Assembly (NCBI GenBank): GCA_003696725.1
Contig: RFGI01000057.1
Coordinates: 1-38,798, forward strand
Origin: Planctomycetota bacterium
GTDB taxonomy: Bacteria > Planctomycetota > Phycisphaerae > Phycisphaerales > UBA1924
Length of the DNA: 38,798 bases
Direction: 5' to 3'
Shown: positions 1-38,798 of the stretch, in pieces
Layout of the letters: every line of letters begins with the position of its first letter
How positions within the stretch are numbered: the stretch's first letter is position 1
Notes under the pieces: generated by a model
Database searches by the model: none
What the model saw: only the letters and a program-made list of their open reading frames with translations
Told to the model about the DNA's origin: nothing
Made by a program: the position numbers and the translations under genes

Positions 1-37
1 CCGGGCATGCGCGGGCGTGAGACTTGGACACGGGTTG

Positions 38-43
38 TATGAT
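38..43 (+). promoter_or_regulatory. putative -10 box (TATGAT) of tRNA-Ala
   Basis: TATGAT lies nine bases before the tRNA 5' end, so transcription would start only a few bases upstream of the mature tRNA. No convincing -35 hexamer is visible at 16-18 bp. It fits the TANNNT pattern seen in front of many genes here. Confidence 0.45.
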
Positions 44-52
44 CTGAGCGTT

Positions 53-125
53 GGGGCGGTAGCTCAAGTGGGAGAGCGCCGGCTTTGCAAGCCGGAGGTT
101 GCCGGTTCGATCCCGGTCCGCTCCA
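53..125 (+). tRNA. tRNA-Ala (anticodon UGC)
   Basis: This is a complete 73-nt cloverleaf. The 7-bp acceptor stem pairs 53-59 with 118-124, with one G-U pair, and the discriminator is A125. The anticodon stem CCGGC/GCCGG (79-83, 91-95) encloses loop TTTGCAA with anticodon TGC at 86-88. The T-arm contains GGTTCGATCC. The 3' CCA is not encoded and would be added after transcription. Confidence 0.97.
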
Positions 126-323
126 TTGCGCGGGCTGATCCGTGTTGATGCGTTCGCTCGACCTGCCGGTGTCGCCACCGGCGTGGGCGCGGTTGATCGC
201 CCCGCGGTCGTGGTTGCTGGCGGCATCGGCGTTCGCGGTCTGAGCGCAGGGGCAGCGGGTGATGGGGGAGTCTGGACCACGTTGGCTTTGATGAAGACGC
301 GGGCGTCGGCGGCGGAGGTCATC

Positions 324-329
324 TAGACT
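324..329 (+). promoter_or_regulatory. putative -10 box (TAGACT) for the aminotransferase gene
   Basis: TAGACT, the hexamer recurring before genes in this window, lies 58 bases before the ATG at 388. It would give a leader of about 50 nt. The 126-387 interval otherwise shows no gene; open frames there cross the tRNA and resemble no protein. Confidence 0.35.
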
Positions 330-387
330 GGCCCCGATCGGGCCCGACGGACGGGCGCCGAGACTGCCAGGCCGGCTGAGGACGCCC

Positions 388-1557
388 ATGATCGACGACA
401 TCCCGCTCTCTCGCCCGGAGATCACGCAGGACGAGCTCGCCCTGGTCGACCTGGTGCTGCGATCGGACCGGCTCGCCGCCGGGCCAATGGTCGAGGAGTT
501 CGAGGCGTTGATCGCCCGGCGGACGGGTCGGCGCCATGCGGTGGCGGTCTCGTCGGGGACGGCGGGGCTGCATCTGGCGCTGCTGGCGTGCGGGATCGGG
601 CCGGGCGACGAGGTGGTGACGACGCCGTTCAGCTTCATCGCGTCGTCGAACTGCATCCTCTACACCGGGGCGACGCCGGTGTTCGTGGACATCGACCCGG
701 TGTCGCTGAACATGGACCCGGCGCGGGTCGAGTCGGCGATCACGCCCCGGACGCGCGCGATCCTGGCGGTCGAAGTGTTCGGGAACCCGGCGCACCTGGA
801 CGCGTGCCGGGCGCTGGCCGCCAAGCACGAAATCCCGTTGATCGAGGACGCCTGCGAGGGCCTGGGCGGGGCGTGGCGCGGGCGGGCGATCGGGTCGTTC
901 GGGCGCGTGGCGGTGTTCGGTTTTTATCCCAACAAGCAGATCACCACCGGCGAGGGTGGGATGATCGTGACCGACGACGACGCGATCGCCGACGCCTGTC
1001 GGTCGATGCGCAACCAGGGGCGGGCGCTGGAGCCGGCCGCCGCTCCGGGCGCGGCGCGGCTGGGGATGTCGTTCCGGCACGACCGGCTGGGGTTCAACTA
1101 CCGCATGTCGGACGTCAACGCGGCGCTCGGGGTCGGGCAGATGCGCCGGCTCGACGGGATCCTTGAGGCGCGCGACCTGGCGGCGCGCGAGTACATGCGC
1201 CTGTTGATGGACACGTCGGACATCATCCTGCCGACGGTCGACGGCGACACGCGGATGTCGTGGTTCGTGTTCGTGGTGCGGTTGGCCGACGAGTACACCG
1301 AGGAGGAACGCGACCGGATCATCGAGGGCCTGCGCCGGCACGACATCGGGGCGGCGGCGTACTTCCCGTGCATCCATCTGCAGCCGTTCTACCGGGCGCG
1401 GTTCGGGTTCGAGCCGGGGTCGTTCCCCATCGCGGAGCGGACGGCGTTGCGGACGATCGCCCTGCCGTTTTTTACGAGGATCAGTCGCCGGGAGATCGAC
1501 CTGGTATCGCAGACCCTCAAGCTGATGATCGGGCGCGAGAACATCAAGCGGTCGTAG
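388..1557 (+). CDS. DegT/DnrJ/EryC1/StrS family PLP aminotransferase
   Basis: The 389-residue protein belongs to the fold-type I PLP enzymes that transaminate keto-sugars, usually nucleotide-linked ones, for LPS, exopolysaccharide or glycan sugars. Visible marks are the cofactor-binding SSGTAGLHLAL stretch (residues 55-65), IEDACEG with Asp154, and FYPNKQITTGEGG with the likely Schiff-base lysine Lys183. The C-terminal half has the usual NYRMSDVNAALG motif. Length matches the family, typically 370-400 residues. GAGGA sits five bases before the ATG. It is not part of a visible sugar cluster, so the substrate cannot be named. It is flanked by tRNA-Ala and a lone pseudopilin gene. Confidence 0.93.
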   Translation: MIDDIPLSRPEITQDELALVDLVLRSDRLAAGPMVEEFEALIARRTGRRHAVAVSSGTAGLHLALLACGIGPGDEVVTTPFSFIASSNCILYTGATPVFVDIDPVSLNMDPARVESAITPRTRAILAVEVFGNPAHLDACRALAAKHEIPLIEDACEGLGGAWRGRAIGSFGRVAVFGFYPNKQITTGEGGMIVTDDDAIADACRSMRNQGRALEPAAAPGAARLGMSFRHDRLGFNYRMSDVNAALGVGQMRRLDGILEARDLAAREYMRLLMDTSDIILPTVDGDTRMSWFVFVVRLADEYTEEERDRIIEGLRRHDIGAAAYFPCIHLQPFYRARFGFEPGSFPIAERTALRTIALPFFTRISRREIDLVSQTLKLMIGRENIKRS

Positions 1558-1610
1558 GCGGCCCGGGTCCGGGAACCGGGCACAGTTTGCCGAGGCCGCG
1601 CAGGCCGAAC

Positions 1611-1628
1611 GCCGGCGCTCGCGCCGGC
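1611..1628 (+). terminator. GC-rich hairpin between aminotransferase and pseudopilin genes
   Basis: GCCGGCG and CGCCGGC form a perfect 7-bp stem around the tetraloop CTCG. A weaker 6-bp hairpin (1561-1566 with 1576-1581) lies just before it. Neither has a U-tract, so termination is only a guess. Confidence 0.3.
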
Positions 1629-1705
1629 CCGGGCCGGCGGCGTGCGCCGGCAGGGGGCCGCCGATAGGGCGTCCGTCGAACTCACGACCACGGAGGACGC
1701 CGACC

Positions 1706-2026
1706 ATGGGGCATGGAGCGCGACGGGCCCGACGGGGCTTCACGCTGGTGGAGCTCCTGCTGGTGATCACGATCATCGCGATCCTGGCGGCGGTGGCGAC
1801 GCCGCTGGTCGCGCAGCACATGGACAACGCGCAGCAGGCGGCGGCGGAGTCGAACTACAACGCGGCCGTCAAAGCCGTCCAGGTCTATTTCACGGAGAAC
1901 GGCGTGTACCCGCCGTCCCTGGACCCGAGCCTGTTCATGCACGACGACCTGCCGGTGATGCCGGCCGGGTACTCGCTGACGTACGACCCCGCCACGGGCG
2001 AGGTGACGCTGATCTCCCCGCCGTGA
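1706..2026 (+). CDS. type II secretion/type IV pilin-like pseudopilin (GspG-like)
   Basis: A 106-residue protein opens with a short basic leader and a class III signal, RRG/FTLVELLLV, where prepilin peptidase would cut after Gly11 and N-methylate Phe12. Glu at position 5 of the mature form is present. A hydrophobic helix of about 20 residues follows, then a small globular region (AVQVYFTENGVYPPS) typical of GspG-like minor or major pseudopilins. GGAGG lies nine bases before the ATG. No other secretion or pilus genes are adjacent, so it is an orphan here. Phycisphaerae carry many such stand-alone pilin-like genes; its machine is unknown. Confidence 0.88.
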   Translation: MGHGARRARRGFTLVELLLVITIIAILAAVATPLVAQHMDNAQQAAAESNYNAAVKAVQVYFTENGVYPPSLDPSLFMHDDLPVMPAGYSLTYDPATGEVTLISPP

Positions 2027-2049
2027 GCGTGCGGGCGCAGCGCGGGCAC

Positions 2050-2769
2050 TCAGCGCCGTCGGCGGCTCCACCCAGCAACGCAGCCGAGCAGCACGCACGC
2101 CGCGCCCGGCGACGGGATCGCACCGAACGAGATCGTCAGGCTGTTGGGCAGGATGATCTTGCCCCCGGCCGGCCCGGTGAAATCGAAGCGCGACACGATG
2201 TGGTGCGTCCCGGCGGCGAGTGAATCGCTGGAGTTGAGGCCCATCCCGCTGAAGGGCTGTGACCCTTGCAGGGTGAACGAGCCGAACGAGCCGAGGTTGG
2301 CGAGGTCCACCTCGGCGCTGTAGTCGATCGCGAAGACGTCGTTGGCCAAGGGCGTGGTGACGGCGCCGTCGGCGCTGGCCTTGAGCGTGGCCTTGGGGAT
2401 CGCGCCGTGCATCCAGTCGGCCTCGACGAGCAGCCCGCCGGAGACGGTCGTGCCGGGCGTCCTGTTCAGGGTGATCTCGATGTTCGTCAGATCGATCTGG
2501 AGCTTGCCGTTGACAAACGAAGTGACGACGATCGGCTTGGTCGGGTCGATGGGCGCCCCCTCATACTCGCCACCGGAGCCCCAGAAGCGCATGCCCTCGA
2601 TGGAGAACGAGTCGTCGGTGGTGTCGTTATCGGAATCGACAACGCGAAAGAACGTCCCGTCGGCGAGCTTGTGGCTGACCTTCACGTTCTTGATCTGAGC
2701 GGCGGCGGGCGCCGCAAGACAGGCGGCCGCGCAGCCGATCGCACAGACAGAGACAGATGACAATCGCAT
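2050..2769 (-). CDS. secreted PEP-CTERM-like sorting-signal protein
   Basis: The 239-residue protein has an N-terminal signal peptide (hydrophobic core SVCAIGCAAACLAA, predicted cut after APAAAQ). It ends with IPSPG, a hydrophobic stretch and SRRRR. That tail is the Phycisphaerae form of the PEP-CTERM anchor, processed by an exosortase-like system in related groups. The middle is beta-rich with a charged DSDNDTTDD patch, and no catalytic motif is visible. I start it at 2769 because GGGAGGA precedes that ATG at normal spacing; an upstream in-frame ATG at 2823 lacks this. A TATTCT hexamer at 2815-2820 (minus) may be its -10. It converges on the pseudopilin with a 23-bp gap. Function unknown. 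Confidence 0.82.
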   Translation of the reverse strand: MRLSSVSVCAIGCAAACLAAPAAAQIKNVKVSHKLADGTFFRVVDSDNDTTDDSFSIEGMRFWGSGGEYEGAPIDPTKPIVVTSFVNGKLQIDLTNIEITLNRTPGTTVSGGLLVEADWMHGAIPKATLKASADGAVTTPLANDVFAIDYSAEVDLANLGSFGSFTLQGSQPFSGMGLNSSDSLAAGTHHIVSRFDFTGPAGGKIILPNSLTISFGAIPSPGAACVLLGCVAGWSRRRR

Positions 2770-2922
2770 GGTGTGTTCCTCCCTCAGAAGGCGGTGTTCA
2801 CCCCGCCTCTGGCCAGAATACATGAAAACCGCACCAATCCTGACTGAAACAGGACGAATGACCCTTTTTGGGGAGGAGCAAGCCTTATCGCGCGAGGGAG
2901 AACACCTCAGGTCACATGCGAA

Positions 2923-3005
2923 TGGGCGGTGAGGGATTCGAACCCCCGAAGGCGTAAGCCAGCGGGTTTACAGCCCGCCCCGTTTGACCACTCCGGCAAC
3001 CGCCC
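2923..3005 (-). tRNA. tRNA-Tyr (anticodon GUA)
   Basis: An 83-nt class II tRNA with a long variable arm. Acceptor strand GGGCGGT (3005-2999) pairs with ACCGCCC (2930-2924), and the discriminator is A at 2923. The anticodon stem GCGGG/CCCGC encloses CTGTAAA, giving anticodon GTA (plus-strand 2969-2971). The T-loop is TTCGAAT. CCA is not encoded. It lies 37 bp downstream of tRNA-Ala(GGC) and is probably co-transcribed with it. Confidence 0.96.
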
Positions 3006-3042
3006 GCCGACCGCGCACGCCAAAGGCCCGCGGGCGGGGAAG

Positions 3043-3115
<73 letters not shown>

Positions 3116-3249
3116 AGGTTGTCGCCGCCCGAGAACCGGGCGCGGGCGGGAAGGCGAGGATAGCCGGGCCCATCGCGTGGTCAAGGCGGCCGGCCGCGCC
3201 TGGATATTCAGGGGCGCCCGGGATCGGGGCGTTTTCCGTATTTTTTTTC

Positions 3250-3394
3250 TGCGCGCGTTCGACCGGGAATAGGGCGGCCTGCGGCGCGGTTCTTCCGAAC
3301 GCCGGAGAGAGCCCGTCTCCCCGCTCTCTCCGGTCATCTTCGAGCCCCTTAGGGCCCGGCCGGCGACCCTCCCTCGCCTGGTCGGGCTCTTTTT
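3250..3394 (+). ncRNA. possible small RNA ending in an intrinsic terminator
   Basis: This gene-free stretch between tRNA-Ala and the CusF-like gene carries three ordered hairpins on the plus strand. GTTC/GAAC spans 3289-3300. A perfect 11-bp stem CCGGAGAGAGC (3302-3312) pairs with 3323-3333. A long hairpin GAGCCC (3342-3347) pairs with GGGCTC (3384-3389), followed by five T. An eight-T tract and TATTTT near 3239 could be the promoter region. No plus-strand gene ends here for the terminator to serve. The 5' end is a guess, and no RNA family is recognised. Confidence 0.35.
3342..3394 (+). terminator. intrinsic terminator-like hairpin with T5
   Basis: GAGCCC pairs with GGGCTC and directly precedes TTTTT (3390-3394). 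Inside, GGCGA (3362-3366) pairs with TCGCC (3374-3378) around a CCCTCCC loop. It points along the plus strand, although the nearest genes on both sides are on the minus strand. Confidence 0.5.
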
Positions 3395-3412
3395 CGTGTG
3401 TCGGGCGGCTGG

Positions 3413-3841
3413 TCACCCGCCCTCGCCGGGAGGGTCGATCGAGAGCCGGACGCCGGCCGGCAGCGGGGAAACACCGGTCACGACGACTTCGGCGGGGGTC
3501 AGCGTCGTCGCGTCGTAGGTCACGTCGAATGTGAGAGTGACCGCGTCGCCGACGGCCAGACCAGCCAGCGAAACACTGTCGTTCACGATCGGGAAGGGCA
3601 TGGCCATGGCGTCCATGCCAATGACCTCCCCGCCGCTCATGAAGGAGGGGATGGGCTCGTGGTGGACGATCAACTCCGCGGCGGGGCGCGCCGGGTCCGG
3701 CAGGCTGACGATCCGGCCGCGAACGGTGTAGGACGCGACGGGCGCCTCGGGCGCGGTCGGAGCGGGCGGTCCGCCGCAGCCGGCGACCAGCCCGACCACG
3801 GCGGCCATCAAAGCGGACGCCAGCCGAGCGGGCCCGGTCAC
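3413..3841 (-). CDS. copper-binding CusF-like lipoprotein
   Basis: A 142-residue lipoprotein. A short signal with one Arg leads into ASALMAAVVGLVAG, then the lipobox Cys (LVAGC), so it should be lipid-anchored. Residues 37-130 resemble the small beta-barrel of CusF/SCO-associated copper-binding proteins: YTVRGRIVSL, HHEPIPSFM, AMAMPFPI, LAVGDAVTLTFDV. The His and Met residues of HHEPIPSFM and AMAMPF are the usual copper ligands of that family. An insertion (SGGEVIGMD) separates the two Met motifs. The start is GTG at 3841, overlapping the upstream gene's TGA as GTGA, which implies translational coupling. Metal specificity is inferred from family only. Confidence 0.75.
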   Translation of the reverse strand: MTGPARLASALMAAVVGLVAGCGGPPAPTAPEAPVASYTVRGRIVSLPDPARPAAELIVHHEPIPSFMSGGEVIGMDAMAMPFPIVNDSVSLAGLAVGDAVTLTFDVTYDATTLTPAEVVVTGVSPLPAGVRLSIDPPGEGG

Positions 3842-4155
3842 TTGGGCGTGATCTGAATAAAGTCCGAGACGCTCTCGAGATCCCGCCGGAGGCTGGGCAG
3901 GTACGCCATGGTCCAAGCGGCGCCGGGCTCGGCCCGCGCCACCTGGGTGCGCGTGCGGCGGTTGGTCCAGGGCCGCTTGCCGCGGGAGCGCGTGACATTT
4001 GTCTTGGCCCGGTGGCGCTGCGTGCGGCGGAGGGCGGCCTTGATCTCCGGGTCCTGGCGCATCAGGCGTTCGATCGTCTGCCGCTGGTCCTCGCGGCGCG
4101 GCGGAGCCGAGACAGTGACGGTGATGGTCTGGGCCGGGGTGAGCGAATCGAGCAC
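3838..4155 (-). CDS. small basic protein of unknown function
   Basis: A 105-residue, strongly basic protein I do not recognise. A central stretch rich in Arg, Lys and Thr (TRSRGKRPWTNRRTRT) is preceded by a helix-like segment (RQTIERLMRQDPEIKAALRR). It has no signal peptide or membrane segment. I start it at GTG 4155 because GGAGG lies seven bases upstream; an in-frame ATG at 4233 has no ribosome binding site and lies upstream of a possible minus-strand -10 (TATCCT, 4203-4208). Its TGA overlaps the GTG of the copper-binding lipoprotein, so the two are one unit. The basic patch could bind nucleic acid; this is inference. Confidence 0.6.
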   Translation of the reverse strand: MLDSLTPAQTITVTVSAPPRREDQRQTIERLMRQDPEIKAALRRTQRHRAKTNVTRSRGKRPWTNRRTRTQVARAEPGAAWTMAYLPSLRRDLESVSDFIQITPK

Positions 4156-4249
4156 GGGGGCGCCTCCGGAGCCGGCTACCTGGGAATCGGGCCGAGCTGA
4201 GCAGGATAGCGGCGCCGGCGGGGCGCCGTCCACCCGCCGGGCCTGGCGA

Positions 4250-4255
4250 TAGACT
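4250..4255 (+). promoter_or_regulatory. putative leaderless -10 box (TAGACT) of the MEMO-family gene
   Basis: TAGACT ends six bases before the ATG at 4262. No Shine-Dalgarno is present, so transcription would start at or next to the start codon. Confidence 0.5.
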
Positions 4256-4261
4256 GCCCGT

Positions 4262-5629
4262 ATGACCCAGGAACCGACCCCCGCGCCCGGCCCGACGCCC
4301 GTCTTTGACCCGAGCGACCCCCGGCAGCAGAAACCGAAGTTGCGGCCGGTCCGTGGCTTCCCCGCCCAGCATCAGGATCAGCAGATGCTGGCCCTGGCCG
4401 ACGCCCAGCAGATCTCCGACCGCGTGGTGTTCACGACGCCGGCGGCGCAGGTCGTGCTGCCCCATTTCACCGGGGAGAAGGACCTCGACTCGATCGTCCG
4501 CGAGGTCGGGCAGGGCTTGACCCGGCCGTGGCTGGAGGCGTTCGTCGCCCAGCTCGAGGGCGCCGGGCTGATCGAAGGCAAAACCTTCACGGGCATGCTT
4601 GAGAAGTTGAAGCGGGACTTTGATTCCCGGGACGTCCTGCCGCCGGGCTCGTCGATCGCGTTCGCCGAGGCGATCGCCCAGGAGCACGCCGGGGAGCAAA
4701 CGCTCAGCGAGGAAGAGAAGACCGCGCGGGCGCCGGCGGCGCTGCGGACGCAGTTCGACCACTGGATCGACCAGGCGCTCAAAGACGCGGACGACCCGAG
4801 CCTGGACGACCTGCCGCGCGCGGTCGTGGCCCCGCACCTGGACTACGGGCGTGGGTGGCTGAACTTCGCCCATACCTACGGCCGGCTGCGCGTGGTGGAC
4901 ACGCCCGACCGGGTGATCGTCCTGGGCACGAATCACTTCGGGTTCGGCACGGGCGTCGTGGGGTGCGACAAGGGGTACGAGTCGCCGCTGGGCGTGATGC
5001 CGATGGACGCCGAGTTCAAAGACCGGCTCTGCCGGGCGCTGGGTGAGGAGGACGCCCGCCGGCTCTTCGAGCACCGCTACGACCACGAGCGCGAGCACTC
5101 GATCGAGCTTCAGATCCCCTGGCTCCAGCATGTCTTCGGGGAGGGGGGCGACCCGGCGCCGATGCCGGTGTTCGCCGCCCTCGTCCACGACCCCGCGCGC
5201 AACGCCGGGGAGTCCTACGACGGCGAGGGACTCGGGCTCCTGCCGTTCGTCGAGGGGCTCAAGCAGGCGATCGTGGAGTCGCCGGGGCGGACGCTGATCG
5301 TGGCGAGCGTGGATCTGAGCCACGTCGGCCCGCAGTTCGGGGATCAGGTGAAGATCGCCGATCTAGAAGACGAGGAGGCCACCGCGTTCCGGGAGAAGAC
5401 CATCCAGCACGACCGAGAGATGCTCCAGCTGGTGCTGGACCGCAAGCCGGAGGAACTGGTCGCGTCGATGGCTTGGATGCAAAACCCGACGCGGTGGTGC
5501 AGCGTCGGGGCGCTGGTGGCGACCCTCAAGACGGTCGAGCCGGAGTCGGTGCGGCTGTTGAACTACGCCGCCGCGGTGGACGCCCATGGCGCGGGGATGG
5601 TCTCCGCGTGCGCGATGGCCATGGCGTGA
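4262..5629 (+). CDS. MEMO-family protein (AmmeMemoRadiSam system protein B type) with N-terminal extension
   Basis: A 455-residue protein. Residues about 185-450 are the MEMO1 fold, related to LigB-type dioxygenases, with APHLDYG (His192), LGTNHFG (His225), ASVDLSHVG (His354) and RWCSVGA (Cys413). These match the three His and one Cys that define the MEMO metal site. The first 180 residues are an extra region with a winged-helix or PqqD-like look (LEAFVAQLEGAGLIEG near residue 100), so the protein is much longer than the usual 260-300 residues. The radical-SAM and AMMECR1 partners usual for this system are not next to it. Catalytic activity in this family is unsettled. The start codon follows TAGACT with no Shine-Dalgarno. 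Confidence 0.85.
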   Translation: MTQEPTPAPGPTPVFDPSDPRQQKPKLRPVRGFPAQHQDQQMLALADAQQISDRVVFTTPAAQVVLPHFTGEKDLDSIVREVGQGLTRPWLEAFVAQLEGAGLIEGKTFTGMLEKLKRDFDSRDVLPPGSSIAFAEAIAQEHAGEQTLSEEEKTARAPAALRTQFDHWIDQALKDADDPSLDDLPRAVVAPHLDYGRGWLNFAHTYGRLRVVDTPDRVIVLGTNHFGFGTGVVGCDKGYESPLGVMPMDAEFKDRLCRALGEEDARRLFEHRYDHEREHSIELQIPWLQHVFGEGGDPAPMPVFAALVHDPARNAGESYDGEGLGLLPFVEGLKQAIVESPGRTLIVASVDLSHVGPQFGDQVKIADLEDEEATAFREKTIQHDREMLQLVLDRKPEELVASMAWMQNPTRWCSVGALVATLKTVEPESVRLLNYAAAVDAHGAGMVSACAMAMA

Positions 5630-5639
5630 GCGCTCGGGT

Positions 5640-5966
5640 GTGACGCTCTCGGGGCTGGACGCGGCGCTGCTGTTCGGCGCGGGGGTGACGGCGCTGGGCG
5701 GGATCGGCGCCCTGGCGCTGGCGCGGACGGGCCGGGCGCGGATCCTGCCGATGCCCGGGGCGGCGGGCCTGAGCGCGCCGACCGCGGCGGTCATCGGCGT
5801 CACGCTGGCGCTGGTCGCCCACCAGCTGGCGGCGCCGGTGTTCGGGTGGTGGGGGCTGAAGGGCCCGATGGGGGCGCTGTTGGCCCTGGGCGTGGCGTCC
5901 TCGATCGGGTCGGTGTGGCTGGACCGCGTGGATCGCCGGCACGAGGACGGGGGCGCCGAGCCGTGA
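5640..5966 (+). CDS. small membrane protein of unknown function
   Basis: A 108-residue protein with three likely membrane helices (about residues 6-24, 42-60 and 68-84) and a charged C-terminus (DRVDRRHEDGG). I start it at GTG 5640, just after the MEMO stop, because the in-frame ATG at 5586 would lie inside the MEMO gene and add an Arg/Trp-rich non-membrane leader. No clear Shine-Dalgarno. Its stop overlaps the GTG of dtd (GTGA), so it is probably translated in one unit with the MEMO gene and dtd. I recognise no family. Confidence 0.6.
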   Translation: MTLSGLDAALLFGAGVTALGGIGALALARTGRARILPMPGAAGLSAPTAAVIGVTLALVAHQLAAPVFGWWGLKGPMGALLALGVASSIGSVWLDRVDRRHEDGGAEP

Positions 5967-6475
5967 TCGCGGTGGTCCAGCGCGTCGCGTCGGCGCGGGT
6001 CACGGCCGAGGGCGACACGGGGGCGCCGCACCTCGCGTCGATCGGGCTGGGGCTGGTCGCGCTGGTGTGCGCGGTCCAGGGGGACGGGCCGTCCGAGGCC
6101 GACTGGATCGCGGACAAGATCGCGGCCCTGCGCGTCTTTCAGGACGGAGACGGCAAGATGAACCGGTCGGTGCTGGACGTCGGCGGGGCCGTGCTGGTCG
6201 TCAGCCAGTTCACGCTCGCGGGGGAGCTGCGCAAGGGGACCCGGCCGAGCTTCACACGGGCGGCGGCGCCGGCGGTGGCCCGCCCGCTCGTCCAGCGCGT
6301 AGCCGATCGCCTGGCGCACGAGCACGGCGTGCCGGTATGGACGGGCGTGTTCGGGGCGGCCATGCGCGTCGAGCTGGTCAACGACGGCCCGGTGACGATC
6401 ATCCTCGACCGATCGGCTCGATCCAGCGCTGGGCGATCGGGAACCGCCGGCCCGTACCGAACGCCACGCTCGTGA
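5963..6475 (+). CDS. dtd: D-aminoacyl-tRNA deacylase
   Basis: A 170-residue protein that hydrolyses D-amino acids wrongly attached to tRNA, acting in the cytoplasm. It opens with the family's MIAVVQRVASARV, contains VVSQFTLAGELRKGTRPSF with the SQFTL motif, and ends its domain with NDGPVTIILD, the Gly-cisPro motif that excludes L-amino acids. Dtd normally stops at about 145-150 residues, just after that motif. Here the frame continues another 22 residues into sequence antisense to the 3' end of nadE, a 77-bp tail-to-tail overlap. The start is GTG 5963, overlapping the upstream TGA. Confidence 0.93.
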   Translation: MIAVVQRVASARVTAEGDTGAPHLASIGLGLVALVCAVQGDGPSEADWIADKIAALRVFQDGDGKMNRSVLDVGGAVLVVSQFTLAGELRKGTRPSFTRAAAPAVARPLVQRVADRLAHEHGVPVWTGVFGAAMRVELVNDGPVTIILDRSARSSAGRSGTAGPYRTPRS

Positions 6476-8087
6476 CCTTCAATCCGACCGCCGCCTGCCG
6501 GCGTTTGTACTCGGCGCGGTCGATCATCCGCACCACGCGCGCGACCGTCGCCGCGTCGATCCCGGTCTGGCGGGTGATCGTCGATGGCGCGGCCCGGTCC
6601 TCGACGTACCGCGCGATGATCGCGTCTAGCTGGTCGTACGGGGGGAGGGAGTCCTGGTCGGTCTGGTCGGGCCTCAGCTCGGCGCTGGGCGGTTTCTCGA
6701 TGGTGCGGTGCGGGATGGGAGGTCGGCCGAAGCCCCCGGCGCCTGGGTTGGCGTTGATCCAACGCGCCAGCCGGTAGACCTGCGTCTTGGCGACGTCGGA
6801 GAGGACGGCCAGCCCGCCGTTCATGTCGCCGTAGAGCGTGCAATAACCGACGGCCAGCTCACTCTTGTTGCCGGTCGAGAGCGGCAAGAGGCCCAGCTTG
6901 TTCGACAGGGCCATCACAATCAGCCCGCGCAGGCGCGACTGGACGTTCTCCTCGGCGACGCCGGGCTCGCGGTCGGCGCCCATCGACGCGAACACCGGCG
7001 CCAGGGCGGACTCGGCGGCGGCGTGCAGGGGCTCGATCGGCACGACCTCGAACCGCGCGCCCAGCGCGACGGCCAGCGCCCGCGCGTCCTCCACCGAGCC
7101 CGCCGAGGAGAACCGGCTCGGCATCCCCACCGTCAAGACGCGCTCGGGGCCCAGGGCGGCGGCGGCGATCGTCGCCGTCAGCGCCGAGTCGATCCCGCCG
7201 GAGAGGCCCACCACGGCGCGGTCGAACCCCGTCTTGCGGGCGTAGTCGCGCACGCCCAGGACCAGCGCCCGCCACAAGAGGGCCTCGTCGGGCGTCGGCC
7301 GGGACTCGGCGACGCCGGGGTTTCCGAGGTCGACAGTGAGGCTCTCGCCACCGAAGGGCTCGGTGTCGGCCAGGAGCCGCGCGCCGCCGTCCGCGGGGGC
7401 GTAGACCGCGGCGAGGCCGTCGAAGATCAGCTCGTCGTTGGCGCCGAACTGGTTGATTGACGCGACGGTGACGCCGTGCCGGTCGGCGTGTCGGCGGAGG
7501 ATGTCGCGCTGCGTGTGGCTCTTGCCGAGAACGAACGGCGTCGCGGAGGGGACGGCCACCACCCGCGCGCCGGCGCGGGCCAGCTCGGTCATCGGGTCGG
7601 GCCGGCCTCGGTACCGGCGGGCGAAGCCGGCGTCGTCGCCGCGCCACAGGTCCTCGCACACCGCCAGCCCGACGGGGACGCCCGCGACCTCGACCACCGC
7701 GGGCCGGTCGCCCGGTGTGAAGTAGCGGTCCTCGTCGAACACGTCGTAGGTCGGCAGGAGCCGTTTGTCGTAGCGCTCGATCACGGCGCCGTCGCGCAGC
7801 GCGAGGAGGCTGTTGCGGATCCCGTCCTCGGTGCGCCACGGGGCGCCGACGATGGCCGTGATCCCACGGGCCGCGGGGGCGAGGGCCTCGGCGACCTCCA
7901 TCGCGGCCTCGACGAACCCCTCCTGCCACAAGAGATCGCGGGGCGGGTAGCCCGTGACGGCCAGTTCCGGGAGGACGGCGAGGTCGGCGCCGGCGCGGCG
8001 CGCCCCCTCGATCGCCGATCGGCACAGCTCTGCGTTGCCCGCCAGGTCGCCCACGGTCGGGTTGATCGGCGCCAGCGTCAGCCGCAT
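6399..8087 (-). CDS. nadE: glutamine-dependent NAD+ synthetase
   Basis: A 562-residue two-domain enzyme making NAD+ from deamido-NAD+, ATP and glutamine. The N-terminal nitrilase-type glutaminase has the triad Glu41 (LPELAVTGYPP), Lys108 (YDKRLLP) and Cys144 (AVCEDLW). The C-terminal synthetase has the PP-loop SGGIDS at 296-301 and the STGNKSE motif. Length matches the bacterial glutamine-dependent form. No Shine-Dalgarno is seen; TATCAT ends seven bases before the ATG. The gene converges on dtd with a 77-bp overlap and is divergent from the secreted protein at 8168. Confidence 0.96.
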   Translation of the reverse strand: MRLTLAPINPTVGDLAGNAELCRSAIEGARRAGADLAVLPELAVTGYPPRDLLWQEGFVEAAMEVAEALAPAARGITAIVGAPWRTEDGIRNSLLALRDGAVIERYDKRLLPTYDVFDEDRYFTPGDRPAVVEVAGVPVGLAVCEDLWRGDDAGFARRYRGRPDPMTELARAGARVVAVPSATPFVLGKSHTQRDILRRHADRHGVTVASINQFGANDELIFDGLAAVYAPADGGARLLADTEPFGGESLTVDLGNPGVAESRPTPDEALLWRALVLGVRDYARKTGFDRAVVGLSGGIDSALTATIAAAALGPERVLTVGMPSRFSSAGSVEDARALAVALGARFEVVPIEPLHAAAESALAPVFASMGADREPGVAEENVQSRLRGLIVMALSNKLGLLPLSTGNKSELAVGYCTLYGDMNGGLAVLSDVAKTQVYRLARWINANPGAGGFGRPPIPHRTIEKPPSAELRPDQTDQDSLPPYDQLDAIIARYVEDRAAPSTITRQTGIDAATVARVVRMIDRAEYKRRQAAVGLKVTSVAFGTGRRFPIAQRWIEPIGRG

Positions 8088-8094
8088 GGGATCG

Positions 8095-8100
8095 ATGATA
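8095..8100 (-). promoter_or_regulatory. putative leaderless -10 box (TATCAT) of nadE
   Basis: On the minus strand TATCAT ends seven bases before the nadE ATG at 8087, with no ribosome binding site between them. Confidence 0.4.
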
Positions 8101-8125
8101 CGGGCGGCCCCCGTCGCGCAGCCGG

Positions 8126-8131
8126 TAGACT
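8126..8131 (+). promoter_or_regulatory. putative -10 box (TAGACT) of the secreted-protein gene
   Basis: TAGACT lies 36 bases before the ATG at 8168. Unlike the leaderless cases this gene has a Shine-Dalgarno (AGGAG), consistent with a short leader of about 30 nt. Confidence 0.4.
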
Positions 8132-8167
8132 CGTCGCGGCGGGGCGTCGCCGACCAGGAGACCCGGC

Positions 8168-9106
8168 ATGCGAGGGGCTCGGGGACCGATCATCGCGGGC
8201 TGTGTCGTGTTGGCGCTCGGCGCCGCCCGGGCGCCACGAGCGCACGCCGCGCCGACCGGGCCGGGCGTGGGCCAGACGGCGCGATACAGCCTGTCGGTGC
8301 GCGTCATCGTCCGGGAGGACAGCGCCGACGCCACCGAGACCGCGGCGCTGATCCAGACGGCGCACGTCACGCTCGAGCCCATCGCTCAGGAGGACGACGG
8401 CGGCCTGATTGTGCGCGGCCGATTCGATCGCCTGACCGCGGTCTGGCGCCGGGGTGATGAGCAACTGGAGTTCATCTGGCCGCGCGACGACGCGCCCGCC
8501 CTCGGCGCGGCCCCCGAGGCGCCGATCGTCGATGAGGCGCTCAGCCCGTCCGAGGCGTTCGCGGCGGTGTTCGAGGCCACGGCCGCCCAGCCCTTCGAGT
8601 TGATCGTGTCTGCGGACGGGCAAGTCGTGTCGGTTCGCGGGCTGACCGCCGAGGCTCGGGCCCAGGCGTCGGGCATGGTGGACCCGGCGGCGGTGGGGAT
8701 GCTCCGCCCGGCGCGGTTCGCGGCGATAGTGCAGCCGATCTTCGACGCCGGGGGCCTCCCGATGGGCCGGCTGGCGCCATGGACCCGGACGCGGGTGGAG
8801 CCGATGGGCGCCGCCGGCGCGGTCACCATCGTGACGGCGTGGCGACCGGTCGAGGGCGAAGAGGGCCGAGTGGAGGCCGAGGCGTCGGCGACGATCACCG
8901 TGGCCCCGCGCGACCCGGCGTCGGACGGGCAGCCCGTGTTCGAGCTGACCCGGGCCGAGGGCGAGGGGGCGCTCGTGTGGTCGGCCCAGGCGGGCCTCCA
9001 GGCGTGGTCCGAGACGCTTGTCATCGGGGGTCGGTGGTCGGTCGGCGACATTCAAGCGAGGCTCTCGGTCCGGTCTGAACGCGCCGTGCGACGGATCGAG
9101 GACTAG
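8168..9106 (+). CDS. secreted protein of unknown function
   Basis: A 312-residue protein with an N-terminal signal peptide (IIAGCVVLALGAARAP, likely cut after RAHA). The rest is beta-rich with alternating hydrophobic strands (YSLSVRVIVRE, LEPIAQEDDGGLIVRGRF, FELIVSADGQVVSVRGL) and no Cys or catalytic motif. The pattern of a query strand set, a central helical segment and a closing sheet resembles planctomycete DUF6263-like exported proteins, but I cannot confirm that. AGGAG lies about eight bases before the ATG. It is divergent from nadE and 49 bp upstream of another unknown gene. Confidence 0.72.
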   Translation: MRGARGPIIAGCVVLALGAARAPRAHAAPTGPGVGQTARYSLSVRVIVREDSADATETAALIQTAHVTLEPIAQEDDGGLIVRGRFDRLTAVWRRGDEQLEFIWPRDDAPALGAAPEAPIVDEALSPSEAFAAVFEATAAQPFELIVSADGQVVSVRGLTAEARAQASGMVDPAAVGMLRPARFAAIVQPIFDAGGLPMGRLAPWTRTRVEPMGAAGAVTIVTAWRPVEGEEGRVEAEASATITVAPRDPASDGQPVFELTRAEGEGALVWSAQAGLQAWSETLVIGGRWSVGDIQARLSVRSERAVRRIED

Positions 9107-9155
9107 GCGGCGGAATCGGCAGGCGAAGGCCGGCGGAAGGACCGATACTCGGAGC

Positions 9156-9761
9156 ATGCGCGTCTTCTTGGACGACACAGAGATCACCCCGCCGGAGCCC
9201 ACCCTGGCGGCGTGCCTGGCCGCGGGCGCCGAGGCCGGCGAGCGAGCCGGACGGGTCGTCGTCGAGGTGTGGGTGGACGGGGCGCCGGCGCCGGAGGCCG
9301 ATCTCGAGCATCCGCCGGGGCGGTCGCCCTATGCCGACGAGGTGCGGCTGGTGACGGCCGAGCCGTGCGCGCTGGTGCGCACGGTGATGCTCGACGTCGC
9401 CGAGACGCTCGGCGACACCATCGAGACCCAAGCGCGTGCGGCCGACGCGATCCAGATCGGGCGCACCGCGGAAGGATTACAAGGGCTCGGTGAGGCCCTG
9501 CGGGCGTGGGACGCGGCCCGCCGCGCGGTCGACGAGGGGTGCGCGCTGATCCGGTCACGGGGCGGGCCCGACCCGGCGCCGGCGGTCGACCCGGCTCTGG
9601 TCGAGAGCCTCGGAGCGGCGCTGGCGTCGGTGAAAGAGGCGCTGGCGCGGGAGGACTGGGCCCTGCTGGCGGACCTGCTGGCGTACGATCTCAAGGAGCA
9701 GGCCGAGGCGTGGCGCCGCGAGTTGGCGCGCCTCGCCGACGCCGTGCAGCCGGCGCCGTAA
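9156..9761 (+). CDS. hypothetical cytoplasmic protein
   Basis: A 201-residue acidic, Ala-rich protein I do not recognise. It begins MRVFLDDTEI and continues with an acidic N-terminal half and a C-terminal half of amphipathic helices (residues about 100-200, e.g. LASVKEALAREDWALLADLL), suggesting a helical bundle. No signal or membrane segment. The ATG at 9156 is favoured because upstream in-frame sequence is the antisense-like tail of the preceding gene; the ribosome binding site is weak (GAAGGA, 13 bases away). It runs directly into the next unknown gene (21-bp gap), so the two may work together. Confidence 0.65.
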   Translation: MRVFLDDTEITPPEPTLAACLAAGAEAGERAGRVVVEVWVDGAPAPEADLEHPPGRSPYADEVRLVTAEPCALVRTVMLDVAETLGDTIETQARAADAIQIGRTAEGLQGLGEALRAWDAARRAVDEGCALIRSRGGPDPAPAVDPALVESLGAALASVKEALAREDWALLADLLAYDLKEQAEAWRRELARLADAVQPAP

Positions 9762-9782
9762 TCCGGCCCGGAGGGAGCGCCC

Positions 9783-10448
9783 GTGGCGAAGACAAAGGCG
9801 GCCGACCGCATCGACGCGATGATGGAACGCGCCAGCGCGGCGTTGGAGGCGACGGACTACTTCACCGCCGAGGCCGAGGCCGCCGCCGCCCTCGAAGCCG
9901 CCCACCGCGCGGGCGACGACGACCGCATGGCGCGGATCCTCATGCCCCTGGAAGAAGCGCGCCGGCAGAAGCGCCTGCTCGCGGCCGACGCGGGGGTCGC
10001 CGGCCGGCTGTGCGAACTGCCCGGTCCCGACTGGCCCGACCGCCCCGGCTGCTGGCTCGTCGAGCCTCCGCTGGTCGGCGCCGACGCCCGCGAGCTGCGC
10101 CGTCAGGCCGATGAGCGCCGCGTCCCGACGATCGTGATCTGCCGCGAGCCCGCGACCGACGCCGGGCTGTGGCCCGTCGTGGTGATCGGGCTCAAGACGG
10201 TCCGGGCCTACGTCGATCCGCCCGAGGGCGGCGCGCCGGACACGCCGTGGTTCCTCGACGCCGCCGAGGCGCTGGGTGAGGCGGCGATCGACACGGTCGA
10301 TCCCGCCAGGTCCGCCCGGGCGCGTGTCGAGGACCTCATCGCGCTGGTGCAGACGCTGCGCGATCACGACCGGCTGCACCAGGCGCTCGCCCAGACATGC
10401 CGAGAGGCCATGCGCGAGCCGGCCGAACCCGGCCGACGCGCCGGCTGA
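9783..10448 (+). CDS. hypothetical protein with helical N-terminus
   Basis: A 221-residue protein of unknown function. Residues 1-70 are helical and read like a TPR-type hairpin (ALEATDYFTAEAEAAAALEA). Residues 80-170 form an alpha/beta region (WLVEPPLVGADARELRR, VPTIVICREPATDAGLWPVVVIG), and the end is helical. The start is GTG 9783 with GGAGGGA about seven bases upstream. It sits 21 bp after one unknown gene and five bp before the thermonuclease-like gene, so the three are likely an operon. Confidence 0.68.
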   Translation: MAKTKAADRIDAMMERASAALEATDYFTAEAEAAAALEAAHRAGDDDRMARILMPLEEARRQKRLLAADAGVAGRLCELPGPDWPDRPGCWLVEPPLVGADARELRRQADERRVPTIVICREPATDAGLWPVVVIGLKTVRAYVDPPEGGAPDTPWFLDAAEALGEAAIDTVDPARSARARVEDLIALVQTLRDHDRLHQALAQTCREAMREPAEPGRRAG

Positions 10449-10453
10449 CGCCG

Positions 10454-11029
10454 ATGCCCGCAGCGCCCCGGCGTCCCCGGCCGGATCGCCGCCGTCGCCG
10501 GGCGCGCGCGCTGGGGGCGGTCGTGGGCTTCGGGCTGCTCGCGGTTCTGGTGGCGCTGGACCGGGCGGGCCTCCTCGCGGCGCCGGCCAACGATGTCCGC
10601 CGCTACGACGGGGTCACGGCGCATGTGCTCCGCGTCGTCGACGGCGACACGCTGATCGTGGACGTCCCGGATGTCAGAGCCGGGGCGCCCGCGACGCGCA
10701 TCCGGGTGTGGGGGATCGACACGCCGGAATTGAGCGGGGCGGGCGGCGGGCCGGAGCCCTATGCGCTCGAGGCGGCACGGTTCGTCGAGGGCCTCGCCGA
10801 GGGCCGGGCGGTGACGCTTGAGATCGAGCCCCACCGCCCACGCGGCCGATACGGCCGGGTGCTGGCGCACGTGCGGCTCGAGTCGGGCCAGCTGCTGGGC
10901 ACGGCGGTGCTGCGCGCGGGTTTGGGCCGGGCCGATGACCGTTGGCCGCACCGCTGGATGGACCACTACCGGGCCGCCGAGCTTGCCGCCCGCCGGGCGG
11001 GTCGAGGGATCTGGGGCGGGAAGGAGTGA
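10454..11029 (+). CDS. membrane-anchored thermonuclease-fold (SNase-like) protein
   Basis: A 191-residue protein. An Arg-rich N-terminus is followed by one hydrophobic segment (ALGAVVGFGLLAVLVAL), then a staphylococcal nuclease-like domain from about residue 50. Family marks are RVVDGDTLIVDV, IRVWGIDTPEL, and RGRYGRVLAHV, which carry the usual calcium-binding Asp, the Arg/Asp/Glu catalytic set (R..DTPE) and the second catalytic Arg. This supports a Ca-dependent nuclease facing the periplasm or outside. The start at 10454 keeps the basic membrane anchor; an in-frame ATG at 10397 would overlap the previous gene. Confidence 0.88.
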   Translation: MPAAPRRPRPDRRRRRARALGAVVGFGLLAVLVALDRAGLLAAPANDVRRYDGVTAHVLRVVDGDTLIVDVPDVRAGAPATRIRVWGIDTPELSGAGGGPEPYALEAARFVEGLAEGRAVTLEIEPHRPRGRYGRVLAHVRLESGQLLGTAVLRAGLGRADDRWPHRWMDHYRAAELAARRAGRGIWGGKE

Positions 11030-11037
11030 GCGGCGGC

Positions 11038-11415
11038 TCAGCCCCCGCCGTGGCGCCGGCGGTACCGGTCGCGTGCGTGGTAGGGGTCCGGGGGCGGGGC
11101 GTCGTAGTAATAGTGCCGTTCGATGACGCGTGGCGGGGTAGGACGCACGTAGGCGCGACGGTCTCGGCGTGCGTTCTGATCGCCGATGACCCCGCCGGCG
11201 AGGGCCCCCGAGGACGCCCCGATCGCCGCCCCGGCGCCGGGCGCGCCGAAGACCGAGCCGATGATCGCCCCGCCGGCGGCGCCGAGCGCCGCGCCGGAGA
11301 ACGCGCCCTCCGGACCGTTGGCGCACCCGCCGGTCGTCACCGCCAGCAGCGTCAGCCCCGCCGCGGCGGCCAGAGATCGTTTCGCGTGTCTTGCGCAACC
11401 GCTGAGTTGGTTCAT
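11038..11415 (-). CDS. glycine-zipper lipoprotein-like protein
   Basis: A 125-residue exported protein. The signal region runs to a Cys in TTGGC, a loose lipobox with Thr at -3. Then comes a Gly/Ala zipper (SGAALGAAGGAIIGSVFG, GAAIGASSGALAGGVIG) that packs membrane helices in outer-membrane lipoproteins such as SlyB/OmpA-like zipper proteins. The C-terminus is Arg/Tyr/Pro-rich (RHYYYDAPPP) and ends HGGG. AAGGAG lies eight bases before the ATG. It converges on the thermonuclease-like gene. A stress or envelope-stability role is only by analogy. Confidence 0.8.
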   Translation of the reverse strand: MNQLSGCARHAKRSLAAAAGLTLLAVTTGGCANGPEGAFSGAALGAAGGAIIGSVFGAPGAGAAIGASSGALAGGVIGDQNARRDRRAYVRPTPPRVIERHYYYDAPPPDPYHARDRYRRRHGGG

Positions 11416-11454
11416 CGGTGTGCTCCTTGCGCGGGCCTATACTGGCCGCCCGAC

Positions 11455-11694
11455 ATGCGGTTGCAACCGGGCCCGACCGACGATTCTTGGCGCGCCGACC
11501 CCGGCGAGGCCATGCGCCGCCAGCACGAGCGCTGGCTCAGCCGCGCTCTGGCGTCGCCGGCGCTGGCGAAGCTGCGCATCCCGAGGCGCCGGGTCGACGA
11601 GGGGGGGTTCGGCCGGCTGATGCGCACCCGGGCCGGCCGGGCGTGGGCCGAGCGTTGGTGGGACCGGGCGTTCGCCGAAGCCGACCGGGCGTAG
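11455..11694 (+). CDS. small hypothetical protein
   Basis: A 79-residue basic protein rich in Arg and Trp (EAMRRQHERWLSRAL, AGRAWAERWWDRAFAEADRA). No known motif, signal or membrane segment. No Shine-Dalgarno is visible, but TATACT at 11438-11443 ends 11 bases before the ATG, like a leaderless or nearly leaderless start. It lies 33 bp before the next gene on the same strand. Given its shortness, coding status is likely rather than certain. Confidence 0.5.
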   Translation: MRLQPGPTDDSWRADPGEAMRRQHERWLSRALASPALAKLRIPRRRVDEGGFGRLMRTRAGRAWAERWWDRAFAEADRA

Positions 11695-11727
11695 GCACGA
11701 GAGCGGGACACATCAGGCGGGGGCGTC

Positions 11728-12573
11728 ATGCAGCACACACGTGTCAACCCGAAGTGGCTGGTCAAGATCGTCGTGTTCACCGTGCTGCTCGCCGGGCTCG
11801 GCGCGTGGGGGCTGTACGACGCGCTCTACGCGTACCCGAAACGCGGCGAGGCGTCCGCGCTCTTTTCGAAGTACGAATACCTCCGGGCCGCCCGTGATTC
11901 GAACGAGTTGTCCCGGGCGTCAGTCGACGACCCGCGGGCGGAGTTGGAGCGCCTCGAGGGGATCCGGGTCGAGCTGTCCCAGCAGGCCGAGGGCGATACG
12001 CCGGCCGCTCGCCGGGCGCAGACGCAGCTCAAGCGTCTTCAGTGGCTCGAAGCGCTCCGCGCGATCGGCGCCCTGGACCCGGACCGGACGCGCATCGCGC
12101 AGCCGACGGCGGAGCTGAACGAGCTGGATTCGGCGCTGGCCGGCCAGGTCCCGCCCAAGCCGCTGGCCGCGTGGGACATCCCGCTGCAGTGGGTGTTCGT
12201 GGTGGTCGGGTTCGGCGGGGCGCTGTGGCTGGTCGTGCTGATCCTGCGGGTCCGGGCCGCCCGCTACGGGTTCGACCCCGAGACACGGACGCTGACGCTT
12301 CCGGGCGGGCGCACGATCGCGCCCGGGGACCTGGCCGAGCTGGACAAACGCAAGTGGGACAAGTTCCTTGTGAAGGTGCTCGTGAAGGAGGGCGCCCCGG
12401 TTCGGCTGGACCTGCTGAGGCATACGCCGCTGGAGGATTGGATCCTCGAGATGGAACGGGCCGCGGGCCTGGCGCCCGAGCCCGAGCCCGAGTCAGGGTC
12501 AGAGTCAGAGTCAGAGGCTGCGCCCGCCGAGCCAATCGAGGACCGGCCCGAACCCGGCGTGGCGCCTCGGTGA
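11728..12573 (+). CDS. two-helix membrane protein with acidic tail, unknown function
   Basis: A 281-residue protein. The first membrane helix is at about residues 10-28 (LVKIVVFTVLLAGLGAWGLY). A soluble helical region follows (residues 45-140, with ELERLEGIRVELSQQ), and a second helix at about 150-172 (WVFVVVGFGGALWLVVLIL). After it comes a small beta-rich domain (GFDPETRTLTLPGGRTIAP). The tail is a low-complexity acidic run of Glu, Pro and Ser, coded by near-perfect GAGCCC and TCAGAG repeats at 12476-12515. The layout suggests both ends in the cytoplasm with a periplasmic middle. I recognise no named family. Confidence 0.72.
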   Translation: MQHTRVNPKWLVKIVVFTVLLAGLGAWGLYDALYAYPKRGEASALFSKYEYLRAARDSNELSRASVDDPRAELERLEGIRVELSQQAEGDTPAARRAQTQLKRLQWLEALRAIGALDPDRTRIAQPTAELNELDSALAGQVPPKPLAAWDIPLQWVFVVVGFGGALWLVVLILRVRAARYGFDPETRTLTLPGGRTIAPGDLAELDKRKWDKFLVKVLVKEGAPVRLDLLRHTPLEDWILEMERAAGLAPEPEPESGSESESEAAPAEPIEDRPEPGVAPR

Positions 12574-12610
12574 CAGGCGCCGGGCTCGGACCCCAACAAT
12601 CCCGAAGACG

Positions 12611-13114
12611 ATGACCGCGCTAGCCGCAGGCATCATGGCGCTGGTCGGGGTGGCGGGCGTCCTGGCGACGCTCTTCGCGCTGCCCGGGCTGTGGCTGATC
12701 GTGGCCGCCGGGGCGGCGGTGGACCTGTGGAGGCCCGACACCTACGCGCTGAGCACGCTGCTGATCGCCGCGGGCCTCGCCGTGCTGGCGGAGGTCCTGG
12801 AGCTCGTCGCCGCCGGCGCCGGGGCGAAGCAGGCCGGTGGGGGGAAACGCGCCGCGGTCGGGGCGATCGCGGGCGCGATCGTCGGCGCGATCCTGGGCAC
12901 ACCGATCCTCCCGATCGTGGGAACGATCCTGGGCGGGGCGGTGGGCGCGGGCGTCGGCGCCGTCCTGCTGGAGGGGACCAAGCCGGGCCGATCGTGGGCG
13001 GACCTGGGTCGGGTGGGCCGCGGCGCCGCGACGGGCCGGCTGCTGGCGACGCTGATCAAGGCGGGTTTTGCTGTCGCGGTGGCCGTCCTGCTCACCGTCG
13101 CCGCGGTGGTGTAA
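12611..13114 (+). CDS. DUF456 family membrane protein
   Basis: A 167-residue very hydrophobic protein with four to five membrane helices. The N-terminal GVAGVLATLFALPGLWLI and the long Gly/Ala-rich zipper in the middle (AIAGAIVGAILGTPILPIVG) are typical of DUF456 proteins. The C-terminal LLATLIKAGFAVAVAVLL helix is also typical. Biochemical role unknown for the family. It follows the acidic-tail membrane protein by 37 bp and converges on the glucan phosphorylase gene with a 22-bp gap. Confidence 0.82.
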   Translation: MTALAAGIMALVGVAGVLATLFALPGLWLIVAAGAAVDLWRPDTYALSTLLIAAGLAVLAEVLELVAAGAGAKQAGGGKRAAVGAIAGAIVGAILGTPILPIVGTILGGAVGAGVGAVLLEGTKPGRSWADLGRVGRGAATGRLLATLIKAGFAVAVAVLLTVAAVV

Positions 13115-13136
13115 GGCCTCGGTTCGCGGCTTAGGC

Positions 13137-15779
13137 TTAGGCGTGACCGGCGGCGAGGGACTCGGCGGGCCGATGAGCCGCGTCGTCCCCACCGAACCAC
13201 GAGATCAACCCCGGCGGATGGGTGTGCGACAGGGCGTCGAGCCGCGGCACGACGCGTGCGGTGTAGCCCAACCGGCCGGACCGGTCGGCGTGGATCTCAC
13301 CCGTGAACCGGTGGCGGCCGTCGCCGAGGCTCTCGGCGTGGTTCAAGTCGATCACGGCCGGGTCGGCCATCGCCCCGGGGCCGGTCACGACGCCGACGTA
13401 CAGCTGCACGCGGACCTCGGCGGGGTCGAGATCGCCGAGCCGGACGACCACCTCGACCGGCGCCGATGCATTGATCGGGAGCGACCGGCCGGTCTGGGCC
13501 CGGGCGTCTTCGACGCGGACCCCCGGCCAGCGCTGGCGCAGCCGGGCCAACCGCGCCGACAGATCGCGAGCGCCCGCGTAGCCGTCGCAGGCCAGGGCGG
13601 ACGTGGACCCCGCCGCGGGGACGTACAGCGAGCGGGTGTACTCCGACACCATCCGGTTGGTGTTGAAGAACGGCGCCACGGCCATGATGGAGTGTTTCAT
13701 CCGCTGGACCCACGCCCGGGGGACGCTGCTCTCGTACCGGTCATGGAACTCAGGGAGGATCTGCCGCTCGAGGAGATCGAAAACGGCCCGGCCCTCGACC
13801 GCGTCCTGCTCGGCCGGGTCCTCATAGGTCTCCCCCGAGCCGACGGCGAAGCCCATCTCGCGCCCGAAGGCCTCGTCCCACCAGCCGTCGAGAATCGAGA
13901 CGTTGATCACGCCGTTGATGGCGGCCTTCATCCCGCTGGTGCCCGAGGCCTCGAGCCCGCGCCGGGGCGTATTGAGCCACACGTCGCAACCGGCGACCAT
14001 CCTGCGGGCTACGCCGATGTCGTAGTCCTCGATGAACACGACCCGGGCCGCGGCGGGTGAGGACTCGGCGAACTTGACGAGCTCGCGGATCATCTCCTTG
14101 CCGGGGCCGTCGGCGGGGTGGGCCTTGCCCGCGATGAGGATCTGCACGGGGCGCTCGGCGTCGCCCAGGAGCGCCAGCAGGCGCTCGGGCTGTGAGAGCA
14201 GCAGCGTGGCCCGCTTGTAGGTGGCGAACCGCCTGGCGAAGCCGATGGTGAAGACGTCAGGGTCAAGGGCGCCGACGCGGGATTCGATGTCCGCACGAGC
14301 CAGGCCGCGACGCTCGAGCTGCCCGCGGAGCCGTCGCTGGACCCAGGTGATGAGCGAGGCGCGTTCGGCCTGGTGGGCGCGCCACAGCTCCTCGTCCGGG
14401 ATGGCGCCGGCGTCGTCCCAGACGGTGTGGTCCGCGGGGTCGCGCTGCCAGGCCCAGCCGAGGTGACGGTCGAAGAGCTCCATCATTCTCGGGGCGACCC
14501 ACGAGCGGATGTGCACGCCGTTGGTGACGTGCCCGATGGGCGTCTCGTCCACGGGCAGGCCCGGCCAGAGCCGGCTCCACATCGACCGACTGACCCGGCC
14601 GTGCAGCCGGCTGACACCGTTGCACCGGTCCGAGGTTTTCAGGGCCAGGACGGCCATGGAGAAGAACTCGTGTTCGTCGGCCGGGTTCTCCCGGCCCAGG
14701 GCCAGCAGGCCGTCCATGGACAGACCCAGCTCGGGGAGCATCGGCGACAGGTGCCGCTCCACCAGGTCCGGCGCGAAGCGGTCGATCCCGGCGGGCACGG
14801 GCGTGTGCGTAGTGAAGACGTGGGACGCGGCGGTGGCGCGCAGCGCCTCATCGAACGACAGGTCCGTTGCGGCGCGCAGCTGGCGGATGTGCTCCAGCGC
14901 CAGGAACGCCGAGTGTCCCTCGTTCATGTGAAAGACGGCCGGGGCGCGCCCCAGGGCCGTGAGCATCCGCACGCCGCCGATCCCAAGGACGAGCTCCTGC
15001 TCGATCCGCCGTTCGACGTCCCCGCCGTAGAGCCGGCGTGTGATGTCGCGGTCGCGCGGGTCGTTCTCCTCCAGGTTGGTGTCCAGGAGGCACAGAGTGA
15101 TGCGCCCGACCTGGCAGCGCCACGCGCCGACCGCGACGCGCCGGCCGGGCAGATCGAGCCAGACCACGCGCTGCCGGCCTGTGTCTGGATCGATCTCCCG
15201 CTGGATCGGCTGGGTCGCGAAGTCCAGATCGGGGAACCGCTCCTGCTGCCAGCCGTCGGCGTTGAGGTACTGGTGGAAGTACCCCTGCCGGTACAGCAGC
15301 CCGACACCGATCAGCGGGACGCCCAACTCGCTGGCGGACTTGAGGTGGTCGCCGGCCAGGCACCCCAGCCCGCCGGAGTAGATCTGGAACGACTCGGTCA
15401 GGCCGAACTCCGCCGAGAAGTACGCGATGACCGGCTCGGCGCCGGCGGGCGCGGGGAGGTCGCGGAACTCGCTGTCGAACCAACTCGGCTTGGCCAGGTC
15501 CGCCCGCAGCCGCTCGACCGCGGTCCGGACGGCGTGGACAAAGGCCGGATCGTTGGCGGCCTGATCGAGCGTGGGCTGCGGGAGCAGTCCGAGGAGCCTG
15601 ACCGGGTTGCGGCCGGTCTGCTCCCAGAGCGGCGGGTCGAGCCGCTCGAACAGGGCCGCCACATCCGGCTGCCACGTCCACCAGAGGTTGTGGGCCAGCT
15701 CCAGCAGCGGCGACAGGGCCTCGGGAAGCGACGGGATCACCCGAAATGTCTGGATCTTGGCGTCGAGTGATTCGAACAT
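13137..15779 (-). CDS. glgP: alpha-glucan phosphorylase (GT35)
   Basis: An 880-residue PLP enzyme that releases glucose 1-phosphate from glycogen or maltodextrin. It opens with the family's N-terminal ELAHNLWWTWQPD region and has AYFSAEFGLTESFQIYSGGL. The cofactor region is EASGTSGMKAA followed by NGVINVSILDGWWDEA, which is the shorter, archaeal/thermophile-like phosphorylase type rather than E. coli MalP/GlgP. I choose ATG 15779 (MFESLDAKI) because it begins the conserved region. ATG 15830 is a possible alternative with a very close GAGG. A minus-strand TAAACT at 15863-15868 is a candidate -10. No other glycogen genes are adjacent. Confidence 0.93.
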   Translation of the reverse strand: MFESLDAKIQTFRVIPSLPEALSPLLELAHNLWWTWQPDVAALFERLDPPLWEQTGRNPVRLLGLLPQPTLDQAANDPAFVHAVRTAVERLRADLAKPSWFDSEFRDLPAPAGAEPVIAYFSAEFGLTESFQIYSGGLGCLAGDHLKSASELGVPLIGVGLLYRQGYFHQYLNADGWQQERFPDLDFATQPIQREIDPDTGRQRVVWLDLPGRRVAVGAWRCQVGRITLCLLDTNLEENDPRDRDITRRLYGGDVERRIEQELVLGIGGVRMLTALGRAPAVFHMNEGHSAFLALEHIRQLRAATDLSFDEALRATAASHVFTTHTPVPAGIDRFAPDLVERHLSPMLPELGLSMDGLLALGRENPADEHEFFSMAVLALKTSDRCNGVSRLHGRVSRSMWSRLWPGLPVDETPIGHVTNGVHIRSWVAPRMMELFDRHLGWAWQRDPADHTVWDDAGAIPDEELWRAHQAERASLITWVQRRLRGQLERRGLARADIESRVGALDPDVFTIGFARRFATYKRATLLLSQPERLLALLGDAERPVQILIAGKAHPADGPGKEMIRELVKFAESSPAAARVVFIEDYDIGVARRMVAGCDVWLNTPRRGLEASGTSGMKAAINGVINVSILDGWWDEAFGREMGFAVGSGETYEDPAEQDAVEGRAVFDLLERQILPEFHDRYESSVPRAWVQRMKHSIMAVAPFFNTNRMVSEYTRSLYVPAAGSTSALACDGYAGARDLSARLARLRQRWPGVRVEDARAQTGRSLPINASAPVEVVVRLGDLDPAEVRVQLYVGVVTGPGAMADPAVIDLNHAESLGDGRHRFTGEIHADRSGRLGYTARVVPRLDALSHTHPPGLISWFGGDDAAHRPAESLAAGHA

Positions 15780-16034
15780 AGGAGGAATGGACCTTTGTGG
15801 GGCGAACACCCCTGATGGCGATGGGGTCATGGCCTCGTGCCTATCGGACGGGCGGCGAGCGGAGTTTATCCGCGTCCCGGCTGACGCCGGGTGACGCTCA
15901 GTGCAGGAGATCGGCGGATTCACCGAATGATCGTTGACTGGCCCCGCTGGAGGACGCACAATGGCTCACGGTCCGCGCTGGCCGGGGAGGACAGCCCGCA
16001 TGAGCGGGAGCGCGGCCGCGGAAGGGAGATCAGC

Positions 16035-17552
16035 ATGCGAGTCGTCAGGTCGGGGTGTGCCGTCGTCGCACGCCGGGGCTGTGCGCCGGTCGGTCGAGTG
16101 TGGCGTCACGCCGCCGCCATGGGCGTCCTTCTTATCGGGGCATCCACCGTGGCGGCCCAGCCCGACGGGATGACCGGCGCCGGCGTGATTCAGGACCCGC
16201 TCGAGCAGATCCCGATCGCGATCCGGGTGGATTCGGGGCCGCGGTCGGCGGACGAGATCCTCAGCGCCCGGCTGGTCCCGGGGGCGCCCGCCCCCGCATC
16301 GGACCGCCCGGTGAAGGTCTTTGAGACCGAGGTGGCCGCCGCCGGGGCGCCGTGGCTGCGGCTGCTCTTCGATGAGGTGGTGCTCTCCGGCGACCCGGGG
16401 CTGGGCAACGACGCCTTCTTGTGGATCACGTCCGCCGCCGACGGCGCCGTCCAGGTCATGACTCAGGATGATCTTGAGAAGTGGGGACACACCTCGGCGT
16501 ACTTCAACGGCGACCGCGTGACGGTCGAGGTGTACGCCTATCCGAACACGGGCCCGGTCTCGCTGTCGATGAGCACGGCCCTGATCGGCGTCGCCGCCGA
16601 CGCCACCCCCGAGTCGCTGTGCGGGACGGACAACCGAGTGGCGTCGACGGACCCGCGCTCCGGCCGGGTCCTGCCCGCGCAGTGCACCGCGTTCATGATC
16701 AACGACCAGACCCACAACTTCCTCACGGCCGGGCACTGCGCGTTCGGGCTGAGCGTCGTGCAGTTCAACGTCCCGCCCTCGACGCCGACGGGCGTGATCG
16801 TCAACCCGCCTCCGGAGGACCAGTACCCCGTCGACCAGGCGTCGGTCCAGTTCCAGTTCGAGGGCCTCGGGATTGACTGGGCGTATTTCGGATGCTTCGA
16901 GAACTCGAACACCGGGCTGACGCCGTTCCAGGCGCAGGGCTCGTTCTACGTGCTCGGGAACACCGCACCGCCCGTTCTGAACCAGACCATCCGCATCACG
17001 GGCTACGGCACGGACACCACGCCGAACACCGCGAACCAGACGCTTCAGACCGACACCGGCCCGTACACCAGCCTCAGCGGCGATGTCATCCGCTACCAGG
17101 TGGACACCACGGGGGGGAACTCCGGCTCCGCGGTCATCGACCTGAACACCGGCCTGTGCATCGGCATCCACACCAACGCCGGGTGCAACGCGTTCGGCAC
17201 GGGCTCCAACCAGGGCACCAACATCAAGCAGACGAACCTGCGCAACGCCATCAGCAACCCCAAGGGGATCGCCGCCGCGGCCGACTGCAACAACAACGGC
17301 GTCCCGGATTCGATCGACATCGCCCAGGGCGCGGCGGACTGCAACAACAACGGCGTGCCCGACACCTGCGAAGCGATCACGACGCCGGCGGACCTCAACG
17401 GAGACGGGTTCGTCGACGGCGCGGACATCTCCGTCATCCTCAATTTGTTCGGTTCGGAGGGCGGCGCGGCTGACCTGAACCAGGACGGGTTCGTCAACGG
17501 CCCTGATATCTCCATTGTCCTCAATCTCTGGGGTCTTCCCTGCGGCGGCTGA
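16035..17552 (+). CDS. secreted trypsin-like serine protease with EF-hand/dockerin-like tail
   Basis: A 505-residue exported protein. The signal peptide ends near VAAQ (residue 42). The chymotrypsin-fold domain shows the triad His234 (LTAGHC), Asp281 (GIDWAYFGC) and Ser363 (TTGGNSGSAV). Two copies of DCNNNGVPD (about 417-449) follow. Then come two EF-hand-like units, DLNGDGFVDGADISVILNL and DLNQDGFVNGPDISIVLNL, that look like a type I dockerin or calcium-binding repeat. This tail is common on secreted Phycisphaerae proteins and probably anchors or stabilises them; that is inference. GGGAG lies seven bases before the ATG. It is divergent from the phosphorylase gene. Confidence 0.88.
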   Translation: MRVVRSGCAVVARRGCAPVGRVWRHAAAMGVLLIGASTVAAQPDGMTGAGVIQDPLEQIPIAIRVDSGPRSADEILSARLVPGAPAPASDRPVKVFETEVAAAGAPWLRLLFDEVVLSGDPGLGNDAFLWITSAADGAVQVMTQDDLEKWGHTSAYFNGDRVTVEVYAYPNTGPVSLSMSTALIGVAADATPESLCGTDNRVASTDPRSGRVLPAQCTAFMINDQTHNFLTAGHCAFGLSVVQFNVPPSTPTGVIVNPPPEDQYPVDQASVQFQFEGLGIDWAYFGCFENSNTGLTPFQAQGSFYVLGNTAPPVLNQTIRITGYGTDTTPNTANQTLQTDTGPYTSLSGDVIRYQVDTTGGNSGSAVIDLNTGLCIGIHTNAGCNAFGTGSNQGTNIKQTNLRNAISNPKGIAAAADCNNNGVPDSIDIAQGAADCNNNGVPDTCEAITTPADLNGDGFVDGADISVILNLFGSEGGAADLNQDGFVNGPDISIVLNLWGLPCGG

Positions 17553-17576
17553 GCCCGTTCGCGCCGACGGGGACGC

Positions 17577-19211
17577 TCAGTCGTGGCCCTCTCGTGAACG
17601 GGCGAAGAGCGCGCGCGTCTCGGCGGGCAGCATCGCCCGGGCGCCGACGAGGTACGCCACAGCGCCCGCCGCGACCATCGCCGTCAGGCGGGCGGCGTCG
17701 CGCCCCCAGCCCGTCGCGCTCGACGCGCCCGTGATCACGGCGTCGGCGAGCAGCACGGCGCCGACCATCGCCAGCGTGACCACAAGGATCCGCGCCGCCG
17801 CGCCGGCCAGGCCGGCCGACCACGCCCGCCCGCTCGCGGCCGACTCGGCCCGCACCAGCCACAGCGCTTGCCCGATCGCGCAGACCGACGTTGACCACGC
17901 CAGGGCCGCTTCTTGGATCCACCAGATCAGCGTCAGGCTCAGCGCCGTGTTGCACACGATCGACACCAGCGCGACGCGCATGGGCGTCGCGGTGTCGCCG
18001 CGGGCGTAGAACGCCCGGGTCAGGACGTGCGTGAGCCCGAACGCCCACACGGCCGGGGCGTACCCGATCAGCACGCGGGTGACACGGGCGGCGTCCTGCG
18101 CCGAGAACGCTCCGCCCATGTACAGCGTCCGGACGAGCGGCGCGGACACCAGCGCCAGCCCGAGCGACGCCGGGACGCCGATGAGGAGGCTCATCCGGGC
18201 GCTGCGGCCCAGAGCCAGCGCGTAGGCGCGGGGCTGGCGCGCCGTCCGCGCCAGCGCGGGGAACGCGGCCGTCGCCAGCGCGATCCCGAACACGCCCAGG
18301 GGGAACTGGTACACCCGCTGGGCGAAGAAGAGCGTGGCGTTGGCGGCCTGGTCCAGCGGGTACTCGACACCGAGCCAGTTGGGGAGCCCGCGGCCCACGA
18401 GCACGGGCCAACTGGCGATCAGCCCGTCGATGAGCGCGTTGATCTGCAACGCGCTCATCCCGACGGCGACGGGCGCCATCCGGCGGATCGTGCGGCGGAC
18501 CCGGTCGCGCGCGCCGCCCGCGGTCGCCGTGAGCCTGGGCCGGTGCTCGCCGAGGCGCCACCACGCCAGGCCGAACTGCAGCACACCCGCCAGGGGCACG
18601 GCCGCCGCCACGAAGAGGATCGCTCGCTCGGGCTCGGCCCCCGCGATCCAGCCCGAGGTCGAGGCGGCGGCGATGATCGCGAGGTTCACCAGGATCGGCG
18701 TCGCCGCCGGGACGGCGAACCGGCCGCGCACCTGGAGCATCGCGCCCATGACCGCGGTCCCGCACACCAACGGCGCAAACGGGAGCGTGAGCAGCGCCAA
18801 CCGGTACGCGAGCCCGCCCGCCTCGGCCAGCGGGCTCATCAGCAGGCCCAGCAGGACGAGTTCGCCCAGGAGGGTCACCGCGAGCAGGATCATCACGACG
18901 GCGCGCAGGACGGCGCCGGCGAACGCCCGCGCCGACTCCGCGTCGTGCTCGACCCGGCTGTACTCGGGCAGGAACGCCGCCGCCAGCGCCCCCTCACCGA
19001 AGAGCCGGCGGAAGAGGTTCGGCAGCAGGAACGCGAACGCGAACGCCGACCACACCGGCCCGGCGCCGAACAACCGCGAGCACACCGCGTCCCTGGCCAG
19101 GCCCGTCACCCGGCTGACGAGCGTCAGCGACGCGACCACGCGCAGAGCGGACGCGATCCCCGCGTGCGGGGCGGCGTTGTCGGTCTCATTGGGGCGACCC
19201 GGCGCGGGCAT
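17577..19211 (-). CDS. murJ: lipid II flippase MurJ
   Basis: A 544-residue MOP-superfamily membrane protein with about 14 hydrophobic segments, flipping lipid-linked peptidoglycan precursor across the inner membrane. The N-terminal SLTLVSRVTGLARDAVCSRLFG and FAFAFLLPNLFRRLFGEGALAAAFLPEY are diagnostic. The length matches. It implies peptidoglycan synthesis in this planctomycete. It lies downstream of a PEP-CTERM-like gene on the same strand, separated by a hairpin that may be a terminator. It converges on the secreted protease gene with a 24-bp gap. No Shine-Dalgarno is obvious, and GACAAT lies 11 bases before the ATG. Confidence 0.95.
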   Translation of the reverse strand: MPAPGRPNETDNAAPHAGIASALRVVASLTLVSRVTGLARDAVCSRLFGAGPVWSAFAFAFLLPNLFRRLFGEGALAAAFLPEYSRVEHDAESARAFAGAVLRAVVMILLAVTLLGELVLLGLLMSPLAEAGGLAYRLALLTLPFAPLVCGTAVMGAMLQVRGRFAVPAATPILVNLAIIAAASTSGWIAGAEPERAILFVAAAVPLAGVLQFGLAWWRLGEHRPRLTATAGGARDRVRRTIRRMAPVAVGMSALQINALIDGLIASWPVLVGRGLPNWLGVEYPLDQAANATLFFAQRVYQFPLGVFGIALATAAFPALARTARQPRAYALALGRSARMSLLIGVPASLGLALVSAPLVRTLYMGGAFSAQDAARVTRVLIGYAPAVWAFGLTHVLTRAFYARGDTATPMRVALVSIVCNTALSLTLIWWIQEAALAWSTSVCAIGQALWLVRAESAASGRAWSAGLAGAAARILVVTLAMVGAVLLADAVITGASSATGWGRDAARLTAMVAAGAVAYLVGARAMLPAETRALFARSREGHD

Positions 19212-19242
19212 CGGCGTCGGGCATTGTCGGCAAAACGACGCG

Positions 19243-19271
19243 CCCCGCCCGAGACTCCGTCAGGGGCGGGG
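19243..19271 (-). terminator. terminator-like hairpin downstream of PEP-CTERM-like gene
   Basis: CCCCGCCC (19243-19250) pairs perfectly with GGGCGGGG (19264-19271) around a 12-base loop. On the minus strand four T follow about eight bases later (19232-19235). It would end the transcript of the gene at 19349-20008 before murJ. Confidence 0.4.
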
Positions 19272-19348
19272 GCGGCTTATTGCGCACCGTGGGACAAGAA
19301 GATGATGGGATCAGATCGGATGTGGGCCGAAACCCAGATCGGCGATGG

Positions 19349-20008
19349 TCAGCGGCGACGCCGGCGGGCGCCGGCGAACGCGGCGCTGACGCCCAGGAGC
19401 GCCAGCGAGCCCGGGCTGGGGATCGGGGGGCCGCCGCCGCCGGTCCCGAAGAGCCGGACCGCGAGCTGATCGGTGGACTCCGGCGTCCAGGCCACGGACA
19501 GGAAGTTCCCGCCCGGCGCCAGCACCCCCGCGCGCTGGGTGAGATTCGTCGTCACGCTGGTGTCGGCCCGGCGGGTGGTGAACCCCGAGCCGCTGGACTC
19601 GATCGCGACGAAGTACTCGCCGGGCGCGCCCAGGAGCGTGTCCGTCAGGTCGAACGAGTGCCACATCGTGGTCCCGGTCGTGCCGATGCTGAATGTTTCG
19701 GAGAGCAACACGTTGAACACGCCCTCGGCCAGCGGGAGCCCATCGGTGATGTGAATCGTGATGTCGCCGCTCATGCTGTTGCCGAGGATCTCGATCGCCT
19801 CGAGGGTCATGGGCCCGTCAACGGTGAACCCCTGGGCGCGGAGGACCGGGCCTTGTGGGATCTCCAGCGAGGTGACGGACGAACCGACCAGCGGGACGTC
19901 TCCCTGGTTATTGACACCGGCGAAGAACATCCCCGCCTGGGCGCCCGACGAGGCGAGGGCCGCGAGCCCGATCGCCGCAGCGGGAACAACAATGGTGCGC
20001 GTGCTCAT
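19349..20008 (-). CDS. secreted PEP-CTERM-like sorting-signal protein
   Basis: A 219-residue exported protein. The signal peptide has core IVVPAAAIGLAALASSGAQA. The mature part is beta-rich and Thr/Ser/Gly-rich (TMTLEAIEILGNSMSGDI-type strands). The tail is IPSPG, then SLALLGVSAAFAGA and RRRRR, the same variant sorting signal as the protein at 2050-2769. GGGAGAG lies about nine bases before the ATG. Upstream is a leader of roughly 135 nt with a hairpin (CACGC/GCGTG, 20071-20086). The two PEP-CTERM-like proteins share little outside the tail. Function unknown, probably surface-attached. Confidence 0.82.
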   Translation of the reverse strand: MSTRTIVVPAAAIGLAALASSGAQAGMFFAGVNNQGDVPLVGSSVTSLEIPQGPVLRAQGFTVDGPMTLEAIEILGNSMSGDITIHITDGLPLAEGVFNVLLSETFSIGTTGTTMWHSFDLTDTLLGAPGEYFVAIESSGSGFTTRRADTSVTTNLTQRAGVLAPGGNFLSVAWTPESTDQLAVRLFGTGGGGPPIPSPGSLALLGVSAAFAGARRRRR

Positions 20009-20150
20009 CTCTGACACTCTCCCTGTGCCCGGCGGTGCAGACAGCGGGATCGCCTCCGCGTTCCGCTCCGCACGCCGATTTGCGTGGCTGACTCTCTTTT
20101 CTCGATCGCGCCGGTGTGCGGCCGGTCGCGATACTCCTGTGCTGGCACTA

Positions 20151-20179
20151 CATCTACCACGACGGCTAAGCCCGGTCAA
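20151..20179 (-). promoter_or_regulatory. sigma70-like promoter of the PEP-CTERM-like gene
   Basis: On the minus strand TTGACC (20179-20174) and TAGATG (20156-20151) are 17 bp apart. This is the one place in the window where a good -35 sits at normal distance from a -10. It predicts a start near 20144 and a 135-nt leader for the gene ending at 19349. Confidence 0.45.
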
Positions 20180-20210
20180 GACTGGACTTAGAGAAAAACC
20201 GAAAAGTTTC

Positions 20211-20588
20211 TCAGGGCCCCCGACGTGTCCCGGCGCGTCCGAGAAGGGCCGCACAGACCAGGCCGACCGCGATCCCGGCAAGGTCCGCGAAGAAGTCGGC
20301 CAGATCGGCGTCGCGGCCGATCCCGGGCAGGGCCTGGGTCAGTTCGTCGACCGCCGCGTACAGCACGGCCGCGAGCGCCAGCCGCCGCCGGGCGCCCGGA
20401 CCGTCGCCGCACCAGCCGGTCAGGCTCAGGAGCACCGTCCAGCAGGCGAAGGCGCCGGCGTGCACGGCCTTGTCCAGGTGTGGGATCGCCGGCCCTCGGA
20501 TCTCGATCCTCGGCCAGTGCGCCGCGACGGCCCAAGCGATCGCGAACCCGACGAACGCGAGCCGCGCTACGGTCCTACGTCCGATCAC
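20211..20588 (-). CDS. VanZ family membrane protein
   Basis: A 125-residue protein with three to four membrane helices and the VanZ-like pattern PHLDKAVHAGAFACW, a Glu-Gln motif (VDELTQALPGIGRDADLADFFADLAG), and a short basic tail. The family includes teicoplanin-resistance VanZ but most members have unknown roles. The ATG at 20588 overlaps the stop of the ParA gene by four bases (ATGA), so it is translationally coupled to that gene. Confidence 0.82.
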   Translation of the reverse strand: MIGRRTVARLAFVGFAIAWAVAAHWPRIEIRGPAIPHLDKAVHAGAFACWTVLLSLTGWCGDGPGARRRLALAAVLYAAVDELTQALPGIGRDADLADFFADLAGIAVGLVCAALLGRAGTRRGP

Positions 20589-21511
20589 GGCGCCGGGCGC
20601 GCGGGCTCGGCCGTGGCGCGCACCACAACGGCCGGCGGTGGGGCGGGCTCGCCCTGCTTGAGCATTTCAAGATGCGCGAGCACGGCGTCGGCGAGGGCCT
20701 GATAATCGCGCGCCCCGGGGGCGCCCTCGGCGTACTCGAAGATGGTCTGTCCGAAGCTCGGCGCCTCGGCAAGTTTGATGTTCCGCCGCACGCCCGGGCG
20801 GAAGACCACCCCGTCGGCCCAAGGCGCGTCGGTCCCGCGCGCCGACTCGAAGAACGCTTCCAAGTCCGCCACGACCTCCCGCCCGTGGGTGGTCTGCTCC
20901 TCGTGCATGCACAGGACCACGCCGGCGACGCGCAGCGACGGGTTCACGCCGTGGCTCATCCGGCGGACGGTCTCGAGCAGCTTGCTCAGGCCCTGCAGCG
21001 CCAGGAACTGCGCCTGCATCGGGACCACTACGGCGGAGGCCGCGGCCAGGGCGTTGAGGGTCAAGAGCCCCAGCGACGGCGGGCAATCCAGGAGGGCCAC
21101 GTCGAACCGGCCGCGCAGGGTGTCCAGGGCCGCCCCCAGCCGGGCCGTCCGCGCGGGCTCGGCGGCGAGCTCGGCCTCGGCGGCGGCGAGGTCCACCTCC
21201 GCCGGCATGAGCCAGAGCCGGTGTCGAGACTCGACCACGGCGTCCGGCGCCCGGTCGGGCTCCAGGAGAGCGTCGTACACCGAGGCGCCCAGGTCCGCCG
21301 GGTCGTGCCCCAGGTGGAGCGTGGCGTGGGCCTGAGGGTCGAGGTCCACCACGAGGACCCGCCGACCGGCCGACGCCATCGCCGCGGCGAGGTTGACCAC
21401 GGTGGTCGTCTTGCCCACGCCGCCTTTTTGATTCATGAAGGCCAGGGTGACGGGCGCACCGCCGGGCGCGGGGGGGTCGTCGGGCCGTCCGTGGTCCGAG
21501 CGTCTGGCCAT
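20585..21511 (-). CDS. ParA/MinD-family ATPase
   Basis: A 308-residue deviant Walker ATPase. MNQKGGVGKTTTVVNLAAAMA (residues 26-46) holds the KGGVGKT P-loop with its signature Lys. VLVVDLDPQAHATLHLG and DVALLDCPPSLGLLTLNAL are the A-prime and B motifs of the ParA/Soj type. The N-terminal 25 residues are an Arg/Pro/Gly-rich extension without a helix-turn-helix. No ParB gene or clear parS site is next to it, so it may position a cargo other than the chromosome. TAGACT ends eight bases before the ATG and there is no Shine-Dalgarno. Confidence 0.93.
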   Translation of the reverse strand: MARRSDHGRPDDPPAPGGAPVTLAFMNQKGGVGKTTTVVNLAAAMASAGRRVLVVDLDPQAHATLHLGHDPADLGASVYDALLEPDRAPDAVVESRHRLWLMPAEVDLAAAEAELAAEPARTARLGAALDTLRGRFDVALLDCPPSLGLLTLNALAAASAVVVPMQAQFLALQGLSKLLETVRRMSHGVNPSLRVAGVVLCMHEEQTTHGREVVADLEAFFESARGTDAPWADGVVFRPGVRRNIKLAEAPSFGQTIFEYAEGAPGARDYQALADAVLAHLEMLKQGEPAPPPAVVVRATAEPARPAP

Positions 21512-21519
21512 CGCCCGAG

Positions 21520-21525
21520 AGTCTA
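21520..21525 (-). promoter_or_regulatory. putative leaderless -10 box (TAGACT) of the ParA gene
   Basis: The minus-strand TAGACT ends eight bases before the ParA ATG at 21511. The 56-bp divergent gap also holds TACGCT for the opposite gene, and no -35 or Shine-Dalgarno fits for either. Confidence 0.5.
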
Positions 21526-21553
21526 CCGGCCCCCCGCCCGCCGCGCGCCGGCC

Positions 21554-21559
21554 TACGCT
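21554..21559 (+). promoter_or_regulatory. putative leaderless -10 box (TACGCT) of the CPBP gene
   Basis: TACGCT ends eight bases before the ATG at 21568. The two divergent promoters would fire from within about 28 bp of each other, each starting at or beside its start codon. Confidence 0.4.
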
Positions 21560-21567
21560 GTGCGCCG

Positions 21568-22461
21568 ATGGCCGGACCGTTCGACGATGAGCATGTCGTG
21601 CCGAGCCGACGCCGAGCGGGGAGCGCCCGGCGGGCGCTCTTGGCGTTGGAGATCGTCGTGGTGTTTATCGCTCTGCCGGGGCTCTACCGGCTGGGCTGGA
21701 TCCCCTTGCCGCTGATCCCCGCGATCCTGGCTCTGGCGGCCGTGGCCGCGGCGCTCCTGCTGACCGACCCCCGGTTCGATCGGCGCCGGCTCGGGCTCCG
21801 CCCGCGTGCGGGGCGAGAATGGCCGCGGATCGTCGTGTTCTTTCTGATCTCAGCGGGGCTGGGCGCGATCGCCGTGGCGCTGATCACGCCCGATCGCCTG
21901 TTGTCGTTCGTGCGCGAGCGCCCGGGCCTGTGGCTCATGGTCATGGCGCTGTACCCGATCTTCTCGGTGTACCCTCAGGAGATCGTGTTCCGGGGCCTCT
22001 TTTTCCACCGCTACCGGCCGCTGTTCCCGAGGCCCTGGGCCCTGATCGGCGTCAGCGCCCTGGTCTTCGGCTGGGTGCACATCGTGATGGGCAACGGGCT
22101 GGCGATCGTGCTGTCGGCGCTGGGCGGGGTGCTCTTCGGGCTGACCTATTTCAGGACGCGGTCCTTGCTGACGGTCGCCGCCGAGCACGCCCTCTACGGC
22201 TGCTTCATCTTCACCGTCGGGCTGGGGCCGTACTTTTATCTCGGGCCGCCGTCGGCGCCGCGACAGCCGCCCGGACAGGCCGCGGTGGGATTCGAACCCA
22301 CGAATGACGGATTTGCAATCCGTTCCCTTAGTCCACTTGGGTACGCGGCCGGGATGTCGGGCGACGCTACGGCCACGCCCGCGGGGGGTCAAGCCGACCG
22401 GCCCGACGCTGGACCGGGCGGGGCCCAGACGCCGATGCTCCCGGCGTCGTCGCCGAGATGA
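21568..22461 (+). CDS. CPBP-family intramembrane metalloprotease, reading through antisense tRNA-Cys
   Basis: A 297-residue membrane protein with about seven helices. The CPBP (CAAX protease/bacteriocin-processing) motifs are PQEIVFRG with Glu138 and Arg142, FGWVHIV with His171, and EHALYGCFIF with His207. The conserved domain ends near residue 225. The frame then has no stop and continues through the tRNA-Cys gene, read antisense as residues 237-261, to a TGA at 22461. The last 60 or so residues are thus probably not under protein selection. The stop overlaps a possible ATG of the next gene, but that gene's better start is at 22485. Confidence 0.85.
   Translation: MAGPFDDEHVVPSRRRAGSARRALLALEIVVVFIALPGLYRLGWIPLPLIPAILALAAVAAALLLTDPRFDRRRLGLRPRAGREWPRIVVFFLISAGLGAIAVALITPDRLLSFVRERPGLWLMVMALYPIFSVYPQEIVFRGLFFHRYRPLFPRPWALIGVSALVFGWVHIVMGNGLAIVLSALGGVLFGLTYFRTRSLLTVAAEHALYGCFIFTVGLGPYFYLGPPSAPRQPPGQAAVGFEPTNDGFAIRSLSPLGYAAGMSGDATATPAGGQADRPDAGPGGAQTPMLPASSPR
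22277..22350 (-). tRNA. tRNA-Cys (anticodon GCA)
   Basis: A 74-nt tRNA on the minus strand. Acceptor GGCCGCG (22350-22344) pairs with CGCGGCC (22284-22278), and the discriminator is T at 22277. The anticodon stem ACGGA/TCCGT encloses TTGCAAA with anticodon GCA. The T-arm reads GTGGGTTCGAATCCCAC. The gene lies wholly inside the CPBP reading frame on the other strand. A minus-strand TAGCGT at 22364-22369 is a plausible -10. CCA is not encoded. Confidence 0.96.
22364..22369 (-). promoter_or_regulatory. putative -10 box (TAGCGT) of tRNA-Cys
   Basis: TAGCGT ends 13 bases before the tRNA 5' end and fits the TANNNT pattern. It lies inside the CPBP reading frame on the opposite strand. Confidence 0.35.
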
Positions 22462-22484
22462 CCGCAGCACGGGAGGCCCCGACC

Positions 22485-23318
22485 ATGCACGCAATCCGAT
22501 GGCGATTCGTTCTGACCGCCGTGCTCTGGGCCGGCTCTCACGCGATGGGGCAGCAGCCGAGCCCGGCCGATCGCGTCGCCCCGCGACTGGCGGGTGGCAG
22601 GCTCTACGAGGGCGCCTTCCTGGCGGACCAGATCGGCCGACTCGCGTCGCTGGATGGGGGCGTGACGGCGGTCCGGTTCGAGCCGGGGCCCGACGGCCGG
22701 GCCGTCCCGCCGATGGCCCTCCTCCCCTGCACCACCCTCCAGCGGATGGAGCAGGTCCGCCATGCCCGTCAGACCGAGCCCCGCTTCCGCGTCTCGGGCC
22801 AGGTCTTCCTCTATAAGGGGCGCAACTATCTGATGCCCACCGCGTACCAGGTCGTCGGCGGGGGATCGGACCAAGCCGATCAAGCCCCACCCGACGATCA
22901 CCCGCCCGGTCGCGAGGCCGACGCGGACCCGTCGGTTGAGGCGCTCGTCGGGGCGATCGAGACCCTGACGCCCGAGAACACGGGCGCCGACGCTCCTGTC
23001 GCCGCCCCGACGGGCGACCTGCTCCCCGACGGCTCGTATCTCCGCCCGCGGACCGGGCTGGTGGGAAGGAGCCTGGAGGGCGCCCTCACGTTCACCATCG
23101 ATAACGATCCGGACGCCGACCCCGCCGGGCCCACGGCGCTGCGGCTCTTGCCCAGCCGGGCTCTGGAGCTGATCGAGTCAATGCTCGGCGAGACGGGCGC
23201 CCCGGCGCGGTTCCTGCTGAGCGGGCGGGTGTTCCAATACCAGGGCCGGAACTATCTCCTGCCGTCGCTGGTGCGCGTGGCGCGGGAGGAGGCCTCGGGG
23301 CTGCGCCCGGGCCGGTAG
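22485..23318 (+). CDS. secreted protein with duplicated RNYLxP module
   Basis: A 277-residue exported protein. The signal peptide is FVLTAVLWAGSHAMGQ, so I place the start at ATG 22485, eight bases after GGGAGG, rather than ATG 22458. It contains two related modules. The first ends RFRVSGQVFLYKGRNYLMP and the second RFLLSGRVFQYQGRNYLLP, each preceded by a segment ending LERMEQ/LELIES-like. A Pro/Asp-rich linker separates them. The duplication suggests two similar binding units, perhaps in the envelope. I recognise no named family. Confidence 0.72.
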   Translation: MHAIRWRFVLTAVLWAGSHAMGQQPSPADRVAPRLAGGRLYEGAFLADQIGRLASLDGGVTAVRFEPGPDGRAVPPMALLPCTTLQRMEQVRHARQTEPRFRVSGQVFLYKGRNYLMPTAYQVVGGGSDQADQAPPDDHPPGREADADPSVEALVGAIETLTPENTGADAPVAAPTGDLLPDGSYLRPRTGLVGRSLEGALTFTIDNDPDADPAGPTALRLLPSRALELIESMLGETGAPARFLLSGRVFQYQGRNYLLPSLVRVAREEASGLRPGR

Positions 23319-23469
23319 CGTCCGCCGGTCTTATCGGCAGGGTGGGTCTGTTCCGATGGGGGCGGCGCCCGGTGGGCGGCGGCGCGTCAAGAGAGGGGGA
23401 GTGTGCGCCGATTCGCGGCTGGGAAGTTTGCGCCCGGCCGGGCCGGGCCGCGGTGGAGGAGAGACCGCC

Positions 23470-24069
23470 ATGGCCGCGAATCAGAACGGGCGCGAGGACC
23501 TCGCGTCCAAGTCCGTCTTCACCACGGGCGAAGCCGCCAAGCTCTGCAACGTCAGCCAGCAGACGATCATCCGCTGCTTCGACTCGGGGCGCCTGGAGGG
23601 GTTCCGGGTGCCGGGCTCGCGGTTCCGGCGCATCCCCCGCGCCGAGCTCATCCGGTTCATGCAGAAGAACGGCATCCCCACGGACGCCCTCGAAGGCGGC
23701 GCCACCCGCGTCCTCGTCGTCGACGACGACCCCGAGATCATCTCCGTGATCGAAGACGCGCTGGCCCGCGAGGGCGGCTTCGACGTCCGCTCGGCGCGCA
23801 CCGGGTACGACGCCGGGATGCTCACCGAAGCCTTCCGCCCGCACGTCATCCTGCTGGACTACATGCTCCCCGACGTCAACGGCAACCTCGTGTGCCGGAG
23901 GATCCGCGAGAACGACGCGTTCAGCGGCACGAGGATCGTGATCGTCTCCGGCGTCGTTCGGCAGGAAGAGGTCGACGACCTGCTCCGGGCCGGCGCGGAC
24001 GCCTTTGTCCGCAAGCCGTTCGATCTGCGTGAGCTCCTGGAGCGTGTCTCGGCCCTGGCCGGACGCTGA
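23470..24069 (+). CDS. excisionase-type HTH fused to a response-regulator receiver
   Basis: A 199-residue protein. Residues 15-70 are a MerR/excisionase-like DNA-binding domain (TTGEAAKLCNVSQQTIIRCF, then RVPGSRFRRIPRAELIRFM). Residues 79-199 are a complete receiver: acidic pair Asp85/Asp86, phospho-acceptor Asp130 (VILLDYMLP), Ser160 and Lys182 (RKPF). Having the DNA-binding domain first and the receiver last is the reverse of most response regulators. GGAGGAGA lies seven to eight bases before the ATG. It leads an operon with a histidine kinase 23 bp downstream, which is its likely phosphodonor. Confidence 0.88.
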   Translation: MAANQNGREDLASKSVFTTGEAAKLCNVSQQTIIRCFDSGRLEGFRVPGSRFRRIPRAELIRFMQKNGIPTDALEGGATRVLVVDDDPEIISVIEDALAREGGFDVRSARTGYDAGMLTEAFRPHVILLDYMLPDVNGNLVCRRIRENDAFSGTRIVIVSGVVRQEEVDDLLRAGADAFVRKPFDLRELLERVSALAGR

Positions 24070-24092
24070 CCACGACCGTGGGGGAGCCCTCG

Positions 24093-26339
24093 ATGCCCAC
24101 CGGCGACACCGCCGACCGCGCCCGCCGCGTCGAACTGATCCTCCGAGAGCTCGGCACGCTGCCGACGCCCTCGCCGATCGCCCTGCGCCTGTTGAGCGCG
24201 GCGTCGGACGACCAGGCCGAGGTCGCCGAGATCGTTTCCCTGATCCAGACCGACCCGGGGATGACGGCCCGGCTCCTGGGCATGTGCCGGCGAGCGGCGA
24301 CCGGGCTGGGCCAGTCCGTGACCACCGTCGATCGGGCGGTGGTGATGCTGGGCTTGGACGCGGTGCGGGCGATGCTCCTGAGCGTCGACATCCGCGAGTT
24401 CATGACGGGCGGCGCCGCCGAGGCCGAGCCCGCCCCGGGCGAGGACGCGCCCTCGGGGATCAACCGGGCCGGGCTCTGGCGACACTCGCTGGCCGTGGCC
24501 GTCGCCGCGGAGCGTCTGGCGTCCATCAACCGCAGCGACGGCCCGGACCTCAACCCGGACGAGGCGTTCGTGTGCGGCCTGCTGCACGACATCGGGAAGA
24601 TCGCCTTGGACCTGCTGCTGCCCAGGGCTTACGCCCGCGCGGTGCAGCTGGCCGAGCGGACGTGCGAGCCCCTGGCGGCGATCGAGCGGCGGCTGATCGG
24701 CGTGGACCACGCCACCGCGGGCAAGAGGCTCGCCGAGCGCTGGGGCCTGCCCGAGGTCATCCGCGACGTGGTCTGGCTGCACGGCCGGCCGGCGCGGTCG
24801 ATCCCCGACCTGCCGCACAAGCGCATGGTCGGCGTGGTCACGGCCGCCGATGGGCTGGCCCGGCTGATGCACGTGGGCGCGTCGGGCAACGCGGAGCCCG
24901 CGCCGCCCATCGGCCGGCTGGCCGAGGGGTGGGGGCTGCCGGCGGACCGGCTCGAGCAGGTCGCGGCGTCGCTTCATCAGGCCGTCGCCGATCGCGCCGA
25001 ACGCCTGGGCATGGAGGAAGCGCCCGCGACCGAACTGCTGGTGCAGTCTCTGGCGGCGGCGAACCGCACGCTGGTGACGCTCAACGAATCGCAGCGGCGC
25101 CGGACGTCCCGGCACGCGCAGCTCAATGCGACACACGACGCCCTGAGGGAGTTTTTCGCGGCCGTCAAGCCCACCGCCGATCCTCTCGATGCCCTGTGCG
25201 CGATCGCCGCCTGCGGCCGGGCGGTGTTCGGGCCGGCGCGGGTGGTGGTCGCGGCGCGCGTGGAGGGCGACCCGGCGTGGACGGCGCTGGCCATCGACGA
25301 CACCGGACGCCGCCGGCGGACGGTCACCAAGCGCGTCGCGGGCGCCGCCGACCCGGCCGAGGTCGGCGCGGCGCTCGCGGCCGAGGCCGGCCTCGACGCC
25401 GACGAGATCGCTTCGCTCACCGCGACGACGCTCGTCGACGCCGAGGCCGGCGCCGCGACACTCGTCCATCCCTGGCGGTTCGATCGCGAGCGGGGCGTGG
25501 CGCTGTCGGCGTGGCGGATGGCGGCGTCGGCGGCGATCGAACGCAGCCGCACGGATCGCCTCAACGAGGCTCTCTCCATCCTCAACGCCGACCTCGCCGA
25601 GGCCCGGGAACGCGCCGCCGACGCCGAGTCCTACGCCCGGCTGGGGGAGCTCACGGCCGGCGCGGCCCACGAGATGAACAACCCGCTCGCCGTCATCAGC
25701 GGCCGGGCGCAGCATCTGCGCCAGTCACTCCGGGACGAGGAGCACCTCACCGCCGTCGGGTCCATCGTGCGGGCGTGCGACCGTCTGTCGGCCCTGATCG
25801 CGGGGCTGCACTTCGTGGCGACGCCCCCGCCGGTGCGCCGCGCCCCGACCGATCTGACGGAGGTCGTCTCGCGCACGATCCGCGCCCTGCGCGAGCAACT
25901 GACCGAGGCCGGTTCGACGCCGGCGCCCATGAAGGTCACGCTCGCCGGCGCGCTGCCGCCGGTCCATATCGACGGCGGGCTGTTCTCGGTCGCGCTGGAA
26001 GAACTGATCCGCAACGCGCTTGAGGCGCCGGATTCCGAGCGTGTCGAGGTTCGCATTCAAACCGACGACGATTTCGACCGACTGATGATCACCGTGCTCG
26101 ACGACGGCGCGGGGATCAGCCCCGAGGCCCTCGCCCACGCGACGGACCCGTTCTTCTCGCGGCGTGACGCCGGCCGGGGGATCGGGCTCGGGCTGGCCAA
26201 GGCCCGCCGCGTCGTCGAAGCGCACGGCGGAACACTCACGGTCAGGCCCAGGCCGGACCGAGGCACGGAGGCTCGCATCACCCTGACGGCCTGGCGCCCG
26301 GAGCACATGGACGAGCACTCGCCGCCGATCGCCGCCTGA
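24093..26339 (+). CDS. HDOD/GAF-like/histidine kinase hybrid sensor
   Basis: A 748-residue cytoplasmic protein. Residues about 15-300 form an HDOD domain (LPTPSPIALRLLSAA, IVSLIQTDPGMTARLL, CGLLHDIGKIALDLL). Residues about 345-470 look like a degenerate GAF sensor. The kinase core follows: H-box AAHEMNNPL with the phosphorylated His526, N-box EELIRNALEA, DDGAGI, and GIGLGLAKARRVVEAHGG. No membrane segment, so it senses a cytoplasmic signal. GGGGGAG lies six bases before ATG 24093; a GTG at 24078 is less likely. It is the middle gene of the three-gene operon. Confidence 0.88.
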   Translation: MPTGDTADRARRVELILRELGTLPTPSPIALRLLSAASDDQAEVAEIVSLIQTDPGMTARLLGMCRRAATGLGQSVTTVDRAVVMLGLDAVRAMLLSVDIREFMTGGAAEAEPAPGEDAPSGINRAGLWRHSLAVAVAAERLASINRSDGPDLNPDEAFVCGLLHDIGKIALDLLLPRAYARAVQLAERTCEPLAAIERRLIGVDHATAGKRLAERWGLPEVIRDVVWLHGRPARSIPDLPHKRMVGVVTAADGLARLMHVGASGNAEPAPPIGRLAEGWGLPADRLEQVAASLHQAVADRAERLGMEEAPATELLVQSLAAANRTLVTLNESQRRRTSRHAQLNATHDALREFFAAVKPTADPLDALCAIAACGRAVFGPARVVVAARVEGDPAWTALAIDDTGRRRRTVTKRVAGAADPAEVGAALAAEAGLDADEIASLTATTLVDAEAGAATLVHPWRFDRERGVALSAWRMAASAAIERSRTDRLNEALSILNADLAEARERAADAESYARLGELTAGAAHEMNNPLAVISGRAQHLRQSLRDEEHLTAVGSIVRACDRLSALIAGLHFVATPPPVRRAPTDLTEVVSRTIRALREQLTEAGSTPAPMKVTLAGALPPVHIDGGLFSVALEELIRNALEAPDSERVEVRIQTDDDFDRLMITVLDDGAGISPEALAHATDPFFSRRDAGRGIGLGLAKARRVVEAHGGTLTVRPRPDRGTEARITLTAWRPEHMDEHSPPIAA

Positions 26340-26365
26340 CCCCGACCGAGAGAGGACCGCCGGCC

Positions 26366-27478
26366 ATGACCACGCCCCGCAAGAGCCACGACCTCGACGC
26401 GAACCGCGACGGCCGGCCGGCGCGCGTGCTGATCGTCGAGCCGGAGGCCGGCGCCCGCGCTGAACTGGCCGACCTCCTCCGCGCCGAAGGGTACGAGTGC
26501 GACCCCGCCCCGGGGCGCGCCGAGGCCCTCGGCGCCGTCAGCGGGGCGGTCTACGACGTCGCCGTCATCGCGCTGGAGTTGCCGGACGCCGACGGCGCGG
26601 ACCTCGTGCGCCGGCTGCTCGTCCGCGCCCCGTCGCTCAAGGCGGTGATGATCGGCGCCGAGCCCATGCGCGACAACGCCCTCGAGGCCCTCCGCGCCGG
26701 GGCGGTCGACCTCATCACCCGGCCCATCGACCCCGCCGAAGCGCTGGCCAGCGTCCGGCACGCGGCGGACCTCGCCGCCCGAGACGCCGGGCGCGACGCC
26801 CGGCTGCGCAAACTCGAGCGCCTCTGCAACGTGCTCAGCGGCACGCGCCGCGATGAGGCCGACCGGGTCGAGGCCCTGTGCCGCGAGCTTGAGGACGCCT
26901 CGCGGGCGCTCGACGAGCACGCGGGCGCCTTGCGCGTCTCGTCCGAGTACCGCGCCGTCGTCGAGGAGGAGCTGGACATCGAGCGTCTGCTCCGCGCCAC
27001 GCTGGAGTTCATGCTCCGCCGGACGGGGCCCACCAACGCCGCCGTCTACCTGCCGAGCAACCACGCCGACTTCAGCCTCGGCGCGTACGTCAACTACGAC
27101 AGCCCGAAGGAGACGGCGGACGTCCTGCTCGACCACCTCGCCGACACCCTGGCGCCGGCGTTCGCCGAGGCCGAGGGCGTCGAGGTGGTCGACGATCCCG
27201 ACGACCTCGCGGGCCGGCTCGGCGAGCACGCCGACTGGCTCGACGACGCGCGGGTGATCGCCTTCGCCTGCCGCGAGGGCGACGAGTGCCTGGCCGTTGT
27301 GACGTTCTTCCGCGACCGCGGGTCGCCCTTCCCCGACGGGCTGATCGAGGAGCTCGACGCGATCCGCGGCGTCTTCGCGGCGCAGCTGGCGCGGGTCGCC
27401 CGCGTGCACCACCGTGTCGACCACGGGCCCGACTGGCTCGAAGCCGACGAATCGGACGACTTCGGTCTGGCGGCCTGA
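26366..27478 (+). CDS. degenerate receiver (pseudo-REC) with GAF-like C-terminus
   Basis: A 370-residue protein. Residues 20-135 have a receiver fold (ARVLIVEPEAGARAELADLL) but lack the active site. The phospho-acceptor position, four residues before Pro73, is Ala69 (VIALELP). The usual Lys is Arg119, the Thr/Ser position is Gly97 and the second acidic residue is Pro26. A coiled-coil linker (ERLCNVLSG to RVSSEYRAVVEEELD) leads to a GAF-like domain at about 185-350. It probably binds partners or a ligand without being phosphorylated. It follows the kinase gene by 26 bp and converges on der with a three-bp gap. Confidence 0.82.
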   Translation: MTTPRKSHDLDANRDGRPARVLIVEPEAGARAELADLLRAEGYECDPAPGRAEALGAVSGAVYDVAVIALELPDADGADLVRRLLVRAPSLKAVMIGAEPMRDNALEALRAGAVDLITRPIDPAEALASVRHAADLAARDAGRDARLRKLERLCNVLSGTRRDEADRVEALCRELEDASRALDEHAGALRVSSEYRAVVEEELDIERLLRATLEFMLRRTGPTNAAVYLPSNHADFSLGAYVNYDSPKETADVLLDHLADTLAPAFAEAEGVEVVDDPDDLAGRLGEHADWLDDARVIAFACREGDECLAVVTFFRDRGSPFPDGLIEELDAIRGVFAAQLARVARVHHRVDHGPDWLEADESDDFGLAA

Positions 27479-27481
27479 CGC

Positions 27482-28921
27482 TCAGCGCCGGCGGGCGCCC
27501 GCCTTGGCGCCGGGGCGTTCACGCTCGCGCCCCCGGATCAGCAGCCGAACGGGAACCTCCTCGAACGGCGTCATCTCCGCCAGCCGGTTGAGCAGGTACC
27601 GCTCGTACTGCGGCGTAAAGAGCCGCTCGTCGTTGACCTTCAGCACGATCGTCGGCGGCGAGGTCGCCACCTGCGCCACGTACAGGATCTTGGCCTGCCG
27701 GCCCAGGCGGGAGGTCGGCCCGCGCTGGGCCAGGATCGCCTCGAAGACGTCGTTGAGCCGGCTCGTGGGCACGCGCTGTCGGCCCTGCTCGAAGAGATCG
27801 AACGCGACGGCGACCGCCTCGCGCACGCCCGTGCCCTGAAGCGCCGAGACGAACGCGATCGGCGCCCGCGCGACGCCGGGCAGCGCCTCCGCGAGGTACC
27901 CGCGGTAGTGCTCGGCCGTCACCGCCCGGCCGGTGCGCCCGGGCCGGCCCTCGGCGAGGTCCCACTTATTCACCACGATGACACAGGGCTTGTAGCGTTC
28001 GGCGATCTGACTCGAGAGCGTCTTCTCGACCTTCGAAACGCGCTGCGTCGCGTCGAGCATCAGCAGCGCCACGTCCGCCCGATCGATCGACTGGACCGCC
28101 CGCTGCTGGGCGAACCACTCGACGCGGTTGGGCAGCCTGGCCCGCTTGCGGAGCCCCGCGGTGTCGATCGCCACCAGCGTGCGGCCGTCCATCTCGAACC
28201 GCACGTCCACCGCGTCGCGCGTGGTCCCCGCGATCTCCGACACGATCACCCGCTCCTCGCGGGCCAGGGTGTTGACCAGGGTGCTCTTGCCGGCGTTGCG
28301 CTTGCCGACGATCGCCAGGCGCATCGCCGGGTCCGCGTCGCGTCCCTCGGCGGACTCGGGCACGAGCCCGTACAGGCGATCGAGGAACGCCCGCCGGAGG
28401 TTTTTGGTCTGGGCCGAGACCATCAGCGGCTCGCCGAAGCCCAGGGCCGAGGCCTCCAGGGCGTGCGCCTCCCAGCGGTCGGCGTCGACCTTGTTGGCCA
28501 CCGGGACGACCTTCGCCGCGGCGCCGCTGACCCGCTCGCGCAGCGCCTGGGCGAAGGCCTCGTCCAGAGCGGTCACGCCGGCCTGGGCGTCGGTGACAAA
28601 GAGGATCAGGTCGCTGGTCCGCACCGCGTGCTCGATCTGGGCCTCGATGGGCCCGCTGAGGCGCGACAGGTCCTCGCCGATCTCGTTGAACCGGGCGCCC
28701 TGGGCGGTGTAGACGCCGAACCCGCCCGTGTCGACGACCTCGACCAGGCGCGCCGGCTCGGTCCGCAAGGGACCATGGAGTTCAACAACCGCCGAGACCC
28801 GGTCGCGCGTCACGCCGGGCGTGGGGTCCACGATCGACACCCGCTCCCGGGCGATCATGTTCAGGAGCGACGACTTGCCGACGTTCGGCCGGCCCACGAT
28901 GGCGATCCGCGGCAGGGGCAT
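27482..28921 (-). CDS. der: ribosome assembly GTPase Der (EngA)
   Basis: A 479-residue protein with two GTPase domains in tandem, needed for 50S subunit assembly. The first has GRPNVGKSS, DTGGFG and NKVDAD. The second has GKRNAGKST, DTAGLRKRARL and NKWDLAE. The C-terminal KH-like domain ends in Arg-rich GAKAGARRR. ATG 28921 begins the conserved MPLPRIAIVGRPN. TAGGAT on the minus strand ends eight bases before it and there is no Shine-Dalgarno. Neighbours are the signalling operon (convergent) and the HicAB pair (divergent). Confidence 0.95.
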   Translation of the reverse strand: MPLPRIAIVGRPNVGKSSLLNMIARERVSIVDPTPGVTRDRVSAVVELHGPLRTEPARLVEVVDTGGFGVYTAQGARFNEIGEDLSRLSGPIEAQIEHAVRTSDLILFVTDAQAGVTALDEAFAQALRERVSGAAAKVVPVANKVDADRWEAHALEASALGFGEPLMVSAQTKNLRRAFLDRLYGLVPESAEGRDADPAMRLAIVGKRNAGKSTLVNTLAREERVIVSEIAGTTRDAVDVRFEMDGRTLVAIDTAGLRKRARLPNRVEWFAQQRAVQSIDRADVALLMLDATQRVSKVEKTLSSQIAERYKPCVIVVNKWDLAEGRPGRTGRAVTAEHYRGYLAEALPGVARAPIAFVSALQGTGVREAVAVAFDLFEQGRQRVPTSRLNDVFEAILAQRGPTSRLGRQAKILYVAQVATSPPTIVLKVNDERLFTPQYERYLLNRLAEMTPFEEVPVRLLIRGRERERPGAKAGARRR

Positions 28922-28929
28922 GAGCCGCC

Positions 28930-28935
28930 ATCCTA
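28930..28935 (-). promoter_or_regulatory. putative leaderless -10 box (TAGGAT) of der
   Basis: TAGGAT on the minus strand ends eight bases before the der ATG at 28921, with no ribosome binding site in the gap. Confidence 0.4.
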
Positions 28936-29025
28936 GGCCGGGCGCACGCGAGACAGTCGAACCAAGCCACGTCCGCTCGTGGGATGGACATGCTTCGAGA
29001 GACAGATTCTCCACGGGGCGGCGTT

Positions 29026-29072
29026 GATGTGGAAAACAATGCGGCTGCGGGCGTCTCCGATGTGGATGTGGA
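29026..29072 (+). repeat. three GATGTGGA copies in the der-hicA gap
   Basis: GATGTGGA occurs at 29026-29033, 29059-29066 and 29065-29072, and a related ATGTGGTGGA follows near 29100. The 28922-29177 interval holds no supported gene. The copies could be regulator sites or chance; a DnaA-box match is not present. Confidence 0.35.
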
Positions 29073-29173
29073 AGATGGTTCGGCGGCGGCATATCTCCTA
29101 TGTGGTGGAGACACTGATGCGGAACGCTAGATCTTGATGGCTGGGCGGCGTACGGCCCAAAAAGACAGGATTA

Positions 29174-29193
29174 TATCATGTCAAGATATGATA
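29174..29193 (+). promoter_or_regulatory. inverted repeat overlapping the hicA start codon
   Basis: TATCAT (29174-29179) and ATGATA (29188-29193) form a perfect inverted repeat with an eight-base spacer. It covers the hicA ATG at 29178. The surrounding 29160-29210 is much AT-richer than its neighbours. It is a good candidate operator for the RHH domain of the HicB-like antitoxin, giving autoregulation. Confidence 0.45.
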
Positions 29194-29432
29194 AACTTAT
29201 TATTCGAGTCGAGGCCCACCGGAAGGGCCCGTTCCCGTTCCCGGACCTCCGACGCTATCTTGAGATACACGGCCGCCGATTGGCGCGGGTCCAGGGCTCT
29301 CACGCGATTTTCCGCGATCAAGCCGGCCGGGCGATGAAGTCGATCCCTATCGTCAACGGCCGGGAGGTTCGAGCGTCCTATGTCCGCGAAGTCGTCCGGA
29401 TCATCCAAGCGGAACGGGAAGGAGCCGATTGA
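29178..29432 (+). CDS. hicA: HicA-family mRNA interferase toxin
   Basis: An 84-residue protein with the double-stranded RNA-binding-like HicA fold. The catalytic His is His42 in RVQGSHAIF, followed by MKSIPIV and a C-terminal helix (VREVVRIIQAE). HicA toxins cut mRNA during translation; this is known of the family. It is longer than typical 55-60-residue HicA. AGGA lies seven bases before the ATG. It overlaps the antitoxin gene by 53 bp. Its first bases are AT-rich compared with flanking genes, as expected for a transferred toxin-antitoxin module. Confidence 0.8.
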   Translation: MSRYDKLIIRVEAHRKGPFPFPDLRRYLEIHGRRLARVQGSHAIFRDQAGRAMKSIPIVNGREVRASYVREVVRIIQAEREGAD

Positions 29433-29835
29433 AGGCCCGTTCGATCCTGCCGTGTTGCGTCGCGCCAAGCGACACGCCGGGCGGTTCGGCCGACTCACGT
29501 TGTTCGATTCCATTTCTGAAGAATGGGTGTGCCGATGTGTCGAGCTCCCGGACGCGATCGGCGCCGGCGCCACCGCCCGGGAAGCCGAGAAAGCGCTGAC
29601 GGAGAATCTCACCGTCTGGTTCGCCTATCTCGAGGAGCAAGGCGAGCCTTGGCCCGAGCCAGCGTCGGCGCCTCGATCCGAGCAGGTCAACGTCCGTTTG
29701 ACCGCACAAGAGCGGGCGGAGTTCGAAGCGGCGGCGAAGCGGATGGGGCTCTCCAGCGTGGCGGATCTGATCCGTCTCGGTGTCCTCGATCTGATCCGAG
29801 CACAACGCGACCGCGATCGGCGGCGGACAGGCTGA
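29380..29835 (+). CDS. hicB: HicB-family antitoxin with ribbon-helix-helix domain
   Basis: A 151-residue protein. The partially degraded RNase H-like HicB domain covers about residues 30-95 (EEWVCRCVELPDAIGAGATAREAEKALTENL, given here in pieces: ELPDAIGAG, TAREAEKAL). A C-terminal ribbon-helix-helix DNA-binding domain (VNVRLTAQERAEFEAAA, GLSSVADLIRLG) follows. The ATG at 29380 lies inside hicA, 53 bp before its stop, so the N-terminus may be later; a GTG near 29450 is possible. It should neutralise HicA and repress the operon. It converges on the ABC transporter with a one-bp gap. Confidence 0.8.
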   Translation: MSAKSSGSSKRNGKEPIEGPFDPAVLRRAKRHAGRFGRLTLFDSISEEWVCRCVELPDAIGAGATAREAEKALTENLTVWFAYLEEQGEPWPEPASAPRSEQVNVRLTAQERAEFEAAAKRMGLSSVADLIRLGVLDLIRAQRDRDRRRTG

Positions 29836-29836
29836 A

Positions 29837-31672
29837 TCACGCCGGCGCCGGGACCAGCTGGGTCCGGGCGAGCGAGGCGTACAGCGGGGAGGATTCGAGC
29901 AACTCCGCGTGTGTCCCGGTGGCGGCTATCCGCCCGCCGTCCATCACCACGATCTGGTCCGCGTTGACCACGGTGCTCAGGCGATGGGCGACGATCAGGA
30001 CGGTCCGGTCGACGCCGAAGTCCGCCAGCGCCTCGGCGATCTTCGCCTCCGAGTCCGCGTCGATCATGCTGGTCGCCTCGTCGAGGATCAGGATCGCCGG
30101 GTCGCGCAGCACGGCCCGCGCGATCGCCAGCCGCTGCCGCTGTCCGCCCGAGAGGGTCGCGCCCTGCTCGCCGATGACCGCGCCGTACCCGCCGGGCAGG
30201 CGCTCGATGAATTCGTGGGCCCGGGCCCGCCGGGCGGCGTCGCGGATCTGCTCGTCCGTCGCCGGGCGGCCCGCCGACGGCCGGCCCATCGCGATGTTCT
30301 CGCGCACCGACCCGCGGAACAGGAACGTCTCCTGCGTCACCACGCCGATCTGCCGGCGCAGCGACCGCAGGTCCACCCCAGCGATGTCACGACCGTCGAT
30401 CAGCACGCGCCCGGCGGTCGGATCAAAGAGCCGCGGCACGAGGGACAGGAGCGTCGTCTTACCCGACCCGTTGGGCCCGACGAACGCGACCGTCGACCCG
30501 TGCGGGATCGCGAGCGACACGCCGCGCAGCGCGTCATCCTCGGCGCCGGGGTAGCGGAACGAAACACGCTCGAACCCGATCGACTCGGCGTGCCGGGGCA
30601 GCCGCGGCAAGCGGCGCGGACGGTCCCGCGCCGGCCCGGTCGGTTCGGCCGGTTCACTCATGAGCTCCACCAGCCGCACGGCGGCGGCCGAGGACATCTG
30701 CACCTCCTGCACCGCCCGGCTCAGTGGGCGGACCGTCGAGCCGGCGGCGCCGAGCGCAAAGAGCGTCGCGACGAACTCAGGAAGGTCGAGCCGGCCCGAG
30801 AGGATCAAGGCGGCGGCGGCCAGCGCCAGCCCCTCGAGCGTGATCAGCGTGATGGCCTGGTTCAGCGGCGAGCCCAGGGCGCGGATCCGCTGCTGCCGCA
30901 CGGTCTGCCGGACGGCCTCGTCGTTGTGCCGATCGAAGCGGGCCAGGGCGCTGCGTTCGGCGCCGAAGACCTTCACCGCCCGCGCCCCCTGGAGCGACTC
31001 GGTCGCGGCGCTGAGCAGGTCCGCCTTGGCCCGCAGGGCGCCGCGCGACGCCCGGCGGATGCGCTTGCCGAGCTTGCGCGTCACGGTGTAGAGGACGGGC
31101 GTGACGACCAGCGCCGCGAGCGTCAGCCGCCAGTCGATCGCGAGCGCAACGGCCACGCCGACAGCCGCCCGCATGACCTGCACGATGGACTTGCCGATCA
31201 GGGCCAGGAAGCCGGTCAGCAGCAGTTCCGTGTCGTTGACGATCCGCGACAGGGTGTCGCCCGTGCGCCCGGTCAGTCGTTCCAGCGGCAGGCGCAGCGC
31301 GTGGCGGTAGGCCCGGCGGCGGATCCGCCCGACGGTCTCGACGGCGTGCTCGGTGGAGATCGCCATCTGCCCGAACGTGGCCGCCGCGCCCAGCGCCGTC
31401 AGCGCGGCGAGCCCAGCGGTGAGCCACGCGACCGAGGCCATCGGCGCCGCGGGCAGGATCGCGATCAGGCCGTCGCCTAGCCAGGGCGCCCGTTCCCGCG
31501 CGATCCCCTGCAGCGAGCCGCCGCCGTCGCCCAGGATGAGCTCCAGGAGCGGGATGACGGCGGTGATCCCCGCGCCCATGCCGCCGGCGGCGAGGAACGC
31601 CAGCGCCACCGCCGCCGCCAGCCGGCCGGGCCGATCCAGGAGCCGCCGGGCGAGTGTCCAGAACGCCTGCAT
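29837..31672 (-). CDS. ABC exporter, lipid A/MsbA-like half transporter
   Basis: A 611-residue protein with six membrane helices (residues about 20-310) and a C-terminal ATPase. Motifs are Walker A GPNGSGKTT, Q-loop VVTQETFLF, signature LSGGQRQR, Walker B ILILDEATS, and H-loop VAHRLST. This is the type IV exporter fold of MsbA, which flips lipid A core across the inner membrane; the substrate here is not shown. Start ATG 31672 lies 11 bp after the aroA stop, so it is probably in the groES-aroA-ABC unit. GATACT ends seven bases before it. Confidence 0.92.
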   Translation of the reverse strand: MQAFWTLARRLLDRPGRLAAAVALAFLAAGGMGAGITAVIPLLELILGDGGGSLQGIARERAPWLGDGLIAILPAAPMASVAWLTAGLAALTALGAAATFGQMAISTEHAVETVGRIRRRAYRHALRLPLERLTGRTGDTLSRIVNDTELLLTGFLALIGKSIVQVMRAAVGVAVALAIDWRLTLAALVVTPVLYTVTRKLGKRIRRASRGALRAKADLLSAATESLQGARAVKVFGAERSALARFDRHNDEAVRQTVRQQRIRALGSPLNQAITLITLEGLALAAAALILSGRLDLPEFVATLFALGAAGSTVRPLSRAVQEVQMSSAAAVRLVELMSEPAEPTGPARDRPRRLPRLPRHAESIGFERVSFRYPGAEDDALRGVSLAIPHGSTVAFVGPNGSGKTTLLSLVPRLFDPTAGRVLIDGRDIAGVDLRSLRRQIGVVTQETFLFRGSVRENIAMGRPSAGRPATDEQIRDAARRARAHEFIERLPGGYGAVIGEQGATLSGGQRQRLAIARAVLRDPAILILDEATSMIDADSEAKIAEALADFGVDRTVLIVAHRLSTVVNADQIVVMDGGRIAATGTHAELLESSPLYASLARTQLVPAPA

Positions 31673-31683
31673 CGGGTGGAGTA

Positions 31684-33111
31684 TCAGCCGCCCCCGGCCG
31701 CGGGACAAGCGAGCCCGTGCGCCAGCGCATACAGCCGGGCCAGATCGCGCCAGTACCCGGGATAGGTCTTGGCGACGCACGCCGGGTCGCGGACGGCCAC
31801 GTTCGGCCGGCGCAGGCCCACCAGCGACAGGGCCATGGCCATGCGGTGGTCGTGGTAGGTGTCGAATACGACCGGCTCGTCCCGCGCCGAGGGGGGGATC
31901 GGCTCGACGGTGAGCGACTCGCCCGTGGCCCGCACGCCGGCGCCGACCTTCGTGAGCTCGGAGACGGTCGCGGCCAGTCGGTCGCACTCCTTCACCGGCA
32001 GCGAGCCCAGGCCGGTGATCGTCGTCGGCCCGTCGGCGAAGACGGCCAGGGCCGCCAGCGTCATCGCCGCGTCGGGCATGTCGGAGAAGTCGGCCTCGAC
32101 GCCGGCCAGCCCCGCGGGCCCCCGCACCGAGACGGACTGGGACCCGACCTCGGCCTCGGCGCCCATGCGCGCCAGCGTCCGGACGAACATGGTGTCGCCC
32201 TGGAGGCTCCCGCTGTGCAGGTCGGGGATCGTGACCCGCGCGCCGGGCGTCAGCGCCGCCGCGGCCAACAGGTAGGTCGCGCCGCTGGCGTCGGGCTCGA
32301 TCTCGATGTCGAACCCGCGCAGCGGCCCCGGCGCGACAACAAGCGAGCGGGCGTCCTCCGACGCCGAGGCGTGCCTGGCGCCGAGCCGGCGCAGGAGCTC
32401 GACGGTCATGCGGACGTACGACGCGCTCGGCGGCGTCGCGGGCAGCTCGATCGACACGCCCTCGGAGGTCCACGGCCCGATCATCAACAGCGCCGAGATG
32501 AACTGGCTCGACGCCTGCGTCGGTAGGTGCAGGTTCCCGCCGACGAGCGGCCCGCCGTCGGCCGGGGGCTCGATCCGCACGGGCGGATGGCCGTATTCGC
32601 CGAGGTACTCGACGCGCACCTTCATGGCCCGCAACGCCGCGACGAGCCCGTCGATGGGCCGCTGGCGCATGCGCGGGGATCCGTCGATGGTGGTCGCGCC
32701 ATCGGCCAGCCCCGCCACGGCGGACAGGAACCGGACGGCGGTGCCCGCGTTCTCCAGGTTGAGCTCCCCGGCGCCGCGCGGGTGGCCCGCGACGCCTTCC
32801 ACTCTGAACGCGGGCAGGTCCGGGTCGTCGGCGTCCTCGCGCACGACGGCGCCGAACCGGGCCAGCCCCGCCGTCATCACCCGCACATCGTCGGCGTCAA
32901 GCAGCGGGCGGTAGAGCATGCTCACGCCCCCGGCGAGCGACGCGAGCGCCAGGGCCCGGTTGGTCAGGCTCTTCGAGCCCGGCGGGCGGACAACGGCCTC
33001 GAACGGTCCCGGGATCGGCGCCAGCGGCAGAGGGTCCGGCATCGCGCCGAGCGGCCGGCGGAGGGTCTCGATCATCGCCGCCGGGCCCGCGGGATCAGGC
33101 GTCCCCGTCAT
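31684..33111 (-). CDS. aroA: 3-phosphoshikimate 1-carboxyvinyltransferase (EPSP synthase)
   Basis: A 475-residue enzyme of the shikimate pathway joining PEP to shikimate 3-phosphate. Motifs are PPGSKSLTNRALALASLAGG, NAGTAVRFLSAVAGLADG (the phosphate-binding loop, where GTAVRF has Ala rather than Gly/Thr variants), LPVKECDRLA, and DTYHDHRMAM. ATG 33111 is preceded by GAGG at six bases and overlaps groES by 17 bp, suggesting coupling; GTG 33114 is an alternative. The length fits the family, about 430-470. Confidence 0.94.
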   Translation of the reverse strand: MTGTPDPAGPAAMIETLRRPLGAMPDPLPLAPIPGPFEAVVRPPGSKSLTNRALALASLAGGVSMLYRPLLDADDVRVMTAGLARFGAVVREDADDPDLPAFRVEGVAGHPRGAGELNLENAGTAVRFLSAVAGLADGATTIDGSPRMRQRPIDGLVAALRAMKVRVEYLGEYGHPPVRIEPPADGGPLVGGNLHLPTQASSQFISALLMIGPWTSEGVSIELPATPPSASYVRMTVELLRRLGARHASASEDARSLVVAPGPLRGFDIEIEPDASGATYLLAAAALTPGARVTIPDLHSGSLQGDTMFVRTLARMGAEAEVGSQSVSVRGPAGLAGVEADFSDMPDAAMTLAALAVFADGPTTITGLGSLPVKECDRLAATVSELTKVGAGVRATGESLTVEPIPPSARDEPVVFDTYHDHRMAMALSLVGLRRPNVAVRDPACVAKTYPGYWRDLARLYALAHGLACPAAGGG

Positions 33112-33433
33112 CACTTGCCTCGCGGCGGAAGACCGCGACCACGTCCTCGACCGGGATCACGTACAGGCGGTTGTCGCCCTCGAAATCCACGGGCACCCCG
33201 TGCTTGGGATTGAACAGCACGCGGTCGTAGCGGCGGATGGGGTAGTCCTCATCGCGTTCGACCTGCGCCGAGATGGAGACCACCCGACCCGTGAGGGTGG
33301 GGATCTCGATCTTGTCGGGCAGGTGGATGCCCGCCTTGGTCTGCTTCTTGTCCTCATCCTTACGGATCAGGACGCGCGCCCCGATGGGCTCGACGATCTC
33401 GAGCGACTTCGCGGGTTGGCGAGCCGAGGGCAT
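33095..33433 (-). CDS. groES: GroES-like co-chaperonin
   Basis: A 112-residue protein of the Cpn10 fold. IGARVLIRKDEDKKQTKAGIHLPD includes the mobile-loop motif AGIHLP that contacts GroEL. RRYDRVLFNPKHGVPVDF and VIPVEDVVAVF complete the barrel. It is slightly longer than the usual 95-100 residues and diverged enough that it could be a GroES paralogue. No groEL is next to it. TACACT ends six bases before the ATG and there is no Shine-Dalgarno. It sits between ftsH and aroA and overlaps aroA. Confidence 0.85.
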   Translation of the reverse strand: MPSARQPAKSLEIVEPIGARVLIRKDEDKKQTKAGIHLPDKIEIPTLTGRVVSISAQVERDEDYPIRRYDRVLFNPKHGVPVDFEGDNRLYVIPVEDVVAVFRREASDDGDA

Positions 33434-33439
33434 GCGGGC

Positions 33440-33445
33440 AGTGTA
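33440..33445 (-). promoter_or_regulatory. putative leaderless -10 box (TACACT) of groES
   Basis: On the minus strand TACACT ends six bases before the groES ATG at 33433, inside the 31-bp gap after ftsH. It would give groES-aroA its own promoter. Confidence 0.45.
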
Positions 33446-33464
33446 GACGGCGCCCGGGGGGGCG

Positions 33465-35498
33465 TCAGGCCGGGGCGGGCGCCAGGCCCGCGGGCGGGGC
33501 GTCGTCCTCGGGCCGGGGGCGTGCCTGGCCCGGCGGCTCGGGGGCGCGCTTCTTGGCCTCGCCCGCGAGAAGGTCGCTGACGCTGGGTTTGGCAAGCGTC
33601 TCGCCGCGCATCAGGGCGCGCACCTCGTCGGCGGTGAGGGTCTCGTGCTTGAGCAGGGCCTGGGCCACGCGCTCGACCTGGTCCCAGCGCTCGTTCAGGA
33701 GGCGCTCGGCGTCGGCGTAGGCCTCGTCCGCGATCCGGCGGACTTCCTCGTCGACGACCCGCGCGGTCTCCTCCGAATACTCGCGCTCGGCGACGAACCG
33801 CTCCTGCCCGTCGGCGTCGCTGTAGCGGACGAAGCCCAGCCGCTCGCTCATGCCCCACTCGAGGACCATGGCGCGGGCGATCTTGGTGACCTGAGCGATG
33901 TCCATGCTGGCGCCGCTGGAGACGTCCCCGGTCTTGCGCTGCTCGGCGATCCGTCCGCCGCACGCCACGCGGAGCATGGCCTTGAGCCACCGGGCGCCGT
34001 AGGTGAACCGGTCCTTGGTGGGCAGCGACATGCTGGCGCCGCCGGTCTCCCCGCGCGGGATGATGGTCACCTTGTGCAGGGGGTCGGCGTCTTCGAGCGA
34101 TTCCTGCAAGACCGCGTGGCCGGCCTCGTGGTACGCCGTGGCCACGCGTTCGTCCTCCTCGACGGCCCGGCTCTTGCGGGCCCGCCCGAACTTGACCTTG
34201 TCGCGCGCCTCCTCGAGGTCCTCCTGCTCGATGAAGTCCTTCTCGGCGAGGGTCGCGATGATCGCCGACTCGTTGATGATCGCCGCGAGCTCGGCGCCGC
34301 TGAACATCGGCGTGCCCCGGGCGATCTTCTCGAGGTCCACACCGGGGCCGAGCCGGACCTTCTTCGCATGCACCTGGAGGATCGCGAGCCGGCCCTGCAC
34401 GTCGGGCAGGGGCACGACCACCTCGCGGTCGAACCGACCGGGGCGGGTCAGGGCCGGGTCCAGCACGTCCACCCGGTTGGTCGCGGCGATCACGATCACC
34501 TGGTCGGATGTCTCGAACCCGTCCATCTCCACGAGGATGGCGTTGAGGGTCTGCTCGCGCTCGTCGTGTCCGCCTGTCGTGAACCCGGCGCCGCGCTTGC
34601 GGCCCACGGCGTCGATCTCATCCAGGAAGATGATGCACGGCGACGACTCCTTGGCCGTCTTAAACAGGTCGCGCACGCGGCTGGCGCCCACACCGACGAA
34701 CATCTCCACGAAGTCCGACCCGGAGATCGAGAAGAAGGGGACGTCCGCCTCGCCCGCGATGGCCTTGGCCAGCAGGGTCTTGCCCGTGCCCGGCGGGCCG
34801 ACGAGCAGCACCCCGCGCGGGATGCGGGCGCCGAGCCGGGTGAACTTCTTGGGATTCTTGAGGAACTGGATGATCTCCTCGACCTCGTCCTTGGCCTCCT
34901 CGATGCCCGCCACGTCGGCGAAGGTGACGTTGGTCATCTCCTTCTGGAAGACGCGGTGCTTGGAGCGGCCGAAGTTGCCCAGCATCCCGCCCCCGCCCCC
35001 GGCGTTGCGCAGCCCGCGCAGGATCATCACCCAGATCACCACGATCAGGAGCACGGTGATCAGCAGCGGGTTGAACAGGATCATCTGCCACAGCGGCGGG
35101 CCGCCGGCGTCCTTGAACTTCCCGCCCGTCAGGTCGTTGAGCCACTCGGCGTACTTGTCCTTGATCGTCGGGTCGATCTCGAACCGCACGGGGCGCTGGG
35201 GCCCGTCCACGCCCGCCTCGCGCACGGCGCGGATCTCCCGGTCGCGCAGCTCGACCGTGTCCTCCACGATCTGCCCGGCGACGTACAGGCTCTTGAACTC
35301 GTCCCAGGTCTTGAGCGTCTCCACCTGCCCGCTGACGTTCTGGAAGATCAGCATCAGCATGGCCACCAGGACGAACACCATGACCCACCCGAACAGCCCC
35401 CGGCTGAACCGGGTCGGCGGGGGGGGCGGGGTCCGGCCGGGCTTGCCCTCGGGCTTGCCGGGGCTGGGTCGTCGGGGCTGCTGATCGTCCTGCGGCAT
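33465..35498 (-). CDS. ftsH: ATP-dependent zinc metalloprotease FtsH
   Basis: A 677-residue membrane AAA protease degrading membrane and regulatory proteins. Two membrane helices (about 34-53 and 143-162) flank a periplasmic domain of about 90 residues. Walker A is GPPGTGKT at 234-241, Walker B IIFLDEID at 289-296, and the arginine-finger region [18 protein letters not shown] at 340-357. Zinc motif HEAGH is at 457-461, and the third ligand is in [11 protein letters not shown]. The C-terminal tail is Pro-rich. No Shine-Dalgarno is clear. Upstream is a 144-bp gap with a strong inverted repeat and TATCCT. Confidence 0.97.
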
Positions 35499-35569
35499 GC
35501 TGGGCTCGGTGAGGGATGGGCGTCGTCGACGCGTCCGGCGGGTTGGCTATCGGGCGTTTCGGCGGCCGG

Positions 35570-35614
35570 CTTGCCCGCGATTCGGCTCGGCTCAGACGCC
35601 GGCGGGCAAGGATA
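35570..35614 (-). promoter_or_regulatory. inverted repeat overlapping the putative ftsH -10 box
   Basis: CTTGCCCGC (35570-35578) and GCGGGCAAG (35602-35610) form a perfect nine-bp inverted repeat with a 23-base centre. A minus-strand TATCCT at 35614-35609 overlaps the right arm. It could be a repressor site for ftsH, or a transcript hairpin if transcription starts further upstream. Confidence 0.35.
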
Positions 35615-35642
35615 GGCCCCGCCATGGCCGGCCGGAGGCCGA

Positions 35643-36164
35643 TCACCACGACGATCGAAGCTCCGCGACGATGTCCCGCGCCAGGGCGTCAACCGCGGCC
35701 AGCCGCCCCGCGTCGATCGGCTCGCCCGCCCCCCGCATGGGGATGAAGGCGCCCTGCGCTCTGAACCCCCGCCGTTCGATGACGGACCCCCGGCCGCGCC
35801 GCCCGACCCGGAAGGTGAAATCGACGGCCAGGTCGTAGGCCAGCTCCTGCGTCAGGCCCGTGGTCGTGTCCCGGCCCAGCCGGCGCAGCGACGCCTCGGT
35901 GACCACGCCGGTGAGCGTCGCGCCGCCAACGTCGGCGACGCGCCACGGCGTCGATCGGTTGATCTCTTTGATGATCGCCTCGGTGAGCAGGGCGCCGAGC
36001 TCCGGCTCGCGTGTGCGGTTGCGCCACAGCGGCACGCTGACCGTCCGCACCGCGGCGTCGTGCCCCGTCCCGAACGCGTACCCCTCGGCCGGGTCCGTCG
36101 CGCAGCCGACGATCGCCATCGGGGCGAGCGCGACGACCACGATCGCGGCCCACGCTCGGTTCAC
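35643..36164 (-). CDS. lptE: LPS-assembly lipoprotein LptE-like
   Basis: A 173-residue lipoprotein. The signal runs to the lipobox Cys in AIVGC. The mature domain has the LptE pattern: VPLWRNRTREPELGALLTEAIIKEI, then RVADVGGATLTGVVTEASLRRL and a C-terminal helix (DALARDIVAELRSSW). LptE plugs the LptD outer-membrane barrel that inserts LPS. Start GTG 36164 overlaps the TGA of the BamD-like gene (GTGA). The gene order with a BamD-like protein supports an outer-membrane biogenesis pair. Confidence 0.78.
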   Translation of the reverse strand: MNRAWAAIVVVALAPMAIVGCATDPAEGYAFGTGHDAAVRTVSVPLWRNRTREPELGALLTEAIIKEINRSTPWRVADVGGATLTGVVTEASLRRLGRDTTTGLTQELAYDLAVDFTFRVGRRGRGSVIERRGFRAQGAFIPMRGAGEPIDAGRLAAVDALARDIVAELRSSW

Positions 36165-37165
36165 GGCTCGCCCCCGCCGGGTCCGGGCTCGTCTTCGGGG
36201 ACCGGCCAGCCGCGCTTGACCATGATGGCCCGGGCGTCCTGGGCCGCGGGCGACCCCGGGTGTTTGCGGATGAGCCGGCCCAGCGTGAAGCGTGCGCTGG
36301 GCCGGTCGCCACGCTTGAGGTACCACCTCGCCCCGGCCAGCATCTGGTCGGCCAGGGCGTCGTCGATCCTCTGGACGAGCCGGTCGTCGAGCGCGGTGCG
36401 CTCGGCCGCGGCCGGGAACGCGCGGGCGAAGGCGCGGGCCTGCTCGGCGGCGTCGATCAGTGTCGAGCCGTCGTACTCCGGGCCCTTGTACCTCGCGACG
36501 TTGACACGGATGCGCTGCTCCATCGCCCGCCTGATGTTGGGCCCGTTTGGGTAGTTGGCGACGTACAGGTCGTACGCGATCGCGGCGAGCTCGAGGTCCC
36601 CCCGCCGGAGGTAGAAATCCGCCAGCTCGATGGCCGCGCGCTCGGCGAGCTCGCTCCCCGGCAGGCGCTCCTGCACACGGATGAGCGTCTCTTCCGCGAT
36701 GTCTCCGGCGCCGAGGATCCGCACCCCCAGCCACCGGCGGCGTAGCCCGCGGGCGTATCGCGTGGCGATGCCCAGCTCGCGCTCGATCGCCAGCACGTAC
36801 TCCTCGCTCTGCGGGAAGCGCTGGATGACCTCACGCTCGTAATCGAACAGCGCCTTGAACTCCCGGCCCATGGCGGCGAGCGCGTCGCCGCGCAGCAGGA
36901 ACGCCCGCGGGCGCCACGGCGAGTCCGAGTCGCCGTGGGCCCGGATCCACCGGTCGGCCAGGGCGCGCGCCGCCGCGGGCTGGTCCGAGGCCAAGAGCGC
37001 CGCGATCTCGTTCATCACGGCCTCGTCCGATCCCTCGGCCGGCGCTCTCTCGAGCACCCACTCGCCGGACTCGTCGAGGGTGAACTCCTCGGCCTGACCC
37101 AGCGCGGGCCGAGCCATAACCAGCGCGCCGAGCAGGAGCAACCAGGCTGGTAGAGCGCGGGTCAT
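36161..37165 (-). CDS. BamD-like TPR outer-membrane assembly protein
   Basis: A 334-residue exported protein. The signal peptide WLLLLGALVMARPALG should be cut before QAEEF, and there is no lipobox Cys, unlike classic lipoprotein BamD. The mature part is tandem TPR-type helices (WRPRAFLLRGDALAAMG, AERAAIELADFYLRRGDLELAAIAYDLY in pieces) with the BamD-like YDLYVANYPNGPN and PGSPAAQDARAIM spacing. TATCGT ends nine bases before the ATG and there is no Shine-Dalgarno. Coupled by GTGA to lptE. It may be a BamD homologue or a YbgF/CpoB-like TPR protein. Confidence 0.78.
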   Translation of the reverse strand: MTRALPAWLLLLGALVMARPALGQAEEFTLDESGEWVLERAPAEGSDEAVMNEIAALLASDQPAAARALADRWIRAHGDSDSPWRPRAFLLRGDALAAMGREFKALFDYEREVIQRFPQSEEYVLAIERELGIATRYARGLRRRWLGVRILGAGDIAEETLIRVQERLPGSELAERAAIELADFYLRRGDLELAAIAYDLYVANYPNGPNIRRAMEQRIRVNVARYKGPEYDGSTLIDAAEQARAFARAFPAAAERTALDDRLVQRIDDALADQMLAGARWYLKRGDRPSARFTLGRLIRKHPGSPAAQDARAIMVKRGWPVPEDEPGPGGGEP

Positions 37166-37174
37166 GCGCCGCGC

Positions 37175-37180
37175 ACGATA
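37175..37180 (-). promoter_or_regulatory. putative leaderless -10 box (TATCGT) of the BamD-like gene
   Basis: TATCGT on the minus strand ends nine bases before the ATG at 37165, with no ribosome binding site between. It fits TANNNT but is among the weaker cases. Confidence 0.35.
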
Positions 37181-37208
37181 CCATCGGCGCGCGGGCGGCG
37201 CGGGTCCG

Positions 37209-38441
37209 TCACCGGCGCGGGTTGCGCGCACGGGTCTTGCGCGGGTCACGACGGCGGCTGGCGGCCGAACCGTCCGGGGACGCCTCGCGCTCGGGCTGGG
37301 CGCCCGTGTCGGTCGTCGGCGTCGCCGGGGGCGCATCGGCGGCCGGGGCGTCGGTGGGGCGGGCGAAGATCATGCGGCCGGCGTTGGTCTGGAGGCTGCT
37401 CGTGACGCGCAGGGCGGCGGTCCGGCCGATCAAATCGGCGCCGTCGTCCGCGACCACCATCGTCCCGTCGTCGAGGAAGCCGACGGCCTGCCCCGGCTGC
37501 TCGCCCGGCCGGACGAGGCGGACCTCCAGCCGGTCGCCCGGCGCCACGGCCAGACGCATCGCCGAGGCGAGTTCGTTCAGGTTCACCGCGGACACGCCCT
37601 TGATGCCCGCAACCCGGGCCAGCGCCGAGTCTGTCGTCACAACCGTGCCGGGCAGCCTCGCCGCCAGATCGATCAGCATCTGGTCGGCGCCCGCGCCGGC
37701 GGCGTCGGATTCGTCGACGGAGACATCCAGGAGGGCCTCGCGCTGGAGGCGGCTGACGATCTCCAGACCGCGCCGGCCGCGCGTCCTCTTGAGCCCGTCG
37801 CCGGAGTCGGCGAGCGTCTGGAGCTCGTCGACGACGAACCGCGGGATGACGATCGGCGCCTGGATCAGCCCCGTCCGGCACACGTCGAGGATCCGCCCGT
37901 CGATCAGCGCCGCCGAGTCCAGGATCAGCGGCCGGGGCCCGCGCACCTGCCGGGCGAACTCCACGTAGGGGATCACCAGCCGGAACTGGTCCTGCGTCTG
38001 CAGCACGATGCTCACCGCGAGGTACACCGTCGCGATCCCGATCAGGATCTTGATCGTGTCGATAATCCGAGAGCCCGTGATCTCGTACACCTCGGCGATC
38101 CGGTCCAGCAGGAACGACAGCGCGATCGCCGCGGCGACCCCCGCGACGATGCCGAAGAACACGCCGGACACCGTCGCGATCTTCTTCTCGGGCGTCAGCA
38201 CGTCGATCGCGATGACCCCGAACGCCAGGGTCAGCCCGAACAGCAGCACCCAGGGCCAGCCGGTGACGAGGTTGATCTCCCAATCGCCGATCTGCTGCGG
38301 GTTCTGGCCGATGTCCAGGACGTAAAAAAATGTGACCAGGATGATCACCGCGATCAGCAGGATCCGGAGCAGGCGCAGGAGCGCCCCGCGCCCGGCGGCG
38401 GCGTCGTCGGTCGGGGTGGCCGGCGTCTTCGATCGGGCCAT
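37209..38441 (-). CDS. membrane PIN/TRAM-domain protein (YacL-like)
   Basis: A 410-residue protein. Four membrane helices lie at about residues 23-42, 62-80, 88-112 and 130-148. A PIN nuclease domain (171-290) has PLILDSAALIDGR with Asp175, FVVDELQ with Glu206, DADQML-type Asp253, and TTDSALA with Asp271. A TRAM RNA-binding domain follows (about 295-375), then a disordered basic tail (SRRRDPRKTRARNPRR). This matches the YacL family of membrane-tethered PIN/TRAM proteins. TAGACT ends seven bases before the ATG. RNA cleavage is by family analogy. Confidence 0.9.
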   Translation of the reverse strand: MARSKTPATPTDDAAAGRGALLRLLRILLIAVIILVTFFYVLDIGQNPQQIGDWEINLVTGWPWVLLFGLTLAFGVIAIDVLTPEKKIATVSGVFFGIVAGVAAAIALSFLLDRIAEVYEITGSRIIDTIKILIGIATVYLAVSIVLQTQDQFRLVIPYVEFARQVRGPRPLILDSAALIDGRILDVCRTGLIQAPIVIPRFVVDELQTLADSGDGLKRTRGRRGLEIVSRLQREALLDVSVDESDAAGAGADQMLIDLAARLPGTVVTTDSALARVAGIKGVSAVNLNELASAMRLAVAPGDRLEVRLVRPGEQPGQAVGFLDDGTMVVADDGADLIGRTAALRVTSSLQTNAGRMIFARPTDAPAADAPPATPTTDTGAQPEREASPDGSAASRRRDPRKTRARNPRR

Positions 38442-38448
38442 CGGGCGA

Positions 38449-38454
38449 AGTCTA
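38449..38454 (-). promoter_or_regulatory. putative leaderless -10 box (TAGACT) of the PIN/TRAM gene
   Basis: On the minus strand TAGACT ends seven bases before the ATG at 38441, with no Shine-Dalgarno in the gap. Confidence 0.5.
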
Positions 38455-38499
38455 CGCGCCGGGAGCCCCGGGGCGGTGGAGCCGGCCGGTCTCGGCGCG

Positions 38500-38505
38500 T
38501 ACACT
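38500..38505 (+). promoter_or_regulatory. putative -10 box (TACACT) of ffs
   Basis: TACACT lies 20 bases before the predicted 5' end of the SRP RNA, and is back to back with TAGACT of the opposite gene. No -35 hexamer is clear. Confidence 0.4.
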
Positions 38506-38525
38506 CGGCCCGTCCGACGCCCCGA

Positions 38526-38635
38526 GGTTGGCGGCCGGGCCCGGTGCGCGGGTGGCCCGTGAACCTGGTCAGAGCCTGACCGCAGCAGCCATAAGCGGCC
38601 GTCATCCGGCGCCGCCGGTGTCCTGGCCGCCAACC
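38526..38635 (+). ncRNA. ffs: signal recognition particle RNA (bacterial small type)
   Basis: A roughly 110-nt hairpin RNA that binds Ffh and helps target membrane proteins. The 5' arm GGTTGGCGGCC (38526-38536) pairs perfectly with GGCCGCCAACC (38625-38635). The core GTGAACCTGGTCAG and AGCAGCCATAAGCGG is the conserved Ffh-binding domain (E. coli has GGTCAG ... AGCAGCC at the same spacing). The apical part differs: the GGAA tetraloop position reads TGAC, closed by a C-C mismatch. Location just upstream of dnaX is the usual bacterial arrangement. The ends are estimated from pairing. Confidence 0.9.
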
Positions 38636-38672
38636 CCGCGGCGTCGGCTCAAGACTGCCGCCCAGTCAGTGG

Positions 38673-38691
38673 GACGGGCGTCCTGCCCGTC
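38673..38691 (+). repeat. inverted repeat between ffs and dnaX
   Basis: GACGGGC (38673-38679) and GCCCGTC (38685-38691) make a seven-bp stem with a five-base loop, ten bases before the dnaX ATG. No T-tract follows, so it is not a classic terminator. It may affect dnaX translation or read-through from ffs. Confidence 0.45.
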
Positions 38692-38701
38692 ATGCGCGAC
38701 C

Positions 38702-38798
38702 ATGTCCTACACCGTCCTGGCACGCCGGTACCGCTCGCAGTCCTTCGACGAGGTCGTCGGGCAGTCGGCGATCGCGCGCACGCTGGCCCGCGCCGTCG
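38702..38798 (+). CDS. dnaX: DNA polymerase III subunit gamma/tau, N-terminal fragment
   Basis: Only 32 codons are in the window, cut by its right edge. The start SYTVLARRYRSQSFDEVVGQ matches the DnaX N-terminus (YxVLARKYRPQ.F.DVVGQ), the AAA clamp-loader ATPase of the replisome. The ATG at 38702 follows ffs by 66 bp. Walker motifs lie beyond the edge. Confidence rests on the N-terminal match plus the ffs-dnaX neighbourhood. Confidence 0.88.
   Translation, partial: MSYTVLARRYRSQSFDEVVGQSAIARTLARAV

Follow-up and report, generated by a model that had tools for sequence, protein, structure and literature searches.

Leaderless genes were reported in 207 of 953 bacterial genomes, with no Planctomycetes among the groups named (Zheng 2011, PMC3160421), and work based on GeneMarkS-2 put the predicted share of bacterial species with leaderless transcription at 21.6%, the available part of its text not naming Planctomycetota. 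Among the systems described to date, those of Deinococcus-Thermus are close to the one analyzed here: TANNNT hexamers, TACACT being among the commonest, are located approximately 6-7 nt before the start codon with no -35 element, and a class of genes with a ribosome-binding site exists alongside (PMC3160421, PMC12340547). In Deinococcus radiodurans, most TANNNT genes lack a -35 element, and the -10 motif alone was experimentally shown to suffice as a promoter (PMC12340547). A similar situation is found in high-GC Actinobacteria such as Mycobacterium and Streptomyces, in which around 20% of genes belong to the TANNNT type and Shine-Dalgarno (SD) genes occur alongside (Zheng 2011, PMC3160421).

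With regard to Planctomycetota, one species was flagged by Nakagawa et al. 2017 on the basis of bulk base composition, a signal that differs from the present one in that it offers no motif, position or gene-level evidence (PMC5397173). A domain-wide scan of bacteria in the 2025 Deinococcus paper (Fig. S7) may include Planctomycetota (PMC12340547). Within the open-licence literature, a search combining Phycisphaer- and leaderless yielded one paper, on anti-SD variation, whose accessible text does not contain such a report. As far as open-licence papers go, the leaderless mode may not have been demonstrated previously in this branch of bacteria.

Here, we have analyzed a stretch of 38,798 nucleotides (hereafter the window; contig RFGI01000057.1) from a Phycisphaerales bacterium, together with its genome and those of relatives. 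It is very likely that -10-only TANNNT promoters at start codons give rise to leaderless mRNAs in this organism. The basis for this reading is shown by sequence statistics, which cover the occurrence and placement of the box, its near-exclusivity with SD, the absence of a -35 element from start-codon boxes, the presence of the box at RNA genes and conservation among relatives. The difference from Deinococcus-Thermus lies in the phylum and in the predicted leaderless share (approximately 11% or more here, compared with about 30-46%), and that from Actinobacteria lies in the lineage.

TANNNT boxes at start codons

The window contains 43 TANNNT hexamers on both strands, ten of which stand 6-9 nt before an ATG. 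Eight of these ten mark gene starts, and the other two pairs are located at an AT-rich inverted repeat (29174-29193); by chance, <0.1 box would be expected at a gap of 6-9 nt over the approximately 35 starts of the window. All eight hexamers listed in the original prediction were recovered from the sequence. On the plus strand, TAGACT (4250-4255) has a gap of 6 nt to ATG 4262 of a Memo-family gene (4262-5629, PF01875), and TACGCT (21554-21559) a gap of 8 nt to ATG 21568 of a gene for a CPBP/Rce1-like protease. The latter is divergent from a ParA/Soj ATPase gene (20585-21511), whose minus-strand box TAGACT (21520-21525) has a gap of 8 nt to ATG 21511, both boxes falling within 56 bp. The remaining boxes, also on the minus strand, are TATCAT (8095-8100, gap 7 to ATG 8087) at the NAD synthase gene nadE (6399-8087, PF02540), TAGGAT (28930-28935, gap 8 to ATG 28921) at der/EngA (27482-28921), TACACT (33440-33445, gap 6 to ATG 33433) at groES (33095-33433), TATCGT (37175-37180, gap 9 to ATG 37165) at a BamD/YfiO-like gene (36161-37165) and TAGACT (38449-38454, gap 7 to ATG 38441) at a PIN/TRAM gene (37209-38441). 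The functions of seven of the eight boxed genes are supported by Pfam (Memo, NAD synthase, ParA-type ATPase, CPBP/Rce1, Der/EngA, GroES and YfiO/BamD). The PIN/TRAM protein, which keeps the name given in the original prediction, had no Pfam match at the cut-off used and was matched in every one of the 61 genomes searched within the order.

Two weaker members had also been proposed and are as described: TATACT (11438-11443, plus strand), whose gap of 11 nt to ATG 11455 makes it a short-leader or weaker case, and GATACT (31685, minus strand) before ATG 31672. The SD class is exemplified by the start codon at 1706-1708 (plus strand), which is preceded by GGAGG; this start and nine others (8168, 9783, 16035, 22485, 23470 and 24093, as well as 2769, 11415 and 20008 on the minus strand) all have GGAG-type motifs and no close TANNNT, as had been claimed. 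The accompanying claim that SD is absent from the eight boxed starts holds overall; der has an AGGA, which is found only inside its own TAGGAT box.

The source assembly (2.46 Mb in 215 contigs, 94% complete, 2% contamination), in which the window is contig 94, was read at the gene level over 940 kb (72.5% GC), or 38% of the genome. Genes (801 in total) were called by a simple home-made three-periodic Markov model that takes no account of upstream sequence and gets part of the starts wrong. On these contigs, some of which were chosen because they appeared among box hits, 88 of 785 starts have a box 6-8 nt upstream, compared with a mean of 2.7 over 200 dinucleotide shuffles, of which the highest gave 8. 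The enrichment over shuffled upstream sequence on which the original prediction depended is thus present, and AT-bearing hexamers at this fixed distance are as rare by chance as it had supposed. Among 780 starts, TANNNT was found at gaps of 6, 7 and 8 nt in 43, 28 and 17 cases, with 5-6 at gaps of 9-11 nt and approximately 1.5 per position elsewhere; no peak was seen at 3794 internal in-frame ATGs, which have approximately one TANNNT per gap position. Whole-genome pattern counts, which are free of the bias in contig choice and need no gene calling, gave 97 occurrences of TANNNT with a gap of 6 nt before ATG, compared with 31 for the reversed pattern and 20 for a gap of 14 nt. If alternative starts within a few bits are allowed, the boxed starts rise to 108-116 of approximately 790, decoy patterns mostly giving 3-20. 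Boxed starts are spread over 29 of 45 contigs, which excludes a stray foreign contig as their source. The box observation is real and genome-wide, and the reading as compositional chance was rejected.

Box and SD are nearly exclusive of each other. In the own genome, 6 starts have both signals, 82 the box only, 264 SD only and 428 neither (p=1.7e-10); since the last group includes miscalled starts, the boxed share of 11% is a lower bound. The corresponding numbers in related Phycisphaerales are 5 with both, 158 with the box only and 267 with SD only (p=3e-20). The anti-SD of the 16S rRNA is intact (GGCTGGATCACCTCCTT). An unbiased search with three-of-six spaced patterns returned TANNNT at gaps of 6-8 nt as the strongest motif of the no-SD class (82 occurrences vs 3.2 expected, z=43.9), and in the SD class the same search returned purine-rich SD patterns only, TANNNT being absent. 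As had been anticipated, TANNNT peaks sharply at -12 to -15 in the no-SD class alone, and the same holds in related Phycisphaerales. The proposed two classes of start are borne out, and they differ in promoter type as well, the -35 element missing at the putatively leaderless genes. ATG is used slightly more often at boxed than at SD starts in the own genome (72/88 vs 204/264), and the preference is clear in the relatives (149/163 vs 204/267).

The box as a promoter element

The same box is present at untranslated genes. In 29 of 31 genomes of the order, including the own genome, TANNNT lies 2-11 nt upstream of the RNase P RNA 5' end, with 17 boxes at a gap of 6-7 nt; unrelated decoy motifs show no peak, and the T...AT decoy follows the box in part, having letters in common with it. 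In the own genome, boxes are located 8-13 nt upstream of tRNA genes, and a TACACT (38500-38505, plus strand) stands 27 nt before the SRP RNA gene (38533-38631), no -35 hexamer being seen with it. These genes bear on a reading in which TANNNT is a translation-initiation element and not a promoter, which would fit its place near the usual position of SD and the way it replaces SD; that reading is extremely improbable, considering that the box is found at RNase P RNA, tRNA and SRP RNA genes and, with a -35 element, at leadered genes, and a role in translation alone is refuted by the RNA genes.

The -35 element was sought as TTG upstream of TANNNT. At leadered genes, TTG stands at the canonical spacing from TANNNT; its two best offsets account for 8 and 10 cases in the own genome (approximately 1 otherwise) and for 7 and 17 in the relatives (approximately 2 otherwise). 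Where the intergenic distance in the own genome reaches 45 nt or more, a TTG with a spacer of 16-18 nt accompanies 32 of the 160 boxes located upstream of other genes (4.0 off-register), whereas it is found at 1 of 62 start-codon boxes, with 1.3 expected by chance (p=2e-4), in line with the -10-only architecture of the Deinococcus type. The contrast is weaker in the relatives (8 of 119 start-codon boxes vs 41 of 239, p=0.008). Most -35/-10 pairs of the own genome are located at least 40 nt ahead of the start codon, and a purine at +1 of such promoters did not stand out clearly (n=35 and 43). As the -35 element is missing at start-codon boxes and present upstream of other genes, the type of promoter goes hand in hand with the mode of translation. 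The leaderless-promoter reading put forward in the original prediction gains support from RNase P RNA, the tRNAs, SRP RNA and these pairs far upstream of leadered genes. Judged by sequence, the TANNNT box is a promoter -10 element and not a translation signal; together with a signal approximately 12 nt upstream that exceeds shuffles and forms an alternative to SD, this agrees with the definition of Zheng 2011.

In bacteria, RNase P RNA usually retains the 5' end of its primary transcript. This end may thus be used to calibrate +1 at 6-7 nt after the box, which equals the ATG offset of the putative leaderless genes, and with a -10 element at the offset of the RNA genes and no -35 element, transcription should begin at or within approximately 3 nt of the start codon. 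It is possible, though rather unlikely, that the boxes are -10 elements from which transcription starts 1-6 nt before the ATG, giving ultra-short leaders instead of none. A shoulder at gaps of 9-12 nt in the relatives (19, 10, 13 and 12 vs approximately 3) is in favor of this and suggests that some mRNAs have a leader of a few bases; however, the RNase P RNA calibration coincides with the gap-6/7 majority of the own genome, and such leaders would hardly differ in function because no SD would fit in them.

We also consider it improbable that the box is a secondary promoter only, the main mRNAs starting farther upstream and being translated without SD by other means (e.g., S1 or open structure). 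Some box genes do lie close behind a co-directional gene, such as groES at 31 nt after an FtsH-like gene, and boxes without a -35 element may be weak. Nevertheless, boxed starts are rare in tight operons (7/82 vs 171/666 at a co-directional distance of up to 20 nt, p=3e-4), as expected of genes that lead transcription units, and a secondary promoter would not need a gap sharply fixed to the start codon.

In the favored leaderless reading, TANNNT would be the -10 element recognized by the housekeeping sigma factor. At approximately 11% or more of genes (at least one in nine), the start codon would follow a lone -10 element with no -35 element at a gap of 6-8 nt, RNA polymerase would start at or within approximately 3 nt of the A of ATG, the exact +1 base being itself predicted, and the ribosome would take up the 5'-terminal start codon, presumably by recognition of the terminal AUG, without SD. 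The other genes would be transcribed from signals farther upstream, either a -35/-10 promoter or one of another kind, and their mRNAs would have a 5' leader and SD.

Conservation and spread of the box

Orthologous starts were compared among loci that are related to each other, so that the following counts are not independent. The groES set comprises 80 loci, nearly all from Phycisphaerales or Phycisphaerae MAGs. With the most downstream possible start, the box is present at a gap of 5-9 nt in 62 of 79 loci, and decoys give 1-4, except for T...AT, which overlaps the box. The 24 nt upstream of groES are otherwise 30% identical on average; that the gap is kept while the flanks diverge is a further argument against a merely secondary promoter. 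The same loci make it very unlikely that start codons were misassigned, with true starts downstream behind SD, or that the boxes reflect compositional chance: start calling is uncertain in 72% GC DNA, but 39 of the 40 groES loci with a single possible start codon carry the box, and chance conflicts with the shuffles given above. The box was also found at 15 of 30 orthologous starts for PIN/TRAM and 15 of 29 for ParA, compared with 0 of 30 for an HDOD-histidine kinase, an SD-led control gene of the window. Some ParA orthologs have switched to SD, and one of the loci (L209) keeps TACACT farther upstream, followed by GGAGG. The best case is groES, which would be the most consistently leaderless gene of those tested in Phycisphaerales; in D. 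radiodurans, by contrast, groES is a textbook leadered gene with -35/-10 elements and a ribosome-binding site.

Across 195 Planctomycetota genomes, the gap-6 pattern is clearly above the gap-14 pattern in 72 and not in 96, raw pattern counts being informative for high-GC genomes only because both ATG and TANNNT are too common in AT-rich ones. Gene-level profiles were obtained from a few stretches each of G147, G122, G059, G200 and G103, and too little sequence was available for G088, G192 and G113. A peak is present in G122 of family f45 (14/74 starts at gaps of 6-9 nt) and G059 of family f28 (7/60 starts), and is weak in G147 of family f30; two genomes of family f26 show no peak (2/135 starts at gaps of 5-9 nt). 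The box signal recurs in Phycisphaerales, f28, f45 and weakly f30, and was not seen in f26.

Implications for Planctomycetota

Although this kind of expression and its Deinococcus-type architecture are known, the lineage, the conservation at groES and the contrast within the phylum appear to be new. On balance, we favor a view in which, in Phycisphaerales and several other high-GC Planctomycetota, promoter architecture decides the translation mode, -10-only promoters leading to leaderless and -35/-10 promoters to leadered SD expression, with genes such as parA crossing between the modes and groES having stayed leaderless across the order. The present evidence, which comes from motifs, positional profiles, orthologs and promoter features, would extend Deinococcus-type leaderless expression to Planctomycetota. 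A cheap calibration for sequence-only leaderless calls in uncultured lineages may be provided by the RNase P RNA 5' end, and gene finders lacking a model of leaderless genes will place starts incorrectly in these genomes. In addition, the contrast between lineages (Phycisphaerales, f28, f45 and weakly f30 vs f26) would make gain and loss of this mode testable within one phylum.

AT-rich island and SRP RNA gene

Flanked by der and an ABC transporter gene, an AT-rich island carries a HicA-like toxin gene on the forward strand (29178-29432), detected through a Pfam match that is weak (E 1e-4) and falls short of the curated threshold. Next on the same strand comes an ORF (29380-29835) that has a NikA-like match. 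Together the two resemble an acquired toxin-antitoxin pair of the hicAB type. Ahead of the HicA-like gene, and overlapping its start, lies an inverted repeat rich in AT, TATATCAT...ATATGATA.

An Rfam model places a small SRP RNA gene at 38533-38631 on the forward strand, divergent from the PIN/TRAM gene (37209-38441, reverse strand), and a TACACT hexamer is present 27 nt upstream of the model start.

Irregular records among relatives

The PIN/TRAM matches in eight genomes of relatives (G231, G028, G240, G033, G248, G034, G238, and G038) each contain one in-frame stop codon (TGA or TAA), possibly reflecting either alignments that overrun the true start or end of the gene, or damaged copies. Contigs with a Phycisphaerales-type groES are found in four public MAG records (L069, L105, L121, and L102) with titles naming Cyanobacteria, Kuenenia, Limnohabitans, and Singulisphaera; these records are probably misnamed or misbinned.

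The putative parA promoter region

In the nearest relative (locus L209, G246:C6), TACACT is retained approximately 26 nt upstream of the parA ATG, with GGAGG situated between the two; the gene thus appears to have switched between the leaderless and the leadered mode with a similar promoter.

Two leaderless TANNNT boxes, serving parA (reverse strand) and the CPBP protease gene (forward strand), point apart at 21520-21559 of the window. Since both fit within the 56 bp intergenic region, they would form one extremely compact bidirectional promoter common to the two genes.

Follow-up and report, generated by a model that had tools for sequence, protein, structure and literature searches.

A CPBP/Rce1-like protease frame that runs antisense through the tRNA-Cys gene of a GC-rich Phycisphaerales draft genome, probably after loss of its stop codon

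In the window (the whole stretch of 38,798 nt analysed here), the reading frame of a CPBP/Rce1-like intramembrane protease carries on through an entire tRNA-Cys gene located on the opposite strand. The most likely explanation, to which we give a probability of roughly 0.88, is that of a convergent protease/tRNA-Cys pair in which the ancestral stop of the protease stood just before the 3' end of the tRNA and was lost, the residues added beyond it being unselected. A run-on of this kind appears to be a commonplace mishap, either of a genome rich in GC or of the way it was assembled. The draft assembly from which the window comes totals 2.46 Mb over 215 contigs, the GC content of the window is 72%, and the nearest named relative found is Phycisphaerales bacterium OFTM186, the Phycisphaerales belonging to the Planctomycetota. 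An earlier note on this DNA had described the frame as open over the whole antisense tRNA, with codons 237-261 lying across it, and as ending 111 bp further on; both the ORF and the tRNA were confirmed, and the coordinates and residue numbers proved correct throughout (Table 1).

Table 1. Location of the protease frame, the tRNA-Cys gene and their neighbours in the window
Feature	Position	Strand	Basis and remarks
CPBP/Rce1-like ORF	21568-22461	+	297 aa; TGA stop at 22459-22461
CPBP/Rce1-like intramembrane protease, part shared with homologues (residues 1-230)	21568-22257	+	Pfam PF02517; likeness to OFTM186; GC by codon position
Run-on tail (residues 231-297 and stop)	22258-22461	+	Absent in homologues; poor codon score; low pLDDT
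tRNA-Cys (GCA), 74 nt	22277-22350	-	ARAGORN; Rfam RF00005, 64.4 bits (cut-off 29)
Probable tRNA-Cys promoter, TTGACC-N17-TAGCGT	22364-22392	-	Comparative motif; under tail residues 266-275
ParA-like ATPase, upstream neighbour	20585-21511	-	PF13614, 172.9 bits; same place in OFTM186 (L061)
Next gene, unknown family	22485-23318	+	49% identical to the syntenic OFTM186 protein

The protein belongs with the CPBP/Rce1-like proteases: the PF02517 domain is found at residues 122-210 with 46 bits, above the curated cut-off of 22.4, and four residues (Q137, R142, H171 and H207) are invariant across 33 sequences. It is about 60-65% identical to its OFTM186 counterpart (60% over the length) but falls under the cut-off of each named NCBIfam CPBP subfamily that it matched. 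For the CPBP sorting proteases, MrtJ gave 22.9 bits against a cut-off of 75 and Mrt_core was not among the matches listed; the OFTM186 protein scored 25.4 against 75 for MrtJ and 20.3 against 100 for Mrt_core (myxosortase core). A PEP-CTERM-like C-terminus was detected on the product of 19349-20281 (minus strand), two genes away from the protease, with a TIGR02595 score of 16.7 bits (cut-off 16, E 0.0093). The OFTM186 counterpart of this product (L061 2809-3462, minus strand), paired by its place and its similar end, had no NCBIfam match. In some bacteria, C-terminal tags are described as being sorted by CPBP proteases (PMC11980579).

Eighty loci with CPBP homologues (25 + 35 + 20) were read for tRNAs, drawn from a GTDB contig search (35 loci), from relatives and from the whole GTDB family (163 genomes). 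A tRNA-Cys adjoins the protease gene in only two of them, L061 and L125, which come from the same genome, OFTM186, and have identical ends; the other 78 have no adjoining tRNA-Cys in flanks of 1.5 to 5 kb or up to the contig end. The gene order in L061 is that of the window, with a ParA gene (minus strand), the CPBP gene (plus), the tRNA-Cys (minus) and then the same gene of unknown family. There the protease ends in FYLAPPGP followed by a TGA (5613-5615) and the tRNA-Cys begins at 5622, leaving a gap of 6 nt. The window protease aligns residue by residue with that of OFTM186 as far as GPP and then continues, while the DNA of the two ends aligns poorly around the stop. No relative other than OFTM186 turned up with this gene order, and in this one the stop is kept ahead of the neighbouring gene. 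The earlier note had allowed for relatives in which the protease would stop before the tRNA; this is what was found in OFTM186, so that the overlap is not conserved there, and a conserved overlap was rejected as an explanation.

The same picture emerges from homologues at large, 70 of 71 distinct ones ending at positions that correspond to residues 226-243 of the window protein (median 230). These 71 are the 80 loci less those with identical ends, and the count retains two homologues with a stop inside the aligned stretch (L019/L087 and L085/L095). The window protease is thus longer at its 3' end only, with 297 residues against a median end at 230, and no other frame reaches 297. One homologue, L136, extends to 267 through a 41-residue extension of its own that is unrelated to the window tail. 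As read from these sequences, homologues as a rule terminate directly behind the last helix, and the window is the exception. A different tRNA recurs beside CPBP genes elsewhere: in three alphaproteobacterial-type MAG loci, a tRNA-Asn is located just upstream of the homologue on the opposite strand (L075 110-184, L079 4594-4668 and L091 4639-4713).

Composition of the tail is consistent with DNA that was not shaped as coding sequence. Residues 231-236 correspond to spacer, 237-261 to the antisense of the tRNA-Cys and 262-297 to the DNA upstream of the tRNA. Residues 1-230 have a GC content of 0.68/0.48/0.91 at codon positions one to three, as compared to 0.75/0.78/0.83 in residues 262-297, and codon log-odds, trained on four neighbouring genes, amount to +0.43 bits per codon for residues 1-230 versus -0.28 for 231-297. 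When residues 262-297 are taken alone, frame 0 is the best of the three forward frames at -0.05 bits per codon, well under the value of the protease. In an alignment of 45 proteins, of which half of the rows were viewed directly and all end positions were determined, the tail is absent from all 44 homologues. In the AlphaFold model, pLDDT exceeds 90 for most of residues 21-220 and drops below 50 at 241-279, where the tail is modelled as disordered; this is weak evidence, since the alignment had no related rows there and low confidence is expected. The suggestion in the earlier note that ribosomes would add unselected residues agrees with the lack of clear codon bias, of relatives and of model confidence. 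Most probably, the tail is not selected as protein and spells antisense tRNA, promoter and spacer. The antisense RNA of the tRNA-Cys folds at -32.4 kcal/mol (z -3.1), which says nothing on function, folding being expected of any sequence complementary to a tRNA.

The tRNA-Cys itself is the sole Cys among the 39 tRNA matches of the genome, all of them typed, and a DNA search with it hit one place in this genome. A second, back-up tRNA-Cys that would make it dispensable was considered and none occurs among these 39 matches. All 74 bases are identical to those of the tRNA-Cys of two other genera (G009 and G013), in which no CPBP match adjoins it; because the same sequence is found there, away from CPBP, the tRNA bears no mark of the overlap. 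The convergent neighbour of the protease is therefore of normal length and sequence.

Upstream of this tRNA, the sequence TTGACC-N17-TAGCGT ends 13 bases before the gene, and OFTM186 has the same hexamers with the same spacing 17 bases before its own tRNA-Cys, with a different spacer sequence. When the 150 bases upstream of each of 31 tRNA-Cys genes are searched, the more general motif TTGACS-N17-TASCGT turns up in 8 of the 31 versus 0.04 expected, the expectation being the rate over all collected loci, a background that includes the matches themselves and some duplicated loci. Outside the window and OFTM186 it is found in 6 of 29 regions; since it was visual inspection of three among the 31 (window, OFTM186 and L096) that first suggested it, the count without these is 5 of 28. 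An upstream region of only 75 bases missed the motif in L096. A sigma-70 consensus scan that needs 9 of 12 matches reported no site, the proposed one matching at 8 of 12. On this comparative basis, the element is probably the promoter of the tRNA-Cys. The OFTM186 tRNA-Cys is 85 nt in length with a long variable region (L061 5622-5706), versus 74 nt in the window. In 20 of 61 genomes, the best match to the window tRNA-Cys is 81-87 bases long, and among these only that of OFTM186 was typed as tRNA-Cys; a single family may contain both forms of this tRNA.

How far a frame would run by chance was estimated in several ways. In simulated sequence at the GC content of the window, a run of at least 66 codons occurred in 33% of 20,000 trials, and 23 of the 63 homologues with a second stop within the retrieved DNA would run on as far if their own stop were lost. 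In 22 of 27 distinct tRNA-Cys sequences, the same antisense frame contains no stop. Within the genome, 17 of the 31 tRNA genes examined are spanned by an ORF of at least 200 codons, 9 of the 31 in antisense, the present case included; in relatives this applies to 16 of 30 tRNA-Cys, with 9 in antisense. Most of these tRNA-spanning ORFs are presumably chance or shadow frames, so that an ORF across a tRNA gene does not by itself carry a signal. The protease and the tRNA are real, and the open frame that joins them is unremarkable.

Phage integrases have a known habit of integration at tRNA genes. When 8 tRNA-spanning ORFs (of 74 listed with at least 120 codons) were run against Pfam, two had a domain and both were phage integrases, one antisense (L103) and one crossing the tRNA-Cys in sense (L122); another real coding gene with its 3' end antisense over a tRNA-Cys was sought among them, and the Pfam-positive cases were these integrases. 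In the genome G011, the integrase ORF (L103 9-1787) runs antisense through the tRNA-Cys and a copy of tRNA-Cys bases 26-74 is located 37.5 kb away on the same contig (C50:31782-31830), which is probably an element integrated at the tRNA-Cys.

Two convergent genes, the protease and the tRNA-Cys, would thus once have been about 6 bases apart, as in OFTM186. Loss of the protease stop would let the frame carry on to the next stop, across the tRNA-Cys and its promoter, and the longer protein, if made, would have a disordered tail past its last helix that is plausibly harmless. Among the three readings offered in the earlier note (a lost stop, a tolerated overlap or a regulatory one), stop loss is well supported by the OFTM186 stop 6 nt before the tRNA and by the 70 of 71 homologues, and nothing was found in favour of regulation. 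The missing stop might instead be a base error in the metagenome assembly, the real gene ending before the tRNA. This is unlikely though a serious candidate: the genome is a 215-contig draft, ahead of the tRNA, a single substitution would turn any of three codons into a stop (CGA at 22261, CAG at 22264 and GGA at 22273), and Palleja, Harrington and Bork (2008) attribute 3' extensions of this type to sequence or prediction errors or to stop-codon mutations (PMC2478687). A frameshift error as the full cause was rejected, since both other frames are open from 22169 to 22305; a lone insertion or deletion is insufficient and therefore only a substitution would serve. We infer that the organism itself carries the changed base, and that it makes and tolerates the longer protein.

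A regulatory overlap, in which antisense RNA from the protease would act against the only tRNA-Cys found in the genome or transcription of the tRNA would limit the protease, appears very improbable from sequence comparison. A scan returned no intrinsic terminator between or around the two genes in the window or in OFTM186, so that transcripts may collide, but this was a simple consensus scan, the adjacency exists in one relative only, in which the coding frame stops short of the tRNA, and the extension has no sign of selection. If this reading were true, a membrane protease would be coupled to the supply of one tRNA, and nothing found points there. Antisense RNA over the tRNA would not be new to the lineage, since with a gap of 6 nt as in OFTM186 any longer 3' end of the protease transcript would enter the tRNA. 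Slightly less probable still is a functional new C-terminal tail: the frame is open for 67 codons past the usual end and L136 also has an extension, but the latter is different, the window tail has its sequence set by the tRNA and its promoter and is shared by none of the aligned homologues, and model confidence is low over most of it, though this is expected without related rows. Just as slim is the chance of a crude switch fixed after the stop loss, whereby passage of RNA polymerase and ribosomes over the only tRNA-Cys gene from the protease side would lower the supply of this tRNA.

Stop loss, the preferred reading, places the case in a described class. Extension of the 3' end by stop-codon mutation or frameshift is class iii of Palleja et al., to which 124 of 178 long convergent overlaps were assigned (PMC2478687). 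The window gene is likewise longer only at its 3' end, with a neighbour of normal length and a frame open to the next stop, but its convergent neighbour is a tRNA gene and not a protein gene; the word "tRNA" is absent from the text of that paper. AntiFam has grown through a search for predicted proteins that overlie tRNAs (PMC9710616; see also PMC3534567), and the window tail similarly translates tRNA antisense, which gives stereotyped peptides; used alone as a query, it hit tRNA-Cys in many genomes of the set. The window ORF as a whole is not spurious, having a genuine PF02517 domain, and only its tail would fit such entries. The case therefore combines both known kinds, a real gene with a tRNA-derived tail, within the known class of 3'-end extension. 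A literature search with narrow terms returned no report of a protein-coding frame extended across a tRNA gene. For annotation, the protein calls for caution beyond residue 230 or so because the rest is antisense tRNA and promoter DNA, and it offers a clean example of how, at 72% GC, one lost stop can take a real gene across a tRNA gene.

Finally, the gene that follows the protease likely starts at 22485 and not at the ATG at 22458 that overlaps the protease stop, a choice resting on an upstream GGGAGG and a signal-peptide-like start, both judged by eye. Translational coupling via the ATGA at 22458-22461 is accordingly doubted; pairwise alignment does not settle the start, since the placement of gaps decides whether that of the OFTM186 counterpart falls on window residue 1 or about 13. 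The gene had no match in Pfam or NCBIfam (Pfam being run on the frame from 22458), and its product holds two copies of a stretch resembling F-x-x-SG-x-VF-x-Y-x-x-x-NYLxP. Further along the window, a bacterial small SRP RNA was detected at 38533-38631 with 46.3 bits.
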